Source: Candidatus Gastranaerophilales bacterium (GTDB lineage: Bacteria > Cyanobacteriota > Vampirovibrionia > Gastranaerophilales > Gastranaerophilaceae). From it: a DNA stretch of 64,000 nt. The stretch lies in contig CALUYZ010000002.1 of the NCBI GenBank assembly GCA_944325175.1, forward strand, positions 111,196 through 175,195, given 5' to 3'. The notes beneath the pieces were generated by a model. The model made no database searches, had not been told where the DNA came from, and saw nothing but the letters and a program-made list of their open reading frames with translations. The translations under genes and the position numbers were made by a program. Position 1 is the first letter of the stretch. The number at the start of each line of letters is the position of its first letter. Shown here piece after piece: positions 1-64,000 of this stretch.

Positions 1-490
1 CTTCTTTTACTCTATATTCAAGAAGCTTAGCCCTTCCTTGATGAAAACTTTCAACATCTAAGGCATCAGGCACAGTTAAAATGCTGAAAATTTCCCTTGT
101 TAATAATTCTTCTGGCCAAACAACAAAATTTATATTAATGTCATCTTCTTTTAAGGCGTTATCTCTTATAATTTTCAGGGAATTTTTACATTCTTTCCTT
201 GATACAAGGCAAACCGTTTGGGCGCAGCTTAAATATTTTGCCATAATGCAGCCTACAATGTTTGCTTCGTCTGTTTCACTTGATGCAATAAAAACATCTG
301 CATTTTTAATGTCTGCTTTTGTTAAAACGTTTATATTTGAAGCGTCACCAATAATTGTTGATAAATCAAGCTGGGAAAATTGATTAAGTTTTTCAACATC
401 AGGGTCAATAACTATTATGTCATGATCTTCAAAAAATTCCGTCGCAACAATGGATGCTATATCGCCTGCGCCATAGATTACTATTTTCAT
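1..490 (-). CDS. trkA: TrkA-type potassium uptake regulator, N-terminal part (runs off window)
   Basis: The start codon is at 490 on the minus strand and the frame stays open to base 1, so only about 163 N-terminal residues are present. The protein opens with a Rossmann nucleotide-binding motif (MKIVIYGAGDIASIV), followed by an acidic end of the second strand (VIDPD) and later GDAS, ADVFIASSETDEAN and VCLVSRK. This is the order seen in RCK-N/TrkA NAD-binding domains, which gate Trk/Ktr K+ channels from the cytoplasm. The C-terminal RCK-C part lies outside the window. The family assignment is from motif recognition. Confidence 0.85.
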   Translation of the reverse strand, partial: MKIVIYGAGDIASIVATEFFEDHDIIVIDPDVEKLNQFSQLDLSTIIGDASNINVLTKADIKNADVFIASSETDEANIVGCIMAKYLSCAQTVCLVSRKECKNSLKIIRDNALKEDDININFVVWPEELLTREIFSILTVPDALDVESFHQGRAKLLEYRVKE

Positions 491-587
491 AAACTAAATT
501 ATATAATATAACTTGTTAAGTTCAAGCACCATAAAATTCATTCATTTATAAGATGAAACAAGAAAAGGTTTAGAAAATAATTAAAAT

Positions 588-1457
588 ATGTTAATTCAGT
601 CTATAAGCGAATATTTAACCTATCTCGAAGTTGAAAGAGGATTAAGCCAAAATACTATTTTAGCTTACGAAAACGATATTTTAGGATTTTTTGAATATTT
701 TAAAAATATAGAAAACCCTGAAGAGATTAAAAGGATTCATTTCAGCGAATACACCGTGCATTTAGCAGAAAATGGTCTTTTAAGTTCATCCGTTACAAGA
801 AAAATAGCTTCAATTAAAGGTTTTTTCAGATTTTTGGCTGCAAATAAAGAAATAAAAACAAACCCCTCTTTATCTGTAACTTCCCCCAAAATTCCAAAAA
901 AATTACCAAAAGTTATTAGCTACGAAGAAATTGAAAAACTTTTAAAAAACCGCTTAACAACAAAAGAAAAAGCCGTTTTTGAACTTTTATATGCAACCGG
1001 TCTAAGGGTTTCTGAACTTGTTAATCTAACCGTTAAAAATGTTGATTTTAAAGGAAATATAATAAAAACAACAGGAAAAGGCTCAAAAGATAGAATTGTA
1101 CCTATGGGCAAAAAAGCAAAAGAAGCGCTAAACCAATACATGAAAGAACGAAACCTGCTTATAAAAGCAAAACTCGGTTCAAAAGGCGAATTAGATTATA
1201 TCTTTTTAAATGAAAAACTGGAAAAAATTTCAAGGCAATGGGTTTACAACTTCATAAAAAAACAAGGCGAAACCATAAATAAAACCATCTCCCCTCATAC
1301 AATAAGACATTCTTTCGCAACGCACCTTCTTGAAAACGGAGCAGACCTCAGAGCCGTACAAGAACTTTTAGGCCACAGAAGCGTCGTAACAACCCAACTA
1401 TACACCCACATAAGCAAAAAACGCCTAAGAGAGGTTTATTTCAACATAAACAACTAA
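588..1457 (+). CDS. Tyrosine recombinase, XerC/XerD type
   Basis: A 289-residue site-specific recombinase of usual Xer length: an N-terminal SAM-like core-binding domain (about 1-90) and a C-terminal catalytic domain. The catalytic set is visible: Arg140 in ATGLRVSEL, Lys164 in TGKGSKDR, His237 and Arg240 in HTIRHSFATHLL, His263 in LGHRS and the nucleophile Tyr272 in LYTHIS. Family members resolve chromosome dimers at dif or act as integrases and invertases. It lies only 11 bp from the first of six pairs of lox-like inverted sites, so it is a candidate for the enzyme that flips them; a housekeeping XerC/D role is equally possible. No partner Xer gene or dif site was recognised. Confidence 0.92.
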   Translation: MLIQSISEYLTYLEVERGLSQNTILAYENDILGFFEYFKNIENPEEIKRIHFSEYTVHLAENGLLSSSVTRKIASIKGFFRFLAANKEIKTNPSLSVTSPKIPKKLPKVISYEEIEKLLKNRLTTKEKAVFELLYATGLRVSELVNLTVKNVDFKGNIIKTTGKGSKDRIVPMGKKAKEALNQYMKERNLLIKAKLGSKGELDYIFLNEKLEKISRQWVYNFIKKQGETINKTISPHTIRHSFATHLLENGADLRAVQELLGHRSVVTTQLYTHISKKRLREVYFNINN

Positions 1458-1468
1458 AACCAAACAAA

Positions 1469-1642
1469 AATGCACCAAAATGAGTAATATTGGTGCATTT
1501 AACTTCTTTTTCTTAATATATCATTATTTCCGCATTAATTCAAGACGCCAAAACCTTAATATTTTTTATTTTTTAATCCTCAAAACTCTTTCACAACAAT
1601 GCCTTTAACCATTTGCATCAAACTTACTCAAATTGGTGCAAA
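1469..1642 (-). promoter_or_regulatory. Invertible promoter switch of gene A, OFF orientation
   Basis: Left site 1469-1499: arms AATGCACCAA and TTGGTGCATT around core AATGAGTAATA. Right site 1612-1642: arms TTTGCATCAA and TTGGTGCAAA around core ACTTACTCAAA. The cores share TGAGTAA when one is reverse-complemented, so the sites are inverted with respect to each other, 112 bp apart. Between them on the minus strand is a promoter: TTGAAT at 1538-1543, 17 bp, TATATT at 1515-1520, pointing away from gene A toward the 3' end of the recombinase gene. On the minus strand the left site forms a hairpin followed by TTTTTG, a likely terminator. The motifs are seen in the sequence; inversion is inferred. 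Confidence 0.75.
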
Positions 1643-1663
1643 GTTGAAAGGAAAGCAGAAAAT

Positions 1664-2635
1664 ATGAAAAAGAAAAAGGGGTTTACACTTGCTGAAGTTT
1701 TAATTACTTTAGCAATTATTGGCATAGTGGCAGCAATTACCCTGCCAAGCTTACTTGTAAATGTAAACGAAAAAGCATGGGATGCACAGAAAAAAGCTCT
1801 CCATGCAAGACTGGCTCAAGCAATAGGACAAATGAACACTTTAGGCGGATATGGAACCTATACTGAAGATGAAGAAGGCACCACAACAGCTGATACCGCC
1901 GCTGAAAGTTTTATTTTAGATGCTCTATCAAAAGTTTACAAAATCAATAACGTTTGCGGACCTGATAAGCTATCTTCTTGCGGTATTCCAAGCAAAATCA
2001 CAACATTAAACGGTAGTAGTGAATTAACTTTTCCAACAAAAATGAGCGAACTGAATGAAAAACTTTTAAATGGAAGTCATTATACAGATGAAGACGGCGA
2101 TGTAGCAGACACAAAAGCAGCTGGATTTGAAACAGAGAATGGGGAATCAATCGCAGTATTCTATAACCCATTATGCAGTTCAGATACAACAGCTAACCAC
2201 TATGTTCAAAACAAAATGTGCGTTAACTTTATCTACGACTTAAATGGTGCAGAAGGACCAAATCAAGTTGGCAAAGATGTCGGATTCATCACAGCTTTTT
2301 ATAACAAAACCCCTGTCGTTGTAGCACCTGTTCCATATAACACAGATTACACTTCAACCGTAAAGCAATATACGGAAACAGAAGGCGAAATTGATGCGCA
2401 AGCAGTATGTAAAACCATGGGAGAAGACCTAAGGTTGCCTGATAGAGATGAAGTTGCATCATTATTTATAAATGCACCCCTTATTAATCTGGGTGAAAGC
2501 GCAGGTGGTTATTGGTCAAGCTCAGTCACTACAATAGGTCTCTATGGATTATGCTGGAGTCAACTCTTCAATACTGGTTACCGCTTCCATACCAATCGAG
2601 CTTATCCTGGCTACGTGCGCTGCCTCAGAAAATAA
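1664..2635 (+). CDS. DGR-family target A: prepilin-like protein with C-type-lectin-like C-terminus
   Basis: The start at 1664 (MKKKKGFTLAEV) is preferred over an upstream in-frame ATG because it has a Shine-Dalgarno (GAAAGGA) and matches all paralogues at 323 residues. The N-terminus is a type III prepilin signal: basic leader, G|FTLAEV with Glu5, then a hydrophobic helix to about residue 35. The middle, about 40-240, is conserved among paralogues and has several cysteines. The C-terminus has the DUF1566-like pattern CKTMGEDLRLPDRDEVASLF, YWSSS and YVRCLRK. The last 40 residues align with the template repeat translation, but the DNA differs at many non-adenine positions, so this copy is probably an old target or one no longer homed to. 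Confidence 0.85.
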   Translation: MKKKKGFTLAEVLITLAIIGIVAAITLPSLLVNVNEKAWDAQKKALHARLAQAIGQMNTLGGYGTYTEDEEGTTTADTAAESFILDALSKVYKINNVCGPDKLSSCGIPSKITTLNGSSELTFPTKMSELNEKLLNGSHYTDEDGDVADTKAAGFETENGESIAVFYNPLCSSDTTANHYVQNKMCVNFIYDLNGAEGPNQVGKDVGFITAFYNKTPVVVAPVPYNTDYTSTVKQYTETEGEIDAQAVCKTMGEDLRLPDRDEVASLFINAPLINLGESAGGYWSSSVTTIGLYGLCWSQLFNTGYRFHTNRAYPGYVRCLRK

Positions 2636-2650
2636 AATTTGCTTCATTTT

Positions 2651-2665
2651 CATTTTGCTAAAATG
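2651..2665. other. Small hairpin after the gene A variable end
   Basis: CATTTTGCTAAAATG is a perfect 6-bp stem with a 3-nt loop, starting 16 nt after the stop codon. The same hairpin occurs at 15-17 nt after the stop of targets B, C, D and E. By analogy with the stem-loop downstream of the Bordetella phage DGR variable repeat, it may help mark the recipient site. Confidence 0.5.
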
Positions 2666-2740
2666 TGACAAAACCAAACAAAAAGACTCTTTTGCCCGAT
2701 AAATAATGAATTTATTTTCAACTTTATTCTTTTATCTTTA

Positions 2741-2767
2741 GCGTCACTTTTTAAGTGGCGCTTTTTT
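2741..2767 (+). terminator. Rho-independent terminator after gene A
   Basis: GCGTCACTT and AAGTGGCGC form a 9-bp stem (one G-U) around TTT, followed by TTTTTT. It sits about 105 bp after gene A. Closely related GCGTC-stem terminators follow targets D and E. Confidence 0.8.
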
Positions 2768-2791
2768 AGAGGAGAAAATTTGATAATAAAA

Positions 2792-2965
2792 AATGCACCA
2801 AAATGTTTAAGTTTGGTGCATTTTAGGTCTTTTTATTAATATAGCATTGTTTTGGATATTGTTCAAGATTGGAAAAAAGAATGAGTGGGGCTTTTGAGTG
2901 GGAAAAAACGTTGTAAACATGGTACTTTCGATGTGTTGCAACAAAATTAAACAGATTGGTGCAAA
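2792..2965 (-). promoter_or_regulatory. Invertible promoter switch of gene B, OFF orientation
   Basis: Left site 2792-2822 has arms AATGCACCAA/TTGGTGCATT and core AATGTTTAAGT. Right site 2935-2965 has arms GTTGCAACAA/TTGGTGCAAA and core AATTAAACAGA. The shared core is TGTTTAA in inverted orientation, and the interval is 112 bp. The promoter lies on the minus strand: TTGAAC 2861-2866, 17 bp, TATATT 2838-2843, pointing away from gene B. The outer side of the left site supplies TTTTTT on the minus strand; the outer side of the right site carries the gene B Shine-Dalgarno GAAAGGA (2971-2977). No convincing forward promoter was seen between the right site and the gene. Confidence 0.78.
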
Positions 2966-2986
2966 AAGTTGAAAGGATAGAATGAT

Positions 2987-3958
2987 ATGAAAAAGAAAAT
3001 GGGTTTTACTTTGGCTGAGGTGCTGATTACTTTGGCGATTATTGGGATTGTGGCGGCGATTACGTTACCCAGCTTGCTTGTTAATGTGAATGAGAAGGCA
3101 TGGGATGCACAGAAAAAGGCACTACATGCCAGATTAGCGCAAGCCATTGGGCAGATGAACAGTTTAAGCGGCTACGGAACGTATACGGAAGACGGTGACG
3201 GTGCAGTCACAGCAGATAACGCCGCTGAAAGTTTTATTTTAGATGCCCTCTCTAAGGTGTATAAAATAAACAACGTTTGCGGACCTGATAAGCTATCCTC
3301 TTGCGGAATTCCAAGTAAAATCACAACGTTGGATGCAGTTTCTGAAATTAATTTTCCAACAAAGATGAGCGAATTAAATACAAAGCTGTTAAATGGACTC
3401 CACGTTGCAGGTGAAGAAGGCAATGTAGCAGACACAAAAGCCTCTGCATTTGAAACAGTTAATGGTGAATCAATAGCTATATTTTATAACCCATTATGCA
3501 GCTCAGATGCAACAGTCAATCATTATGTTCAAAACAAAATGTGTGTTAACTTTGTATATGACCTAAATGGTGCAGAAGGACCAAACCAAGTTGGCAAAGA
3601 TGTTGGGTTTATTACAGCTTTTTATAATAAAAACCCTGTCGTTGTAGCACCTGTTCCATATAACTTAGATTATGCATCAGCTGTGCCGCAATATACAGAA
3701 ACAGAAGAAACAGTTGATGTGCAAACAGCATGTAAAACCATGGGAGAAGACCTAAGGCTTCCTGATAGAGATGAACTTGCATCACTCTTTGTTAATGCGC
3801 CTCTTATCAACCTGGGTGAAAGCAATGGCTACTATTGGTCGGGCTCAGTCATTTCGTTAGGCACTCGTGGGTTAGCTTGGCACCAAGGTTTCGATAATGG
3901 CGGCCGTGGCCGCACCACTCGTTCTGGCGTTGGCTTCGTGCGCTGTATCAGAAGATAA
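2987..3958 (+). CDS. DGR-family target B: prepilin-like protein with C-type-lectin-like C-terminus
   Basis: A 323-residue paralogue of A starting MKKKMGFTLAEVLITLAII, with Shine-Dalgarno GAAAGGAT ten bases upstream of the ATG. It has a prepilin N-terminus, a conserved central domain, then CKTMGEDLRLPDRDELASLF and a C-terminal block with YWSGSVISLGT and FVRCIRR. Asparagine codons of the template correspond here to His, Gly, Asp, Gly, Gly, Thr, Thr, Gly and Gly, the substitution spectrum expected from adenine mutagenesis. Additional changes at non-adenine positions and one extra codon before YW show drift from the present template. It is probably exported and assembled on, or displayed by, a type IV pilus-like structure. 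Confidence 0.85.
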   Translation: MKKKMGFTLAEVLITLAIIGIVAAITLPSLLVNVNEKAWDAQKKALHARLAQAIGQMNSLSGYGTYTEDGDGAVTADNAAESFILDALSKVYKINNVCGPDKLSSCGIPSKITTLDAVSEINFPTKMSELNTKLLNGLHVAGEEGNVADTKASAFETVNGESIAIFYNPLCSSDATVNHYVQNKMCVNFVYDLNGAEGPNQVGKDVGFITAFYNKNPVVVAPVPYNLDYASAVPQYTETEETVDVQTACKTMGEDLRLPDRDELASLFVNAPLINLGESNGYYWSGSVISLGTRGLAWHQGFDNGGRGRTTRSGVGFVRCIRR

Positions 3959-3973
3959 AAAATTTCCGCTTTT

Positions 3974-3988
3974 CATTTTGTTAAAATG
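3974..3988. other. Small hairpin after the gene B variable end
   Basis: CATTTTGTTAAAATG, a 6-bp stem with a 3-nt loop, 16 nt after the stop. It is the gene B version of the element found after targets A, C, D and E. Confidence 0.45.
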
Positions 3989-4021
3989 CAACATCTTATT
4001 TATCTTACTTATAACACTTTT

Positions 4022-4050
4022 AAAGGCGCCATTATAAAATGACGCCTTTT
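4022..4050 (+). terminator. Rho-independent terminator after gene B
   Basis: AAAGGCGCCATT and AAATGACGCCTTT pair around a short loop with one mismatch, ending in TTTT. It is positioned 64 bp after gene B. Confidence 0.7.
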
Positions 4051-4194
4051 AAAACATTGTCAAAAATTTTCTCCAAACTATAATAAAATTAGATGCTATC
4101 ATACAGCCTATTTGAAAAGTTAATAAACACCCTTTCAATTACAGTATTGGCTCCACCTTTATTAATCAAAATAGAAATAAAAGGAGAAATGCTT

Positions 4195-4290
4195 ATGAAA
4201 ACAATAAAAGAATATTTTACTCAACTATTCATTTTATTGAATAAACTTTGGCTTTGGGTAAGGACAGGCGGACGTAAGGTATTGTCTTGA
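4195..4290 (+). CDS. Possible small hydrophobic peptide (31 aa)
   Basis: A short frame with a good Shine-Dalgarno (AAGGAG, 4181-4186) eight bases before ATG. It encodes a peptide starting MKTIKEYFTQLFILLNKLWLW and ending with a basic tail, compatible with a single short membrane-associated helix. No family is recognised. Its 3' end overlaps the tRNA-like stretch at 4275-4363, so it may instead be an accidental frame. Confidence 0.3.
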   Translation: MKTIKEYFTQLFILLNKLWLWVRTGGRKVLS

Positions 4291-4363
4291 AGCCAATCTG
4301 ATATTAACTTTAAATAGGATTTTATAGACGAAACGCCGAGGGGTTCGAATCCCCTCTACCTTA
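4275..4363 (+). ncRNA. tRNA-like element with T-arm, identity unresolved
   Basis: TAAGGTA (4275-4281) pairs perfectly with TACCTTA (4357-4363), stacked directly on a GAGGGG/CCCCTC stem capped by the T-loop sequence TTCGAAT (4344-4350), a continuous 13-bp helix. A loop CTTGAAG at 4286-4292, flanked by ATTG and CAAT, resembles a tRNA-Ser(UGA) anticodon arm, but the variable region is too long and the two structures compete for base 4281. It may be a degenerate or unusual tRNA; no standard tRNA model fits by eye. Confidence 0.3.
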
Positions 4364-4449
4364 TTATATTGTTTCGCAAAACACAACAAACAAAAAATCA
4401 GCCTTACTATAAAGCGGCTGAAACTTAATTATATTATATAAAAAGAATT

Positions 4450-4523
4450 TACCCTGGATGCGATTCGAACGCATGACCTACTGCTTAGAAGGCAGTTGCT
4501 CTATCCAGCTGAGCTACCAGGGC
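4450..4523 (-). tRNA. tRNA-Arg (UCU)
   Basis: On the minus strand a full cloverleaf is visible: acceptor GCCCTGG/CCAGGGT (one G-U) with discriminator A, D-arm AGCTCAGCTGGATAGAGC, anticodon loop CTTCTAA (anticodon UCU) on ACTGC/GCAGT, and T-arm TGCG TTCGAAT CGCA. CCA is not encoded. It reads AGA codons, which are common in this AT-rich genome. Confidence 0.95.
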
Positions 4524-4832
4524 CTACAAATTAAATCTAACAAAAACAAAGTAAATATGCAAGTTTGTTTTTAGAATTTATTTTAAAAAATTATAGTTAC
4601 GGTTTTATTTAAAAATGATGATATATTTATACAAAGAATTGAAAGCGACGAGCAAATAAAGCCAAAGAAATTATAAAGCCTGCTTAAAGTTGAGTAAAAT
4701 ATTTTCTTTTTTAGAAGAATTAATTTAAAAGTTTTATAAGTTTATGCAGCAGACAAAAGTGCCATTTGTTGAACATTTTACAAAAAGCATGATTTTAATA
4801 AAATAAACACCCTAAAATATAGGGCATTTATT
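4524..4832. other. Intergenic, no gene seen
   Basis: AT-rich spacer between tRNA-Arg and the YggT gene. No open frame with a ribosome site and no strong repeat was found, apart from the terminator at 4804-4828. Confidence 0.5.
4804..4828 (-). terminator. Terminator after the mtnP-yggT pair
   Basis: On the minus strand GCCCTA and TAGGGT form a short stem followed by a T-rich stretch, just 5 bp past the YggT stop. Confidence 0.55.
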
Positions 4833-5105
4833 TTATAAACCAAGCCCTGCCAAAAGCGAACATAAAAACCTTTGTGCAAGGGATAAAGCTATAAAAGCAA
4901 AAATTGGCGAAATATCCAACATTCCAATAGGCGGAATGACTTTTCTAAAGGGTTCAAAAATATAATCAGTAAATTTTCTTACGGAATACCAAGGTTCTTT
5001 ATACCAGTTAAAATTTGGAATCCATGATAAAAGAACCCTAATCAGCATAATCAGCATAATTATGTTAAAAAGCTGATATATAAGATAACTTGGTCTTGCA
5101 ATCAT
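4833..5105 (-). CDS. YggT/Ycf19 family small membrane protein
   Basis: 90 residues with two hydrophobic stretches and the family pattern: RVLLSWIPNFNW after the first membrane segment, FTDYIFEPFRKVIPPIGMLDISP in the loop, then a second segment. YggT-family proteins occur in bacteria and plastids and are linked to membrane organisation and cell division; their biochemical role is not settled. It follows mtnP by 3 bp and is probably co-transcribed with it. Confidence 0.85.
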   Translation of the reverse strand: MIARPSYLIYQLFNIIMLIMLIRVLLSWIPNFNWYKEPWYSVRKFTDYIFEPFRKVIPPIGMLDISPIFAFIALSLAQRFLCSLLAGLGL

Positions 5106-5108
5106 AAT

Positions 5109-5912
5109 CTAAACCCTTGAATTTTCAAATGTTTTGTGGCAAGCGCAATCATATTCTTCAAAATCTGTAATAATTTGAATTAAAAGCGCTTTTAGGTTTT
5201 CTATATTATTTTTAAATACTTCCATAACAGCCCCATGGCTAACGGGTTCTGTGTCTGAAACAAGCCCTGCATCGTAATCTGTTATTAATGAAATATTTAA
5301 CGGGCACATATCCATTTCCTTTGCAAGGTAAGATTCAGGATATTGTGTCATATTAATAACACCCCAGCCTTGAGATGTAAAGAATTTACTTTCTGCTTTA
5401 GTTGAAAACCTTGGACCGTTAATAACTACCACTGTTCCTGTTTTATGAAAACTTAAACCTAATTTTTCCGCAGATTGAATTGCAAGTTTTCTTAAATTGG
5501 GGCAATAAGTTTCAGCAGCACTAACATGAGTTACTATAGGACCTTCAAAAAAAGTGTCTTTCCTTCTGCCAAATGTCCAATCAACAAATTGGTCGCAAAA
5601 AACAATGTCACCGGGTTTAATTTCTTTTTGTAAGCTGCCTGCAGCACATGGTGAAATTAAATATTTACAGCCGATTTCCTTCATTGCCCAAACATTTGCC
5701 CTGTAATTAACATCGCCCGGGGTAATTGAATGATCTCTGCCGTGCCTTGGCATAAAAGCAACATTTTTACCTGCAATTTTTCCTATTGCAATTTTATCAC
5801 TTGTTTTGCCGTAAGGAGTTTCAACCGTATATTCTTTAACATCGCCTAAAAACGAATAAAACCCCGAACCTCCAAAAATACCGATTGTTGCTTTTTCTTT
5901 AATATTGTTCAT
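5109..5912 (-). CDS. mtnP: S-methyl-5'-thioadenosine phosphorylase
   Basis: 267 residues, typical family length. It starts with IGIFGGSGFY, continues with MPRHGRDHSITPGDVNYRAN, ISPCAAGSLQKEIKPGDIV, the purine/phosphate site GPRFSTKAES, and NMTQYPESYLAKEMDMC. These match the trimeric MTA phosphorylase branch of the purine nucleoside phosphorylase superfamily. The enzyme cleaves methylthioadenosine with phosphate to adenine and methylthioribose-1-phosphate in methionine and polyamine salvage. This suits the nearby PLP decarboxylase if that makes polyamines. It lies 15 bp downstream of a pseudopilin gene on the same strand. Confidence 0.93.
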   Translation of the reverse strand: MNNIKEKATIGIFGGSGFYSFLGDVKEYTVETPYGKTSDKIAIGKIAGKNVAFMPRHGRDHSITPGDVNYRANVWAMKEIGCKYLISPCAAGSLQKEIKPGDIVFCDQFVDWTFGRRKDTFFEGPIVTHVSAAETYCPNLRKLAIQSAEKLGLSFHKTGTVVVINGPRFSTKAESKFFTSQGWGVINMTQYPESYLAKEMDMCPLNISLITDYDAGLVSDTEPVSHGAVMEVFKNNIENLKALLIQIITDFEEYDCACHKTFENSRV

Positions 5913-5927
5913 CTCTTTTCCTTTTTA

Positions 5928-6683
5928 TTAATTTTGATTCATTGCCTTGTCATAATCTTCTGTTACAATTTCTTGTAATTTTTTACCCACGAGAATTTTG
6001 CCGTCTTTTCTTACACCGGCGCCATATATATATTCAGACTTTTTATGATTACCTACATCAATACAAACAAGGTTGTAAAATGCAGGAGAAGTTACGGCAT
6101 TTAAGGTAAGTGTTTGATTGTTGTTAAAATCTGTTCTTTGTATTCCCCACATAATGCCGTCTGACGTTACAAAATTAAATTCACCTTTGGGGGTATTGTT
6201 GTCATAAAACGCTTTTTTGCAAGCATTATCAAATTCGTTTTGAAGGGTTTCATAATCTGCGACATTATTTGTAGTGCTTTCTTTTAAGCAAAGTTGTTTT
6301 CTGTTTGTAGTGTCGCTGACAAAAGCAGCACAACCGTCTGTGCTTGTAATTGCGCCATTAACATCATCTTTTGTGCAATCAACGCTTTTGACATTTAAAA
6401 TTTCAGCTAAATTGTTACAAAAAAATGCATTTCTATCATCGGCATCGGTAGAAAAACTTGTCGCAACAAGCATGCCCCCGTTCAAATCGTAAGGACCGGA
6501 ATTAGTAAGATTTTCAACAGCCCTTGTCAAAGTATTAAATGCTTTTTTTGCTCTCAATTTTCCTTGATCGGGTGAAGACATAAACAAAGCCGGAATTAAA
6601 ATTGCAGATAATACACCGATAACCGTAAATACAATCATAATTTCAGCAATGGTAAATGCACATTTTTTACTGTTTTTTGACAT
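5928..6683 (-). CDS. Prepilin-type pseudopilin, not a DGR target
   Basis: 251 residues with a prepilin N-terminus (CAFTIAEIMIVFTVIGVLSAILIPALF) followed by a helix with KKAFNTLTRAVENL. The globular part carries several cysteines and a NNNQTLTLNAVTSPAFYN region. It resembles type II secretion or type IV pilus minor pilins processed by PilD. It lacks the YWSGS...YVRC lectin-like tail of targets A to G. It starts upstream of mtnP and probably shares its transcript. Confidence 0.85.
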   Translation of the reverse strand: MSKNSKKCAFTIAEIMIVFTVIGVLSAILIPALFMSSPDQGKLRAKKAFNTLTRAVENLTNSGPYDLNGGMLVATSFSTDADDRNAFFCNNLAEILNVKSVDCTKDDVNGAITSTDGCAAFVSDTTNRKQLCLKESTTNNVADYETLQNEFDNACKKAFYDNNTPKGEFNFVTSDGIMWGIQRTDFNNNQTLTLNAVTSPAFYNLVCIDVGNHKKSEYIYGAGVRKDGKILVGKKLQEIVTEDYDKAMNQN

Positions 6684-6752
6684 AATTCAAACCCTTCAAC
6701 AAAAGTTTATATACTGATTATAATATAGTTTTTAGGTGTTTGCAATTATAAA

Positions 6753-7115
6753 CTAGGGTTTATAGTCAAGAATTTCATATTCTTCATCTAAATGCATCAG
6801 CTCTTTTTCTTTTCTTAATTGAAACTCTTCTTTTCTTTTTTGCAAATCCCGCTCGTTTTCAACTTTTGTTTTCAAATGCTCTAATTTTGGGCTTGTTCTT
6901 GCTTTTAATCTGGATTTTTTAAATTTCGAACGGTAAATTCTAAGTTCTTTTTCAGCTTCGGTTTCTTCTTTTATGGGATTTATAACCTCTTGCTTTTCTT
7001 CATTCAAAATTTCAAGCGGCAAATTAACTTTAGGATGCTCAACTTGCCCATCAACAGCAAAAGCTACCGAGGTTAGCGCCAAAAAATACACAATTACAAG
7101 AAAAACATTTTTCAT
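6753..7115 (-). CDS. Secreted, highly charged protein of unknown function
   Basis: 120 residues. Residues 1-21 form a signal peptide (MKNVFLVIVYFLALTSVAFA, cleavage after AFA). The remainder is rich in Lys, Glu and Arg with a predicted helical or coiled-coil stretch (about 50-110). No domain is recognised. It overlaps the end of the upstream decarboxylase gene by 4 bp, which implies translational coupling. Confidence 0.7.
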   Translation of the reverse strand: MKNVFLVIVYFLALTSVAFAVDGQVEHPKVNLPLEILNEEKQEVINPIKEETEAEKELRIYRSKFKKSRLKARTSPKLEHLKTKVENERDLQKRKEEFQLRKEKELMHLDEEYEILDYKP

Positions 7116-8557
7116 TCTCTGATAACATCAATTTCAGTATATTCAGACAAATATGGAATATGATCTTCTGATATTATTTCCCCCGGAAGCAAAACAGAAA
7201 TTCCGGGCGGGCAAAGAGCAACCACCTCAGCAGAAACTCTTCCTATAGCATCTTCTTTTTTAACTCTTTCTTTTGGTGAAAAATAAGCTTCTCTTGGAGT
7301 CATAACCGTGTTTGGCTCGGTCAAAGGCATAAATTTCACATTTTCAAGATGAGATAAATCAGGATAATTATTTCGCGCAATTTGCTTAATTGCAAGCAAT
7401 AAATATTCAAATTCCGCCCTTGTGTTACCTATATTTGACAGAATTAAAACACCTTCATCCGATGCTGATTCTACCTCGATATTAAAATCAAGCTCTAAAA
7501 CAGATTCTAAACGTTTGCCGGTTAAACCTCTTACTTTTAAGAAAATTTTTGTAACATCAAAATTAACTCTGCTGCCTTCGCCCAAAACACTTACCCCTGC
7601 AATGTTTGAAGCTTGTTCTCTAAAGAACTTCGCATTGTCTATAGCATTTTGAATTAATTGCCTTCCTTCATCAGATGAAAGGCTTGCTCTTGCAGCATCT
7701 AAGCTTGCAAGCAAAAGAATTGAAGGGCTTGTCGTATGCAACAATTTTAGAGCATGCTCAATTTTATTTTCATCCAACAATGAATTTTTTCCTAAATGAA
7801 GCATTGATGCTTGAGTTAAAGCGCCACCTGTCTTGTGAAGCGAATGTACAACTGCATCGGCGCCTAATTTTAGTGCGCTTGTAGGTAAATCCTCATGGAA
7901 ATTCCAAAGTGAACCATGGGCTTCATCTACAATTAAGGGAACCTTATAAAAATGGCATATTTCAGCTATTTCTCTGATATTTGAAACAACACCCTCATAG
8001 GTCGGGTTTGTAACCCATACAAATTTCACATTTCTGTTATTTTTCAGCTTTTCTGTCAAATCAGATGTTTGAATTGAACCGTAAATTGCCCAATCTTCAA
8101 GCTTTTTGGGCATTAACCAATATGGTTTTGAGCCTGTTAAAATAGTTCCCGTTAAAACTGACCTGTGGGAATTTCTTGCAACAATAATTTCATCTTCAGG
8201 AGAAATTACCCCAAATGCCAAAGCTAAATTTGAAATAGTAGAACCCGATGTTATAAAAAATGTTCTTTTTGAATTATAACAAACAGATGCTACATCCATT
8301 GCTTCTTTAATTGCGCCCGATGCAGGATGCAAGGTTCCTAAATTATCAAATTCATCCGTCGTATCACACAAAAGTGCGTCCATGCCAATAACATTTTTAA
8401 ACTGTGGCAAAATAGCGCTTCCCCTTGTATGCCCCGGAATATGAAAGCCTATTGCAGGATTCTTCTTATACTCGTTCAACCTTTCAACCAAAGGTGCATA
8501 ACAATTTTTTACCTTAAATTCTACATTATTTTTAAAAGATATTTGCGTTTTTTCCAA
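7112..8557 (-). CDS. Orn/Lys/Arg decarboxylase, fold-type I PLP enzyme
   Basis: 481 residues. It has N-terminal HIPGHTRGSAI, PLP phosphate contacts near GSTISN (105-110), the aspartate site IVDEAHGSLW (209-218) and the Schiff-base lysine in HSLHKTGGALTQ (Lys242). The C-terminal domain ends with VVALCPPGISVLLPGE, typical of the compact Orn/Lys/Arg decarboxylase family that includes Bacillus-type SpeA. Substrate cannot be fixed from sequence: arginine or lysine are the likeliest. The product would feed polyamine synthesis, consistent with mtnP nearby. Confidence 0.88.
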   Translation of the reverse strand: MEKTQISFKNNVEFKVKNCYAPLVERLNEYKKNPAIGFHIPGHTRGSAILPQFKNVIGMDALLCDTTDEFDNLGTLHPASGAIKEAMDVASVCYNSKRTFFITSGSTISNLALAFGVISPEDEIIVARNSHRSVLTGTILTGSKPYWLMPKKLEDWAIYGSIQTSDLTEKLKNNRNVKFVWVTNPTYEGVVSNIREIAEICHFYKVPLIVDEAHGSLWNFHEDLPTSALKLGADAVVHSLHKTGGALTQASMLHLGKNSLLDENKIEHALKLLHTTSPSILLLASLDAARASLSSDEGRQLIQNAIDNAKFFREQASNIAGVSVLGEGSRVNFDVTKIFLKVRGLTGKRLESVLELDFNIEVESASDEGVLILSNIGNTRAEFEYLLLAIKQIARNNYPDLSHLENVKFMPLTEPNTVMTPREAYFSPKERVKKEDAIGRVSAEVVALCPPGISVLLPGEIISEDHIPYLSEYTEIDVIRE

Positions 8558-8751
8558 TTTTAAAAAGAACCCTTTACTTAACTAACGAATAATTTATATC
8601 ATACTATAAAAATGTTTACAACATTCAACAAAATAAAGTGCAAAAAAAATATTTTTTGTGTTTTATAACAATAAATATTAACAAATTGCAACACGACAAA
8701 AAGAGTGGTACAATTTTGAATTAACGAGGTTAGTAAAATTAAGGGAACCAA

Positions 8752-9102
8752 ATGGTTGATAATCGTTCAGCAGGCTTCTTTGGCATTGGTGGCGCTTTCA
8801 ATTTTAAATCCGGTGATGCTTCAGGTATGGCAAATGCCATGACGGATGATAAAATGGGGCAAGGCGGGGAATATTTTGCACAAGAAGAAACCCCTGAAGA
8901 AGAAATGAGGAAAAACGAATTTGTTGACAGATCTGCCCAATTAAAAGGGTCTTTGGATTCTCTCGCCATGCTAAATGCAGCAAATTTAGCCTGTATGAAA
9001 AAAGAGTTAAAAAAGAAAATTGAAGAAAAAGAAAAAGCTCTAAAAAAGAAAAGCAAAAAAAGCTTGGGGCACCTTGTTGATGAAGACGAAAAAAAATCTT
9101 AA
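8752..9102 (+). CDS. Unknown protein, first gene before the avd region
   Basis: 116 residues with Shine-Dalgarno AAGGGAAC before ATG. The N-terminal third is Gly/Phe/Ala-rich, the rest acidic then strongly basic with a Lys/Glu coiled-coil (about 85-110). There is no signal peptide and no recognised domain. It lies 16 bp before a pseudopilin gene, which lies 20 bp before avd, so the three probably form one transcript leading into the template repeat. Confidence 0.6.
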   Translation: MVDNRSAGFFGIGGAFNFKSGDASGMANAMTDDKMGQGGEYFAQEETPEEEMRKNEFVDRSAQLKGSLDSLAMLNAANLACMKKELKKKIEEKEKALKKKSKKSLGHLVDEDEKKS

Positions 9103-9118
9103 ATAAAGGGTAGAAAAA

Positions 9119-9739
9119 ATGAAACATAAGGGGTTTACTCTTGTTGAGATACTTTTAAGTACAACAATTATATGCATTGTTGCAGTTCTTGTACTGCCCG
9201 TTGTCATAGAGGGTTTTCATAATAACCAATACGAAACAGGCTTAAAAAAAGCAATAAACATTGTAGGTGAAGCAATTTCGCTAAACATAGCAAAGGGTGA
9301 AAGGTCTGCATATTATACCAATTCATCAAACCCGCTTTATTTTTATTTGCAAAAAAATATAAACACATCGGGCTTATCTGAAACATCAAAAAGAAATTCA
9401 AAAAATGCCGAATTATACACAGCAGACAATATGAGATTTGAATTTCCAAAAGGAACAAACGGAAGCCCTGAATTCCAAAATATAAAAATAGGCGACAATG
9501 CAATAGCTTGGAGCATTAAAGATTCAAACTGCGGCACCTACGGACTTAAAATAGGCGGCAACAGCAAAATACAAAATACACAACCATGTGTAATATTGGT
9601 TGACGTTAACGGTGACAAAGGTCCAAACGAATTAACCGATACAAAATTAAAAGATATGTTCTTATTAATAGTTACGGACAAAAGTGTTATTCCATACGGA
9701 CAAATAGCACAACAAATACATTATAATAATAAAGATTGA
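9119..9739 (+). CDS. Prepilin-type protein upstream of avd
   Basis: 206 residues starting MKHKGFTLVEILLSTTIICIVAVLVLP, a clear type III prepilin signal with Glu5, preceded by AAGGGTAG. The globular part includes KDSNCGTYGLKIGGN and CVILVDVNGDKGPNELT. The DVNGDKGPN motif echoes DLNGAEGPNQVG in targets A to G, so it belongs to the same broad pilin family but ends before a lectin-like domain. Its place directly before avd suggests a structural partner for the diversified pilins. Confidence 0.82.
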   Translation: MKHKGFTLVEILLSTTIICIVAVLVLPVVIEGFHNNQYETGLKKAINIVGEAISLNIAKGERSAYYTNSSNPLYFYLQKNINTSGLSETSKRNSKNAELYTADNMRFEFPKGTNGSPEFQNIKIGDNAIAWSIKDSNCGTYGLKIGGNSKIQNTQPCVILVDVNGDKGPNELTDTKLKDMFLLIVTDKSVIPYGQIAQQIHYNNKD

Positions 9740-9759
9740 TAAAAAGAGAAATTTAATAA

Positions 9760-10128
9760 ATGGCAAGATATGAACACTTACCCATATATAAGGCTGCGTA
9801 TGATTTATTCATCGAAGCACTTCAAACCACGAAAACTTTTCCAAAAGATTACAGATACACGCTTGGTGAACATTTTCACAAAAGTGCCATAGAACTTTTA
9901 AAATGTGTTTATAAAACAAATATCACAAAAAATAAAGTTGATTTAATAAAAGAAATTATATATCTTGCACAGGAAATAGGCGTCCTGACAAGAGCAGCAC
10001 ATGATTTAAAAATCATGTCCGATAACAGATTTGTCTCTATGATTGAAAAAAGAGATAATATAGAAAAACAAGCAACCGGATGGTTAAAATCATTCATAAA
10101 TAATGCCGGAGTTTCTTCTTCAGTGTAG
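9760..10128 (+). CDS. avd: DGR accessory variability determinant (Avd-like)
   Basis: 122 residues, helical throughout, with the four-helix-bundle pattern of Avd and S23-like proteins: LPIYKAAYDLF, YRYTLGEHFHKSAIELLKCVYKT, IIYLAQEIGVLTRAAHDL and IEKQATGWLKSF. In the Bordetella phage DGR, Avd is a basic pentamer that binds the reverse transcriptase and template RNA and is required for mutagenic homing. It is followed on the same strand by the template repeat 138 bp downstream, the classical avd-TR order. Identification rests on family pattern plus context. Confidence 0.88.
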   Translation: MARYEHLPIYKAAYDLFIEALQTTKTFPKDYRYTLGEHFHKSAIELLKCVYKTNITKNKVDLIKEIIYLAQEIGVLTRAAHDLKIMSDNRFVSMIEKRDNIEKQATGWLKSFINNAGVSSSV

Positions 10129-10266
10129 GAAGAAAGTGTGCAGTTTTATCTCGTAGGCGAGGGTTTTTATTAAACCAATGTCAATGAAAATTGAAACGCA
10201 TATATGAATGAAGGTTTGAAATTTGAAACACTTTTATATATACGTTATTAATCTCGCTCGAAGCGC

Positions 10267-10402
10267 CTAGCAACTATTGGTCGGGCTCGGTCATTTCGCT
10301 GGGCACTTCTGGGTTAGCCTGGAACCAGAACTTCAATAATGGCAACCGCAACCGTAACAATCGTTCCAATACGAACTACGTGCGCTGCCTCAGGAGATAA
10401 AA
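10267..10402 (+). repeat. DGR template repeat (TR)
   Basis: 136 bp that read as the C-terminal codons of the target genes but with AAC or AAT at most variable positions; in frame it would give YWSGSVISLG, AWNQNF, NNGNRNRNNRSN and NYVRCLRR. It has no start codon and no host gene. It equals the 3' end of gene C except at eight template adenines. The 3' portion GTGCGCTGCCTCAGGAG is GC-rich and invariant in C, D and E, as expected of an initiation-of-homing region. Homology stops right after GGAGATAAAA. Confidence 0.95.
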
Positions 10403-10421
10403 TGATTTTAACCTTCCCTTT

Positions 10422-11624
10422 TTATTTTTCAAGCTCTAAATATTCCCGAAAAACTTTTGGCAAATACATTTTTTTAACTTTTTTACAATCCTCGGCATTG
10501 CAAAAGAACGGAAAATTAATTTTTTCACACAACTTTTGCCTGATTTTATACCCCTTAACACAAACAAGCTGCCCAAGATAGCTGTTAAATCTGCAAAATA
10601 AATTTTCAAGAGCAGATTCTTTTATATCAAAAATATTCTTTCTAAAATTATCCACATTTCTAAACATTGCCCTTAGGGTTTTTTGCCTCAAATACATTCT
10701 GTTTGGCTTAATTTTATATCCGATAAAATCAATACCGTTTTTAACCAAATTTATCGTTTTTTTATCTTGATGCAATTCAAGCAAAAGCTCTTTTTTTAAA
10801 AATTTTGTAATTTCTTTATGGTACATATTCAAATTCTTTGGCGACTCATCTATGATTACAAAATCATCAACATATCTGCAATAATATTTACATTTCAGCT
10901 TGTTCTTAACAAATTGATCAAGTTTATTCAAATAAACATTGCTAAAAAATTGACTTGTTAAATTGCCAATCGGAAGACCTTTATCAGGTTCGCAATTCCA
11001 CAAACTTTTATAAGAAGGCAAAAGATCAAACTTCCACTTTGGCGATTGGATAATTGCATTTTGTTTAGGATCGTTAAATATAACCTGCTCGATTAAATCG
11101 CAAAGCCATTTTTCAGGCACTCTTTCTTTTACAAGTTCAAAAAGTATTTTTTTATCAATCGAAACAAAGAAATTTTTAATATCCGCTTTCAGGTAATACA
11201 TATCTTTTGAATAATTTTGAGTTGCACTTTGTGCATATTTTGCAAGTTGTTTTGCACCCAAAAGCGTTCCTCTTTTTGGAATACAGCTGTATGTATCTTT
11301 TATAAAATTTGAATAAAACCTGTTTTTTATAATGTTATAGATAAGATGATGAACAATCCTATCTCTAAAATCTGCCGCCCAAACTTCCCTCGGTTTTGGT
11401 CTTAACACGACAAAGCATATACTTTTCCCGATTTTATATCTTCCATATTTTAAATCATGGTAAAGTTTAGAAATATTAGATTCTAAATTATATTCAAATT
11501 CAATACAAGCTTCACTTGAACGTTTCTTTTTTCTGCAATCCCAATAAGCTTGATAAATATCTAACAGGGAAAAATCATTTTTAAATTTTACGTTTTTATA
11601 CTTTCTTTTATCCTTTTTATTCAT
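10422..11624 (-). CDS. DGR reverse transcriptase
   Basis: 400 residues. RT motifs in order: RPKPREVWAADFRDRIVHHL (motif 1-2 region), catalytic Asp148 in LKADIKNFF, GLPIGNLTSQFFSNVYLN (216-233, the GxxxSQ form typical of DGR and retron/group II-like RTs), and YVDD at 251-254. There is no maturase or endonuclease domain, as in DGR RTs. It copies TR RNA with adenine-specific errors, and the cDNA replaces the variable repeat. The gene is convergent to avd and TR, ending 19 bp past TR, rather than co-directional as in the prototype. Confidence 0.95.
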   Translation of the reverse strand: MNKKDKRKYKNVKFKNDFSLLDIYQAYWDCRKKKRSSEACIEFEYNLESNISKLYHDLKYGRYKIGKSICFVVLRPKPREVWAADFRDRIVHHLIYNIIKNRFYSNFIKDTYSCIPKRGTLLGAKQLAKYAQSATQNYSKDMYYLKADIKNFFVSIDKKILFELVKERVPEKWLCDLIEQVIFNDPKQNAIIQSPKWKFDLLPSYKSLWNCEPDKGLPIGNLTSQFFSNVYLNKLDQFVKNKLKCKYYCRYVDDFVIIDESPKNLNMYHKEITKFLKKELLLELHQDKKTINLVKNGIDFIGYKIKPNRMYLRQKTLRAMFRNVDNFRKNIFDIKESALENLFCRFNSYLGQLVCVKGYKIRQKLCEKINFPFFCNAEDCKKVKKMYLPKVFREYLELEK

Positions 11625-11669
11625 TTTTAAATTATAGCAAAATGTAAAAGATTGTCGAAAATAAAAAAA

Positions 11670-11689
11670 GGCGTCACTGTCGTGACGCC
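11670..11689 (-). terminator. Second terminator after gene C
   Basis: GGCGTCAC/GTGACGCC stem with a 4-nt loop. On the minus strand it is followed by TTTTTTT. It separates gene C from the RT gene 45 bp further on. Confidence 0.75.
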
Positions 11690-11817
11690 AAAAAAGGGTT
11701 TACAGCTTGTTTTTTCAACTTAATTGATTATTAAATATTTCAATTTCTAAACATTTTCATTTTGAAATAATAAAATAATAAAATACAAAATTAAAAAAAA
11801 TGATAAAATAATGAAAA

Positions 11818-11837
11818 GGCGTCACATAAGTGACGCC
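11818..11837 (-). terminator. First terminator after gene C
   Basis: GGCGTCAC/GTGACGCC stem around ATAA, followed on the minus strand by TTTTCATT. It duplicates the stem of the terminator at 11670-11689. Confidence 0.7.
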
Positions 11838-11914
11838 AAAGATAAAATAATAAAGTTGAAAAGAAACTTATTATTCGTTTTGTAAAAAAAGAGTCTTTTT
11901 GTTTGGTCTTGTCA

Positions 11915-11929
11915 CATTTTAGCAAAATG
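11915..11929. other. Small hairpin after the gene C variable repeat
   Basis: CATTTTAGCAAAATG on the plus strand (CATTTTGCTAAAATG in the sense of gene C), 17 nt past the stop codon, the same spacing as in D and E. Confidence 0.55.
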
Positions 11930-11944
11930 ACAAAATGACAAATT

Positions 11945-12080
11945 TTTTATCTCCTGAGGCAGCGCACGTAGTACGTATTGGAACGATCGTGACGGCTGCG
12001 GTTGCCATTATTGAAGTACTGGTACCAGGCTAACCCAGAAGTGCCCAGCGAAATGACCGAGCCCGACCAATAGCGGCTAG
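11945..12080 (-). repeat. DGR variable repeat VR-C
   Basis: 136 bp aligned gap-free to TR 10267-10402. Exactly eight substitutions: AAC to CGC (two), AAC to TAC (three codons), AAC to AGC, AAC to CAC and AAT to GAT. All eight fall on template adenines and none elsewhere, the diagnostic DGR signature. This is the best-matched and probably currently active recipient. Confidence 0.95.
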
Positions 12081-12918
12081 TGCTTTCACCTAGGTTGATA
12101 AGTGGGGCATTAACAAATAATGATGCTAGTTCATCTCTATCAGGAAGCCTTAGGTCTTCTCCCATGGTTTTACATGCTGTCGGTGCATCAATTTGACCAG
12201 ATGTTTCCGTATATTGTTTTACAACTGATGTGTAATCAGTGTTGTATGGAATTGGTGCTACAACAACAGGGCTTTTATTGTAGAAAGCTGTGATAAAACC
12301 AACATCTTTACCAACTTGATTTGGTCCTTCTGCACCATTTAAGTCATATACAAAGTTAACGCACATTTTGTTTTGAGCATAATGGTTGGCTGTTGTGTCT
12401 GAACTACATAACGGGTTATAAAATACTGCTATTGATTCCCCATTCACTGTTTCAAATGCAGCAGCTTTTGTGTCTGCCACGTCACCGTCTTCACCTGTAT
12501 AATGATTTCCATTTAAAAGTTTTGCATTTAACTCTTTCATTTTTGTTGGAAAAGTAATTTCAGAAACTGCATCTAGTGTTGTGATTTTACTTGGAATACC
12601 ACATGAGCTTAATTTATCAGGTCCACAAACGTTATTTATTTTGTAAACCTTCGACAACGCATCCAAAATAAAACTTTCAGCGGCGGTATCTGTTGTTGCG
12701 GTTCCGTCTTCATCTTCCGTATACGTTCCATACCCACCAAGTGCGTTCATCTGCCCAATGGCTTGAGCCAGTCTTGCATGGAGAGCTTTCTTTTGTGCAT
12801 CCCATGCTTTTTCATTAACATTCACAAGTAAGCTTGGCAAAGTAATCGCAGCCACTATGCCAATAATTGCCAAAGTAATCAAAACTTCAGCAAGCGTAAA
12901 GCCTTGCTTTTTGTACAT
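11947..12918 (-). CDS. DGR target C: prepilin-like protein with diversified lectin-like end
   Basis: 323 residues, Shine-Dalgarno GAAAGGAT, start MYKKQGFTLAEVLITLAII. Prepilin helix to about residue 35; central conserved domain with cysteines (VCGPDKLSSCGIP, NPLCSSD, KMCVNF); C-terminal DUF1566-like domain from CKTMGEDLRLPDRDELASLF. The variable repeat covers the last 44 residues, with mutated positions in SRYW, WYQYF, RSRHDRS and TYYVRC. It would present a hypervariable ligand-binding face on a pilin-like stalk. It is the only paralogue with an intact promoter pointing at the gene. Confidence 0.92.
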   Translation of the reverse strand: MYKKQGFTLAEVLITLAIIGIVAAITLPSLLVNVNEKAWDAQKKALHARLAQAIGQMNALGGYGTYTEDEDGTATTDTAAESFILDALSKVYKINNVCGPDKLSSCGIPSKITTLDAVSEITFPTKMKELNAKLLNGNHYTGEDGDVADTKAAAFETVNGESIAVFYNPLCSSDTTANHYAQNKMCVNFVYDLNGAEGPNQVGKDVGFITAFYNKSPVVVAPIPYNTDYTSVVKQYTETSGQIDAPTACKTMGEDLRLPDRDELASLFVNAPLINLGESTSRYWSGSVISLGTSGLAWYQYFNNGNRSRHDRSNTYYVRCLRR

Positions 12919-12937
12919 AAACTATCCTTTCATTATT

Positions 12938-12968
12938 TTCGCACCCTTATAGCATGATTAAGTGCATT
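12938..12968 (-). promoter_or_regulatory. Degenerate switch site in the gene C leader
   Basis: It has the geometry of the other switch sites (10-bp arm, 11-bp core, 10-bp arm) but decayed arms: on the minus strand AATGCACTTA, core ATCATGCTATA, AGGGTGCGAA. Its core has no complementary partner upstream; the nearest site (13061-13091) matches at only about 6 of 11 positions. It is therefore probably a fossil of an inversion site. Confidence 0.5.
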
Positions 12969-12983
12969 TATCTTCTTAACTTA

Positions 12984-13012
12984 ACTATAACATTATTTTA
13001 ATTTTTGTTCAA
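12984..13012 (-). promoter_or_regulatory. Promoter of gene C (ON orientation)
   Basis: On the minus strand TTGAAC (13007-13012), 17 bp, TATAGT (12984-12989). The -10 lies 15 bp from the degenerate site 12938-12968, exactly the promoter-to-site distance in all six OFF switches, but here the promoter faces the gene. The predicted leader contains the site, then GAAAGGAT and the ATG. Confidence 0.75.
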
Positions 13013-13060
13013 TACCCAATTTATCACTTTTATTTTTTCAATTAACTTCCACCAACAAAA

Positions 13061-13235
13061 AATGCACCAAAATGAACGATATTGGTGCATTTATCTTCTT
13101 TTTCTCAATATATCATTGTTTCCACATTAATTCAAGAGGTTAAAACCTCAATATTTTCTATTTTCTAATCTTCAAAACCCATTAGTAACAAAGTTTTTAA
13201 CCCTCTTGCACCAATATCGTTCAAATTGGTGCAAA
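13061..13235 (-). promoter_or_regulatory. Invertible promoter switch of gene D, OFF orientation
   Basis: Left site 13061-13091: arms AATGCACCAA/TTGGTGCATT, core AATGAACGATA. Right site 13205-13235: arms CTTGCACCAA/TTGGTGCAAA, core TATCGTTCAAA. Nine core bases (TGAACGATA) match in inverted orientation, and the interval is 113 bp. The minus-strand promoter TTGAAT 13130-13135, 17 bp, TATATT 13107-13112 points away from D and toward gene C, with the left site plus TTTTTTG as an intervening terminator. The interval also has a GAGGTTAAAACCTC palindrome. Confidence 0.8.
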
Positions 13236-13262
13236 GTTGAAAGGATACATTTATGCTGGATG

Positions 13263-13291
13263 TTGAAAGCAAGATGAAATAATGATAGTAT
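13263..13291 (+). promoter_or_regulatory. Second, fixed promoter of gene D
   Basis: TTGAAA (13263-13268), 17 bp, TAGTAT (13286-13291), outside the invertible segment and facing gene D. An inverted repeat TGAAGT-GTT-ACTTCA at 13301-13315 overlaps the expected start, so a repressor could act there. The same arrangement precedes E and, diverged, G. Confidence 0.55.
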
Positions 13292-13360
13292 GAGAATATG
13301 TGAAGTGTTACTTCATTATATATTTATGGTTTAGTTAATCAAGATAGAAAGGTAATTTTT

Positions 13361-14332
13361 ATGAAAAAGAAAACAGGCTTTACTTTAGCTGAAATTCTAA
13401 TCACCTTAGCAATTATAGGCATAGTAGCCGCAATTACTTTACCAAGCTTACTTGTAAACGTAAACGAAAAGGCATGGGATGCTCAGAAAAAAGCTCTTCA
13501 TGCAAGACTAGCACAAGCTATTGGACAAATGAACACCCTAGGCGGTTATGGAACCTATACTGAAGATGCAGAAGGCACTGCAACAGCAGATACTGCAGCT
13601 GAAAGTTTTATTTTGGATGCGTTGTCGAAGGTTTACAAAATAAATAACGTTTGTGGACCTGATAAATTAAGTTCTTGCGGTATTCCAAGTAAGATTACAA
13701 CACTAGATGCAGTTTCTGAAATTAATTTTCCAACTAAAATGAAAGAGTTAAATGCAAATCTTTTAAATGGGCTTCATGTTACAGGTGAAGACGGCGATGT
13801 TGCAGACACAAAAGCTGCAGCCTTTGAAACAGTCAACGGGGAATCTATAGCAGTATTCTATAACCCATTGTGCAGTTCAGACACAACAGCTAACCATTAT
13901 GCTCAAAACAAAATGTGCGTTAACTTTGTATATGACCTAAATGGTGAAGAAGGACCAAATCAAGTTGGTAAAGATGTTGGTTTTATCACAGCTTTCTATA
14001 ATAAAAGTCCTGTCGTTGTAGCACCAATTCCATACAACACAGATTACACATCAACTGTAAAACAATATACGGAAACATCTGGTCAAATTGATGCGCCAAC
14101 AGCATGTAAAACCATGGGAGAAGACCTAAGGTTGCCTGATAGAGATGAGCTTGCATCATTATTTGTTAATGCTCCACTTATCAACCTAGGTGAAAGCACT
14201 AGCGTCTATTGGTCGGGCTCGGTCATTTCACTGGGCACTTCTGGGATAGCCTGGGCCCAGAACTTCAATACTGGCGGCCGTGGCCGTACCTATCGTTCTC
14301 TTACGCGCTACGTGCGCTGCCTCAGGAGATAA
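13361..14332 (+). CDS. DGR target D: prepilin-like protein with diversified lectin-like end
   Basis: 323 residues, start MKKKTGFTLAEILITLAII with Shine-Dalgarno GAAAGG. Domains are as in C. The C-terminal 44 residues carry the variable repeat, giving SVYWSGS, WAQNF, TGGRGRTYRSLTRYVRC. It is nearly identical to E at the protein level, but the first 770 bp differ at many third codon positions while the last 336 bp of gene plus flank are identical to E. It lies within a direct duplication of switch, gene and terminator. Confidence 0.92.
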   Translation: MKKKTGFTLAEILITLAIIGIVAAITLPSLLVNVNEKAWDAQKKALHARLAQAIGQMNTLGGYGTYTEDAEGTATADTAAESFILDALSKVYKINNVCGPDKLSSCGIPSKITTLDAVSEINFPTKMKELNANLLNGLHVTGEDGDVADTKAAAFETVNGESIAVFYNPLCSSDTTANHYAQNKMCVNFVYDLNGEEGPNQVGKDVGFITAFYNKSPVVVAPIPYNTDYTSTVKQYTETSGQIDAPTACKTMGEDLRLPDRDELASLFVNAPLINLGESTSVYWSGSVISLGTSGIAWAQNFNTGGRGRTYRSLTRYVRCLRR

Positions 14333-14334
14333 AA
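14199..14334 (+). repeat. DGR variable repeat VR-D
   Basis: 136 bp aligned to TR without gaps. There are 19 differences: 15 at template adenines and four elsewhere (TCG to TCA, TTA to ATA, CGC to CGT, TCC to TCT). The excess at adenines shows DGR mutagenesis; the four others indicate drift of TR or VR since homing. It is identical to VR-E. Confidence 0.93.
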
Positions 14335-14349
14335 AATTTGCCATTTTGT

Positions 14350-14364
14350 CATTTTGCTAAAATG
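14350..14364. other. Small hairpin after the gene D variable repeat
   Basis: CATTTTGCTAAAATG, 17 nt after the stop codon; the same element as after genes A, C and E. Confidence 0.55.
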
Positions 14365-14442
14365 TGACAAGACCAAACAAAAAGACTCTTTTTTTACAAA
14401 ACGAATAATAAGTTTCTTTTCAACTTTATTAATTAAGAAACT

Positions 14443-14474
14443 AGCGTCGCTTTTTTAAGCGACGCTTTTTAGAG
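14443..14474 (+). terminator. Terminator after gene D
   Basis: AGCGTCGCTT/AAGCGACGCT stem around TTTT, followed by TTTT. Confidence 0.8.
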
Positions 14475-14494
14475 AGTGAAATTTGATAACAAAA

Positions 14495-14671
14495 AATGCA
14501 CCAAAATTGAACGATATTGGTGCATTTATCTTCTTTTCCTTAATATATCATTGTTTCCACATTAATTCAAGAGGTTAAAACCTCAATATTTTCTATTTTC
14601 TAATCTTCAAAACCCTTTAACAACAAAGTTTTTGACCCTCTTGCACCAATATCGTTCAAAATTGGTGCAAA
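14495..14671 (-). promoter_or_regulatory. Invertible promoter switch of gene E, OFF orientation, 12-nt cores
   Basis: Left site 14495-14526: arms AATGCACCAA/TTGGTGCATT, core AATTGAACGATA. Right site 14640-14671: arms CTTGCACCAA/TTGGTGCAAA, core TATCGTTCAAAA. Both cores carry one extra base relative to D, and the extra bases are complementary, so ten core bases match. The interval is 113 bp. Minus-strand promoter TTGAAT 14565-14570, 17 bp, TATATT 14542-14547, pointing away from E. Confidence 0.8.
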
Positions 14672-14698
14672 ATTGAAAGGATACATTTATGCTGGATG

Positions 14699-14727
14699 TT
14701 GAAAGCAAGATGAAATAATGATAGTAT
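14699..14727 (+). promoter_or_regulatory. Second, fixed promoter of gene E
   Basis: TTGAAA, 17 bp, TAGTAT (14722-14727), followed by TGAAGT-GTT-ACTTCA at 14737-14751. It is identical to the gene D arrangement. Confidence 0.55.
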
Positions 14728-14796
14728 GAGAATATGTGAAGTGTTACTTCATTATATATTTATGGTTTAGTTAATCAAGATAGAAAGGTAATTTTT

Positions 14797-15768
14797 ATGA
14801 AAAAGAAAACAGGCTTTACACTTGCTGAAGTTTTGATTACTTTGGCAATTATTGGCATAGTGGCTGCGATTACTTTGCCAAGCTTACTTGTGAATGTTAA
14901 TGAAAAAGCATGGGATGCACAGAAAAAAGCTCTTCATGCAAGACTAGCTCAAGCTATTGGGCAAATGAATACCCTAGGGGGCTATGGTACCTATACGGAA
15001 AATGAAGACGGCACCGCAACAGCAGATACCGCCGCTGAAAGTTTTATCTTGGATGCATTGTCAAAGGTTTACAAAATAAATAACGTTTGCGGTCCTGATA
15101 AATTAAGTTCCTGTGGTATTCCAAGCAAAATTACAACGTTAGATGCAGTTTCTGAAATTAATTTTCCAACTAAGATGAAAGAGTTAAATGCAAAACTTTT
15201 AAATGGAAATCATTATACAGGTGAAGACGGTGACGTGGCAGACACAAAAGCTGCTGCATTTGAAACAGTGAATGGGGAATCAATAGCAGTATTCTATAAC
15301 CCATTATGCAGTTCAGATACAACAGCTGATCATTACACCTTTAACAAAATGTGCGTTAACTTTGTCTACGACCTAAACGGCACAGAAGGACCTAATCAAG
15401 TAGGTAAAGATGTTGGTTTTATTACAGCCTTCTATAATAAAAGTCCTGTCGTTGTAGCACCTATTCCATATAACACTGATTATACATCAGTCGTAAAACA
15501 ATATACAGAAACAGACGGTCAAATTGATGCACCGACAGCATGCAAAACCATGGGAGAAGACCTAAGGCTTCCTGATAGAGATGAGCTTGCATCATTATTT
15601 GTTAATGCTCCACTTATCAACCTAGGTGAAAGCACTAGCGTCTATTGGTCGGGCTCGGTCATTTCACTGGGCACTTCTGGGATAGCCTGGGCCCAGAACT
15701 TCAATACTGGCGGCCGTGGCCGTACCTATCGTTCTCTTACGCGCTACGTGCGCTGCCTCAGGAGATAA
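14797..15768 (+). CDS. DGR target E: prepilin-like protein with diversified lectin-like end
   Basis: 323 residues, same architecture and start context as D (MKKKTGFTLAEV). The variable tail is identical to D. Synonymous divergence from D in the first three quarters, against perfect identity in the last 336 bp and near identity upstream of the ATG, points to gene conversion or joint retrohoming at the ends of an older duplication. A diverged patch, DTTADHYTFNKMC versus DTTANHYAQNKMC in D, lies near residue 185. Confidence 0.92.
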   Translation: MKKKTGFTLAEVLITLAIIGIVAAITLPSLLVNVNEKAWDAQKKALHARLAQAIGQMNTLGGYGTYTENEDGTATADTAAESFILDALSKVYKINNVCGPDKLSSCGIPSKITTLDAVSEINFPTKMKELNAKLLNGNHYTGEDGDVADTKAAAFETVNGESIAVFYNPLCSSDTTADHYTFNKMCVNFVYDLNGTEGPNQVGKDVGFITAFYNKSPVVVAPIPYNTDYTSVVKQYTETDGQIDAPTACKTMGEDLRLPDRDELASLFVNAPLINLGESTSVYWSGSVISLGTSGIAWAQNFNTGGRGRTYRSLTRYVRCLRR

Positions 15769-15770
15769 AA
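15635..15770 (+). repeat. DGR variable repeat VR-E
   Basis: 136 bp, identical to VR-D, with the same 15 adenine-site and four other differences from TR. Two independently mutagenised repeats would not be identical, so one was copied from the other. Confidence 0.93.
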
Positions 15771-15785
15771 AATTTGCCATTTTGT

Positions 15786-15800
15786 CATTTTGCTAAAATG
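15786..15800. other. Small hairpin after the gene E variable repeat
   Basis: CATTTTGCTAAAATG at 17 nt after the stop codon. Confidence 0.55.
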
Positions 15801-15878
15801 TGACAAGACCAAACAAAAAGACTCTTTTTTTACAAAACGAATAATAAGTTTCTTTTCAACTTTATTAATTAAGAAACT

Positions 15879-15907
15879 AGCGTCGCTTTTTTAAGCGACG
15901 CTTTTTT
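15879..15907 (+). terminator. Terminator after gene E
   Basis: AGCGTCGCTT/AAGCGACGCT stem with TTTTTT tail, duplicated from that of gene D. Confidence 0.8.
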
Positions 15908-15949
15908 CAATATTTTAAAAGAATTGGCGCAAAAAAATGATTTGATGTT

Positions 15950-15973
15950 GTTGGGCTGAAAGCCCAACCTACT
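15950..15973. repeat. REP-like palindrome
   Basis: GTTGGGCT-GAA-AGCCCAAC followed by CTACT. A related palindrome with the same CTACT flank is at 45865-45889. Confidence 0.5.
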
Positions 15974-15997
15974 TTGTGGGGGAATTGTGGTATTAAA

Positions 15998-16172
15998 AAT
16001 GCACCAAAATGTTTAAGTTTGGTGCATTTTAGGTCTTTTTATTAATATAGCATTGTTTTGGATTTTGTTCAAGATTGGGAAAAAGGGTGGATGAACTTTT
16101 TGGGTGGGTGGAAGGTGGTGCAGATATTGGGGTTTTGGTGGGTTGCAACAAACTTAAACAGATTGATGCAAA
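15998..16172 (-). promoter_or_regulatory. Invertible promoter switch of gene F, OFF orientation
   Basis: Left site 15998-16028: arms AATGCACCAA/TTGGTGCATT, core AATGTTTAAGT. Right site 16142-16172: arms GTTGCAACAA/TTGATGCAAA, core ACTTAAACAGA. Nine core bases (TGTTTAAGT) match in inverted orientation, and the interval is 113 bp. Minus-strand promoter TTGAAC 16067-16072, 17 bp, TATATT 16044-16049, pointing away from F. The core belongs to the same class as gene B. Confidence 0.78.
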
Positions 16173-16193
16173 AAGTTGAAAGGATAGAATGAT

Positions 16194-17165
16194 ATGAAAA
16201 AGTTGAAAGGTTTTACGCTGGCTGAGGTGTTGATTACTTTGGCGATTATTGGGATTGTGGCGGCGATTACATTGCCGAGTTTGCTTGTGAATGTGAATGA
16301 GAAGGCATGGGATGCGCAGAAGAAGGCGTTTCATGCCAGAATGGCGCAAGCGATTGGGCAGATGAATACGTTGGGCGGGTATGGTCAGTTTGAAACTGAT
16401 GATGACGGAACGGCGACAGAAGATACGGCGGCGGAAAGTTTTATTTTGGATGCATTATCTAAAGTTTATAAAATTAACAATGTTTGCGGACCTGATAAAT
16501 TGAGTTCTTGCGGGATGCCAAGCAAGATTACGACGTTGGGCGGTGAAGCGGAGATTAGTTTTCCAACGAAGATGAGTGAGTTGAATGAAAAAATGTTGAA
16601 TGGCGCGCATGTGACAAATGAAACAGAAAAGGTTGCAGATACGAAGGCGGCGGCGTTTGAGACGGCAAATGGAGAGTCGGTTGCTGTGTTTTATAATCCT
16701 TTGTGCAGTTCTGATAGCTTGGGTAATCATACGACTCAGTACAAAATGTGTGTGAATTTTGTTTATGATTTGAATGGGACGGAAGGTCCTAATGAGGTGG
16801 GGAAGGATGTTGGGTTTATGACGGCATTTTATAGAAAAAATTCTGTTGTTGTTGCACCTGTTCCGTATAGCAGAGATTATGAATCAACTGTTGTTCAATA
16901 TACACAAGATGAAGAAGCAATAGATGCTCCTACTGCATGTAAAGTAATGGGGGAAGATTTAAGACTTCCTGATAAAGATGAACTTGCATCATTATTTATA
17001 AATGCTCCATTAATAAATATTGAAACAGCTGCATATGGTTATTGGTCAGGTTCCGTTATATCATATGGAAATACAGGAACAGCATGGTCACAAGGCATGA
17101 ATATTGGTGATTGTTTTAGAAGCACACGTTCCAACACCGGTTATGTTCGCTGTATTAAAAAATAG
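16194..17165 (+). CDS. DGR-family target F: prepilin-like protein, diverged lectin-like end
   Basis: 323 residues, start MKKLKGFTLAEVLITLAII with GAAAGGAT upstream. The first 500 bp are markedly more GC-rich in codon choice (GCG, GGG, ACG) than the rest of the gene and window, while the last third is AT-rich: a mosaic that suggests recombination between paralogues. The C-terminus, with YWSGSVISYGNTGTAW and TGYVRCIKK, follows the lectin-like pattern but its DNA no longer matches TR, and the post-VR hairpin is absent. Probably not a current DGR recipient. Confidence 0.83.
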   Translation: MKKLKGFTLAEVLITLAIIGIVAAITLPSLLVNVNEKAWDAQKKAFHARMAQAIGQMNTLGGYGQFETDDDGTATEDTAAESFILDALSKVYKINNVCGPDKLSSCGMPSKITTLGGEAEISFPTKMSELNEKMLNGAHVTNETEKVADTKAAAFETANGESVAVFYNPLCSSDSLGNHTTQYKMCVNFVYDLNGTEGPNEVGKDVGFMTAFYRKNSVVVAPVPYSRDYESTVVQYTQDEEAIDAPTACKVMGEDLRLPDKDELASLFINAPLINIETAAYGYWSGSVISYGNTGTAWSQGMNIGDCFRSTRSNTGYVRCIKK

Positions 17166-17200
17166 TTAATGACGGGTAAAAAGAGGGGTTATGTGAATTA

Positions 17201-17227
17201 AAAGGCGCTTTTTGAAAGCGCCTTTTT
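17201..17227. terminator. Bidirectional terminator between gene F and serA
   Basis: AAAGGCGCTTT/AAAGCGCCTTT with flanking T tracts on both strands, 8 bp from the serA stop. Confidence 0.8.
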
Positions 17228-17234
17228 GTTATTG

Positions 17235-18827
17235 TTACAGTTTTATGAATTTAGCTTGAATGATGCCGTCGATTTTGTTTATTTTTTCTATTGTTGAGGG
17301 TTGAACAATATCGTCTGTGTTTATAATCATTAAGCTGATGTCGTCTTTTGAGTCATTTTTTTGTGCAACTTGCATTTTTGAAATGTTTACATTGTCGCAT
17401 CCAAGAACTGAAGCAACTTGTCCAATCATGTTGGGTTTATTTTTGTGAGGAACAAGAAGCATATATTTATCGGGTTCGATTGATGTAATGTAATCATTTA
17501 ATTTAACAATTCTTTCAATGCCTGCAGCAATTAAAGCGCCTGAAACTTCAATGTCTTCTTTATCTGTTAACAATTTAGTTGAAATAGAACCTATGTAGTC
17601 TGTTGTTTGATGAGATTTTTGAATAGTTACATCAATACCCCTTTGTTTTGCAATTAAAGGTGCATTAACATAGTTAACACCAACTAAATTAGCCGATAAA
17701 ACGCCTTTTAAAACTGCAACCTCTAAAGGTGAAACATCAAGATTTGCTAAAGTTCCTTTAACTTCAATTTTAATTCCTCTTAAATTAGAATCTAAAATTT
17801 CAGAAGCTATTTTTGCAATAGATTCTGCTATTGGCATATATTCTTTAACAGGTTCCAATTTTTGAGGTTTTAAGGCAGGAATGTTAACAGCGCTTGTTGC
17901 ATCGCCCCCTGATAAAACTTCTTTAACTTGTTCTGCAACATCAAGTGCAACGTTAATTTGAGCTTCGCTTGTGCTTGCCCCTAAATGCGGAGTTAGAACA
18001 ATTTTATTGCCCAATTTTAAAAGGGGTGAATTTTGAACATTTTTTTCATCTTCATAAACATCTATTGCAGCAGCTGCAACTTGCCCTTGTTCAATAGCGT
18101 CAGAAAGGGCTTTTTCATCAATAATACCACCCCTTGCGCAGTTTATAATTCTAACGCCTTTTTTCATTCTGTTTATTGTGTTTGTATTGATTAAAGAAGT
18201 TGTTTCTTTTGTTTTTGGTGTGTGGATTGTAATAAAATCGGGAATTGCCCAGAAATCATCCAAATGTTCAATATATTTTCCGCCAAATTTTTCAACGTAT
18301 TCTTTTGTTGTGTAAGGGTCGTTTACAACAAGTTTCATTCCTAAAGAAAGTGCTACTTGTGCAACGTGTTGACCGATTTTACCAAAGCCAATAACTCCAA
18401 GAGTTTTACCGTATAATTCAACCCCTGTGAATTTAGACCTTTCCCATAAACCTTGTTTAACGGAAGCATCTGCAACGGGGATGTTTCTGCTCATTGCCAT
18501 CATCATAGCGACCGTGTGCTCAGCTGCTGCGTTTGTGTTGCCGTCAGGTGAATTTACAACAATAATGCCTTTTTTGGTTGCTGCATCAAGGTCAATATTA
18601 TCAACGCCAACACCAGCTCTGCCTATAATTTTCATATTTGTAGCAGCTTCAATAATTTTAGCTGTTACTTTTGTTTGCGACCTTACAAGAAGAGCATCAT
18701 AGTTAGCAATAATTTTACATAGTTCGTCTTCATCCATTGTAGGAAGATTATCAACTTCAGCTACATCTTGCACAATTTTTACTGCCGCTTCGTTTATTTT
18801 ATCTGTTATTAAAACTTTCATTTTCAA
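17235..18827 (-). CDS. serA: D-3-phosphoglycerate dehydrogenase
   Basis: 530 residues, the long form. Substrate domain, Rossmann NAD domain with GKTLGVIGFGKIGQHVA, RAGVGVDNIDLDAA, the catalytic Arg in NCARGGIIDE, and His in LTPHLGASTSEAQ. An intervening domain and a C-terminal ACT domain (about 455-530, MLLVPHKNKPNMIGQVASVLG) suggest serine feedback. It catalyses the first step of serine synthesis. It follows a class V aminotransferase gene by 6 bp; the pair probably forms an operon for serine/glycine metabolism. Confidence 0.95.
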   Translation of the reverse strand: MKMKVLITDKINEAAVKIVQDVAEVDNLPTMDEDELCKIIANYDALLVRSQTKVTAKIIEAATNMKIIGRAGVGVDNIDLDAATKKGIIVVNSPDGNTNAAAEHTVAMMMAMSRNIPVADASVKQGLWERSKFTGVELYGKTLGVIGFGKIGQHVAQVALSLGMKLVVNDPYTTKEYVEKFGGKYIEHLDDFWAIPDFITIHTPKTKETTSLINTNTINRMKKGVRIINCARGGIIDEKALSDAIEQGQVAAAAIDVYEDEKNVQNSPLLKLGNKIVLTPHLGASTSEAQINVALDVAEQVKEVLSGGDATSAVNIPALKPQKLEPVKEYMPIAESIAKIASEILDSNLRGIKIEVKGTLANLDVSPLEVAVLKGVLSANLVGVNYVNAPLIAKQRGIDVTIQKSHQTTDYIGSISTKLLTDKEDIEVSGALIAAGIERIVKLNDYITSIEPDKYMLLVPHKNKPNMIGQVASVLGCDNVNISKMQVAQKNDSKDDISLMIINTDDIVQPSTIEKINKIDGIIQAKFIKL

Positions 18828-18833
18828 ATTTCC

Positions 18834-19934
18834 TTATTTTTTAAGTATTTCAACTGTTTCTTTTAGGGCAGCCAAAGCTGTTAGAACATCTCTTCTTGAA
18901 ACAAAGCCCAGTGTTCCCATTCTAAAGATTTTATCTTTAAGGTCGTTTTGACCGTTTGCAACCGTAATATCGTATTGTTCTTTCATTGTTTTTCTGATAT
19001 CTGGAACACTAACGCCATCAGGCGGCAAAACAGATGTTATTGCATAGCTTGCAATAGATTCATCTTCCACAAAAAGTTTAAGCCCGAGGTTTTTAATGCC
19101 TTCTCTTAAAAGTTTTGCATTTTGTTTGTGAAGTTCAAAAATATTTTCTAAGCCATGGTCTTTCATCATAGCTAAAGCGGCATCTAAGGCAACAACCAAG
19201 TTAACTGCGGGAGTCCAAGGGGTTGTGTCTTTTTCAAGATTTTTCTTGTAATCTGTCCAATTAAAGTAAAAATCAGGGTATTCGCATTTTTTATGAACTT
19301 CAAAAGCCCTTTCATTTGCTGCCAAAAATGCAAGCCCCGGGGGAATCATAAACCCTTTTTGAGAACCTGAAACTAAAACATCAATGCCCCATTCATCCAT
19401 CGGGCAATTAATTGCGCCAAGAGATGTTATACCGTCTACAACGCTTAATGCGCCATGGGCTTTAACAAGCGCAACCAAATCTTTAACAGGGTTTGTAACA
19501 CCTGTTGAAGTTTCATTGTGGGTCATAGTTACAATTTTAATTTCTTTATTAACATCTTTATCTAAAATTTCTTTTAGGTCATTTGGGTTAATTGCTTTTC
19601 CATAAGGAACTTCAAGCTCAATTACTTCTGCCCCTCTTGATTTTGCAATTTTTGCCCAGCGTTTGCCAAAGTTGCCGATTATAAGGCATAAAACTTTGTC
19701 GCCTTTATTTACAAGGTTTCCTAATGCGGAACACATTGCGCCTGTGCCTGAGGATGTATAAATATGAACATCATTTTTTGTTTGGAAAACCCATTTCAAG
19801 CCTTCTTCAACTCTTCTTAAAATAGCTGAAAATTCTTTGCTTCTATGACCTATCGGGTGTTTTGCCATTGCTAAAAGCACGCTTTCAGGAACAGGTGTTG
19901 GTCCCGGTATCATTAAAAATTCCTTGTCTTTCAT
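18834..19934 (-). CDS. Class V aminotransferase, alanine-glyoxylate/serine-pyruvate type
   Basis: 366 residues, PLP fold-type I. It begins MIPGPTPVPESVL, has the substrate-loop HRSKEF, PLP phosphate site SSGTGAMCSAL, and the Schiff-base lysine in VSGSQKGFMIPPGLAF. These match the AGXT/SGAT family. Adjacent to serA it may provide the transaminase step with phosphohydroxypyruvate or interconvert serine, alanine and glyoxylate; the substrate cannot be decided from sequence. It lies 46 bp downstream of a GNAT gene on the same strand. Confidence 0.9.
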   Translation of the reverse strand: MKDKEFLMIPGPTPVPESVLLAMAKHPIGHRSKEFSAILRRVEEGLKWVFQTKNDVHIYTSSGTGAMCSALGNLVNKGDKVLCLIIGNFGKRWAKIAKSRGAEVIELEVPYGKAINPNDLKEILDKDVNKEIKIVTMTHNETSTGVTNPVKDLVALVKAHGALSVVDGITSLGAINCPMDEWGIDVLVSGSQKGFMIPPGLAFLAANERAFEVHKKCEYPDFYFNWTDYKKNLEKDTTPWTPAVNLVVALDAALAMMKDHGLENIFELHKQNAKLLREGIKNLGLKLFVEDESIASYAITSVLPPDGVSVPDIRKTMKEQYDITVANGQNDLKDKIFRMGTLGFVSRRDVLTALAALKETVEILKK

Positions 19935-19980
19935 AAAAAAATTCCCCCTATATAATATTAAACTTGCTGCACTTTATAAT

Positions 19981-20991
19981 TTAAAGTGAGGATGATGATG
20001 AAAATGAAGAAAACGAAGACGAAACTGGCAAATACGCTTGCGGATATGTATATGTAACTTTAAAACCTAACTGTTCATACATTTTTACCGCAGGCAAATT
20101 GTCATAATCTGTGCTTACGTTAAGTTCATCAACATTTATAACGCCTTGTTTATTTAATTTAATAATTTCTTCAACAGTTAATTTAACCATAACTTCAGAA
20201 AGCCCTAAACCTCTATGTTCAGGGATTATTCCAACTAAAGGAATGTTTGCAATATGAATTCCTGTAATATTCGCAAGCGAAAAACCTACAACATCATTTT
20301 CATAAAGCAAAACTTTTGAAGCAGAATTTAAAAATTTGCCGTAAATTTCATCAACAAGCTTGTTTGTAATATCATTCACCCCATTGATTGTTTTAAAGCG
20401 AGGGTCAAAATTAACATCAGATGTATTTGAAAAAGATTTAAAAATGCAATTTCTTAATTCTTCTTTGTATAAATCACGATATTGAACAATTTTGTAGCCT
20501 ATGGGAAGGTCTGTAAATCTTATTTTTTCTAAAGCCCTTGTTTCTTTTTTATCTGTTATGGGAAAATTTAAAACCGCTAAGTTAACAAAATTGAAGCCAT
20601 ATCTTCTTATTTCATCTTTAAAATTTTCTTGTATACCGAGCATAGGATAGCTTACAAGCGATGTTCTTCTTTTTGCTTCGGTTTCTTTTAAAAATGCTTC
20701 AACAAGGGCTTTTCTTTTTTCTGTATTATTCTCTAAACCAAGACAGTGGATGACATAAAGCTCAATAGCATCGTTTTGTGCTTCTGAATAAGCCAAAAAG
20801 GCTGTTGGGATATAATCTTCAAGAAGGAGAATACATTTAATGATGCCTTTTTTAAAATATTCAATAAAATCATCATAAATTAAAGGTTCAAGTTCAAAAC
20901 GATAATCTTTCTTGCAATTAATTCGAAAATCGTTATATGCACCCATAAAAATTTTAAAATATTTTTCAGATAACGGTTCTGTTATATACAT
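19981..20991 (-). CDS. GNAT-family acetyltransferase with Ser-rich tail
   Basis: 336 residues. The C-terminal half has the acetyl-CoA-binding pattern IPLVGIIPEHRGLGLSEVMVKLTVEE and the later VSTDYDNLPAVKMYEQLGFKV, characteristic of GNAT N-acetyltransferases. The N-terminal half (EPLIYDDFIEYFKKG, ILLLEDYIPTAFLAYSE) looks like a second, degenerate GNAT fold. The last 13 residues are almost only Ser and Phe, from a low-complexity TCA/TCC/TTC run. The gene ends 46 bp before the aminotransferase gene. Substrate unknown. Confidence 0.75.
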   Translation of the reverse strand: MYITEPLSEKYFKIFMGAYNDFRINCKKDYRFELEPLIYDDFIEYFKKGIIKCILLLEDYIPTAFLAYSEAQNDAIELYVIHCLGLENNTEKRKALVEAFLKETEAKRRTSLVSYPMLGIQENFKDEIRRYGFNFVNLAVLNFPITDKKETRALEKIRFTDLPIGYKIVQYRDLYKEELRNCIFKSFSNTSDVNFDPRFKTINGVNDITNKLVDEIYGKFLNSASKVLLYENDVVGFSLANITGIHIANIPLVGIIPEHRGLGLSEVMVKLTVEEIIKLNKQGVINVDELNVSTDYDNLPAVKMYEQLGFKVTYTYPQAYLPVSSSFSSFSSSSSL

Positions 20992-20998
20992 TAAATTT

Positions 20999-22279
20999 TC
21001 ATCTTCCTTGTTTTAGGCTCATTATATCACAAAGATTTTTTGTTTCGTTATTTATCGGCTCATCTTTGTTTACATCTTTATACATATGCTCCATTCTTGT
21101 GATTTTAGTTTCTATGTATCTTTTATTAAATTGAGTTATTTTAGGCTCTATTGCAATTCTTTCCTTAATTTTTAGCCCATAACCGGTTAGTGCCACAATT
21201 TTTTTCGGATTATTTGTAATTAAATTAAATTCCTTGTAGCCTAAATCAACAAGAATTTGTGCGCCTGTGCCATAGTTTCTTAAATCTGATTTAAAACCTA
21301 AAGAAATATTTGCATCAATGGTATCTTGCCCCATATCTTGCAATTTATAGGCTTTTAATTTATTTATAAGCCCTATTCCTCTGCCTTCATGGTCTCTTAT
21401 ATAAACCAAAGCACCTTTTCCGTATTTTGAAATCATTTTAAGAGAATCTGTTAATTGTTGGTTGCAATCACATTTTAAACTGTGGAAAATATCGCCCGTT
21501 AAACATTCCGAGTGGATTCTAATTAAAGGAGTTTTATCTGATTTATCATCTGCCACAAGTGCCACATGCTCAACATTTGTTAATTTATCTATATAGCCAT
21601 AAATTACAAAATTACCAAATTCAGTGGGAAGAGGGGTTTCCACCATTCTTTTAACGTGACGCTCAAACCCCAAGCGGTATTCAATTAAATCTGCAACCGT
21701 AATTAATTTTATATTGTGTTTTTCTTTGAATTTAACAAGATCATCTCGCCTTGCCATGGTGCCATTTTCATTTGTAATTTCGCAAATAACACCGGATGGT
21801 ATAAGCCCTGCAAGCCTTGCTAAATCAACCGCCGTTTCTGTATGCCCTGCTCTTTTTAAAACACCGCCTTCTTTTGCAATTAAAGGGAAAATGTGCCCGG
21901 GGCGCCTTAGGTCGCTTGGGGTTGATTTTTCATCAATTATTACTTGAATTGTTTTTGCTCTGTCAAATGCTGAAATTCCCGTGGTTGTTCCAAACTTAGG
22001 GTCAGCATCCACACTTTGGGTAAAGTTTGTGCCTTTAATATCCGTATTATGTTCAACCATAGGGGAGATGTTTAATCTTTCTGCAATTTCTTTTGTAATA
22101 GCATGGCAGACAAGCCCACGGCAATTTGTAATCATGAAATTAATCCAGTCGGGTGTTACAAATTGGGCGGGAAGAATTAAATCGCCCTCGTTTTCTCTGT
22201 CTTCATCGTCTGCAACTATAACAGGCAAGCCTTTTTTAAAATCTTCGATGGCATCTTTTATTGTGTCAAACATAATCAA
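20999..22279 (-). CDS. ribBA: Bifunctional DHBP synthase / GTP cyclohydrolase II
   Basis: 426 residues. The N-terminal RibB half has ADDEDRENEGDLILPA and the GHTETAVDLARLAG block; the C-terminal RibA half has zinc-site cysteines in HSECLTGDIFHSLKCDCNQQL, then YIRDHEGRGIGL and LGFKSDLRNYGTGAQIL. It makes two riboflavin precursors, from ribulose-5-phosphate and from GTP. ATG at 22273 (MFDTIKD) is an alternative start. It lies 6 bp after ribE. Confidence 0.95.
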   Translation of the reverse strand: MIMFDTIKDAIEDFKKGLPVIVADDEDRENEGDLILPAQFVTPDWINFMITNCRGLVCHAITKEIAERLNISPMVEHNTDIKGTNFTQSVDADPKFGTTTGISAFDRAKTIQVIIDEKSTPSDLRRPGHIFPLIAKEGGVLKRAGHTETAVDLARLAGLIPSGVICEITNENGTMARRDDLVKFKEKHNIKLITVADLIEYRLGFERHVKRMVETPLPTEFGNFVIYGYIDKLTNVEHVALVADDKSDKTPLIRIHSECLTGDIFHSLKCDCNQQLTDSLKMISKYGKGALVYIRDHEGRGIGLINKLKAYKLQDMGQDTIDANISLGFKSDLRNYGTGAQILVDLGYKEFNLITNNPKKIVALTGYGLKIKERIAIEPKITQFNKRYIETKITRMEHMYKDVNKDEPINNETKNLCDIMSLKQGR

Positions 22280-22285
22280 CCTTTC

Positions 22286-22912
22286 TTAAAACCCGTTTTC
22301 AAGCAAAAATTCTTTTGTTATTTTAGATTCCTTTTTGTTTTCGGTAAATTTTTTTATATATTTTGCAACCATATCATATTCTATATTAACAAAATCGTTT
22401 TGTTTTAAATGTTTAAGATTTGTGTTCAAAAATGTATAAGGCAAAATTGAAACCTCAAACGAATTGTCATAAACCTTAGAAACAGTTAAGCTTATGCCGT
22501 TTATGGAAATTGAACCTTTTTCAATAACCAAGCTTGTATCTGATTCAAAATTAAAAATTTTTGCAATGCCCTCATTTTTAATTGAGTTTAATTTTGAAAT
22601 ACAGTCTATATGCCCTGAAACCAAGTGTCCATCAAGCCTTGAATTAATTTGCATTGCACGCTCGATATTTACAATATCGCCGATTTTTAAATAATTAAAA
22701 TTGGTTCTGTTTAAAGTTTCAGCCATTGCTTCAAAGGTTAAAATTTTATTCTTTTTTTTAATAACCGTTTGACATGCCCCGTTTATTGATATGGAATCAC
22801 CAATTTTAATTTCCGAACAATCAAGGTTAAGCTCTATGGCAAAAAGCTTTCCGCCATTTTTGTCAATAATTTCTGTAACCTTTCCCAAATCTTCAATCAA
22901 ACCTGTGAACAT
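22286..22912 (-). CDS. ribE: Riboflavin synthase alpha subunit
   Basis: 208 residues with two internally repeated lumazine-binding domains: MFTGLIEDLGKV, GDSISINGACQTV and SRLDGHLVSGHID in the first; KGSISINGISLTV and NTNLKHL in the second. It dismutates two dimethylribityllumazine molecules to riboflavin. ribD and ribH are not in this window. The 110 bp upstream show no FMN riboswitch pattern. Confidence 0.94.
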   Translation of the reverse strand: MFTGLIEDLGKVTEIIDKNGGKLFAIELNLDCSEIKIGDSISINGACQTVIKKKNKILTFEAMAETLNRTNFNYLKIGDIVNIERAMQINSRLDGHLVSGHIDCISKLNSIKNEGIAKIFNFESDTSLVIEKGSISINGISLTVSKVYDNSFEVSILPYTFLNTNLKHLKQNDFVNIEYDMVAKYIKKFTENKKESKITKEFLLENGF

Positions 22913-23075
22913 AAGAAAAAAATAACATAAAAAAAGATTTTCTTCTAAAAATAAAGGTGGGTATGGGTGCTTATTTGTAAAGTTTTGTTACAAATGAATA
23001 CTCTTTTTCATAAAGTTTTTAGCAATTTTGACGACATGAATAATATAAAGAACTGAACAAAGGGGGTGAAATCCA

Positions 23076-23774
23076 ATGGGATTTGCGGCAAGCCAAGCTA
23101 GATTTCTATCATTGACGGCAAGATTATCCGACAATGAATATGAGGCAGGGCAAATTTCACAAGAAAGAGTTTCCTTGACCAATCAAATGGCATTGTTTGC
23201 AGATGTTTATGAAGCTGCCACCAGCAACCAATACTTGACGGCAAATGTATTTGATATGGCGGCAAACCAAAACGTAACCGTTGCTCTTTCTTATGATGTT
23301 ATTACAAAAAATACATTGGATGGCGGCCTTGGAATGAACCTTGTTACTTCAAGCGGGCTTATTGTAGTGCCTTCAGAAGAAGAAAGAAATGCTCAAATCG
23401 AAGCAAGTAACGGCAAATTAACCCTTTCAGATTTTTATATTTATGAGGATGTAAACGACACAAGCATTTTGCAAAGAAACTTAGAAGAAGGCAACTTCTA
23501 CTTTGCAGCAGGAAAAGATGAACTCACGGGCGAGTGGAACACAAAAAGCATTGAAGCTTTGAACAATGTAACCCACGCCTATGATAAAACCGATGATGAC
23601 GCAGCGAAAGCCAAGTATGACAAGCAAATGAGAACGGCAGAATCAAGGGATGCTATGCTTGAAATGAGGCTTGACCAGCTTGATACGGAACACAACGCTA
23701 TCTCAACGGAAATGGATTCGGTTCAAAAAGTTGTTGATGATAACGTTGAAGGCAGCTTCAAGACGTTCGGCTAG
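23076..23774 (+). CDS. Unknown protein with MGFAASQARFLSLTAR N-terminus
   Basis: 232 residues preceded by a strong Shine-Dalgarno (AAAGGGGGTG). The N-terminus MGFAASQARFLSLTARLSDNEYE, followed by a heptad-like helical stretch and a second C-terminal helix (AMLEMRLDQLDTEHNAIST), resembles a family of uncharacterised proteins I associate with Melainabacteria and related gut taxa. The paired terminal helices recall flagellin or hook-associated proteins, but no such domain is identified. No signal peptide. A terminator follows. Confidence 0.7.
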   Translation: MGFAASQARFLSLTARLSDNEYEAGQISQERVSLTNQMALFADVYEAATSNQYLTANVFDMAANQNVTVALSYDVITKNTLDGGLGMNLVTSSGLIVVPSEEERNAQIEASNGKLTLSDFYIYEDVNDTSILQRNLEEGNFYFAAGKDELTGEWNTKSIEALNNVTHAYDKTDDDAAKAKYDKQMRTAESRDAMLEMRLDQLDTEHNAISTEMDSVQKVVDDNVEGSFKTFG

Positions 23775-23800
23775 AAAGAACGAATTATTTGATAAAATAT

Positions 23801-23843
23801 ATTGCTCCGGTTGTTTATCTCAATCGGAGCAATTCGGTTTTTA
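23801..23843 (+). terminator. Terminator after the 23076 gene
   Basis: ATTGCTCCG/CGGAGCAAT stem around a 15-nt loop, followed by TCGGTTTTT. It overlaps the 3' end of the convergent gene. Confidence 0.7.
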
Positions 23844-24380
23844 GCCGTCATTATATCTTTCATTCATTCTTTTTTTGCGACTCGACCAACTTTGATAAGC
23901 ATCAGGCATATAAAGCTTTAACAAACCGTCAATTATACCGACGTTATCATCGTTTTCATAAATAGGGGTTGAATCGTTTGCAATTCTTTGCGGTGAAACA
24001 TAACGTCTTATACCGACAGGCAAACTTGTACCCGACAGCATTTTTCTTTGACTTGCCAATTTTAGTCTTTCCATTCTGCTATCTATTGGTGAAAATTCCC
24101 AAGTTCTGCCCAACAGATAGTTTTCTAATTTTGCAACCCTGTATTTTGGAGAATCGTAATCGTTAACCTTTTCAAAATGCCTTTTTTCCATAACTTCTAT
24201 CTCATGTTCCGTTTTTTTGGTAAAAGTAACATCGGCTTCTGTCGGAATGGCATTTTTAATATCTTCTTTTGTGATAATAAATTCCTGTTGAACATTGGGA
24301 ATTTGTGCCAAAACACTTAACTGAACAGGAATTTGACACAAAAATATTATATATATAAAAACTTTAGTGCTTTTATACAA
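23841..24380 (-). CDS. Secreted or periplasmic protein of unknown function
   Basis: 179 residues. The N-terminal 28 residues form a signal peptide-like helix (FIYIIFLCQIPVQLSVLA). The mature part is charged, with the segment VAKLENYLLGRTWEFSPIDSRMERLKLASQRKM resembling short conserved segments (LE..LLG...) seen repeated in some cyanobacterial and Melainabacterial surface proteins, but here present once. No enzymatic motif. The C-terminus WSSRKKRMNERYNDG is basic. Confidence 0.65.
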   Translation of the reverse strand: MYKSTKVFIYIIFLCQIPVQLSVLAQIPNVQQEFIITKEDIKNAIPTEADVTFTKKTEHEIEVMEKRHFEKVNDYDSPKYRVAKLENYLLGRTWEFSPIDSRMERLKLASQRKMLSGTSLPVGIRRYVSPQRIANDSTPIYENDDNVGIIDGLLKLYMPDAYQSWSSRKKRMNERYNDG

Positions 24381-24569
24381 AATTAACCGTTCTTTCTTAC
24401 AAATTCACTCGTATAAATTTACTTTAACTTTTTTTTAAACGGTCAATAATAGCTACAAGAATGGATTTAGAGGGTATGTTAATTTATGTAACAATAAAAA
24501 TTAAAATTATAAAGTTTAGGCTAAAAGATGCCGAACAATCAAGTAAGAGTTTAGTGAGTAAAATGTGGT

Positions 24570-25145
24570 ATGAAAAAATTATTTTTAATAGCGGTTATAT
24601 TTGCAGTGATTTTCTGCACAAACAATATCGGACACACAAATGATTATGCCGAAATTACAAAAAATACTGAAATTGCAGCAGCCTTAAGTGCGCTTCAACA
24701 AGTTGGCAAGGGTGATGTTATTGCAATTTTAAAAGGCAGAAATGCAACAGGTCAACCAATCAGAGTAATGTTTAGAGATTTATCAATATATGGTGCTTCA
24801 AACTGCGAAGCTTTAACTACAAAAACACAATCCGGCAAAGTTGTTATTTATATTAATGCTGAACACAAAGGTGCGCCTTCTGAAGCTATTGCTTGTTTAA
24901 TAGCCCATGAATCACAACATCATACAATGACAAATACAAGAGCAGAAGAAACAAGGGCTTGGTTTAAAGAAGTTTCTACTTGGAACGCTTTTGTAAGACG
25001 TGACAGAACAATAGTTATGTTAAAACATCCTCTTGTTAAACGTGAAAACTATATTGCTAAATTAAACGCAAGAGATAACGGTCAAGGCAATGAAATAAGA
25101 AAAATAATTGCTTCAAACCCCGTTTATGCAGGCTTAAAAAATTAA
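24570..25145 (+). CDS. Secreted zincin-like protein with HExxH
   Basis: 191 residues with a signal peptide (MKKLFLIAVIFAVIFCTNN). An HExxH motif at 113-117 (IAHESQHH) is followed nine residues later by Glu126/Glu127 (TRAEETRAW), a spacing compatible with a gluzincin-like metal site (HExxH plus Glu). The core before it, GAPSEAIACLIAHE, forms the expected helix. No known peptidase family is recognised; it may be a small metalloprotease or a peptidase-fold binding protein. Confidence 0.65.
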   Translation: MKKLFLIAVIFAVIFCTNNIGHTNDYAEITKNTEIAAALSALQQVGKGDVIAILKGRNATGQPIRVMFRDLSIYGASNCEALTTKTQSGKVVIYINAEHKGAPSEAIACLIAHESQHHTMTNTRAEETRAWFKEVSTWNAFVRRDRTIVMLKHPLVKRENYIAKLNARDNGQGNEIRKIIASNPVYAGLKN

Positions 25146-25196
25146 CTTCCACTAAACTCTCTCTATATTCTTAAATTAAATTTCACTAAACATCTT

Positions 25197-25227
25197 ATCC
25201 CCTTTCATTTGAAAGGGGATTTTTTTA
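25197..25227. terminator. Bidirectional terminator between convergent genes
   Basis: ATCCCCTTTC/GAAAGGGGAT stem around ATTT, followed by a T tract on the plus strand. It serves the 24570 gene and touches the last codon of the GT39 gene. Confidence 0.8.
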
Positions 25228-26931
25228 TATTTTATAAAGCGAATATTTTTTATCTTTTCTGATTAATTTTAGAGGTGATAAAAATTTCTCGTCGTAACTT
25301 GTTAAATTTTTATTTCTTAAAATCAGATAAATTGTTTCGTTGTTTAATTTTGATTCATTTAAAACTTTTTCAAATTCTTTATACAATGTTGCTTTATCAC
25401 CTAAAAGATAAACAACTTTATTTTTTTTGTAATAATTTAAAATGCTGTATTTTTTAGAAAAATCAAAAGTAACAAGCCTTGTATTTTCTTTTTTGTCATT
25501 AACAAATTGTGCGTATTCTTCAATTTCATTTTGCCCAAATGAAGTTACAAAATTAAAAAGAGAAGCAGAATTTATTGCACAAAGGGAAAAAGAAAGTGCA
25601 ACAAAAATGGCAAATGTCCACAATCTTTTCTTTAATTTTAAAAATACAAACCCAAAAACAGGAAAAACCATAAACAAAATTGCAAGCGGTAAGCCCTGAT
25701 TTATATTTCCTGAAAAATAATACCAAACGCCAAAAATGCCTGATAATAAAAATATTAAAAAGGTTATAAAACTTGAAATTTCAACATATTTTTTATTTTT
25801 TTCTTCACTTATATAACCCCACATGAAATATCCAATCAAAATTGACAAAGGTGCAAAAGCAGTTAGGATGTATGTTGGAAGTTTTGTAGATGACATTGAA
25901 AAGAATAAAAAGATAACAAAAAACCAAACAAATGAGATTAAAACAAGCTTTCTGTCGTTTGTATCGGCTGAAAAAATCGGTTTTATTGTCTTTGCATTTT
26001 TTATCGTTTTTATTGCGTATTTTAACCATTTTACAATAGCTGCAAGCAAAACAAAAGTATACGGCATAATTCCGCCTAAAATAACCGGAATATAGAATAA
26101 AAACGGTCTTTTTCTGTTTAAGCCCATTGAAGAATCAACAAACCTTGCAAAGTGGTGTTTTAGAATGTATTCTCTAAACCAAACAAAACCGTTTGCTTTA
26201 TATACAAGATAGTGCCAAGGGGCTGCAACTATTAAGAATATTAAAATTCCTGGAATTATAAAGCTTGGTTTTATAATTTCTTTTGCTCGTTTAAATATTA
26301 AAAATACAATAAGCAAAGGTAACCCCGGAACCACAATTCCTATTAAGCCTTTTTGTAAAACGGAAAGAGCAAGAAAAAGATAGCCAAAATACCATAAAAG
26401 CCTTTTTTTAGATATATTTTGTGTAAATAAAGTTAAAACTCCAAAACAAAAAGCTGCCGTTGTTAAAACACTGAAGCCTAAGTCCATAATGCCAATGTGA
26501 GCAAACAATGCATACCAAAAAGCAGACATTAAAATAAGAGCTGATAAAAATGCGCAAACTCTTGATTTAACAACATTTAAAACAAAAAAGTAAACAACAA
26601 AAACGCCAAACGTTGCTAAAATTGCCAAAGGAAAACGGGATGTAAAATTGTTTACAACACCAAAAATTTTATAAGACAAAACAACAAGCCAATAAAACAA
26701 AGGCGGTTTTTCCAAAAACGGTTCAAAATTAAGGTAGGGGGTTATGTAATCTTTTGAATAAAACATATTTTGTGCGATATTTATATATCTTGTTTCATCT
26801 ATATCAATTAGCCTGTAATCGCCAAGACCGTTGAAATAAAAAAACCAACAAAGTAAAATTAAACCCAATATAAAGAAAAAATTACTTTTTGTGCTAAATT
26901 TTTCCCTTAAAAAAGAAATAAAAAAATTCAT
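25225..26931 (-). CDS. GT39-type (ArnT-like) membrane glycosyltransferase
   Basis: 568 residues with about 11-12 hydrophobic segments. After the first segment come the family motif DIDETRYINIAQNM and EPFLEKPPLFYWL, the acidic first loop of ArnT/PMT-type enzymes that use polyprenyl-phosphate sugars. The C-terminal 100 residues are soluble and periplasmic. In diderms such enzymes modify lipid A, glycans or proteins at the periplasmic face; the acceptor is unknown. It starts 9 bp after the metallophosphoesterase stop and could share its transcript. Confidence 0.83.
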   Translation of the reverse strand: MNFFISFLREKFSTKSNFFFILGLILLCWFFYFNGLGDYRLIDIDETRYINIAQNMFYSKDYITPYLNFEPFLEKPPLFYWLVVLSYKIFGVVNNFTSRFPLAILATFGVFVVYFFVLNVVKSRVCAFLSALILMSAFWYALFAHIGIMDLGFSVLTTAAFCFGVLTLFTQNISKKRLLWYFGYLFLALSVLQKGLIGIVVPGLPLLIVFLIFKRAKEIIKPSFIIPGILIFLIVAAPWHYLVYKANGFVWFREYILKHHFARFVDSSMGLNRKRPFLFYIPVILGGIMPYTFVLLAAIVKWLKYAIKTIKNAKTIKPIFSADTNDRKLVLISFVWFFVIFLFFSMSSTKLPTYILTAFAPLSILIGYFMWGYISEEKNKKYVEISSFITFLIFLLSGIFGVWYYFSGNINQGLPLAILFMVFPVFGFVFLKLKKRLWTFAIFVALSFSLCAINSASLFNFVTSFGQNEIEEYAQFVNDKKENTRLVTFDFSKKYSILNYYKKNKVVYLLGDKATLYKEFEKVLNESKLNNETIYLILRNKNLTSYDEKFLSPLKLIRKDKKYSLYKI

Positions 26932-26940
26932 TAACTCCCC

Positions 26941-27753
26941 TTAATCAACAGTTAAAATTTTGGTTGTTATTGTATAACTTCCGTCTTTATTTTCAAAAAA
27001 TTTAATTTGTTCAAATTCGCCGTTATTATATAGAGAACCAACACTTATATGTTTTATGCCATTTTCCTCAACAACATTTTCCATGTGGTAATGCCCTGAA
27101 ATAACCGCTATAACATTATTGTGCTTATTTATAACATTCATATAATTTTCAGGCTTCACTATTTTTCTAACATCATCTTCTTTGGGTTCAATTATAGGAA
27201 AATGTTGAAAAATAATCGCTTTTTTATCTTTGAATTTAGTTAAGGTTGCATCCAAAAAGTCTAATTCAGCCATTTTATAATAGCCCCTGTATGAAGGGAT
27301 GTTTTCATTTACACCCGATAAAAAGATGTAGATAAAATCGCCGTCTTTTTTATAACTCGGAACTGTTTTCACCTTATTATTTGAAAATTTATTTAAAATT
27401 CTAAAATATTCTTTTTTGAGCATATTTTTTGTCTTGCTCAAATCTCTGTTACCGACAATAACAAATGTCGGCTTATCAATTCTTTTTATAATTTTTGCAA
27501 ACATAGCAAGGTCGTATCTGTTTGCAGAATTCAGATTGTCGCCAAGAAAAATAACTTGTTCAAAATTGCCCTGATTTACCATATCAACAGCCTTTAACAG
27601 GCTTTGTATGGAAGGTGTCATTTTGTTTTCGCCGCTTTTATCCGATGTAAGGTGAACATCGGATATTACCGCAATAGTTTTGTCTTGCGCAAATGCCGCC
27701 TGACTAAAAATAATAAACAATAAAAGACATAAAATTTTAAATAATTTTTTCAT
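26941..27753 (-). CDS. Secreted calcineurin-like metallophosphoesterase
   Basis: 270 residues with a signal peptide (FKILCLLLFIIFSQAAFA). Metal-binding motifs in order: AVISDVHLTSD, FLGDNLNS, IVGNRDLS, FQHFPIIEP and ISGHYHMENV. The order D-x-H, GD, GN-x-D/H, H, GH-x-H is diagnostic of the family, here close to the Icc/CpdA-like group. In GNRD the usual GNHD histidine is replaced by Arg, so activity may be altered. It is related to the larger paralogue at 37027-38178. Confidence 0.87.
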   Translation of the reverse strand: MKKLFKILCLLLFIIFSQAAFAQDKTIAVISDVHLTSDKSGENKMTPSIQSLLKAVDMVNQGNFEQVIFLGDNLNSANRYDLAMFAKIIKRIDKPTFVIVGNRDLSKTKNMLKKEYFRILNKFSNNKVKTVPSYKKDGDFIYIFLSGVNENIPSYRGYYKMAELDFLDATLTKFKDKKAIIFQHFPIIEPKEDDVRKIVKPENYMNVINKHNNVIAVISGHYHMENVVEENGIKHISVGSLYNNGEFEQIKFFENKDGSYTITTKILTVD

Positions 27754-27774
27754 GCCTTTTATTATACAATAAAA

Positions 27775-28707
27775 TTAACCTGCAAGCATTTCCATAATTA
27801 AATCGGGAAATTCGCTTGAAAGCATTTCTGCAAAATCGTTTGGGTCTATTTGAACTGCAACAACTTGAATTAAATCTTTTGGAAGTTCTTCTATCATAGG
27901 AACCAAAAATTCAGGGTCAAGAGTTGTCATTGTTTTAATTAAATCTTCTTTTTCAAGGTTGTTTATCATAGGGCGAGCTAAAATTGAATTATCAAATAGC
28001 ATATAATAATCAGGGTTAATTTCACACAAGCCCGCAATCATCTCACCTTTTTCTTCAAGTTGAAGCCCCAAAAGAAACCTTTTATATTCTTTATCTTCCA
28101 TATTTTCTATTTTTTCAAGGTATTCTTTAGCAGATTTTTCTTTATATTCATAGCCAAACTGATTTACCATTAAAGCTTGAAATTTTTCATATTCTAAGCC
28201 TTCAAAATATTCCATAACGTCTTTTTTATCAAGCTCTGTGCTTTTAAAGAAATCATCCATTTCATTTTGTTGCATAAAAGGAACAACATCTTCCATTGTA
28301 AAATGCAACAATAAAAGGTTAATCATTTGTTCTTGAGGAAGATTAATTAAAAGCTCATTTAAGCCTGCAACCGTAAAATATTGAAGCCCGAATGCCAACT
28401 GCTCGCTTGTTAAAAATGGTAAAAGCTTAACTAAATCTTCTTCATTAAATTGTTGAATAATCAAATATCTGTTTTCAGGGTCTTCAAGTTTTAAAATTTT
28501 TGCAAGTTTTTCAGGTTCCTTTAAAAGTTTTTGTAAAAGTGCAGCATCAACGGTTATCATGCCATCTTCCGTTACAATGGTCATCATGCCGTCTTCAATT
28601 CCGCCATTTATATTTTGCATTTGCCCAGATTGGCAAGCAAAACTTCTTGCGGTTGAAATGCCGTAATATCTTGCTAAATAGGAAATATCAATCGATAAAT
28701 CTATCAT
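27775..28707 (-). CDS. MgtE-N/FliG-like helical repeat protein
   Basis: 310 residues, acidic, almost entirely helical. Repeated elements of about 20-25 residues (EEDLVKLLPFLTSEQLAFGL, AGLNELLINLPQEQMINLLL, LIKTMTTLDPEFLVPMIEEL) resemble the right-handed superhelix of the MgtE N-domain and FliG. There are no membrane segments, so it is not a complete MgtE transporter. It is probably a soluble scaffold. It lies 21 bp upstream of the metallophosphoesterase gene. Confidence 0.6.
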   Translation of the reverse strand: MIDLSIDISYLARYYGISTARSFACQSGQMQNINGGIEDGMMTIVTEDGMITVDAALLQKLLKEPEKLAKILKLEDPENRYLIIQQFNEEDLVKLLPFLTSEQLAFGLQYFTVAGLNELLINLPQEQMINLLLLHFTMEDVVPFMQQNEMDDFFKSTELDKKDVMEYFEGLEYEKFQALMVNQFGYEYKEKSAKEYLEKIENMEDKEYKRFLLGLQLEEKGEMIAGLCEINPDYYMLFDNSILARPMINNLEKEDLIKTMTTLDPEFLVPMIEELPKDLIQVVAVQIDPNDFAEMLSSEFPDLIMEMLAG

Positions 28708-28825
28708 AAACTGTGTGACACCTTATTGCCCATATTCAGGCAATATTCTCCTTATCTTATCTAACAAAATATAACGGCAGCTATTCTGAAAAATTTAATT
28801 TTTGTAACAATTATTTACAAAAAAA

Positions 28826-29707
28826 CTATTCCTCTGTTTTATCGAAAACTTTTTCAGGGGTTGTATCCAGTTTTATATAGCTTGATTCTCGCCACCTTAA
28901 ATCTATATATTTAACTTGTTGTTTTAAAGAAAGCGCCTCAGGCAAAATGGTTGGGATTGTTTTTATTCTGTCGTCGGTTGTATCATCTAAAGTTCCTATT
29001 CTAAGCAAAACATCTTCCAATTTAACGTAAATATCATTTTTATTTCTAAGGTCAAGATATTGTACACTTTGCTTTGAATAAGTTTCGACTATTTTAATGA
29101 ACCTTAAAAGCTCATCAACCTTCTTTTTATCCCAATTTTCATAGTTATCATCCGTGCCGTAGCTTAAAATTCTTGTTGTTTTAAATTTCGTTGGAATGGG
29201 CATATATTCCCTATCTATAAAATGCCCGTCTATTGTAACGGCTGAAATTGGCTGAGATTCAATGTTTGGAGAAATTAAAAAGACAGGAACCCTTTCTTCA
29301 ATAATAACAATTATTCTGGCAGGGAAGAAAAATCTTCTTACATAAGCTTTTTTAACAGATTGTAATTTTGAAAGATTATTTTCCAATTCTTTTGTTGAAA
29401 ATTTAAAAATTTGTTCGTTTGGAATTTCAGATGTTCGTATTATATCTGATATTTTGTACTTAGGAGTAATTAAGTTGCCCTCAATTTTAACAATTTCAGG
29501 GTTTAAATTCATAATATCTTCAGGGTTTAAATACCAACTTCTTAAATTTAAAAGATAATACGAAGAATACAAAAGCATGCAGATAAGAAAAACTCTTATA
29601 AACATTCTAAATCTTCTTATACGCTTTTTGGCAAGTGCCACTTTGCGTTTAAGTTTCATTATTCTTGATTTTCTTCTGTAGTATTGTCTTCTGTTAAATT
29701 CAGTCAT
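28826..29707 (-). CDS. ftsQ: Cell division protein FtsQ
   Basis: 293 residues. A basic cytoplasmic N-terminus, one membrane helix (about 37-56), then a POTRA domain (VKIEGNLITPKYKISDIIRT, LQSVKKAYVRRFFPARIIVIIEERVPVF) and the FtsQ beta domain (VTIDGHFIDREY, YLDLRNKNDIYVKL). It bridges the periplasmic divisome. It overlaps ddl by 1 bp, giving the common order murC-murB-ddl-ftsQ of dcw clusters. Confidence 0.88.
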   Translation of the reverse strand: MTEFNRRQYYRRKSRIMKLKRKVALAKKRIRRFRMFIRVFLICMLLYSSYYLLNLRSWYLNPEDIMNLNPEIVKIEGNLITPKYKISDIIRTSEIPNEQIFKFSTKELENNLSKLQSVKKAYVRRFFFPARIIVIIEERVPVFLISPNIESQPISAVTIDGHFIDREYMPIPTKFKTTRILSYGTDDNYENWDKKKVDELLRFIKIVETYSKQSVQYLDLRNKNDIYVKLEDVLLRIGTLDDTTDDRIKTIPTILPEALSLKQQVKYIDLRWRESSYIKLDTTPEKVFDKTEE

Positions 29708-30660
29708 TATTTTTCAATCAGTGCGGTTTTTAAAACAATTTCAACAAGCATATCATAATTTATTCCCATATGGCTTGCTTGCGCCGGAAGGTCTGAAAGG
29801 TCTGTCATGCCGGGGTTGGTGTTAATTTCCAAGATATAAGGCGTTTCATCTTGAATAAGAAAATCTACCCTTGAAACACCACTGCACTCAAGCGCCCTGT
29901 GGGCTTTTATTGCCATATTTTGAATTGTTTCGGTTAATTCTTTATTAAAAGGTGCGGGCAAAACAAATTTTGTCATCCCTTCCGTATATTTAGCTTCGTA
30001 ATCATACCATTCTGTTTTTGTTTCAAACCCCAAAATTGGCGTTGCAAAAGTTTTTTTGGCTTCAATATCCTCTAAAACACCGACTGTTGCGCTATAGCCC
30101 TTTATAAATTCCTCAATTAGAACTTTATTATCTGATTTATAGGCAATTTGCATTGCATCAATAAGTTCATCCGTATTATTTGCCTTATTCATGCCGATGC
30201 TTGAGCCTTCTTTAGCCGGTTTTACCATTAAAGGGAATTTCAGCTCTTTGGTTTTTTTGATAAAATCTTCACCCTTCATAACGGAAACAGATTTTATAAC
30301 ATTCAAACCGTTTGCTCTTAAAATGTTTATTGTGGTTTCTTTATCCATACAATTTGCGCTTGATTTAACATTGCAGCCTGTATATTTTATCCCCATAATT
30401 TCTAAAAGCCCTTGAATACAGCCGTCTTCACCGTATCTGCCATGGAGTGTGTTGTAGCAAATTTCAACATTTTCTTCTTTTAATTTTTGAGCAACATTTT
30501 TATCTACATCAATTAAAATTGAATTTTTATACCCTAAATTTAAAAGAGCATTTAGAACGTTTTTGCCGCTTCTTAAGGAAACTTCCCTTTCAGCTGACAT
30601 TCCCCCGCAAAGAACGCCTATTTTTGTGCTTTTATCTATTTTTCCGTTAATAACTTCCAT
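29707..30660 (-). CDS. ddl: D-alanine-D-alanine ligase
   Basis: 317 residues, ATP-grasp. It begins GVLCGGMSAEREVSLRSG, contains TLHGRYGEDGCIQG, MVKPAKEGSSIGM, LIEEFIKGYSATVGVLE, and the metal/ATP end YILEINTNPGMTDLSDLPAQA. It makes the dipeptide for the peptidoglycan stem. It overlaps murB by 25 bp, so translation is coupled. Confidence 0.95.
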   Translation of the reverse strand: MEVINGKIDKSTKIGVLCGGMSAEREVSLRSGKNVLNALLNLGYKNSILIDVDKNVAQKLKEENVEICYNTLHGRYGEDGCIQGLLEIMGIKYTGCNVKSSANCMDKETTINILRANGLNVIKSVSVMKGEDFIKKTKELKFPLMVKPAKEGSSIGMNKANNTDELIDAMQIAYKSDNKVLIEEFIKGYSATVGVLEDIEAKKTFATPILGFETKTEWYDYEAKYTEGMTKFVLPAPFNKELTETIQNMAIKAHRALECSGVSRVDFLIQDETPYILEINTNPGMTDLSDLPAQASHMGINYDMLVEIVLKTALIEK

Positions 30661-31565
30661 AGTTGCGCCTCGTCTTTATTATCTCCAACATAAACTACTT
30701 CAGGCTGAAGCTTAATTTGAAATTTTTCAAAAACTCTATCTTGCATTTCTTTCATTAATTTTAAATAATCCAAACTTGTTGCATTGTTAAAATTAATAAT
30801 AAAGTTTGCATGCCTGAAATAAACCATTGCACCCCCTACAGGGCAGCTTTTTAAATTGCACATATCCAATAATTGCCCTGCTGAATAATTGTTTTCATTA
30901 ACAGGGTTTTTAAAAACACAGCCAATATTCGGGTCTTTTAAGCTTGGCTGAAATTCTTTTCTCTTTTCAACATTTTCTCTCATTAAATTTTCGATTGAAT
31001 CGTAATCATCGCCCTTTAAAAGTTCAAATTTTGCAGACAACAAAATGTATCTGTCTTGATTTTTTAGGGCAGAATTTCTGTATGAAAAATGCATATCGTC
31101 TTTTGAAAATGTTTTAATTTTATCTTCAATGGAATCATAAACCTCTGCTTGTATGAAATAATCTGAAACAGCTTGAGAATTAGCCCCTGCGTTCATACAA
31201 ACAGCTCCGCCTAAAGAAGCCGGAAGTGCTGAAAAAAATTCAAACCCGTGGAGTTTTAATTCCAGTGCCATTTCAGCAAGCTTGCTTACGGGAACCCCCG
31301 CCTCAACATCAAATACGGGCGGTTCAATATCAACTTTATTCAAATGCTTTGTTATAATAACGGGGCGCTTAATACCAAAAGATGACAATAAAAGGTTAGA
31401 ACCCTTTCCTATAATAAGGGGATTATCCAAATTGGATAACAGCAAAACAAATTCATCTTTTGTAGATGGAAAATAAACATCATCTGCAACGGATGAAACC
31501 CTTAAAGTATTATATGGTAATAAATCAAAATTTTCCTTATGTTCAATTTCAATTTTTTGTTTCAT
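30636..31565 (-). CDS. murB: UDP-N-acetylenolpyruvoylglucosamine reductase
   Basis: The start is taken at 31565 (MKQKIEIEHKENF), which overlaps murC by 17 bp; a longer frame to 31613 would extend further into murC. The protein has 309 residues with an FAD domain: LIIGKGSNLLLS, SALPASLGGAVCMNAGA, KDDMHFSYRNSAL, and C-terminal DPNIGCVFKNP, SAGQLLDMCNLK, VGGAMVYFRHANFIIN. It is closest to the type II MurB that lacks the extra Tyr loop. It reduces the enolpyruvyl adduct to UDP-MurNAc. Confidence 0.93.
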   Translation of the reverse strand: MKQKIEIEHKENFDLLPYNTLRVSSVADDVYFPSTKDEFVLLLSNLDNPLIIGKGSNLLLSSFGIKRPVIITKHLNKVDIEPPVFDVEAGVPVSKLAEMALELKLHGFEFFSALPASLGGAVCMNAGANSQAVSDYFIQAEVYDSIEDKIKTFSKDDMHFSYRNSALKNQDRYILLSAKFELLKGDDYDSIENLMRENVEKRKEFQPSLKDPNIGCVFKNPVNENNYSAGQLLDMCNLKSCPVGGAMVYFRHANFIINFNNATSLDYLKLMKEMQDRVFEKFQIKLQPEVVYVGDNKDEAQLWKLLTEK

Positions 31566-32943
31566 ACATATCTCCCAATAAATACCCGATTTTTGTGACA
31601 TCGCCTGCACCAACGGTTAAAATAAAATCATTTTTTTTGATATATTTTGAAATTTCCAATGCAGCCTCTTTCATATCACCTTTTATATATTTTGAATTTT
31701 TATGATTAATTGTTTTGGCAAAATTTTCACTGTTAAATTCAGGGTCGAATTTATCGCCGGCAGAAAATGTATCAACCACAAATAAAACATCTGCTAAATC
31801 AAACGAGGTTAAAAATTCACTCCAAAGGGCTTTTAATCTTGTATATCTGTGAGGTTGAAAAATTGCAACAATTCTTTTATTTGCCGCCTGTTTTTTTAGA
31901 GCTGCGAGAGTTGCTTTTATTTCTGTCGGATGATGAGCGTAGTCATCAATAATTTTAATGTCATTTTTGTTAAAAACGGTTTCAAAACGCCTTTTTGCGC
32001 CTTGGAATTCCGATAACGGTTTTTTAATTTCATCTAAATTAAACCCTAATTCCATTAAAACAGCAATAACAGAAAGTGCATTTATAACGTTATGCATGCC
32101 AAGCAGCGCTGTTTTTATTTCGCCTTTCACCTCTTTTTTATGACAAAGGGTAAAAGAGTTAATGTTTTCATCAAGTTTAATTTCATCTGCAAAATAATCT
32201 GCTTCTTTGTCTTTAGTTGAATAAGTTATAATGTTTTTATTTGTAATTGTGCTTAAAAAGCGCCTGTTTCCTTCATCATCCAAGTTAACAAAAATTTTAG
32301 ATGCAGGTTTTAGATTTTCAAAAAATTTATGGAACTGATTTAATAAATCTTTCTCGCCGTTTTTATAAAAATCAAAATGATCAGGTTCTAAATTGTTGAT
32401 TACAATATAGTCGGGTTTATATTTTATTATTGTGCCATCGGATTCATCTAATTCCGCTATAAAAATTTTACTGTCGGTATATGCGTTTGCATTTGTATCT
32501 AAGCCTGAAATTATTCCCCCTGAAGCATAAGAAGGGTGTGCATTAATTTTTTCCAAAATATAGGAACAAAGGCTTGTTGTAGTTGTTTTTCCGTGGGTGC
32601 CTGAAAAACCGATAAATGTTTCATATTGTTCGGATATTAATTTTAAAATGTCGGACCTGTGGAATAAAGGAAGATTAAGCCTTTTTGCTTCAATAAATTC
32701 AGGGTTATCTTCTTTTATTGCAGTAGATAAAACTACAATTTGATTTTCATTTATATTTTCTTTTTTTTGTCCTATTGAAATTTTAACACCCAAATCTTGA
32801 ATTGATTTTGTATATTTTGATTCCACAATATCAGAGCCTGAAACCCTAAACCCTTTAATTGCAAGAATTTTAGCCAATGCGCTTTGCCCAACACCGCCTA
32901 TTGCTATAAAATGATAGCATTTGTTTTTATTATCGGTTTCCAT
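31549..32943 (-). CDS. murC: UDP-N-acetylmuramate-L-alanine ligase
   Basis: The start at 32943 (METDNKNKC) is preferred to 32964, which would overlap the GT2 gene more; either is possible. About 464 residues, with a Mur ligase N-domain FIAIGGVGQSALAKIL, ATP P-loop GFSGTHGKTTTTSL, AELDESDGTI, NNLEPDHFDFY, and FQPHRYTRLKALW and DDYAHHPTEI. It adds L-Ala to UDP-MurNAc. It heads the murC-murB-ddl-ftsQ block. Confidence 0.95.
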   Translation of the reverse strand: METDNKNKCYHFIAIGGVGQSALAKILAIKGFRVSGSDIVESKYTKSIQDLGVKISIGQKKENINENQIVVLSTAIKEDNPEFIEAKRLNLPLFHRSDILKLISEQYETFIGFSGTHGKTTTTSLCSYILEKINAHPSYASGGIISGLDTNANAYTDSKIFIAELDESDGTIIKYKPDYIVINNLEPDHFDFYKNGEKDLLNQFHKFFENLKPASKIFVNLDDEGNRRFLSTITNKNIITYSTKDKEADYFADEIKLDENINSFTLCHKKEVKGEIKTALLGMHNVINALSVIAVLMELGFNLDEIKKPLSEFQGAKRRFETVFNKNDIKIIDDYAHHPTEIKATLAALKKQAANKRIVAIFQPHRYTRLKALWSEFLTSFDLADVLFVVDTFSAGDKFDPEFNSENFAKTINHKNSKYIKGDMKEAALEISKYIKKNDFILTVGAGDVTKIGYLLGDMYETKN

Positions 32944-32945
32944 TT

Positions 32946-34256
32946 TTATATCATCTCTCCACAACCTTGCTTCACAACGCCATGCTGAGTTTTGCCCCAG
33001 TCCATGGTTCTTTTTGTGAAAATAATTTTAAATACAATAAACATAACGATAGGAAACCATATTGTAATAAAATAAGCTGATGTAATTATTGCCTGAATGA
33101 TAGCTTTAAATGTTGTGTAGTGACTGTATTTTCTGAAGCTGTAAACAAGACCTGAAGCAAAAAACAGCCCTACGATAACAATTAAAATAGCACTTGATAA
33201 AATATAGTTTTCCTGCCCTTTAACAAAATGAAAGGCTTGAACAATAATTTCTATAATAAGCCAAGCGGGAAGCAAAAATTCGCTAATATAGGCAATTAAA
33301 TCAAAACCAACTCTTAGGGACATATCTTTTGTAAATAAAACATCCCAAATATATTCAAGATAACGTCTGATAGAGCCTTCAACCCAACGCCTTCTTTGTC
33401 TTACAAGAGCAGCGAAAGTAACAACGCCTTCTTCATAAACAACTGCATCTTGAACAAACCTTATATCCCAGCCTTTTATATGAAGCCTTGTGGACATATC
33501 AAGGTCATCTGTTATGGTTTCATTGTTCCAGCCGCCAATGTCATCAAGCGCTGTTTTTTTAATTAATTCACCGTTTCCCCTTAATTCAACTGCGCCCTTA
33601 ACGGCATCTCTTCCTATTTGAAGGTGGGTGTCCATTACATATTCGTTATACTGGCATGCTGTTAAGAAATTTTGATTTGCATTTATAATAACTTTTCTTG
33701 CCTGAATTGCACCAACATCATCACCTTCATATTTTGTTAAAAGAAGCTTGATAAAATTGGGCTTAATTCTGGCATCGGCGTCAAATACAAGGTATGCTTC
33801 CCCTTTTGCAATTTTAACCGCATCGTTTAAAACGGCGGATTTACCGGGGTATGCATCATTGCTTCTGATAAGTGCTTTTACTTTATCATATTTTTTTTCT
33901 AATTCTAAAACAACATCTTTTGTATTATCGGATGAACGGTCATCTATTACTATTATTTCATAATTTTCATAGTCAACATTTAAAACGTTTTCAACTGTTT
34001 CTTTTATAACAACCGCTTCATTGTGGCAAGGAATTAAAATACTGATAAACGGAGCTATTTTTTCATTGTAAACAACAGGGTTGTTTTTTAAACGTCTTTT
34101 TTGATGTTTTACCGCTATGTACATATAAACCATGTATAAAGCCATAAACATAACAAGAAAAATTATAGCCCAAGTAGTATTAAAGTAATTTTGAAATATC
34201 ACCAAAAACGCTATAAGAAAGCATAAAATTGATAATAATGTTACTCTGTCTTTCAT
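32946..34256 (-). CDS. Processive family 2 glycosyltransferase (PgaC-like)
   Basis: 436 residues. Two N-terminal membrane segments, then the GT-A domain: ISILIPCHNEAVVIKETVENVL, VIDDRSSDNTKDVV, VFDADARIKP, RGNGELIKKTAL, TDDLDMSTRL and the QxxRW-type RQRRRWVEGS, followed by three or four C-terminal membrane segments. This matches poly-GlcNAc synthase, cellulose synthase or hyaluronan synthase-like enzymes that make and export beta-linked polysaccharide. The product is not deducible. It sits directly upstream of murC. Confidence 0.85.
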   Translation of the reverse strand: MKDRVTLLSILCFLIAFLVIFQNYFNTTWAIIFLVMFMALYMVYMYIAVKHQKRRLKNNPVVYNEKIAPFISILIPCHNEAVVIKETVENVLNVDYENYEIIVIDDRSSDNTKDVVLELEKKYDKVKALIRSNDAYPGKSAVLNDAVKIAKGEAYLVFDADARIKPNFIKLLLTKYEGDDVGAIQARKVIINANQNFLTACQYNEYVMDTHLQIGRDAVKGAVELRGNGELIKKTALDDIGGWNNETITDDLDMSTRLHIKGWDIRFVQDAVVYEEGVVTFAALVRQRRRWVEGSIRRYLEYIWDVLFTKDMSLRVGFDLIAYISEFLLPAWLIIEIIVQAFHFVKGQENYILSSAILIVIVGLFFASGLVYSFRKYSHYTTFKAIIQAIITSAYFITIWFPIVMFIVFKIIFTKRTMDWGKTQHGVVKQGCGEMI

Positions 34257-34340
34257 GTACTCCCCAACATAAAAGTCTTAATAACAATGATTTTAACATA
34301 AATAACAAATAATTAAGCTATTATTACAAATATTTAAAAA

Positions 34341-34363
34341 GCGCCCCTTTAATTTTGGGGCGC
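34341..34363 (-). terminator. Terminator after the 34374 gene
   Basis: GCGCCCC/GGGGCGC stem, followed on the minus strand by TTTTTAAATA. Confidence 0.75.
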
Positions 34364-34373
34364 AATTTTAAAA

Positions 34374-34952
34374 TTATTGTTCAACGGGCGTTGTAGAATT
34401 TTTTAAATTCGTAAAGTCTTCTGCCGTATTTTTCTTAATTGTTTCAATGTCTTCTTCTTGTTGTCTTAATACGTTTTGAACACCTTCTCTTTGGGTTTGA
34501 ATTGTATCTTTTAATTCTTGTTTTTTAACTTCATTTTGTGTTTGAATTTGTTCTCTTTTTATTGCATTTATTTGCTGTTCGCCTTCATATTGTTCTTTTG
34601 TGGCATCAATTTTTTCTATAATTTCAGTTCTTTTTTGTTCAACAGCTTTTTTGTTTGAAGCTTTTTGTTTTTGAATTGCATTTTTCTTTGCTTCTTCTTT
34701 GATTTTTGCTTTATCTATTGCATCTGTTATTGGCACAAACTGTTTTGTTTTAATTGCTTCACCGCCTTCAACAGGTGCAACTTGAACGGGGGTTGCAGCA
34801 TCATTGGGGGCAGCTTGAACAGGTGCAGCCTGAACTGGTGCTGTTTGAACGGGCGCAGTTGGTTCAGCTGTTGTATTTGTTACATTTTGAGCAATTACAG
34901 GTGCTGATACTGCTAAAAGTAAAGCTAGAAATAAAGTTCTTTTCATACACAT
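34374..34952 (-). CDS. Secreted Ala/Pro/Gln-rich coiled-coil protein
   Basis: 192 residues with a signal peptide (MKRTLFLALLLAVSAPVIAQ). Residues 25-65 form a low-complexity region built on APVQ repeats, and 75-185 a long Lys/Glu/Gln coiled coil. It is probably a periplasmic or surface structural protein. No known domain is recognised. The first codons MC precede MKRT; the start could be either. Confidence 0.7.
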   Translation of the reverse strand: MCMKRTLFLALLLAVSAPVIAQNVTNTTAEPTAPVQTAPVQAAPVQAAPNDAATPVQVAPVEGGEAIKTKQFVPITDAIDKAKIKEEAKKNAIQKQKASNKKAVEQKRTEIIEKIDATKEQYEGEQQINAIKREQIQTQNEVKKQELKDTIQTQREGVQNVLRQQEEDIETIKKNTAEDFTNLKNSTTPVEQ

Positions 34953-34998
34953 ATCCTCCGAAAAATAATTTAATAGAAATAACGTTAATTAAAGTTAC

Positions 34999-35332
34999 GG
35001 CTCAAATTTCAAAAGTTCTGCTCCTGTGGAATTTCTTTCAGAAATTCTTACGTCGCTATCGTCCAGTGTCGTCCTGTCCGCCAAAACTCAACGTTTAGGC
35101 GTCACGGACTCACATCCGTATGCTTTTTCATTTTCGCCTACTTTAGTCAAAGTATGGCTCAAATTTCAAAAGTTCTGCTCCTGTGGAATTTCTTTCAGAA
35201 ATTCTTACGTCGCTATCGTCCAGTGTCGTCCTGTCCGCCAAAACTCAACGTTTAGGCGTCACGGACTCACATCCGTATGCTTTTTCATTTTCGCCTACTT
35301 TAGTCAAAGTATGGCTCAAATTTCAAAAGTTT
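34999..35332. repeat. 157-bp tandem direct repeat, two copies plus a partial third
   Basis: Units begin GGCTCAAATTTCAAAAGTT at 34999, 35156 and 35313; the period is exactly 157 bp. The first two appear identical over their length; the third is cut off after about 20 bp where tRNA-Lys begins. The unit contains an inverted repeat GAATTTC...GAAATTC and is more GC-rich than its surroundings. Open frames across it are artefacts of the repetition. Confidence 0.9.
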
Positions 35333-35405
35333 TGGGCCTGGTGGGACTCGAACCCACGACCAAAAGATTAAGAGTCTCCTGCGCTACCAACTGCGCCACA
35401 AGCCC
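35333..35405 (-). tRNA. tRNA-Lys (CUU)
   Basis: On the minus strand: acceptor GGGCTTG/CAGGCCC, discriminator A, D-arm GCGCAGTTGGTAGCGC, anticodon loop CTCTTAA (CUU) on GGAGA/TCTTT, T-arm GTGGG TTCGAGT CCCAC. CCA is not encoded. The 3' end abuts the partial third unit of the 157-bp repeat. Confidence 0.94.
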
Positions 35406-35481
35406 ATAATTTCAAAGTACATTGCTTTTTTAATTGGATTATACTATAAAAAAAGCTTCAAGGAAAGCAAAAACAAAAAAT

Positions 35482-36114
35482 TTATAAATCTTCTTTAATT
35501 TTTTCTAAATTTTGCTTAATTATTTTTTTAAGGTCGTTTGATATTATAATGTCAGGATTTTGAACGACAAAATCATCTAAAAGCATATTTGCATATTGCA
35601 AATTGCCTTCTTCTGACAAAATTAATGCCAAAGGAATTACATTGAAAGGGTTTTTATCTCTGTTTGAAATAAAATAATTTTTCTTTTTTGTAGTAACACC
35701 GGTTAATTTATACGCTTTTATTAAATTTTGGTAATATTCAAGCTTCATGCAATCTTTTAAAATGGCTTCTTCAAAAGAAATTTGCGCCATTTTGGAAAAA
35801 TCATCCCACCCTTGCAAGGGAAGCCCGTTTTTTACTTGAATTTCGCCCAATAAAAGATAAACTTTTCCTAAATTATTAAAATATGTTGCTGTTGTTTGAC
35901 TATCGGGGTTTATGCCTATTGCAATTCTATATTCTTTAATGGCTGCAAAATAATCTTTGTCATTGAAATAATATGTTCCCATGTTGTTGTGAAATTGCGC
36001 CGCTTTTTTTGCATCAACCGTTTCAACTATTGATGCTTTGTGTAAATCTGCAAAAGACGAGTTGCAAATCAGGCAAAGAAAAATTGAAAAAATAATTTTA
36101 AAGCGCAATTTCAA
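35482..36114 (-). CDS. Secreted TPR-repeat protein
   Basis: 210 residues with a signal peptide (IIFSIFLCLICNSSFA). Two to three tetratricopeptide units are visible: AAQFHNNMGTYYFNDKDYFAAIKEYRIAIGINP and ATYFNNLGKVYLLLGEI. TPRs mediate protein-protein contacts. It overlaps the upstream MBL-fold gene by 17 bp, suggesting coupled translation. Confidence 0.78.
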   Translation of the reverse strand: MKLRFKIIFSIFLCLICNSSFADLHKASIVETVDAKKAAQFHNNMGTYYFNDKDYFAAIKEYRIAIGINPDSQTTATYFNNLGKVYLLLGEIQVKNGLPLQGWDDFSKMAQISFEEAILKDCMKLEYYQNLIKAYKLTGVTTKKKNYFISNRDKNPFNVIPLALILSEEGNLQYANMLLDDFVVQNPDIIISNDLKKIIKQNLEKIKEDL

Positions 36115-37024
36115 GGTTTTCCTTTGAGAAATTAAAATCTACGGTCATATTCTGAAAATCTTTATCCAGCATATCTAATATATTATCATCATAAGTTGGG
36201 TCGTAATGGAAGAAATATAATTTTTTGGCTTTGGCAAGTTTTGCTGTTTCTATTGCCATATTAAAGGTTGAATGTCCGTAACCTTGTTTTGGCATGATAG
36301 GTGAAATGTAGTCTTGGTGTGTATATTGGGCATCGTGGATTAAAAGGTCGCATCCGTATGCAAATTCGATAAATTTTTTGTCCGAGCCTACATAGCACTC
36401 TTTATCGGTTGCATATACAAGTGTTTTTCCTTTGTATTGAATTTTAATGCACAATGAACCGTTTTTAGGGTGTGCTGTTGTTTTATATGATGTTATTATA
36501 ATGTCATTTTCATCAAAGTCATTATTCTTGCAATCGGCAGCATTTAATAAAATATGCTCATTGTTTTCTTTAATTACTATTACTTGCCTTTGGCTGTATG
36601 AATTTATATTAATGTTTCCTTGAATTTCTTCAAGCGAAACGGGGAAACCCTTATCAAAAAGCAAGGTTGATAAGGTATCTTTCAATTTTTCTTTGCCTGT
36701 ATCGGGACCAAAAACTTCTAAATCTGTTGTTTTAATAAAAATTGGAGAGAAAAAAGGAAGCCCTTGAATGTGGTCTTGGTGAATATGACTAATTAAAACC
36801 GTTGCTTTTATTGGGGTTCTTTCATCGGTTGAATTGCCTGATAGAATATGTTCCCTTGTTAAATTTTCACCAAGCCCTATTATACCCGTGCCTGCATCTA
36901 AAATAATAAGCCTGTCTCTGACGTTAACCTCAACACAAGCGGTATTGCCGCCATATCTAAGGTGGCTAAACTTTGCAGTAGGATAAGAACCTCTAACGCC
37001 TCTAAATTTAACCTTAAAGCTCAA
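36098..37024 (-). CDS. MBL-fold metallohydrolase
   Basis: 308 residues. It starts VKFRGVRGSYPTAKFSHLRYGGNTACVEV, with the zinc motif ISHIHQDHIQGLPFF (HxHxDH), later VYATDKECYVG, LLIHDAQYTHQDY and GYGHSTFNMAIETAKLAKAKKLYFFHYDP. It matches the RNase Z-related phosphodiesterase-like group common in cyanobacteria and proteobacteria. The substrate may be a cyclic nucleotide or RNA; not resolved. Cytoplasmic. Confidence 0.85.
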   Translation of the reverse strand: MSFKVKFRGVRGSYPTAKFSHLRYGGNTACVEVNVRDRLIILDAGTGIIGLGENLTREHILSGNSTDERTPIKATVLISHIHQDHIQGLPFFSPIFIKTTDLEVFGPDTGKEKLKDTLSTLLFDKGFPVSLEEIQGNININSYSQRQVIVIKENNEHILLNAADCKNNDFDENDIIITSYKTTAHPKNGSLCIKIQYKGKTLVYATDKECYVGSDKKFIEFAYGCDLLIHDAQYTHQDYISPIMPKQGYGHSTFNMAIETAKLAKAKKLYFFHYDPTYDDNILDMLDKDFQNMTVDFNFSKENLEIAL

Positions 37025-37026
37025 AT

Positions 37027-38178
37027 TTAATTATTCCCTTCTTCTTTTAATTGCTTCATTCTTTCTTTTTCTGCCCTTTTAGCATCTTTTATTGCTTTTT
37101 TATATGCCTTATCTGCTTGTTTTTCGGCTTCTCTTTGGGCTTTTAGTTCTTCTTTTTTAGCTTTGATTAGTGCTTTTTGTTGAAGTTTTTCCTCTTTTGT
37201 AAGCTTTGGCTTTGGCACATAGCCTTTTCTAATCATAATTTCATCGTTTTTATCAGAAGGAGAACCGCTAAAAACGGCGGATGCAATTAAACCTGATTTG
37301 CTTAATTCTTGAACATCTTTTAATTTTGTTTCATGGAAATTAAAATTGAAAATTACTCTGTCATTATAATTTGTAATGCTCACTGTTCTAAAAGCGTTTG
37401 GGTATGTAACTAAAGAAGGTGTTGCAACAAATATGACATTTCCTTTTCTTACAATTCTTGCAGCGTGGTAATGCCCTGCAAAAACAGCGATTGGAACTTT
37501 TTCATATTTTTTTAAAACTGCTAAATAATTTTCTGAATTAACAAGTTTATGATTTTCAGATTTAAAAGGCTCAATAACAGGATGATGCTGAAAAATCAAA
37601 ATTACCTTATCTTGATTTTCATTAATTTCATTATCTAAAAAGTTAAGCTGTTCTTCAGATAACATTCCGTTTGAATTTTCAATGCCTATGGTTGTGTCTA
37701 AAACAATTACTCTGTAATCTTTAGCGGGGGAATAGGCAAAGTATGGCCTATCATAATTTTGATAAGGATTAGCCATTTTTAAAATCTGATGAACAACATC
37801 TTTGTTCATATAGTTTGGATTTTCCCCTGACATTGAACTGTCGTGGTTGCCTAAAACCAAAATTGAAGGATAGTTCAATTTTTGCATAATTGTAAAGAAA
37901 TCTCTGTAAAGTTCCCTTGTGGGTTCATTTGTCATATCGCCCGTGAACACAACAAAATCAAGCCCTTTAATTTTATTAATATCTTCTATTGCAGATTTTA
38001 AAAGCTCTTTTGAATGTGATAAAACCTTATAGGATGTATCAGAGGAATTTGAAGTATGCACATCCGAAACTTGTGCAAACTTCAATTCCATATCGTTAAA
38101 AGAAAAATCAGCAAATGATGCATTTATTGAAAAAACAAATGCCGCTAATAAAATTAAAGGTTTAAAAAATTTCTTCAT
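37027..38178 (-). CDS. Secreted metallophosphoesterase with Lys-rich tail
   Basis: 383 residues; signal peptide (LILLAAFVFSINASFA). Calcineurin-like motifs: FAQVSDVHTSN, FTGDMTNEP, LVLGNHDSSMS, FQHHPVIEP and FAGHYHAAR, complete here, unlike the paralogue at 26941. The last 70 residues are a Lys/Glu/Ala coiled coil (LKAQREAEKQADKAYKKAIK). It could be a CpdA-like or nucleotide phosphoesterase. It lies 4 bp before malQ's end, in a run of same-strand genes. Confidence 0.87.
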   Translation of the reverse strand: MKKFFKPLILLAAFVFSINASFADFSFNDMELKFAQVSDVHTSNSSDTSYKVLSHSKELLKSAIEDINKIKGLDFVVFTGDMTNEPTRELYRDFFTIMQKLNYPSILVLGNHDSSMSGENPNYMNKDVVHQILKMANPYQNYDRPYFAYSPAKDYRVIVLDTTIGIENSNGMLSEEQLNFLDNEINENQDKVILIFQHHPVIEPFKSENHKLVNSENYLAVLKKYEKVPIAVFAGHYHAARIVRKGNVIFVATPSLVTYPNAFRTVSITNYNDRVIFNFNFHETKLKDVQELSKSGLIASAVFSGSPSDKNDEIMIRKGYVPKPKLTKEEKLQQKALIKAKKEELKAQREAEKQADKAYKKAIKDAKRAEKERMKQLKEEGNN

Positions 38179-38181
38179 TTT

Positions 38182-40071
38182 TTATGCCAAACTTTCCAAT
38201 TTTTCCAATAATTCCTTATGTTGATTTGCAAATTCTCTGCCCCTTGCTTTAATTGCATAGCTTAAAGCTAAAGGCAAATTAAGCGCTTCAAAGTTTTGAA
38301 GGTTGTTATAATAAACTTCTTCAAAATTATCGGGTATTCTTAAAGACCAGTTTTTATCGCCTGAAGTGCCCGGCACATTATAGGTTTCTTGAAGTCCGAA
38401 GAAATCCGTGAAAAATATTTGAATATTTTCCGCTTTTGATGCAAAAACTTCAACTAATTTTGAAAAGGCAAGGAATTTATCATCTGTATATAATTTGTGC
38501 CTTATCATATCTTGCCCGTCAAATTCAGAATAAAGGTCTGCCATTAAATTATTAACATGAGGGGTGTCAGCTTCGGTATTTATCATATCTTTTGCCCAAA
38601 GTCTTATGGGGCGGTTATCATGGGTTCCTGTCATTGCCCAAGAATTTGAAACAATATTTTTGCATCTGTACGGGTGGTCTTCTTCCGTTGCAATAACAAA
38701 TTGAACCAACTTCATGCCGGCTAAACCATATTTTTCCATAACCCTTACAACAGGATATGTCAAAGTGCCAAGGTCTTCTGCCACAATCGCCGATTTATCA
38801 AGCCCTGCTTCAATAGCGCTTTGAATAACAATTTTTTCAATCATTCTGCCATAAAGTTTAATTTGTTCATCTGATAGTTTTCTAACCCATTTTTCTTCAT
38901 CAGGTTTAAAATTAGAATCTGTATCATCTGATGATATGATTGAATATTTTGATAATTCAGGGTGATTTGGGGATGAATATAATCTTCCTGCACCTTCTTC
39001 AACTTTTGGTTTTGAACCTTTTTTATAAACCCAAGGGTCGATTAAACCTACTGTGTGGTCAATTCTAACACCGCCCGGGTTTTCTTTAAACATTTTTAAA
39101 TAAAGCTTTTTAAGTAATTCGCCGCCTTTTCCTAAAGTGCCATCAGGGTTAAAGAGTTTTTCAGGGTCCATTACGTTAAAATCCCAAGCTTGACCGTCTT
39201 TTGAGAAATAATCAGGCGGGCAGCCCAATGACCAGCCGTCTAAAAACAAAGATTGATAAGCCCAGCAGTCACGGTCTGAAAATGCAACTTGTCTGTCTGC
39301 TATCATTTTTAGACCGTTTCTTTTAGTGTATTCTTTTGTTTCTTGTGCCTGTTTTGCCAAAATAAATTGAATTAATTTGTATTCTTCAATTACATCTTTA
39401 TATTTTTTATTTATTTCATCAATTCTTTTTTCTGCTTCTTTTTTATCTGCCTTATAGAAAAGGTTCTTATCAAGTTCATTTTTCCATTTTGGCCAGTATT
39501 CAGAATTATTTTCTATTGATAATGCTTCATAAAGTGCATCAGTATCTAACCAATAAGCATTTTCTTTTTTAAAGTTTTCAAATTCTTTTTTGAAATTTTT
39601 ATCGTTTAATTTTAAATAATTTTTATAAATTTCATTAAATGCTTTTTTGTAAGCTTCGGTTACATAGGCATAAGCAGCTCTGTTTGTCCCTTTTTTGGGA
39701 TTATTTTCAACAATATTATTAAATGTTTCTAAGCTTAAAAGCTTATGGTATTTGCTTTCGGTTAAACTTTTTAAATCAATAAATAAAGGGTTTTGTGAAA
39801 AAACCGTTCCTGTATACGGAGATGGGTCTGATGATTTTGTTTTGCCGTTTGGACCTAATTGAATAACGTTAAACATATTGCCAACAAATTCAAAAAGTTT
39901 TTTTGCAGCATTTGAATTATATGTACCAAAGCCTGTGTTTTCGCCATTTAATGAGGGAAAACTAACCCCATGGCAAATTAGTGCCATATGTTTTTTACCT
40001 AAAACTTTAAGAGCATCGGATACTATTTGTTTGTATTCTTTGCTTATTTTTTGAATTTCTGTTGTTTGCAT
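38182..40071 (-). CDS. malQ: 4-alpha-glucanotransferase (GH77)
   Basis: The start at 40071 (MQTTEIQK) is preferred because AAGGAC precedes it; a longer frame to 40128 overlaps the sigma gene. About 629 residues. GH77 features: WAYQSLFLDGWSLGCPPDYFSKDGQAWDF, GVRIDHTVGLIDPWV with the nucleophile Asp, AIVAEDLGTL with the acid/base Glu, and MTGTHDNRPIRLW. It disproportionates maltooligosaccharides in the cytoplasm. With the GH13 enzyme at 47410 it points to glycogen or starch metabolism. Confidence 0.9.
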   Translation of the reverse strand: MQTTEIQKISKEYKQIVSDALKVLGKKHMALICHGVSFPSLNGENTGFGTYNSNAAKKLFEFVGNMFNVIQLGPNGKTKSSDPSPYTGTVFSQNPLFIDLKSLTESKYHKLLSLETFNNIVENNPKKGTNRAAYAYVTEAYKKAFNEIYKNYLKLNDKNFKKEFENFKKENAYWLDTDALYEALSIENNSEYWPKWKNELDKNLFYKADKKEAEKRIDEINKKYKDVIEEYKLIQFILAKQAQETKEYTKRNGLKMIADRQVAFSDRDCWAYQSLFLDGWSLGCPPDYFSKDGQAWDFNVMDPEKLFNPDGTLGKGGELLKKLYLKMFKENPGGVRIDHTVGLIDPWVYKKGSKPKVEEGAGRLYSSPNHPELSKYSIISSDDTDSNFKPDEEKWVRKLSDEQIKLYGRMIEKIVIQSAIEAGLDKSAIVAEDLGTLTYPVVRVMEKYGLAGMKLVQFVIATEEDHPYRCKNIVSNSWAMTGTHDNRPIRLWAKDMINTEADTPHVNNLMADLYSEFDGQDMIRHKLYTDDKFLAFSKLVEVFASKAENIQIFFTDFFGLQETYNVPGTSGDKNWSLRIPDNFEEVYYNNLQNFEALNLPLALSYAIKARGREFANQHKELLEKLESLA

Positions 40072-40102
40072 TATTCTATTGTCCTTCCTTAGATAATATA
40101 AA

Positions 40103-40780
40103 TCAGTATGAAAGCCCTCTTTTTTCAAGATATTCTCGGACAGTATTTAACGACGCCTGAACTATCCTTGTTATTCTTGAGCTTGAAAGCCCGACCATTT
40201 GCGCAATTTGTTTTACCTGCATGTTTCTATAGAACCTGTATTCAACAATGGTTCTGTCTTTTTGCGGTAATTTTGCTATTGCTTCCCTTATTATTCTTCC
40301 TAATTCCGTAATTTCAGCGTTTTCATCCGGTGTTGCGTGAGTATCTTTAATAAAATCAAATGGTGAATCATTATCAGATGAAGCTGATGCTATTGAATCT
40401 ATTGATAAAATTGTTTCATAAATTGCTTCTCTTACTTTTGTGGGAGAAACATCCAAGCTTGAAACACCTTCGCTTTGAGCTGATTCATCGCTTGCGCCTA
40501 TTGAATCGGATTCTTCGCTTTTGTGTTTTAAAGTGTACCATTTATATCTGTTTCTAAGCTCATTTCTAATTGCCCACCTGACGGCAGTTGCAATGTAGGA
40601 TGAATTATATTTTTCCAACTGTTCATCGGTTTTATTTTTAATTAAAGCTTGAATGGCAATAATGCCGATAGAAACAAGTTCTTCGCACTCCACCATGTGC
40701 GAAGGTATCCTTCTATACTCCACTTTTGCCACTTTTTGGATTATATCAATATAATCTTTTAATCTTGATTGCACTGTCAT
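40103..40780 (-). CDS. Sigma-70 family factor, FliA/SigB-like
   Basis: 225 residues with sigma region 2 (ECEELVSIGIIAIQALIKN, YNSSYIATAVRWAIRNELR) and region 4 (IAKLPQKDRTIVEYRFYRNMQVKQIAQMVGLSSSRITRIVQASLNTVREYL). Region 1.1 is absent, and a Ser-rich linker joins the two halves. The size and the position 84 bp downstream of flhB suggest a motility or alternative sigma factor of group 3; the ligand promoter class cannot be read from this window. Confidence 0.85.
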   Translation of the reverse strand: MTVQSRLKDYIDIIQKVAKVEYRRIPSHMVECEELVSIGIIAIQALIKNKTDEQLEKYNSSYIATAVRWAIRNELRNRYKWYTLKHKSEESDSIGASDESAQSEGVSSLDVSPTKVREAIYETILSIDSIASASSDNDSPFDFIKDTHATPDENAEITELGRIIREAIAKLPQKDRTIVEYRFYRNMQVKQIAQMVGLSSSRITRIVQASLNTVREYLEKRGLSY

Positions 40781-40864
40781 ATTGTTTTTTTGTATAAAAT
40801 ACCGTATTTTAAGTAAATTTTACAATCTTTTAGAGTTAATTGCAAATAGAACCGGTTATTTGAA

Positions 40865-42028
40865 TTAGTTCACATCATTTTCGCCCGTTGTATCATCCTT
40901 TTTGTAATATTTGTTATCATTTTTTTCTTGAATTTTTTTCATTTCTTCAATTTGAGCACGCATTTTTTCATGCTTTTGTTTTTTAGAGTTGTAAACAAAA
41001 ATCAATATTTCAGCAACCGCTTTATAAAGATCCGGCGGAATTTGACGGTTAACTTCAACTAAACGATATAAAGCACGTGCAACAGGGGGGTTTTCAATGA
41101 CGGGAACATCGTGCTTGATTGCAATTTCTTTAATTTCTTTTGCAAAAAGTTCTGCCCCTTTTGCAACCAAAGTGGGCGATTCCATAGTTTCTGCATCATA
41201 TTTAATGGCACAAGCAACGTGGATTGGGTTTGTAACAACAAAATCTGCATCAGGCACAGAATCTTTCATGGCTTGTCTTAATAATTGCTGCCTTTTTTGC
41301 CTTAGGGCAGCTTTAACGTGAGGGTCGCCTTCAGAGTTTTTGTATTCGTCTTTAACTTCTTTAAAAGACATTTTTTGATCTTGCATAAATTTCCATTTGG
41401 TAACGCCGTAATCCATTGCAGCAATAACCAAAAAGGCAATACCTGCTTTTAGAATAAAGTCTGTTATTAATTTACCAAATGCAACAAGTGTTGCAAATTC
41501 GTTTTCAACAACGGCTAATCCTAAAATTGCAGGGAAATGCTCCATATAAACCATCCACCCTATAAGCCCCAAAATAACAACTTTTGCAATATTTTTCACA
41601 AGCTCAAACAAAGTTTTTGGACTCATTAAATTTTTAAAATATTTAGTAGGGTTTAATTTATCGGGTTTTGGCATTAAAGGTGCCATTGTAAACAGGGGAC
41701 CAACTTGAATTAAATCGCCCAATATTGAAATAATTGCAGATAAACAAATAATCGGAATAATTATAAGCAAAGTGGGAATTAAAGTTACAAACATTAAATA
41801 TCTGATGCCTATTTCTTCAAACCTTGCGTTTGGAATTTGTTCATAAAGGTTTGAAAAAAGCCCTGCAATTTGCTGCCAAATAAAAGGCCCTAGGGAATAA
41901 ATCACCATAAACATGACAATTAATGAAATAGCTGTTGAAAAATCTTTAGATTTAACAACTTGCCCTTCTTTTCTTGCTTTTCTCAACTTTTGTTGAGAGG
42001 CCTCAAATTGCTTGTCTTCATCACCCAT
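40865..42028 (-). CDS. flhB: FlhB/SctU-type export apparatus switch protein
   Basis: 387 residues, four membrane segments (about 32-58, 75-105, 143-162, 185-205) and the cytoplasmic autoproteolytic domain. The cleavage motif NPTH is present as NPIH (267-270) in VVTNPIHVACAIKYD, followed by IKEIAIKHDVPVIENPPVARALY and the C-terminal extension. It opens with KQFEASQQKLRKARKEGQV, typical of flagellar FlhB. No other flagellar or type III gene is nearby. Confidence 0.92.
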   Translation of the reverse strand: MGDEDKQFEASQQKLRKARKEGQVVKSKDFSTAISLIVMFMVIYSLGPFIWQQIAGLFSNLYEQIPNARFEEIGIRYLMFVTLIPTLLIIIPIICLSAIISILGDLIQVGPLFTMAPLMPKPDKLNPTKYFKNLMSPKTLFELVKNIAKVVILGLIGWMVYMEHFPAILGLAVVENEFATLVAFGKLITDFILKAGIAFLVIAAMDYGVTKWKFMQDQKMSFKEVKDEYKNSEGDPHVKAALRQKRQQLLRQAMKDSVPDADFVVTNPIHVACAIKYDAETMESPTLVAKGAELFAKEIKEIAIKHDVPVIENPPVARALYRLVEVNRQIPPDLYKAVAEILIFVYNSKKQKHEKMRAQIEEMKKIQEKNDNKYYKKDDTTGENDVN

Positions 42029-42131
42029 AAGTTTATTATAACTTGAATAATTTTCTTTTCAAAAAACCCGATTAATAAAAATTTATATTAATGGTAAAAT
42101 ATTTTTGATAAAAATTAGTAAAGGGGGAAAA

Positions 42132-43367
42132 ATGGAAACATTAACCAAAATGAACCTTAGCGTTAAATTTAATAGTGACGTTAATTTTGATGATTACAAA
42201 GTTTTAGCTGAAAATGCAGTGGCTGAAATTAAAGAAAGAAAAGGCAAAAGCGGTCAATTTTTAAATTGGATTGGCGTTTTGCAAGAAAACCAAATTAAAA
42301 ATATTGATGTTTTATATTCTTTATTTGAAAAAGCAAAAAAAGGCGGTTTCACTGACCTTGCAATTTTAGGCATCGGCGGTTCAAGACACACAACTGAATC
42401 TTTGGTTAAAATGCTTGGTGTTGATGATAACATTCATTTTTATTCATCAGTTGACCCTGTTAGTTTTGAAAGATTTGCAAAAAAATTAAACTTAGATAAA
42501 ACATTATTCTTGGTTGTTTCAAAATCAGGCGGAACACTTGAAACAACAACAGCATATAATTGTGCAAAAGCCTTAATGCAAAAACACTTAAATAAAGAAG
42601 ATGTTTCAGACAGATTTGTTGCAATGACAGACGCTTCAAGCGAAAAAAGCGCATTAAGAAGGCTTGTTGATAAAGGCGATTTAATGGGCTCAGGCTACGT
42701 TCACGATGATGTTGGCGGCAGATTTTCTATTTTTGATGATGCAACATTATTCACCCTATTTTGGGCAAATTATACAAAAGAAGATGTTGTTGGGCTTTTA
42801 AATTCATCTTTAGAAGCACAACAAATTTATTTGAATGAAGACATTAATAAAAACCCTGCACTTCAAATGGCAGCATTTAACGTTGATTCAAGATTAAAAG
42901 GAAATACTAAACATTTTGTTGAATATTTTGGCGATGCTTTTATGGGAACAACATTGTGGGAAAAACAACTTAAAAATGAATCTCTAAAAGCAAGAATTTC
43001 AACAGATACAAACGTTGGACCGGGGTATCTTCACTACAACGCAGAAGCAGATTTAGATGTTAATAATAAAGATTCATTCTTTACATTTGTTTATGCAAAA
43101 ACAGAAGATAAAACAACAAATGCAGTTTTAGTTGGCGTTATTAATGCATATTCTAATATGCACCCTGTTTCAATCGTTGAAATTAATGGTTTTGACTTAA
43201 AAACTTTGGCTCAATTAATTGAATTAAAACATTTTGAAACTTTATATACAGGAAACATTTTAAGAAGAAAAGAAAACGATGTAACATCAGCTGATGTTGC
43301 AATGCCTGAAGTTTTACAGCCAAACGTTGAAATTTACAAAAAAGAAGTTAAAAAAGCATTAAACTAA
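42132..43367 (+). CDS. pgi: Glucose-6-phosphate isomerase
   Basis: The start at 42132 (METLTKMN) follows AAAGGGGG; an upstream frame start at 42105 is less likely. 411 residues, shorter than E. coli Pgi but normal for the Bacillus/archaeal-length branch. Motifs: LAILGIGGSRHTTESL, VVSKSGGTLETTTAYN, and GGRFSIFDDATLFTLFWA. It interconverts glucose-6-P and fructose-6-P. It is transcribed alone and ends in a terminator. Confidence 0.9.
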   Translation: METLTKMNLSVKFNSDVNFDDYKVLAENAVAEIKERKGKSGQFLNWIGVLQENQIKNIDVLYSLFEKAKKGGFTDLAILGIGGSRHTTESLVKMLGVDDNIHFYSSVDPVSFERFAKKLNLDKTLFLVVSKSGGTLETTTAYNCAKALMQKHLNKEDVSDRFVAMTDASSEKSALRRLVDKGDLMGSGYVHDDVGGRFSIFDDATLFTLFWANYTKEDVVGLLNSSLEAQQIYLNEDINKNPALQMAAFNVDSRLKGNTKHFVEYFGDAFMGTTLWEKQLKNESLKARISTDTNVGPGYLHYNAEADLDVNNKDSFFTFVYAKTEDKTTNAVLVGVINAYSNMHPVSIVEINGFDLKTLAQLIELKHFETLYTGNILRRKENDVTSADVAMPEVLQPNVEIYKKEVKKALN

Positions 43368-43381
43368 AACATAATTTAAAA

Positions 43382-43417
43382 AATAACCCCTTCTAAATAA
43401 AGAGGGGGCTATTTTTT
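43382..43417. terminator. Bidirectional terminator between pgi and the Nudix gene
   Basis: CCCCTTCT/AGAGGGG stem extended by AATA/TATT, with TTTTTTT on the plus strand. It overlaps the last codons of the convergent gene. Confidence 0.7.
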
Positions 43418-43914
43418 TGTTCAATTTTTTCTAAAGAAGCTAAAAAGAAAGTTTCAGCAAGCCCGTTTTTTAAAATTACTTCTTTTGCTTCGTCTAAAAA
43501 ATACCATTTAGCAAAATCAACTTCAGAGTTTAATTTAAAATTTTCATCTTCAACTGAAACAATGAAATTGCAAATTAAGCTGTTAGATTTTTCATAATAT
43601 CTGCTTGCATTAAAGAAAAATTTTGAAACCCTAAGCCCCACTTCTTCTTTTATTTCTCTTATAAGGGCTTGTTCAAGAGTTTCAGTCTTTTCAACATATC
43701 CTGCAACAAGAATGTTGAAATCTCTGCCATATTGTTTTATTAAAAGCGTTTTTGAATAATCTTTGTTAAAAATAACGGTGCTGACAGCAACATTAAAAAA
43801 CGGAAAGCGAAATTCAGAACAATTTTCACAATAAGGAACAAACCCTTCGCTTATGCCGCAGTTAAAATTTTCTTTTAATATGAGTTTTTGCCCGCAATTA
43901 TAGCAATATTTCAA
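43393..43914 (-). CDS. Nudix hydrolase with N-terminal zinc ribbon
   Basis: 173 residues. Zinc-ribbon cysteines YCYNCGQKL and YCENCSEF (CxxC x2) precede a Nudix box GYVEKTETLEQALIREIKEEVGL (GX5EX7REXXEEXG). The architecture is that of NudC-like NADH pyrophosphatases but without the long N-terminal domain. It hydrolyses nucleoside diphosphate derivatives; substrate uncertain. It lies 15 bp after the flavin-binding protein gene. Confidence 0.88.
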   Translation of the reverse strand: MKYCYNCGQKLILKENFNCGISEGFVPYCENCSEFRFPFFNVAVSTVIFNKDYSKTLLIKQYGRDFNILVAGYVEKTETLEQALIREIKEEVGLRVSKFFFNASRYYEKSNSLICNFIVSVEDENFKLNSEVDFAKWYFLDEAKEVILKNGLAETFFLASLEKIEQKNSPLFI

Positions 43915-43929
43915 AATATACCTCTTTTG

Positions 43930-44406
43930 TTAACTTTCGTTTATAATTTTGCCCGTTATGTGTTCCGGAATTAATTCAAGAACGCAAACAAACTTTGAAA
44001 AATTTTTAATTTCATCTTCAATATAATTTTTATCTGCAAAAGGAAACCTATATGCAAGTTTACGGCAAATTTCAACTGTTGTATTTTTATCTTCCACAAT
44101 TTTTATTTTTCCGAAAACAATAACGCTTTTAACATCTAACCCCGGTTTTGTACTGCTTTGAACACCTTTTGTGTAAACCGTAAAGCAAACTTTATTATCA
44201 TTTTTGATTGCATCAATTTTATGCCCCTGTTTTGCACCGTGAAAATAAATTTTATTATCATCGGATAAATAAAAATTAACAGGAACGCCGTATGGGTAGC
44301 CAAAATCGCCAATTAAAGAAAGAACACCCCTTGTTTCTGTTTTTAAAATTTCAAAACATTCGCCTTCCGGAAGCTGTTGCTTAATTCTTCGCATTTCTCT
44401 AAACAT
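43930..44406 (-). CDS. Pyridoxamine 5'-phosphate oxidase-like flavoprotein (NimA type)
   Basis: 158 residues of the split-barrel FMN-binding fold: MRRIKQQLPEGECFEILKTETRGVLSLIG, GYPYGVPVNFYLSDDNKIYFHGAKQGHKIDAIKNDNKVCFTVY, and SVIVFGKIKIVEDK. This is the pattern of NimA/PPOX-type reductases, of which some reduce 5-nitroimidazoles. The activity here is not established. Cytoplasmic, upstream of a Nudix gene. Confidence 0.85.
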   Translation of the reverse strand: MFREMRRIKQQLPEGECFEILKTETRGVLSLIGDFGYPYGVPVNFYLSDDNKIYFHGAKQGHKIDAIKNDNKVCFTVYTKGVQSSTKPGLDVKSVIVFGKIKIVEDKNTTVEICRKLAYRFPFADKNYIEDEIKNFSKFVCVLELIPEHITGKIINES

Positions 44407-44616
44407 AAATTCTTTCCTTTGATTTTAACATCTTAACATACAAAAAAGGCATAAATCTTGTAAGTTAAGATTTTTATAATTTTAATAAGCCTTTAACCAA
44501 AGTGAGCAAAAAAAATACCTTTAACAATCGAGAGTTGAGTTTTAAAAAGGCGCATTAGAAGGAATAGCAAGGAAAGAATTCAAAAGAGCATTTTTTGCAA
44601 AAAATATAAAAACAAC

Positions 44617-44649
44617 AAAAACCTGCCTTATTTCTAAGACAGGTTTTTA
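44617..44649 (-). terminator. Terminator after fba
   Basis: AAAACCTGCCTTA/TAAGACAGGTTTT stem with a TTTC loop; T-rich on the minus strand. Confidence 0.75.
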
Positions 44650-44667
44650 AACTTTTTAGACTTTTAA

Positions 44668-45627
44668 TTAGTCATCAGCATGGCCTGCTGTGCCTAAAAC
44701 GTTAATCATTTTGTGTTTAACCATTTCTTTAACAGCAGTTCTGCCAGGACCCATATATTCTCTTGGGTCAAATTTTTCAGGATGTTCAATAAAGAATTCT
44801 CTGATTGTTGATGTCATAGCTAATCTTAAGTCTGTATCGATGTTAATTTTAGCTACACCGTGTTTTGAAGCATAATTTAACATATCTTCAGGAACACCTT
44901 GTGCATCAGGCAAGTTGCCGCCAAATTTGTTGCATTTTTCAACAAATTCTTTAGGAACAGATGATGAACCGTGAAGAACGATAGGATAATCGCCAAAACC
45001 GGCTTCTTTAAGAGCGTCTTTAATTTCTTTTAATCTGTCAAAGTCAAGTTTAGCTTCGCCTTTGAATTTGTAAGCGCCGTGAGATGTACCGATTGCAATA
45101 GCTAATGAATCGCAGCCTGTTTGTTTAACAAATTCAACAGCTTCTTTAACGTTTGTGTATTTAGCATCTTTAGCATCAACATTAACGTCATCTTCAACGC
45201 CAGCTAATTTGCCAAGTTCTGCTTCAACCGAAACGCCTCTTTCGTGAGCGTATTCAACAACTTTTTTAGTTAAGGCAACGTTTTCTTCAAATGGGAATCT
45301 TGAACCGTCAATCATAACTGAAGAAAAACCGCCATCAATACAAGCTTTGCAAATTTCAAAATCTGCACCGTGGTCTAAGTGAAGTGCGATAGGTACTGTT
45401 GTTGTAGCCAAAGCTGCTTCAACTAATTTGATTAAATATGTTTGGTTTGCATATTTTCTAGCACCTGCTGAAACTTGAAGAATAATTGGTGATCTTGTTT
45501 CTTCAGCAGCTTCTGCAATACCTTGCAAAATTTCCATGTTGTTAACATTGTAAGCACCAATAGCATAACCGCCTGCGAGTGCTTTTTTGAACATTTCGCC
45601 TGTTCCGACTAATTTTCTTTCTGACAT
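44668..45627 (-). CDS. fba: Class II fructose-1,6-bisphosphate aldolase
   Basis: The start at 45627 (MSERKLVG) is preferred because GGAG lies a few bases upstream; a longer frame adds four residues. 319 residues: GYAIGAYNVNNMEI, LHLDHGADFEICKACIDGGFSSVMIDGS (zinc His and Asp), VEAELGKLAGVEDD, AIGTSHGAYKF, LHGSSSVPKE, and INIDTDLRLA. It catalyses the aldol step of glycolysis/gluconeogenesis. Monocistronic with its own terminator. Confidence 0.95.
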   Translation of the reverse strand: MSERKLVGTGEMFKKALAGGYAIGAYNVNNMEILQGIAEAAEETRSPIILQVSAGARKYANQTYLIKLVEAALATTTVPIALHLDHGADFEICKACIDGGFSSVMIDGSRFPFEENVALTKKVVEYAHERGVSVEAELGKLAGVEDDVNVDAKDAKYTNVKEAVEFVKQTGCDSLAIAIGTSHGAYKFKGEAKLDFDRLKEIKDALKEAGFGDYPIVLHGSSSVPKEFVEKCNKFGGNLPDAQGVPEDMLNYASKHGVAKINIDTDLRLAMTSTIREFFIEHPEKFDPREYMGPGRTAVKEMVKHKMINVLGTAGHADD

Positions 45628-45864
45628 AAATAACTCCACTTTCTATTCATAAATGTCAATAATCAAACTAATATTATATTAAAAAAGGGGCAAAATCAAG
45701 CAACAAAAAGAGGAGCTTTAAAGCAAACAGAAATCATAAAATTAAAGAACCTAAATAATGGTTTTTAGCGTTCCATATATAAAAAATAAAAAGAAACCTT
45801 ATTCAATTTAAAAAATAAATAATTCTTAACTTATACACAACAACAAAATCAGCCAACTATAAAA

Positions 45865-45889
45865 GTTGGGGTCGAAACCCCAACCTACT
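45865..45889. repeat. REP-like palindrome after gene G
   Basis: GTTGGGGT-CGAA-ACCCCAAC followed by CTACT, starting 12 nt past the gene G stop, where the other targets carry the CATTTT hairpin. A related palindrome is at 15950-15973. Confidence 0.5.
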
Positions 45890-45896
45890 GAGTATT

Positions 45897-46868
45897 TTAT
45901 TTTCTGACACATCTGACTGAATAAGTAAGTGATCGTGCATTGCGGTTGCGGTGACCACGTGTGAATAATGAACTCCAAGCCAATCCGCTATTGCCAGATG
46001 ATATTACTGAGCCCGACCAATAGTAACTTGTACTTTCGCCTAAATTTATCAATGGAGCATTAATAAATAAAGACGCTAATTCGTCCCTATCTGGTAATCT
46101 TAAGTCTTCTGCCATAAGCTTACATGCTGCCGATGCATCAACTGTTTCAGAATTTTCAGAGTAATGCGGTACTGTTGTTGTATAATCTGTACTGTACGGT
46201 ATAGGTGCTGCAACAATAGGGTTTTTATTATAAAGCGCTGTAATAAAACCAACATCTTTGCCCACTTGATTGGGTCCCTCTGCACCGTTTAAATCGTATA
46301 CAAAATTAACACACATTTTATTTTGAACATAATGATTAGCAGATGTGTCAGAACTGCAAAGAGGATTATAAAATACAGCTATTGATTCACCATTAACTGT
46401 TTCAAATGCAGCCGCTTTTGTATCTGCAACATCGCCGTCTTCGCCGTTTGCATGACCTCCATTTACTAATTTTTCATTTAATTCGCTTATTTTAGTCGGA
46501 AATGTTATCTCGGCTTCACCGTTTAGTGTTGTAATTTTGCTCGGAATACCGCAAGAACTTAATTTATCAGGTCCGCAAACATTGTTAATTTTATAAACTT
46601 TTGATAGCGCATCTAAAATAAAACTTTCAGCAGCGGTATCAGCCGTTGCAGTGCCTTCTGCATCTTCTGTATACGTTCCATATCCGCCTAGGGTATTCAT
46701 CTGTCCAATAGCTTGAGCTAATCTTGCATGAAGTGCTTTCTTTTGTGCATCCCATGCTTTTTCGTTTACATTCACCAATAAACTTGGTAAAGTAATTGCT
46801 GCCACTATGCCTATAATTGCTAAAATAATCAGAATTTCAGCTAGTGTAAACCCTGTTTTTCTTTTCAT
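45897..46868 (-). CDS. DGR-family target G: prepilin-like protein, distant from the DGR
   Basis: 323 residues, about 29 kb from the reverse transcriptase. MKRKTGFTLAEILIILAII prepilin start, the conserved centre, and a C-terminal lectin-like end with YYWSGSVISSGNSGLAWSSLF, NRNARSLTYSVRCVRK. The amino-acid changes fall at the usual variable positions but the DNA differs widely from TR at non-adenine sites, and the post-VR hairpin is replaced by a different palindrome. It is probably a former target or a paralogue diversified by another route. Confidence 0.84.
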   Translation of the reverse strand: MKRKTGFTLAEILIILAIIGIVAAITLPSLLVNVNEKAWDAQKKALHARLAQAIGQMNTLGGYGTYTEDAEGTATADTAAESFILDALSKVYKINNVCGPDKLSSCGIPSKITTLNGEAEITFPTKISELNEKLVNGGHANGEDGDVADTKAAAFETVNGESIAVFYNPLCSSDTSANHYVQNKMCVNFVYDLNGAEGPNQVGKDVGFITALYNKNPIVAAPIPYSTDYTTTVPHYSENSETVDASAACKLMAEDLRLPDRDELASLFINAPLINLGESTSYYWSGSVISSGNSGLAWSSLFTRGHRNRNARSLTYSVRCVRK

Positions 46869-46938
46869 AAAAAATTACCTTTCTATTGCTAAATAATCCC
46901 AACAGGAATATATGATAAGTAATACTTCACATATTCTA

Positions 46939-46967
46939 ATATTATCATTATTTAATCTTGCCTTCAA
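46939..46967 (-). promoter_or_regulatory. Fixed promoter of gene G
   Basis: On the minus strand TTGAAG (46962-46967), 17 bp, TAATAT (46939-46944), outside the invertible segment and facing gene G. It corresponds to the fixed promoters of D and E; the downstream palindrome is partly conserved (AAGT-N3-ACTT at 46917-46927). Confidence 0.55.
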
Positions 46968-46995
46968 TGTGTTATAAGGAATTTATCCTTTCAAC

Positions 46996-47169
46996 TTTGC
47001 ACCAATTTGAACGAATTTGATGCAAGTGGCTAAAAGCCTTATTGTTTATGCATTTTGAAGATTAGAAAATAGAAAATATTGAGGTTTTAACCTCTTGAAT
47101 TAATGTGGAAACAATAATATATTGAGAAAAAGAAGTTAAATGCACCAATATCGTTCATTTTGGTGCATT
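46996..47169 (+). promoter_or_regulatory. Invertible promoter switch of gene G, OFF orientation
   Basis: Gene-proximal site 46996-47026: arms TTTGCACCAA/TTGATGCAAG, core TTTGAACGAAT. Distal site 47139-47169: arms AATGCACCAA/TTGGTGCATT, core TATCGTTCATT. Seven core bases (TGAACGA) match in inverted orientation, and the interval is 112 bp. Promoter TTGAAT 47095-47100, 17 bp, TATATT 47118-47123 points rightwards, away from gene G, into the distal hairpin and TTTTTTG. Confidence 0.78.
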
Positions 47170-47366
47170 TTTTGTTTGTGAAAAAGGGTGAGAAGTTGAA
47201 AAGAAAAATGTTTTCTTAAAGATTGGAGTAAATGTTTGGGTTTATGGATGGTTTTGGGTGAGTGTTTGAAACGGATAAGAGATTTTAATTGGGTTGAGGG
47301 GGGATATTTAAGAAGTTTTAATCTGCGGGGCAGATTATGTTATGAAGGGTATAATTAAGCAGAGAA

Positions 47367-47391
47367 AATAGGGCTTATAAATTAAGCCCTA
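47367..47391 (-). terminator. Terminator after the GH13 gene
   Basis: ATAGGGCTTA/TAAGCCCTAT stem, T-rich on the minus strand, 19 bp past the stop. Confidence 0.7.
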
Positions 47392-47409
47392 TTTGTTTGG
47401 TTTTAAAAA

Positions 47410-49716
47410 TTAACCTACACGTTTAAAGCAAATTGTGGAGTACCCTGCCATATTAATGGGTCTGTTTGTGCTGCCGTCACCGTGAATTACTTCGTCTTTG
47501 TTTAAATGTCTTGCGCTGCCGCCATATTTTTCGTCATCTGTGTTTAAAACTTCAACCCAGCGACCTTTGGGGAATTTAATCCAATATTCATTGTCTTTTT
47601 CTTCCCTGTAATTTGTTTCGCCTGCGTTTGTTATTGTAAATATTTCATTGTTTGTGGCAGTATCTTTTGAACAATAGCCGATAACTTGGGACATGGGATG
47701 ATCAATAATGGTTGATTTATCAATATAGCCTGTTCTTATTGCAGAATTTTCATTATTCAGCTTGTTTAAGTCTTTTGCAAGATTTGCAAATTGTTCCATT
47801 CTTTTTTTGCCGCTTTCTGAATAATTTATTTCCCCCAATGTAGATTCTCTGAGGGCGTCCATGCCGGGTTCATAACCTTTTTCAGTATATAAATATTCTT
47901 CATAAGGAACAGATTCAAATTGTCTAAAGAATCTAAACGGCGTCAAATCTGCGTTTTCATCACCTTGGAAGGTCATTTTCGGACCGGGTGTTGAATATGT
48001 AAGCGCAAGCGCCATTTTATTTTGCGCCATTGAATCATTAAATGCTTTTTTAATTCTGTTATAGGTTATTTTTGAAGAAGAATTTATTCCCAAAGGTGAG
48101 AGTACATAAGCTTGCAGCCTGTCCCTTTGCTTTTGAGCTTCTTCTCTTGACATATTTGGCACTACTTCATATTTATCAAGTTCGCCTTTTTGGAATTTTA
48201 TTGCTAAATCTTCAGATGCCAGTTGCGCTTTTTGGCAAGTTACGATATAAATTGCTTCTTCAAAAGATTTTCCCTTACTTTTTGCATAATCTTTGGCTCT
48301 TTCAATATCTCTTTGGCTAAGTGCCATTGAATCGTTAAGTCTTAATTTGGGAACCATTAATTTTGAAACAGCTCTTGTACCTTCATAGTTGCCAATTTCA
48401 TCGTGGCTTTTAACATATTTTACACTATGCTGGGCGTTTAGAGCCGCATTTATTAAATTGGTGGTATTTGGCGCATATAAAATTGAATCCAGTTGATGAT
48501 AAAAGTTAAAATCCCATTCAGAATCCATGCCTATTCTGGATAAATTGGCATCGCCTCTTATAATTCTTTGAATTGCTTTTGTATGCTCTTCTTCATTTTT
48601 TCCTGCGCCATATTCCTCTGCCCAAAGGGGGCTTGTAACTCTTTTGTCATGAACTTCTTCGCTATTTGTCCAATAATTACCGTTATTATCTATGCTAACC
48701 CCGCCTCTGCCGTCTTCTGCGATTAAAAAGGCATCGGGGTAGTGATAGTTAATTTCTGCAGCCATTTGTTTCAAGGTTAAATCAGATTGCATATATTTTG
48801 TCATATCAAGGCGAAGCCCGTCAACGTGATAATTTTCAATCCAGTTCATGGCGGAATTTATAATGTAATCTCTTACATATTCTGAATTTTCACCCTCAAA
48901 GTTAAAAGCTTCACCAAAATCATTAGGACCTTTTATGTATGGACCGGTTGTTTTTAATTGCGCACCGTCAGGACCTAAATGGTTTGGAATAATATCAAAT
49001 ACAACGTTCAAACCTTCTTTATGGGCTTCATCAACAAGTTCTTTTAATTTGTCAGGTCCGCCTAAATAATCTGAAGCTGCCATTTTGTCAACACCGTCAT
49101 AGCCCCAATTATACGAATAGGTGTTTTCAACATGCATAATTTCAACTGTATTAAAGCCCATTTCTTTAATTTCTTTTAATTTGTCTTTAACGCCTTCATA
49201 GCTTCTTTTATCGGTAAAAGAATCGGGGTTAAGGGCATATATTCTTGCATCTCTTACTGATAGCTTACCGTTGCCGTTTGCTGTTCTTGTAATTCGTTCA
49301 GGGCTGTTTTTCCATTGCGCATCATTTTGCCACCTGTAGGCAGATTGGTCATAAATTGTTGATGCACCTATTAATTCTTCTTGTTTAAATGTGTACGGGT
49401 CTTTTACCGTGTCAACTTCGCCTGAGCCTTTGTAGATTGTATAGTAATATTTATCGCCGGGAGAAATTTCCCCTTTTTTAATATCTGTTTTTGCAAAAAC
49501 ACCGTTTCCTTGGTTTTTCAGTTCATATTCTTTTTTCGAGCCGTCAGGTTTTATGACGCCCGCAACAACACCTTTTGAATCAGGATAAACATATATTTTA
49601 AAGCTTGAATTTTCTTTTTGATTATCTTCTGTAGCTACTCTTGCACCCCAGCTTCTGTGTTCTTCAAGTTTTTTGCCAAAAGAAAGAGGGGTAAATCCAA
49701 CTTTTTCAATTCTCAT
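47410..49716 (-). CDS. GH13 alpha-glucan enzyme with N-terminal CBM48-like domain
   Basis: 768 residues. An N-terminal Ig-like region (residues 1-120, with KYYYTI and DPYTF) precedes the catalytic barrel: YNWGYDGVD, VVFDIIPNHLGPDG, DGLRLDMTKY (nucleophile Asp), FLIAEDGRGG (acid/base Glu) and VKSHDEIGN. This set fits branching enzyme or maltooligosyltrehalose trehalohydrolase-like members; which one is not resolved. The extreme N-terminus MRIEKVGFTPLSFGKK carries a Phe-Gly motif also seen in two unrelated genes near 62 kb. A C-terminal beta domain ends in TICFKRVG. Confidence 0.82.
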   Translation of the reverse strand: MRIEKVGFTPLSFGKKLEEHRSWGARVATEDNQKENSSFKIYVYPDSKGVVAGVIKPDGSKKEYELKNQGNGVFAKTDIKKGEISPGDKYYYTIYKGSGEVDTVKDPYTFKQEELIGASTIYDQSAYRWQNDAQWKNSPERITRTANGNGKLSVRDARIYALNPDSFTDKRSYEGVKDKLKEIKEMGFNTVEIMHVENTYSYNWGYDGVDKMAASDYLGGPDKLKELVDEAHKEGLNVVFDIIPNHLGPDGAQLKTTGPYIKGPNDFGEAFNFEGENSEYVRDYIINSAMNWIENYHVDGLRLDMTKYMQSDLTLKQMAAEINYHYPDAFLIAEDGRGGVSIDNNGNYWTNSEEVHDKRVTSPLWAEEYGAGKNEEEHTKAIQRIIRGDANLSRIGMDSEWDFNFYHQLDSILYAPNTTNLINAALNAQHSVKYVKSHDEIGNYEGTRAVSKLMVPKLRLNDSMALSQRDIERAKDYAKSKGKSFEEAIYIVTCQKAQLASEDLAIKFQKGELDKYEVVPNMSREEAQKQRDRLQAYVLSPLGINSSSKITYNRIKKAFNDSMAQNKMALALTYSTPGPKMTFQGDENADLTPFRFFRQFESVPYEEYLYTEKGYEPGMDALRESTLGEINYSESGKKRMEQFANLAKDLNKLNNENSAIRTGYIDKSTIIDHPMSQVIGYCSKDTATNNEIFTITNAGETNYREEKDNEYWIKFPKGRWVEVLNTDDEKYGGSARHLNKDEVIHGDGSTNRPINMAGYSTICFKRVG

Positions 49717-49787
49717 AGACTATTTATTCCTAACACAACACTTATCTATCTTAATAAAAACAAAAAAAGATTTATTTTTGCCTAAAA

Positions 49788-50396
49788 TTATTTATTTCTT
49801 TTAATTACTCTCCATTTTGGAACATCTGAATGATAAACCTTTAGCACCAATAAATCGCCCTTGTCTATGTCAACCTCTGCCCCTTTTTCGATATAAACAA
49901 AAGGTGTATTTTCATAAACATTATGAAAAGCGGTTTTTATTCTTGATTTATCTTCATCGGGAATAATTAAACCTTTAGAAAAATAAAAAACCTGACTTAA
50001 ACCTTTTACAAAATAGCCGCCGACAGCAAGACCTGCATCCAGCGCCGTTTTTTTATAGTCGATTTTTGAATATCCGACAACTTTGGCTTCTAAGTTTTCA
50101 TCTTCTATTAAATGAACAACCCCGTCTATTTCAAAAGATTCAGGCTGAATTACAATGTATGCGTTTCTTTTGCCTCTTTTAGCGTCTACTGTTTTTATTA
50201 TTGTGCCGTTTATAATTGAATTTGCTTTAATAATTTTGCCGTCTGAAAGTTCTGTTTCTTCAACAACTTTTGCACTGAAAACTTTTTCGGTGTCATTTTG
50301 ACTAAATTCTGTCATGCTTTCAACTAAAACATTTTGTGCAAAAACAAAAGGTGTGATAAGAAAATAAAATAAAATTGTATAAAATATTTTTTTCAT
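49788..50396 (-). CDS. Secreted protein of unknown function
   Basis: 202 residues with a signal peptide (IFYTILFYFLITPFVFAQ). Mature part: beta-rich with SIINGTIIKTVDAKRGKRNAYIVIQPESF, a hydrophobic GLAVGGYFVKGLSQVF stretch and EKGAEVDIDKGDLLVLKVY. The segment pattern is reminiscent of periplasmic TrbI/VirB10-like beta domains that buffer pore-forming proteins, but this is a weak resemblance. It is probably envelope-associated. Confidence 0.65.
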   Translation of the reverse strand: MKKIFYTILFYFLITPFVFAQNVLVESMTEFSQNDTEKVFSAKVVEETELSDGKIIKANSIINGTIIKTVDAKRGKRNAYIVIQPESFEIDGVVHLIEDENLEAKVVGYSKIDYKKTALDAGLAVGGYFVKGLSQVFYFSKGLIIPDEDKSRIKTAFHNVYENTPFVYIEKGAEVDIDKGDLLVLKVYHSDVPKWRVIKRNK

Positions 50397-50453
50397 AGGA
50401 TAATTTTAGCATACAAATTTTATAAAGAAAAAATATTAAAAAAAGGATACAAA

Positions 50454-51002
50454 ATGTTAAATTCAAAAGATTCAATTTTAATTATGATAGATGTGCAAGA
50501 TAAACTTGTTAAAATGTTGAATGAAAAAAACCAAAATGAAATGGTTGAAAAAACAAAAAAAATTGTGAGAACCGCAAAAATTTTAAATATTGATACAATT
50601 ACAACAGAGCAATACCCGAAGGGCTTAGGCGCTACAATTCAAGAGGTTCAAGAAATTTTAGGGGAAAAATATCTTCCTTTTGAAAAAACAAATTTTTCTG
50701 TTGTAAAAGAAGATGAAATTTTTGAAGCCATTAAAAAAACAGGCAAAAAACAGGTTGTTTTATTTGGAATTGAAGCGCACATTTGTGTTTTTCAAACGGC
50801 GATTGAGCTAAAAGAAATGGGTTATGAAGTTTTTGTTGTTTATGATATTTCACATTCAAGAAAAGATGAAGAAAAACTTCTTGCAATGAAGAATTTATCT
50901 CAGCTTGGAATTTTAACCTTATCTTTAGAAATGGTTTTATTTATGTGGCTGACTGGTTCTAAAAACCCCAATTTTAAAGAAGTTCAGGCTTTAATTAAAT
51001 AA
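50454..51002 (+). CDS. Isochorismatase-like cysteine hydrolase
   Basis: 182 residues. The family pattern is present: ILIMIDVQDKLV (catalytic Asp), TTEQYPKGLGAT, and VVLFGIEAHICVFQTAIEL with the nucleophilic Cys (GxEAHxCV). Such hydrolases act on amides and enol ethers; the YcaC-like subgroup is a likely relative. It overlaps the end of lpxK, on the other strand, by 12 bp. Confidence 0.88.
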   Translation: MLNSKDSILIMIDVQDKLVKMLNEKNQNEMVEKTKKIVRTAKILNIDTITTEQYPKGLGATIQEVQEILGEKYLPFEKTNFSVVKEDEIFEAIKKTGKKQVVLFGIEAHICVFQTAIELKEMGYEVFVVYDISHSRKDEEKLLAMKNLSQLGILTLSLEMVLFMWLTGSKNPNFKEVQALIK

Positions 51003-52040
51003 ATTAACGTTATCTGAAATTTTATTAAAATCAACTAAAGGCTTTAATTTAAGAGCATAAAAATTATCAACATTTTGGAATTTTAAAATTTTTACCATAT
51101 CTTTTTCTGTTGTAATTGCCGCTTTTAAATTAAGGCTTTTTAATTCTTCATTTATCATATCAACGGTTTTTTGATTGTATTCAAAATGGTCATCAAAGCT
51201 TATTGTTTTTTTAATTTCAAGGTCATCTAAAATGGAATAAAATTTATCAGGCGCACCGATTCCTGAAAAAGCTAAAGCTTCTTTTTTATCTAAAATTTCG
51301 CCTGTTTTAATGTTATAAATTTCGCCTTTTATCATTTTACATATTTCAAAATCTTTAATGTTTTTTGTTATATAGGGGTTAATTTCGCCGCTTCCCCCTT
51401 TTTGAACAACAATAATTTTATCTGCCCTTTTAATTTCAGATAAAGGTTCTCTTAAAGGCCCCATAGGAAGGCAAAAACCGTTTCCAAACGCACTTTTTGA
51501 ATCTATCAAGAGAAGGGATAAATTCTTTTTTATTTTTCTGTTTGAAAACCCGTCATCCATAATAATAACTTGAATGTCAAAATTTTCTTTCAGGTATTTT
51601 GCAGCTTTTATTCTATCGGATGAAGTTACAACAACAACATTTTTTGTTTTTTTTGAAATTAAATTAACTTCATCGCCTGATAAAATTGGGTCATCAATTA
51701 AAATTTCATCAAAATTTTTAATTAAGTTAACTTTTTTATTGTCCAATTTGCCTTGATAGCCCCTTGATAAAATTGCAACTTTTAAGTTTTTTTCTGCCAA
51801 AAAATTTGCAAGTTCAATTACAACAGGGGTTTTGCCAACACCACCCGTTGTTAGGTTGCCAACACAAATTACAAATGGTTCAACAACAGTTTCTTTTAAA
51901 AGGTTTATTTTGTATAAAAAATTTTTTATATTTATAAAAAGAAAATAAAAAACGGTAGGCAAAATAAACAAAATTGTTAAAAGTGCTGATTTTTTACCAT
52001 AGTGAAAATCTGTTATTTTCTTTTTTATGTTAAATGCCAT
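50991..52040 (-). CDS. lpxK: Tetraacyldisaccharide 4'-kinase
   Basis: 349 residues. After an N-terminal membrane-associated helix comes the P-loop VGNLTTGGVGKTPVVIELANFL, ILSRGYQGK, GDEVNLIS, and IIMDDGFSNRKIKKNLSLLLID, all typical of LpxK. It phosphorylates the lipid A precursor and implies LPS synthesis. It follows the MlaD-type gene by 2 bp, so envelope lipid genes are grouped here. Confidence 0.93.
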   Translation of the reverse strand: MAFNIKKKITDFHYGKKSALLTILFILPTVFYFLFINIKNFLYKINLLKETVVEPFVICVGNLTTGGVGKTPVVIELANFLAEKNLKVAILSRGYQGKLDNKKVNLIKNFDEILIDDPILSGDEVNLISKKTKNVVVVTSSDRIKAAKYLKENFDIQVIIMDDGFSNRKIKKNLSLLLIDSKSAFGNGFCLPMGPLREPLSEIKRADKIIVVQKGGSGEINPYITKNIKDFEICKMIKGEIYNIKTGEILDKKEALAFSGIGAPDKFYSILDDLEIKKTISFDDHFEYNQKTVDMINEELKSLNLKAAITTEKDMVKILKFQNVDNFYALKLKPLVDFNKISDNVNLFN

Positions 52041-52042
52041 AA

Positions 52043-53410
52043 TTAAAACATCAGCCTGAACAATAAGAACCTTTTATTCAATTTTTCAGAGAATTTTCTT
52101 AGGTTTCTTGTTGTTATCATTGCATCTTTAATTGAATTATTTATTGTAAGCTGTTCTTCGCCTGAAACTTCGTTTACTTTTTTCAAGTTTTCGTTCACTT
52201 CTTTTACTGCATTATTGATGCCGGAAACAGATTCTTTAAGATCTTTTCTTAATTTTTCATCGCCTGCAAATTCATTAATGTAGCAAGAAATATCCGCTAA
52301 ATTCCTTGAAATTTCGCCTAAATCTGAAAGCATTTCTTTGGTTTCAGGAGTTTCTATGATTTTATTCATATTATCTGACAATCTGCCGACAGATTTTATT
52401 GTGTTTCTTAAATCTTGCTGTACTTCTTTATCGCCAACAATATCGTTCAAATTATCAGATAAAACAGTAAGTTTTTTGGTCAAAATATTTGTTTGTTTTA
52501 AAACTGCATCTAATTCTTCCTTAGATGAATCAATTAATGCCATTGCTTTATCTATTGTGGTTGTTGCTTTTTTAGTTAAATCATTAATATTTACAACAGA
52601 TTCTCTGATGTCTGTCACAAAATCGTCGGATAGAATTTCCATAACCCTGTCATTAACACTTGCAAGAGAATGAGCAGCCTTATATTGAAGTTCAAGAAAA
52701 TCGCTTATTCTCATAGGTTCAATTATTGTATAGGGGGAATCTGTCATTGGTGCTTCCATTTTAGCGCCGTTTTTAAGTTCAAATCTTAGAGTATTATTAG
52801 CTGTAAGATATGCTGCAATGTTGGAATTATCCAAAATAAGCCCCGGTAAATCTATTGTATAGCCAATTTTTAGAGTATTTTTTGTTTTAAATTTTGACCT
52901 GTATTCCAATGGAGCAGCGGAAGTTGGGATAACCCTTGCATCTTCAACTTTGCCTATTTTTGTAAATTTATCTGATAAAACCATATAAACATCTTGACCT
53001 TCTTTGATATTGGTAGATGTTTTGTTTGTTTCCATATAAATATAATTAACTTTTGGCGGCATGACTTCTAAAAATTGTTCGCCGATAAGCCCCGATTGCT
53101 GAATTGAAATTGTTGAAGCATGGGGGATTTTAACACCCTTTTCAGTAATAACAAACTTAACTTTAACGTGGCTGTCTTTACCGTCTACAACGGGAATTAT
53201 TTCTTCAATTTGACCGATTCTAAGCCCCATCATCTGAACACCGGAGCCTGCGCGAATACCATTTATATCATGGAAAATTACTTCAATTCTTTCACCCGAC
53301 GATAAGCTTCTGCCTTTAATCCAAAGCACGGTGAAAATAAGAATTATAAGCGCGGTAACTGTTAAAATACCAACTTTTAAGGATGAAGAAACTTTTCTGT
53401 TTGAAGCCAT
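52043..53410 (-). CDS. MlaD/MCE-domain lipid transport protein
   Basis: 455 residues. A single N-terminal membrane helix (VGILTVTALIILIFTVLWI), then an MCE domain with VIFHDINGIRAGSGVQMMGLRIGQI and ISIQQSGLIGEQFLEVMPP, then a long helical region with repeated NDL/SDN motifs (LTVLSDNLNDIVGDK, SVGRLSDNMNKII) like other long MlaD/PqiB relatives. It would form a periplasm-spanning lipid channel. The ATPase and permease are not in this window. Confidence 0.88.
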   Translation of the reverse strand: MASNRKVSSSLKVGILTVTALIILIFTVLWIKGRSLSSGERIEVIFHDINGIRAGSGVQMMGLRIGQIEEIIPVVDGKDSHVKVKFVITEKGVKIPHASTISIQQSGLIGEQFLEVMPPKVNYIYMETNKTSTNIKEGQDVYMVLSDKFTKIGKVEDARVIPTSAAPLEYRSKFKTKNTLKIGYTIDLPGLILDNSNIAAYLTANNTLRFELKNGAKMEAPMTDSPYTIIEPMRISDFLELQYKAAHSLASVNDRVMEILSDDFVTDIRESVVNINDLTKKATTTIDKAMALIDSSKEELDAVLKQTNILTKKLTVLSDNLNDIVGDKEVQQDLRNTIKSVGRLSDNMNKIIETPETKEMLSDLGEISRNLADISCYINEFAGDEKLRKDLKESVSGINNAVKEVNENLKKVNEVSGEEQLTINNSIKDAMITTRNLRKFSEKLNKRFLLFRLMF

Positions 53411-54296
53411 AATCTCTTCTCTAATACTAACGGGTTGATTATACTATAAAAAAAATTTCTTTGAAAGAATAATCATAAACAAATACACCTTTTATTGGGC
53501 ATTGTTTGTAAAAAATATAGGCATGTGAAGCGAAATTCCGTAGCATGGATGTGAAGGCAAAGCCTGAACGAAGACGATTGACGAAGCGACTGAAACCTTT
53601 TAGGTTTCAAAAGTGTAGTTCAAAATTAGTGAGCCGCCGGGAATTTCAAGAGGATTCAACGTGTTATGCATTGCCCGAAACGGTACAATAGCCGCCGTAG
53701 GATAATTGAGCAAACGAACGACAGCAGAAGCGATAGTGAGTTTTGCGAAATACCCACAGGCGGAAAGAAAGCGTAAGCCAGAGTGAAGGGCAAAATGATG
53801 AATTTTGCCCGAAACTGTTGATAGCCGCCGTTATGAATGAAGCGCAAGCGGAATGAATGAACAAATCTTAGTAAAAATAAGAAGCGGTGCGACTTTGTCG
53901 CATAAGCTCTATTTTTACTGATTTGACAGGCGGAAAGAAAGCGCAAGCCAGAGTGAAGGTTTTGGCGGGTGATGAACCCGACACAAACCGAAACTATTGA
54001 TAGCCGCCGTAGGATAATTGAGCAAACGAACGACAGCGGAAGCGATAGTGAGTTTTGCGAAATACCCACAGGCGGAAAGAAAGCAAAAAACCAATAAAAA
54101 ATTGCGCTGTTGCAGCGATATCGATGCGCGCGACCTATCCCTTAAAAGGAAGGACTCCAAAACGTATGCAAGGAGTTAGGCGAAATTTTAATTGAGCCTT
54201 ACTCTTTGTAGTGTTTTACTGAAAGTAAAACACGTATTTTGGAGGGGCTCTACCTGCTGAGCATTTGCCGTTAGGCAAATAAAAAAAATAAAAAAT
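53411..54296. repeat. GC-rich repeat cluster left of tRNA-Lys(UUU)
   Basis: No gene. An 82-bp unit (GCCGCCGTAGGATAATTGAG... AAGAAAGC) occurs at 53691-53772 and 54003-54084 with one mismatch; a shorter unit containing GCGGAAAGAAAGCG recurs at 53758-53789 and 53927-53960. The block is visibly richer in G+C than its neighbours. ORFs in it arise from the repeats. Confidence 0.8.
54126..54262 (-). pseudogene. tRNA-Lys fragment split by a 97-bp insertion
   Basis: 54126-54149 equals the anticodon-side part of tRNA-Lys and 54247-54262 equals its D-arm part. The 97 bp between them has ends CTCCAAAA and TTTTGGAG (8-bp inverted repeats) and an internal perfect 10-bp hairpin GTGTTTTACT-GAA-AGTAAAACAC, the look of a miniature inverted-repeat element. 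Confidence 0.6.
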
Positions 54297-54369
54297 TGCG
54301 CTTGGCGCGATTCGAACGCGCGACCTATCCCTTAAAAGGGGAGTGCTCTACCTGCTGAGCTACAAGCGC
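54297..54369 (-). tRNA. tRNA-Lys (UUU)
   Basis: Minus strand: acceptor GCGCTTG/CAAGCGC with discriminator A, D-arm AGCTCAGCAGGTAGAGC, anticodon loop CTTTTAA (UUU), T-arm GCGCG TTCGAAT CGCGC. The anticodon stem has one mismatch at its outer end (CTCCC/GGGAT). CCA is not encoded. Confidence 0.92.
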
Positions 54370-54495
54370 AAATAATTGTTATTTAATTTTCATTTTCTTG
54401 TATCTCAGCCGGTATCACCCTCCCCTTTGGGAGTGCTCATATTTTGTTGGTTCGGCTGACTGCCTCACCAAGGCTGAGCTACAAGCGCAAATAAT
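54354..54495. repeat. 23-bp direct repeat of the tRNA-Lys 5' end
   Basis: GCTGAGCTACAAGCGCAAAT plus AAT occurs at 54354-54376 (inside and just beyond the tRNA) and again at 54473-54495. The 96 bp between them contain a second tRNA-like stub (CTCCCCTTTGGGAG). This is consistent with insertion or slippage duplication at the tRNA end. Confidence 0.65.
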
Positions 54496-54641
54496 AAGTA
54501 TTTACTTTTCAAGTTAAAATCGGCTCATCAACTGCCGACTTAAATAGATTACCAAGAACAAAATTCTACGTCAACAAATTTTTTAAAATAATTAAATAAA
54601 AAGGGTAATTTATAAATTTTATTTAAGAATATAATGGTGAT

Positions 54642-55049
54642 ATGAAAAAAAATTTAGCTAAAATTCTTCTGTTTTTATTTTTGTTTGCATGCCCAAAAAG
54701 CGCATTTGGGGGCGAAGTTGCCCAATATTTTCATTCTTTTTATTATAGCTATCTTTCACTTTTAGAAGTTCCAAACAGTGAAAGAAATTTATTAAATTTA
54801 ATAAAGCAAATTTCAGATAATAAAGTTTATTATTTAGAAAACAATTTAAAAGAAGCAAAAACAAAAGAAGAAATTGAAGCAGCCTTAATTTTAATTGATG
54901 AAGAATATTGTGATTTAATTGAAAATATAAATTTTGAAGCTGAATACGTTTGCCACCAAGAATTAAGTTCATCAAACTGCAAAAAACTTCAAAAGGCGCA
55001 TAAAAAATTTATGCGCCAATTAAAAAGAAATAAATTAAAAACTTTATGA
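54642..55049 (+). CDS. Small secreted protein of unknown function
   Basis: 135 residues with a signal peptide (ILLFLFLFACPKSAFGG). The mature part is helical and has three Cys (EEYCDLI, EYVCHQ, SNCKKL). No domain recognised. Its 3' end is convergent with valS, overlapping by 6 bp, and the last codons coincide with the valS terminator hairpin. Confidence 0.65.
   Translation: MKKNLAKILLFLFLFACPKSAFGGEVAQYFHSFYYSYLSLLEVPNSERNLLNLIKQISDNKVYYLENNLKEAKTKEEIEAALILIDEEYCDLIENINFEAEYVCHQELSSSNCKKLQKAHKKFMRQLKRNKLKTL
54995..55017 (-). terminator. valS terminator inside the convergent gene
   Basis: GGCGCATAAA/TTTATGCGCC stem, followed on the minus strand by TTTTG. It lies within the coding 3' end of the 54642 gene. 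Confidence 0.65.
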
Positions 55050-57650
55050 TAAATTTTTAATTAAATCTGAAATAGCTCCTGCTTCAGCTTCAATTTCAGC
55101 TATTCTGTCTTTTGTTTTTTGAACAACATCAGCTGGCGCACTTTCAACAAATTTTTGATTGTTTATTCTGCCAACCAAAGAAGCTTTTTCTTTATTTAAT
55201 TTATCAAGCTTTTTATTTTGCCTGTTTATTTCTTCATTTATATCAATAAGCCCAACTAAAGGCACAATGATTTTTGAATTTTGAACAACAGCGCTTGCAG
55301 CTTGTTTATCAACTTCATTTTCATTATTAATATATTCAATGTTTTCAACTCTTGCTAAGCGTTTTAGATAGCTTTCAACCGTTTTATATAAAGCTTCTTC
55401 GCCTTGAATTTTAACATTAACTTTAACTGAAGGTGAAATATTAAATTTAGACCTTATATTTCTAATGCTTCTAATTGCATCATAAACGGTTTCCATTGCT
55501 TTTGCTTCATTATTGAAGACTAAATCTTCTCTATATGTTGGGTAATCAGATAACATAATTGCTTTTTTATCTTTTTTAATCGGCATTAATTGCCAAATTT
55601 TTTCCGTTAAATGAGGCATAATCGGGTGTAAAAGCCTTAAAAATTCATCTAAAACATAAGTTAAAACGGCTTCATTTTTTTCAATTTTAGATAATTCAAC
55701 ATACCAATCGCAATAGCAATTCCAGAAGAAATCATATAAAACTGTTGTAACTTCGCCAATTCTAAAGTTTTCAAGGTCATCTTTTACTTCTTTTATGGTT
55801 TCGTTTAATTTTGTTAAAATCCATTTATCTGCGATTGTGAATTTAGAGCTATCTAAAACAGGTTCTTTTTCCTCTAAATTCATTAAAACGAACCTTGAAG
55901 CATTCCAAACTTTGTTTGCAAAGTTTCTGCCAAACTCAAATTTTTCATCGGATAATTTAATATCTTGCCCGCCATAAGTGCAAAGGTTTGCTAATGTAAA
56001 CCTTACAGCGTCACAGCCGTATTTTTCAATAGATAAAACAGGGTCTATTGTGTTGCCTTTTGATTTTGACATTTTCTGCCCAAATTCATCTCTGATAAGG
56101 CCATGGATATAAACCGTTTTAAACGGCGGAACTTTCGTAAATTCAAGCCCCATGGTAATCATTCTTGCAACCCAGAAGAAAATAATATCAAACCCTGTAA
56201 CTAAAGTTGATGTAGGGTAGAATTTTTTAAAGTCGTCTGAATTTGTATCAGGCCAGCCCATTGTTTCAAAAGGCCATAAGCCGCTTGAAAACCAAGTGTC
56301 AAGAACATCTGTTTCTTGAGTATAATTGTTTGGGTCGGGGTTTTCAAGAGCAACAACTATTTCGCCTGTTTTATTATGATGATATGCAGGAATTTGATGC
56401 CCCCACCAAAGTTGCCTTGAAATGCACCAATCACGGATGTTTTCCATCCACATTAAATAGTTCTTTTCCCAACGTTTTGGAATAAATTGAATTGAACCGT
56501 CCTTAACTTTTTCAATGGCAGCTTTTGCAAGCGGTTCCATTTTTACAAACCATTGTTCAGATAATAAAGGTTCAATAGTTGTGTTGCACCTTTGGCATTT
56601 GCCCACGTTATGTTCGTGGTCATCAATTTTAACAAGAACCTCATGGTCTTTTAACATTCTTATGGTTCTTTTTCTTGCTTCATATCTGTCAAGGCCATGG
56701 AGTTCTGGGTGAACTTCGCTTCTTGCAATCATTTTGCCTTGTTCGTCAATAACTTTTATGAAAGGCAAATTGTGGCGTTTACCAACTTCAAAGTCGTTTG
56801 GGTCATGGGCAGGTGTAATTTTTAGAGCACCTGTTCCAAAAGATTTATCAACGTATTCATCTGCAATAATTGGAATTTCACGCCCTGTTAGGGGAATTAC
56901 ACAAGTTTTTCCGATTAAATCTTTATATTTGTAATCATTAGGGTTAACTGCAACTGCAACATCGCCAAACATTGTTTCAGGCCTTGTTGTTGCAATAACA
57001 ATAGCACCCATTTCATCTTTTATGGGGTATGAAATTTCCCACAAGTGCCCTTGTTCTGTTTCATATTCGGTTTCAATATCAGATATTGCAGATTGGCACC
57101 TTGGGCACCAGTTTACAATGTAGGAGCCTTTATAAATTAAGCCTTTATTATAAAGGTCTACAAAAACTTTTTTAACCGCCTTAGAGCAGCCTTCATCTAA
57201 AGTAAACCTTGCACGGGAAAGGTCAAACGAAGCGCCCAATGTTTTAAATTGGCCTAAAATTCTTGATTTATGTTTATTTGCCCAATCCCAAGTAATTTTA
57301 AGAAATTCTTCTCTTCCAATGTCGTGGCGGGTTTTATTTTCTTTTGCAAGTTCTTTTTCAACAACGTTTTGTGTTGCAATGCCTGCATGGTCACAGCCAG
57401 GAAGCCAAAGAGCTTCAAAGCCGTTCATTCTTTTATATCTTGTTAAAATATCTTGCAGGGTGCCATCTAGAGCATGGCCCATATGCAAAATACCGGTTAC
57501 GTTTGGTGGTGGGATAACTATTGAATAAGGGGGCTTTTTGCTTTTATTATCAGCTTTAAAAAATTCATTGTCTTCCCAAAATTTATAAATTTCATTTTCA
57601 ACTTCTCTTGCATTATAGGTAGTTGAAAGGTTTTCAATAGTTTCTGTCAT
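55044..57650 (-). CDS. valS: Valyl-tRNA synthetase
   Basis: 868 residues, normal for a bacterial ValS. HIGH motif as PPNVTGILHMGHAL, LWLPGCDHAGIATQ, the editing domain (ATTRPETMFGDVAVAVNP), WCISRQLWWGHQIPAY, KMSKS in GQKMSKSKGNTIDP, and a C-terminal coiled-coil arm (LDKLNKEKASLVGRIN). It charges tRNA-Val with proofreading of threonine. Monocistronic. Confidence 0.96.
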   Translation of the reverse strand: MTETIENLSTTYNAREVENEIYKFWEDNEFFKADNKSKKPPYSIVIPPPNVTGILHMGHALDGTLQDILTRYKRMNGFEALWLPGCDHAGIATQNVVEKELAKENKTRHDIGREEFLKITWDWANKHKSRILGQFKTLGASFDLSRARFTLDEGCSKAVKKVFVDLYNKGLIYKGSYIVNWCPRCQSAISDIETEYETEQGHLWEISYPIKDEMGAIVIATTRPETMFGDVAVAVNPNDYKYKDLIGKTCVIPLTGREIPIIADEYVDKSFGTGALKITPAHDPNDFEVGKRHNLPFIKVIDEQGKMIARSEVHPELHGLDRYEARKRTIRMLKDHEVLVKIDDHEHNVGKCQRCNTTIEPLLSEQWFVKMEPLAKAAIEKVKDGSIQFIPKRWEKNYLMWMENIRDWCISRQLWWGHQIPAYHHNKTGEIVVALENPDPNNYTQETDVLDTWFSSGLWPFETMGWPDTNSDDFKKFYPTSTLVTGFDIIFFWVARMITMGLEFTKVPPFKTVYIHGLIRDEFGQKMSKSKGNTIDPVLSIEKYGCDAVRFTLANLCTYGGQDIKLSDEKFEFGRNFANKVWNASRFVLMNLEEKEPVLDSSKFTIADKWILTKLNETIKEVKDDLENFRIGEVTTVLYDFFWNCYCDWYVELSKIEKNEAVLTYVLDEFLRLLHPIMPHLTEKIWQLMPIKKDKKAIMLSDYPTYREDLVFNNEAKAMETVYDAIRSIRNIRSKFNISPSVKVNVKIQGEEALYKTVESYLKRLARVENIEYINNENEVDKQAASAVVQNSKIIVPLVGLIDINEEINRQNKKLDKLNKEKASLVGRINNQKFVESAPADVVQKTKDRIAEIEAEAGAISDLIKNLS

Positions 57651-57766
57651 TTTCCTTTTTCTTTCTTAATTTAATGTTTTCGAAATTCAAAAAAATAATA
57701 TCACAAAAGCATTAGCCCATAAAGTGTATTATTTTTTCTTTAAAATTTGAGTATTTTTTATAAGCT

Positions 57767-59203
57767 ATGAAAAATAGGATAATTATAATTTTATTTCTGA
57801 CTATTTTTTGCTTTAACCCCGTAAACGCAGAGGTTTACGACTTTACCGACATTGAATTTGAAAAAAGCTTTAGCGAATATTACAAAAACACAAACAGAGA
57901 AATTAAACTGGAATATGCCATTGTAGATTTTTTAGAACAAAAACAAACCCCCGTCAGTCTTGATGAATGTTTGGATGTGGCTCTTAGCAATAATTTTGGC
58001 ATTAAAAGTAAATTTGAAACATATAAAAGCGCTGAATACGGCTATAAAAATTCTTTAACAAAATTTTTGCCCGAGCTTTCATATTCTTGGTATTCAATAT
58101 ATTATAACGGACAAGTTTTAGTAGGTTCAGCCTTAGTTGACAGATTCAATGAAACGGCACTGTCTTCCATAATGCTTGTAAGGCACAATTTGTTTGAAGG
58201 CGGTAAACAAATTTTTGAAGCTAAGGTTGCAAAATATAATAAATACGAACAAAAAGAAAAATTACAATTCAGCAAAGAAGAAACTTTAAAATACACTGCA
58301 ATATACTATTGGCAGCTATTACAAGCAAAAATAAATATTGAAATTCATATTAAAAATTTATATGAAAGAATAGCGCAATTAAAATTAACGGAAAATTTAG
58401 AATCAGCAGGGCTTGGAACAAAGTTTGATGTTATAAGACAAGAAAATGAAGTTGCAAGCGCAAAAAGAAGCCTTGTTGAAGCTATGAACGAATTCAGGCT
58501 AAGACAGGCAAAACTTGCCAATATGATGGGCATTGAGGTTGAAACCACTTTGTATCCTATTGAAAAAGAGGTTACGACAAACAAACTTGTAGATGAAAAT
58601 ATAACAATAGAAGAACTGTATAATGTAGCAAGTGAAAACAGAAAAGATATAAAAGCAATTAAGAATAAAATTCTTGCCATGAAAAATGAAAGAAGAACAA
58701 TATATACTGAATTTTCACCAAAACCAAGGGTTTTTTACCAATTTCAAAATCAAGGTACCGCAAAAGCAGGTTTAGGAGTTGCAAATGTATTGGGTCTTTA
58801 TGTAGATTGGAATTTAGGAACAAATTTAGGTGCAGGAACAATAACAAGAGCAAAAGCAAAAACCCATGAAATAAATTCCACTGAATATGATTTAATAATC
58901 AAATTAAGAAATATAAAAGAAGAGCTTTTAGATTCATACTATAATTCAAAACTTCTTTTAAAAAGAATTGAATTAACAAGCGAACAGGTTGGCTATGCAA
59001 CAGAATCGGTTAAGCTGGCTGAAATGAGGCTGGATGCAGGGACAGGTATTTTAATTGATGTAATTCAAGCTCAAAGTCAAAAAACCGTTGCAAGAATTGA
59101 ATATCTGCAAGCCGTGATTGATTATAACATTAATCAAGTTGAACTTCTTTTTGATGAAGGAATTATTGATATAGATAAAATTGTTGAAAACTATAAGCCA
59201 TAA
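57767..59203 (+). CDS. TolC-family outer membrane efflux protein
   Basis: 478 residues with a signal peptide (IIIILFLTIFCFNPVNA). The OEP repeats are visible: SLDECLDVALSNNFGIKSKFETYKSAEYGYKNSLTKFLPELSYS and later VKLAEMRLDAGTGILIDVIQAQSQKTVARIEYLQAVIDYNINQVELL. It forms a trimeric outer-membrane/periplasmic duct for efflux or type I secretion. No inner-membrane partner is nearby. Confidence 0.9.
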   Translation: MKNRIIIILFLTIFCFNPVNAEVYDFTDIEFEKSFSEYYKNTNREIKLEYAIVDFLEQKQTPVSLDECLDVALSNNFGIKSKFETYKSAEYGYKNSLTKFLPELSYSWYSIYYNGQVLVGSALVDRFNETALSSIMLVRHNLFEGGKQIFEAKVAKYNKYEQKEKLQFSKEETLKYTAIYYWQLLQAKINIEIHIKNLYERIAQLKLTENLESAGLGTKFDVIRQENEVASAKRSLVEAMNEFRLRQAKLANMMGIEVETTLYPIEKEVTTNKLVDENITIEELYNVASENRKDIKAIKNKILAMKNERRTIYTEFSPKPRVFYQFQNQGTAKAGLGVANVLGLYVDWNLGTNLGAGTITRAKAKTHEINSTEYDLIIKLRNIKEELLDSYYNSKLLLKRIELTSEQVGYATESVKLAEMRLDAGTGILIDVIQAQSQKTVARIEYLQAVIDYNINQVELLFDEGIIDIDKIVENYKP

Positions 59204-59242
59204 TTTTTATGCTAAAATAATTCATACTTGGGAGTTTATTTT

Positions 59243-60316
59243 ATGAAAAAAATTTTAGCTGCACTGTTTGTCTTAATTATTTTTGCCCTCAATAATGCCT
59301 CAAATGCCGCTGATGTTGATGAAATGATAGGGCAGATGATAATTTTGGGGTTTAGGGGAAATACGGTTAAATCCAAAGGCTTTAAAACGGTATTAAATCA
59401 GGTTGAAAAGGGCGAAATTGGCGGGGTTATTTTCTTTGAAGATAACATTAAAAATAAAGAAGAATTTTTAAAAATGACAACCGCCCTTAAAAATTCAAAG
59501 GCAAAAATAAAGCCTTTTATTTCAGTTGATATGGAAGGCGGCAACGTTTTAAGAATGAATGAAAATAACGGGTTTAAAAATTTTAAATCCGCAAAAGAAG
59601 TTTCAAAATTAACAACAAAAGAAGCCTACATGGAATATTCAAATATGGCAAAAGAATTGTCTGATATGAATATAAACCTTAATTTTGCTCCTTGTGTAGA
59701 TTTAGCAATTAATAAAGATTCAATAATAGAAACAAAGGAAAGAAGCTATTCAAAAGACCCAAAAGTTGTTATATCTTATGCAAAAGAATTTATAAAAGCT
59801 TTTGATGATAAAAAAATTGCAACCTCAATTAAACATTTCCCGGGTCATGGCTCCCCGACGGGCGATACGCATTTAGGCTTTGTGGATATTACAAATACAT
59901 ATAAAGATGAAGAATTAATTCCATACATTGAACTTGCAAATCTAAAACCCACGCAAACCGTTATGGTTTCACATCTTTATAATAAAAATATAGATGCAAG
60001 ATACCCCTCAAGCCTTTCTTATAATACGATTGAAAAATTTTTAAGAATACAAACAGATTTTAAAGGTGTCACAATAACAGATGACCTTGATATGGGTGCA
60101 ATCAAAAAAAATTATGAACTGTATGAAATTGTTCCTCTTGCAATTAATGCGGGTGAAAATATTCTTTTATTTTCAAATAGAGCAAACGAAGATGACAAAT
60201 TAGCAAGAAAAATTAATTTGATTATTAAAAACGGGCTTATTGAAGGAGCAATTTTGCCTTCTTGCATTTTAGAATCTTATAAAAATATAGTTGAATTAAA
60301 AAAGAAAATTAATTAA
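59243..60316 (+). CDS. GH3 family beta-N-acetylhexosaminidase (NagZ-like), secreted
   Basis: The start at 59243 (MKKILAALFVLI) gives a signal peptide and follows GGGAG; an upstream in-frame ATG is less good. 357 residues. GH3 pattern: MIGQMIILGFRG, GGVIFFEDNI, FISVDMEGGNVLRM, LNFAPCVDLAIN, KHFPGHGSPTGDTHLGFV (the NagZ His-Asp loop) and VTITDDLDMGAI with the nucleophile Asp. It probably trims muropeptides or chitin-like sugars in the periplasm. It lies 39 bp after the TolC gene. Confidence 0.88.
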   Translation: MKKILAALFVLIIFALNNASNAADVDEMIGQMIILGFRGNTVKSKGFKTVLNQVEKGEIGGVIFFEDNIKNKEEFLKMTTALKNSKAKIKPFISVDMEGGNVLRMNENNGFKNFKSAKEVSKLTTKEAYMEYSNMAKELSDMNINLNFAPCVDLAINKDSIIETKERSYSKDPKVVISYAKEFIKAFDDKKIATSIKHFPGHGSPTGDTHLGFVDITNTYKDEELIPYIELANLKPTQTVMVSHLYNKNIDARYPSSLSYNTIEKFLRIQTDFKGVTITDDLDMGAIKKNYELYEIVPLAINAGENILLFSNRANEDDKLARKINLIIKNGLIEGAILPSCILESYKNIVELKKKIN

Positions 60317-61998
60317 AGAAAAGTGCTTCCTTCAACAATTCCCATTTTTATTAACGACTTTATAACTTCGGCTACGGTTCTGTCTTTTGCGGTTTGATTT
60401 TTTGTTGTAACTATATCATAGGCTCTTTCAACAGCTTCATCTAATTTTTTAGCAGAGGATAAATCGTTGTTATACCAACATATATTCATACAGGTTGAAT
60501 ATGTATTTACAAGTTCATCAATTCCTGTTTGAACATGTTCAACCCACCTTTTATAAGCTGTAGCACGCCAATTAGCCGTTATTTCAGCAAAAGCCGGATA
60601 TTTATTTTTATCTTTTACTTTTTCTTCCGTCATTTCTTTTATTGCAAGTGCAAACGCAATATCAAGAGTATCTGCAAGAACATCTTGTTCTTCAGGGTGT
60701 GCCATAAAATAATCATCTGTCATCTTGCCTGCTTTTTTCATTTCATCATCTCCGACAGGAGTTTTCAAATGCGGATTAATGTCTAATTCTTTTGCGTTTG
60801 GAATAACGCTTGTGGGAACATCTGCAAAGTTTTTGTTGCTTGGTGCCATTTCTTTGCCTATTTTTATTCTCATTCTTTTTGGAATTAAATTTGCAATATA
60901 AAAAGGTTCATAAATTAAGCCCATTTCATCCAGTTCTTTTTGTCTTATCCAAGATTTTTTCATGCATTTTGAAAATTCTTCTTTTGCCCATTTGTTTTTA
61001 TTCCAAAAGGCTCTTAGCTGTGTTTTTGTTTCATTGGTTTGAGAAAAAATGTTGCTCAATTCTTCATCTGTCAGGGGTCTTTTTATAAATTTAGACAAAG
61101 CTTTTTTAATCGGTTTTGCTTCTTTTAAGCCCCAAGCTCTTAACATAACTTGAGAGAATTTTATTTTTTCTTCGGGGTGTTCTTCATAAAAGTTTTTTTG
61201 TCTTTCGGATAATTCTAAGGTTTTTTCAGGATGCTTTGCATAATATTCAATTAAGCCTTTTGAAATATTTGCCTTATGTTCAGCTGTTAAAGGACCTCTT
61301 GGAATATACACGCCTTCTTTTCTTGTGATATTTTCCCTATGTTGCCCTTTTAATCTTTCAGACATTTTTGAGGTAAAGCGTTCGTTGTATTGTTTATCTG
61401 AAAATTTAAGATAATAGCCATAAGTTCTATCTGTCTTTGGAATGTTAAGTTTTTCAAAAACACTGTTTATATTTTTGCCTGCAAACTGGGTTTTAAGGTC
61501 GTTAAGCGAAAACCCGTCACCCCAATACATTTGCAAAAGCTGCACGGCTATATCTTGATTTTTATCAAAATATGGTATTTTTCCCTGTTTTACATCATCC
61601 ATAAAAGTGCCTGAACGTATTTCAACCTGTTTATCAGACAAAACATTGCTAAATTCAGGATATAGTTCTTTTATCTCATCCAAACTGTCAAGATAGTTAA
61701 GTCCGTCATATTTTTCCCTGTGAATATCAATAAGTGTTTTATTATCAGGGTTTTTGGCATTAATTATTTCGTATGCATTTTCTTTAATATCGGGCGGGAA
61801 ACTTCCAAACTGCTCGATTTGTCTTACTGTTTGCTCTAAATTAAGGCTTTTTCCGCCCATAAATGCCAGCATATAATTTGCACTTACTGAGGGCAAATTT
61901 TTATTATTGTTTTGCAGAAAATTATTTTTATTATTACTGTTTATTTTTGAATTTGTATTGTAAAGTGCATTATTACAGCTAATTGGATTTATTCTCAT
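60313..61998 (-). CDS. Large unknown protein with NUMOD3-like motifs
   Basis: 561 residues. The N-terminus MRINPISCNNALYN, an Asn/Lys-rich stretch, then YMLAFMGGKS, resembles other short-leader proteins of this window with a Phe-x-Gly motif. The middle (about 230-300) has NUMOD3-like DNA-contact motifs (LTAEHKANISKGLIEYY, LSERQKNFYEEHPEEK, FSQVMLRAWG), normally attached to homing endonucleases, but no nuclease domain is visible. The C-terminal half is helical. Function unknown. It is convergent with nagZ, overlapping by 4 bp. Confidence 0.6.
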   Translation of the reverse strand: MRINPISCNNALYNTNSKINSNNKNNFLQNNNKNLPSVSANYMLAFMGGKSLNLEQTVRQIEQFGSFPPDIKENAYEIINAKNPDNKTLIDIHREKYDGLNYLDSLDEIKELYPEFSNVLSDKQVEIRSGTFMDDVKQGKIPYFDKNQDIAVQLLQMYWGDGFSLNDLKTQFAGKNINSVFEKLNIPKTDRTYGYYLKFSDKQYNERFTSKMSERLKGQHRENITRKEGVYIPRGPLTAEHKANISKGLIEYYAKHPEKTLELSERQKNFYEEHPEEKIKFSQVMLRAWGLKEAKPIKKALSKFIKRPLTDEELSNIFSQTNETKTQLRAFWNKNKWAKEEFSKCMKKSWIRQKELDEMGLIYEPFYIANLIPKRMRIKIGKEMAPSNKNFADVPTSVIPNAKELDINPHLKTPVGDDEMKKAGKMTDDYFMAHPEEQDVLADTLDIAFALAIKEMTEEKVKDKNKYPAFAEITANWRATAYKRWVEHVQTGIDELVNTYSTCMNICWYNNDLSSAKKLDEAVERAYDIVTTKNQTAKDRTVAEVIKSLIKMGIVEGSTFL

Positions 61999-62085
61999 TT
62001 TCCTGTTATTCCTATTTTAAAGACAATAAAACAGGCAAGATACCTAAATATGGGCTTGCACTATTTTATATAATTTATTTTTTAT

Positions 62086-62652
62086 TTATTTTCTTGTTGC
62101 TTTTGCATCGCTATTATCTATAACACCGTCTAAAGATGCTATAATTCTTTTGCCTTCATCTGTTGTTTCATCGTATGCGTATCTTGCAAGCGCTTTTGTT
62201 TCATCTTTAGATAATAAAGGGTTATTCCAGTTTAGAGCAAGAACTTCTTGTGCCGCACTTTGAATTTTTGCTCTTGCTGTTTGATGCATTTTATCCAGCT
62301 GAGTTTTTGTTGTGAGCATTTGTTTAATAAATCTTGCATTTGAAAAACTGTTTTTGGTTGCACCACATTCAACGATTGTTTTTGCAACTTCTTGTGTTTT
62401 TATGGCATCTGCTTCTTTTTTGTGGGGAATCATAGAGCCCATATATTTTGCAAAGGGTGCTTTTGAAAAGAAAGATTTCTTATTAAAAAATTTAGCATCT
62501 TGAAATTCTACAGGGTCTGCAAATGGTGTATAAACATCTTTTTGAGAGTCTGCATAGCGCATGCCTTCGTTTGTAAATTTTGCCATTCCAAAGTTTATAT
62601 GAGCTGCATTATTGGGTGAAGAAAATTTTATCGGCGAAACGGATAAATTCAT
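62086..62652 (-). CDS. Unknown protein with N-terminal FG motif
   Basis: 188 residues. Starts MNLSVSPIKFSSPNNAAHINFGMAKF and continues as a helical, alanine-rich domain (KTIVECGATKNSFSNARFIKQML, AREKIQSAAQEVLALNWN). No family recognised. The N-terminal stretch ending INFG is like those of the GH13 (LSFG) and the 561-residue protein. No signal peptide. It lies 87 bp downstream of that gene on the same strand. Confidence 0.6.
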   Translation of the reverse strand: MNLSVSPIKFSSPNNAAHINFGMAKFTNEGMRYADSQKDVYTPFADPVEFQDAKFFNKKSFFSKAPFAKYMGSMIPHKKEADAIKTQEVAKTIVECGATKNSFSNARFIKQMLTTKTQLDKMHQTARAKIQSAAQEVLALNWNNPLLSKDETKALARYAYDETTDEGKRIIASLDGVIDNSDAKATRK

Positions 62653-62757
62653 CTCAATTCCTTTCTAAATATTGTTCGTAACTGTCTTAAAACTTGTAAA
62701 AAAAAATTTTGAACTTTTTTATTTTACCTATAATGCAAAAAATGCTAAAATTACCCT

Positions 62758-63732
62758 ATGGAAATTTTTCTTATATTAACTTTATGTCTGCTTTTTATAA
62801 TAACTGTTTCTGTAAGTTTTCTTGTGGTTAAACTTATAAAGCTTACTTCTGAAAATGCAAAAATTAAAGAAAAAATTAAATTTGCAAAAAATAAGATTAA
62901 TTCTGCAAGATACGGAAATTTTCAAATCAAATTAAATGAAAAAAATGATACACTGGGGCTTTATAAAAGTTTGAATAATTTATTTGAAAGTATTTATGAT
63001 AGAGACCTTGTGATTAATGAATACAGAGAAAAAGAAAAAGAAAACTACAATTTAAAAGAAGAATTTATTGCAGCACTGACGCATGACTTAAAAGTGCCTA
63101 TTATTGCACAAGATAAAACTTTTGACCTTTTTTTACAAGATAAATTTGGCACACTTACAGATACCCAAAAAGAAGTTATTTTAAAATTGAAAGAATCTAA
63201 TAACGATCTTTATGAAATGGTAAATTCAATTTTAGAAACTTATAAAATTGAACACAAAGGAATTGAATTAAAAATTGAAAAAGAAATTAATGTTGAAGAA
63301 TTTTTAATTAACTGCATAAATGGTTTTGAAAATGTAATTAAACCAATGGGAAAAGAAATTCATTTTCATTCAAAAACCCCGATTATAGCAGATTTTGACC
63401 CGTTTTTAATTAAAAGAGTTATTTGTAATTTAATTATGAATTCAATTAAACATTCAACAAAAACAGATAAAATCGACATCCACCTAAATAAAACGGCAGA
63501 TAATTTTTCAATAGATATTATAGATTACGGCGAAGGAATTGATGAAGAAAACATTAAAAAAATTTTTAACAAATATTATTCGATAACAAATAAAAGCGCA
63601 AGAGTTTCAACGGGTTTGGGGCTTTATTTATCCAATAAAATTATAAAAAAGCACAAAGGTTTAATTGAGGTTGAATCTAAAAAAAATGAAGGTTCAATTT
63701 TTAGGGTCATTTTACCTGTAAGGCAAGATTAA
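62758..63732 (+). CDS. Sensor histidine kinase
   Basis: 324 residues. One N-terminal membrane helix (FLILTLCLLFIITVSVSFLVV), a HAMP-like linker, the H-box ALTHDLKVPI, and ATPase boxes N (NLIMNSIKHS), G1 (DYGEGIDEENI), F and G2 (STGLGLYLSNKIIKKHKG). It autophosphorylates on His and transfers to a response regulator that is not within this window. The periplasmic sensor part is negligible, so the signal is probably membrane or cytoplasmic. Confidence 0.9.
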   Translation: MEIFLILTLCLLFIITVSVSFLVVKLIKLTSENAKIKEKIKFAKNKINSARYGNFQIKLNEKNDTLGLYKSLNNLFESIYDRDLVINEYREKEKENYNLKEEFIAALTHDLKVPIIAQDKTFDLFLQDKFGTLTDTQKEVILKLKESNNDLYEMVNSILETYKIEHKGIELKIEKEINVEEFLINCINGFENVIKPMGKEIHFHSKTPIIADFDPFLIKRVICNLIMNSIKHSTKTDKIDIHLNKTADNFSIDIIDYGEGIDEENIKKIFNKYYSITNKSARVSTGLGLYLSNKIIKKHKGLIEVESKKNEGSIFRVILPVRQD

Positions 63733-64000
63733 TCTATATTAACAGGCTCTTTATTTATTGCCCTTATTGCAGCTTTTGCATTTTCGCTTATTTCAACATC
63801 AACATTTTCTATTATTGCAAATTGCCTTAATAAGTCTATTGTCCTTTTAAAGGCTCGAACAACATCGCCTTCCGAGAATTCATTATCTTCAAAAAGTTCA
63901 TTCCAAGTTTTTGTTTGGTCAGAATCTTCAATTAAATTAGAAGAAACCCACTTTTCAATTAACCCTGAAAAATGCGAATGAAGGTTCATTTCGTTTTGAA
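63729..64000 (-). CDS. Ski2/DEAD-like helicase, C-terminal part (runs off window)
   Basis: 90 residues are present and the frame is open to the window edge. The end has the DSHCT pattern of Ski2/Mtr4-type RNA helicases: FEDNEFSEGDVVRAFKRTIDLLRQFAI, with NAKAAIRAINKEPVN at the C-terminus. The catalytic part lies outside. It is convergent with the histidine kinase, overlapping by 4 bp. Confidence 0.75.
   Translation of the reverse strand, partial: QNEMNLHSHFSGLIEKWVSSNLIEDSDQTKTWNELFEDNEFSEGDVVRAFKRTIDLLRQFAIIENVDVEISENAKAAIRAINKEPVNID

What the first reader, a model, noticed from the sequence alone, without database searches (positions are those of the whole stretch)
1469..47169. Six lox-like inverted site pairs, each bracketing a promoter that points away from its DGR-family gene
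Seen at 1469-1642, 2792-2965, 13061-13235, 14495-14671, 15998-16172 and 46996-47169: 10-bp arms (AATGCACCAA or variants) around an 11-12 bp core; pairs inverted, 112-113 bp apart; between them TTGAAT or TTGAAC, exactly 17 bp, TATATT, always facing away from the gene and always 15 bp from the distal site. This is the architecture of invertible promoters (phase switches). I know of no description of such switches coupled to DGR targets.
Basis: partly seen in the sequence, partly recalled or inferred. Interest (0 to 1): 0.95.

Follow-up and report, generated by a model that had tools for sequence, protein, structure and literature searches.

The report
Invertible promoters switch retroelement-mutated pilins
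This bacterial genome carries 89 short promoter segments, each bracketed by matching inverted sites and most of them in front of pilin-type genes of a family that bears a retroelement's adenine-specific mutation pattern; three segments stand flipped towards their gene, so the cell likely turns individual variants on and off by DNA inversion, which would join two diversity machines in one surface system.

Summary
The window's six site pairs are among 74 in the 2.0-Mb assembly, plus 15 of a sister type, mostly before a family of about 100 prepilin-like proteins with a C-type-lectin-like end and DGR variable repeats. Within a pair the 7-bp core TGNNNNA is identical in 72 of 74 pairs (partner shuffles: mean 10, maximum 25), while the adjoining dinucleotide differs in 70 of 72: the mark of a tyrosine-recombinase crossover region. 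86 of 89 promoters face away from the gene, three face it; those three are inversions between the sites, with inner arms swapped. The distal site also forms a hairpin plus T-run in 72 of 72 pairs (proximal 0 of 72), so it likely terminates the outward transcript. A congener keeps the same family behind poly-C tracts, 20 of 21 out of frame: a second phase-variation device for the same genes. The invertase is not identified, no reads were available, a third of the genes have a fixed promoter-like element, and a DGR-less congener has the switch before other pilins. I read this as a mostly silent, retroelement-diversified pilin library sampled by promoter inversion.

The parts
588..1457 (+). XerC/XerD-type tyrosine recombinase, 289 aa; its stop codon ends 13 bp before the first distal 8-bp arm (candidate invertase, unproven)
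   Evidence: Phage_integrase E 1.3e-45; XerD and XerC models E 2.7e-93 and 2.9e-86, both below their equivalog cut-offs; above the cut-offs of PRK00283 and XerA_Arch
1471..1497 (+). switch 1, distal site, core TGAGTAA; hairpin + T-run read outward
1515..1543 (-). switch 1 promoter TTGAAT-17-TATATT, facing away
1614..1640 (-). switch 1, proximal site, core TGAGTAA
1664..2635 (+). DGR-target pilin, short leader
   Evidence: N_methyl; VR homologous to TR
2794..2820 (+). switch 2, distal site, core TGTTTAA
2838..2866 (-). switch 2 promoter TTGAAC-17-TATATT, facing away
2937..2963 (-). switch 2, proximal site, core TGTTTAA
2987..3958 (+). DGR-target pilin, short leader
   Evidence: N_methyl + Lcl_C, the latter below its curated cut-off
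9760..10128 (+). Avd-like DGR accessory protein
   Evidence: NF033474 DivGenRetAVD E 3.9e-12, 46 bits, cut-off 80
10220..10400 (+). DGR template repeat (TR), approximate ends
   Evidence: only match to the variable repeats outside the target genes; adenine-biased differences
10422..11624 (-). DGR reverse transcriptase
   Evidence: RVT_1 E 3.2e-16; matches at E<=1e-40 in 12 of 98 genomes, its own included
11947..12918 (-). DGR-target pilin beside the RT; variable repeat closest to TR
   Evidence: 8/35 A and 2/101 non-A differences
12940..12967 (-). decayed proximal site of that gene
12984..13012 (-). promoter TTGAAC-17-TATAGT facing the gene 11947-12918 (likely a locked-on remnant)
13063..13089 (+). 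switch 3, distal site, core TGAACGA
13107..13135 (-). switch 3 promoter, facing away from 13361
13207..13233 (-). switch 3, proximal site
13263..13291 (+). fixed promoter-like element B, with dyad TGAAGTGTTACTTCA after it
13361..14332 (+). DGR-target pilin with switch 3 and element B
14497..14524 (+). switch 4, distal site (12-bp core)
14542..14570 (-). switch 4 promoter, facing away
14642..14669 (-). switch 4, proximal site (12-bp core)
14699..14727 (+). fixed promoter-like element B
14797..15768 (+). DGR-target pilin; variable-repeat core identical to that of 13361-14332
16000..16026 (+). switch 5, distal site, core TGTTTAA
16044..16072 (-). switch 5 promoter, facing away
16144..16170 (-). 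switch 5, proximal site
16194..17165 (+). DGR-target pilin, short leader; modelled here
   Evidence: AlphaFold2 pLDDT 82.5; best PDB match Lcl C-terminal domain
45897..46868 (-). DGR-target pilin with switch 6 and element B
46939..46967 (-). fixed promoter-like element B
46998..47024 (+). switch 6, proximal site, core TGAACGA
47095..47123 (+). switch 6 promoter, facing away
47141..47167 (-). switch 6, distal site; hairpin + T-run read outward

Best explanation
Each site pair is likely a promoter switch: a tyrosine recombinase would exchange strands within the matching 7-bp cores and invert the ~116-bp promoter segment, turning the pilin-type gene beside it on or off. Shown by sequence: paired inverted sites with pair-specific matching cores, one -35/-10 element between them, 86 of 89 facing away and 3 facing the gene with exchanged inner half-sites, and a DGR template repeat whose differences from the least diverged variable repeats of these genes fall mainly on adenines. 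Inferred: in the away state the distal site, a hairpin followed by a T-run outside the inverted segment, likely terminates the outward transcript; in the toward state the transcript would run through the proximal site, which has no T-run, into the ribosome-binding site and the gene. Together they would form a write-and-pick system: the DGR writes new binding tips into a mostly silent library and inversion picks which members are displayed. The recombinase is not identified (candidates: two Xer-type proteins, or the short ~180-aa tyrosine recombinases on C6 and C7, for which I saw no convincing site pair of their own).
For: 74 type-A pairs, all with TTGAAY-17-TATA(T/G)T. Core identical in 72/74 pairs against shuffled mean 10.4, max 25; flanking positions 9 and 10 identical in 2/72. 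Two type-A loci face the gene and are the only ones of 72 oriented pairs that join a proximal inner arm TTGGTGCA with a distal inner arm TTGTTGCA; their inner segments match inverted segments of other loci at 97% and 99%, direct at most 58%. One of 15 complete type-C pairs is inverted; in the stretch printed its left flank equals that of its paralogue L053 and its right flank differs by one base. Distal site followed by at least 5 T in 8 nt in 72/72, proximal 0/72. All 73 exact sites listed for the whole genome lie in stretches that I had chosen from pilin hits (fetched) or in the window. Sites with other cores in congeners G003 and G008. Congener G002 holds the same target family with poly-C tracts, 20/21 out of frame. 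DGR: 65/175 A against 23/505 non-A differences in the five VRs nearest TR; 95 distinct VR cores of 96.
Against: No reads, so switching in a population is not shown. No recombinase is singled out: the 289-aa Xer protein beside switch 1 was not found (E<=1e-60) in G003 and G008, which have sites, and was found in all six other congeners, which lack them; G003 is only 85% complete. Two pairs have cores that differ by one base. Of 96 target genes examined, 31 carry a fixed promoter-like element B (19 of them besides a type-A switch) and need not be silent; 18 show no switch. In the five VRs nearest TR non-A changes also occur, and over all 91 aligned VRs the A bias is weak: A 41%, C 36%, G 23%, T 17%, as expected of old paralogues but not clean. 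The switch also precedes four pilins without the lectin-like end here, and pilin-like genes in G003, where no DGR reverse transcriptase was detected.
Confidence: 0.88

Rival explanations
1. The palindromes are only terminators or protein-binding sites of duplicated gene cassettes; nothing inverts.
For: Distal sites do look like terminators (72/72), and the units resemble one another as if copied along with the genes.
Against: Terminators or operators need no core match within a pair, yet cores match in 72/74 while neighbouring positions differ; three loci are inverted between the sites; proximal sites have no T-run.
Confidence: 0.05
2. Ancient switches that no longer work: the three inverted loci are old events and the cores match through common descent.
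For: 86 of 89 face the same way; no reads; the gene 11947-12918 carries a decayed, fixed switch.
Against: Eleven cores stay matched within 72 of 74 pairs; unused sites would drift apart. Inner segments of two toward-facing loci are 97-99% identical to inverted segments elsewhere.
Confidence: 0.06
3. The pairs are terminal repeats of a small mobile element (MITE) that lands before pilin genes.
For: Uniform length of 169-173 bp, inverted ends, many copies; in G008 and G003 related units sit beside a repeated non-coding stretch.
Against: Outer flanks differ in a fixed, functional way (T-run at one end, ribosome-binding site at the other) and I saw no target duplication in the eight pairs printed; whole-segment inversion is not expected.
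Confidence: 0.03
4. Sites with equal cores at different loci recombine with each other, so the system mainly rearranges the genome or shuffles pilin loci; promoter inversion is a by-product. (Not exclusive of the best explanation.)
For: Only 11 cores serve 74 pairs (17 share TGAGCAA), so inter-locus exchange is possible; two pairs have unequal cores, as a swap or a mutation could leave.
Against: Each pair is 115-118 bp apart with a promoter placed at a near-fixed distance and a terminator-like run on one side only, a design for local inversion.
Confidence: 0.08

Closest known systems
Invertible promoters (invertons) of gut bacteria, e.g. Bacteroides capsule promoters turned by one global invertase
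   Same: Promoter inverted between sites; several loci served by one enzyme (B. fragilis: seven loci, single global invertase; passage in PMC12632263)
   Different: 89 switches, mostly on one DGR-target pilin family; the gene-distal site looks like a terminator as well; the organism is a melainabacterial relative; the enzyme is unknown
Mycoplasma agalactiae vpma / Xer1
   Same: Xer-type recombinase adjacent to a family of variable surface-protein genes and needed for their inversions (abstract of PMC2268961)
   Different: As recalled, vpma shuffles genes against one promoter; here most genes have their own invertible promoter, and enzyme and activity are unproven
E. coli fimS / FimB-FimE
   Same: Invertible promoter of a pilus gene, short tyrosine recombinases (recalled)
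   Different: One locus against ~90; here the short recombinases on C37 and C50 have local inverted repeats of their own
Diversity-generating retroelements with several targets; Bacteroides tip pilins; DUF1566/Lcl-type targets
   Same: RT + Avd-like + TR, adenine-biased variable repeats in a C-type-lectin-like domain; DGR diversification of Bacteroides tip pilins is reported (passage in PMC12632263); DUF1566 targets incl. putative pilins, and DGRs with several VRs, up to six merged VRs in the example seen (passages in PMC6642488)
   Different: About 100 targets for one TR in one genome, and switch control of the targets; neither is in the passages I saw
Slipped-strand phase variation of pili (e.g. 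Bifidobacterium breve pili, title and start of abstract of PMC9187656)
   Same: Replication slippage as an ON/OFF switch of pili; the likely device of congener G002
   Different: In G002 it sits in at least 21 DGR-target-type copies

Membership tests
Invertible promoter switch (tyrosine-recombinase type) | Promoter between two inverted recombination sites | tested here: met
   74 of 74 type-A pairs
Invertible promoter switch (tyrosine-recombinase type) | Crossover region of 6-8 bp identical within the pair | tested here: met
   7-bp core identical in 72 of 74; shuffle maximum 25
Invertible promoter switch (tyrosine-recombinase type) | Both orientations occur | tested here: met
   Across loci of one assembly: 86 away, 3 toward, with exchanged half-sites; within one locus not tested
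Invertible promoter switch (tyrosine-recombinase type) | A recombinase that acts on the sites | tested here: inconclusive
   Eight PF00589 places in the genome; co-occurrence with sites in congeners singles out none
Invertible promoter switch (tyrosine-recombinase type) | Orientation changes expression | not testable with these tools
   No RNA data or cultures
Diversity-generating retroelement | Reverse transcriptase with accessory Avd and a template repeat | tested here: met
   RVT_1, Avd model match below its cut-off, TR 10220-10400; no DGR-specific RT model matched in the libraries used
Diversity-generating retroelement | Differences between TR and VR concentrated at TR adenines | tested here: met
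   65/175 A against 23/505 non-A in the five VRs with under 6% non-A change; diluted over all 91 aligned
Diversity-generating retroelement | VR in a C-type-lectin-like domain | tested here: met
   Lcl_C matches below the curated cut-off; best PDB fold match 8q4e, Lcl C-terminal domain, E 4.4e-4, then C-type lectins at E 0.01 and weaker
Integron gene cassettes (attC sites) | Directly repeated folded sites between cassettes beside an integron integrase | tested here: not met
   Sites come in inverted pairs around a promoter; the Xer protein beside switch 1 scores 160 against a cut-off of 265 for the integron integrase model
Slipped-strand phase variation (congener G002) | Length-variable homopolymer in the coding start that sets the frame | tested here: met
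   10-13 C across copies with complete leaders, 1 of 21 in frame from the matched ATG; variation within one locus not testable

The most novel reading that the evidence does not exclude
A bacterium runs an immune-repertoire-like surface system: a retroelement rewrites the lectin tips of about a hundred pilins while nearly all are silent, and a recombinase flips about ninety promoters to display a few at a time. A sister species does the same job with poly-C reading-frame counters, so keeping a hypermutated library mostly off is itself what selection maintains.
Probability: 0.6. Interest if true: 0.95.

Novelty: new variant of a known kind. Interest (0 to 1): 0.9.

Why it matters
DGRs and phase variation are known separately; in the listings and passages I saw, no paper joins them on the same genes (the promoter papers were not read for DGRs). 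If right, the DGR mutates genes that are not being displayed, so failed variants cost little, and selection acts when a variant is flipped on. It makes testable how DGRs can mutate surface proteins without harming the cell, and gives ~90 natural recombination switches with 11 different cores in one genome. Two congeners using different switches for the same DGR-target family would be strong evidence that silence plus rare display matters.

Tried and rejected
First genome-contig scan with the single RT protein found no relative; with an RT alignment it named the group. The strict promoter-plus-site pattern found only the own genome among 98; the site alone, over 383 genomes of the family, found three. 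A first automatic state count gave 10 'ON' genes; eight of these were genes on the distal side of a neighbour's switch, and the count was redone with the near site required to be the proximal one; one of the eight, L041 3279, then proved to have its own toward-facing type-C switch. The gene set rests on sequence motifs and misses some members (e.g. L036 6302, which one search shows behind a type-C switch). Early looks at G002 and G004 used too narrow a motif or the plus strand only; one search read both strands and revealed the poly-C tracts. G004 (14 matches) has no site and no C-run in the leaders printed, only A-runs of 8-9 in a few. A-specificity over all VRs is weak and was then examined in the least diverged VRs: both are reported. 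The Xer gene beside switch 1 as the obvious invertase was given up as unproven: with ~90 switches in 2 Mb such adjacency may be chance (my estimate, not computed), and two site-bearing congeners seem to lack it. The short recombinases on C37 and C50 were set aside because they have their own local inverted repeats; their family occurs in 31 of 58 relatives searched, many without these sites. 'FimB-like' in my notes is a label from size and layout, not a tested match. Serine recombinases (three) were not followed: a 7-bp matched core speaks for a tyrosine enzyme. No site in viral contigs. MITE and integron readings rejected as given above. Type-C cores do not vary, so the core test says nothing about them.
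Full report
WHAT WAS CLAIMED AND WHAT IS THERE. The six site pairs are at the stated coordinates and are far from chance: 20 matches to the site pattern against 0.04 expected. Each holds TTGAAY-17-TATATT, facing away from the gene on the proximal side. The window is part of a 2.02-Mb, 52-contig, 89%-complete assembly, G000. Where it lives was not determined.

SCALE. The target protein has 130 matches in the genome. A whole-genome site search listed 73 exact sites (my count of the list), and all 73 lie in the stretches I had taken round the pilin hits (about 202 kb, a tenth of the genome) or in the window, so the tie between sites and pilins does not come from my choice of stretches alone. In those stretches I found 74 type-A pairs and 15 complete type-C pairs with other arms (TGCACCAT...ATGGTGCA), 89 in all; a 16th type-C pair is cut by a contig end. 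By my reading, the gene on the proximal side is a pilin with the lectin-like end in 78 of 89, a shorter pilin without it in 4, a broken 146-aa copy in 1, and cut by the end of a contig or stretch in 6.

CORES. Aligned site by site, positions 11-17 (TGNNNNA) agree within the pair in at least 70 of the 72 pairs with equal 11-bp cores, positions 9 and 10 in 2 of 72 each and position 23 in 11 of 72. The 7-bp core is the same in 72 of 74 pairs; with partners shuffled 10,000 times the mean is 10.4 and the maximum 25. There are 11 different cores. Operators or terminators would not need this; strand exchange by a tyrosine recombinase does (established knowledge of that family).

ORIENTATION. Type A: 70 of the 72 pairs with distinguishable outer dinucleotides face away and 2 face the gene; the two ambiguous pairs face away by gene position. 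Type C: 14 away, 1 toward. The three toward-facing loci are C1:22785-22955 (gene 21808-22761), C38:7634-7804 (gene 6637-7608) and the type-C pair before the gene C18:10278-11234 (contig positions). In the type-A two, outer dinucleotides stay (TC proximal, AA distal) while inner arms are exchanged, a combination seen in 0 of 70 away-facing pairs. Their inner segments match inverted segments of other loci at 96.6% and 99.1%, direct at most 58%. The type-C locus has nearly the same outer flanks as its paralogue L053 and an inner segment 116/137 identical when inverted, 78/139 when not. An assembly artefact would have to invert exactly between the sites; mixed reads from a switching population would do that, which is the point in question. 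The C38 locus lies near a contig end (contig of 8010 bases).

SITE AS TERMINATOR. Read outward, the distal site is a hairpin (mean -11.5 kcal/mol) followed by at least 5 T in 8 nt in 72 of 72 pairs; the proximal one (-6.4) in 0 of 72. In the away state the outward transcript would likely end there. This T-run lies outside the inverted part, so it stays when the promoter turns. Untested at the bench.

GENE CLASSES. Of the 96 target genes that met my motif criteria (some members were missed, e.g. L036 6302): 48 have only a type-A switch as promoter (46 away, 2 toward); 19 have a type-A switch and a fixed promoter-like element B; 9 were called type C (8 away, 1 toward) and 1 more is cut; 18 show no switch within the distance used, 12 of them with element B (two of the 18 are cut by contig ends, and one, L022 3521, does have a type-C pair further up); 1 is the gene 11947-12918. 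Element B was called by its dyad TGTGAAGT..TACTTCAT; a -35/-10 pair such as TTGAAG-17-TAATAT was matched in 25 of these 31. So 'silent' applies with confidence to the first class only. The gene 11947-12918, beside RT and TR, has a promoter facing it and a decayed proximal site without a distal partner, and its variable repeat is the closest to TR: likely a locked-on member.

THE DGR. RT, Avd-like gene and TR lie at 9760-11624. In the five VRs with under 6% non-A change, A positions differ in 65 of 175 and others in 23 of 505; over all 91 aligned VRs the bias is weak. Four of those five genes stand away-facing in this assembly (13361, 14797, L020 950, L046 1908; three of them also have element B), so the retroelement has written into genes whose switch is off here, if their state has not changed since. 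95 of 96 VR cores are distinct. The model of 16194-17165 (pLDDT 82.5, N-terminal helix start less certain) matches the Legionella Lcl C-terminal domain best (E 4.4e-4), then C-type lectins at E 0.01 and weaker; the N-terminus matches type IV pilins.

CONGENERS. G002 carries the same target family (51 of the 68 places found in 17 genomes, five of which had any) and a related RT (64%), no such sites, but poly-C tracts after the start codon: of 21 leaders matching the pattern, one (C7:60436-60483) is in frame with the pilin from the matched ATG, 20 are not (frame from the lengths; tracts of 10-13 C where the leader is complete). So a sister species seems to phase-vary the same family by slippage. 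G003 and G008 have the same arms with cores TGTATTA, TGTTATA, TGAGATA. In G003 two pairs precede pilin-like genes and face away (my reading), though no DGR RT was found there (85% complete). The switch therefore seems to belong to pilins more generally and to have been coupled to the DGR family in G000.

INVERTASE. The genome has eight PF00589 places: two Xer types (289 and 300 aa), four short ones (~180 aa, one of them partial) and two others, and three serine recombinases. Only the 300-aa Xer type was found in all three site-bearing genomes, but it is also in the two site-free congeners searched. The short C37 and C50 genes have their own flanking inverted repeats with, in C37, a similar layout (outer AA or TT, core TGATTAA), which suggests a related enzyme for the pilin sites; the C37 protein is 97% identical in G008, which has sites, but there too it has its own repeats. 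I do not name one.

LITERATURE. Seen: search listings; passages of PMC12632263, PMC8987985, PMC6642488, PMC8144416; abstract of PMC2268961. PMC8144416, a global DGR survey, has no occurrence of 'phase variation', 'invert' or 'pilin' in its main text. Two key papers (the Bacteroides DGR pilin study and the 2019 invertible-promoter paper) are not held, so a link reported there would have escaped me.

VERDICT. Working as invertible promoters: likely (0.88). Both halves are known kinds; the coupling and the scale are the new part.

Noticed in passing
L264 (G000:C37) 3437-4260; L263 (G008:C3) 7390-7700; L277 (G000:C50) 930-1180: Short (~180-aa) tyrosine recombinases, each followed by inverted repeats of its own (24-30 nt, 130-168 nt apart), in C37 before a gene that resembles capsule-type glycosyl enzymes (recalled resemblance, not tested): likely separate local switches.
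   Followed up: partly
G002, e.g. C7:60436-60483 and 20 further leaders: Poly-C tracts directly after the start codon of DGR-target-type pilins, 1 of 21 in frame.
   Followed up: partly
L265-L269, L273, L274 (G008, G003): Site pairs with core TGTATTA; most sit beside a repeated non-coding stretch (with GGGGACAGATGATTTTAAAAG and a long inverted repeat), and I saw no pilin gene there.
   Followed up: no
window 12940-13012: Decayed switch facing the gene next to the DGR reverse transcriptase, likely locked on.
   Followed up: partly
window 13263-13330, 14699-14770, 46900-46967: Fixed promoter-like element with dyad TGAAGT..TACTTCA, in 31 of 96 target genes examined: perhaps an operator of a common regulator.
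   Followed up: no
L040 15-185 and L049 1630-1800: The only two type-A pairs with unequal cores (TGTTTTA against TGTTTAA), at loci with the same spacing to the next pair: likely copies of one another.
   Followed up: no
window 8752-9739: A further prepilin-like protein (9119-9739, N_methyl match) and a small ORF upstream of the Avd-like gene, without a switch.
   Followed up: no
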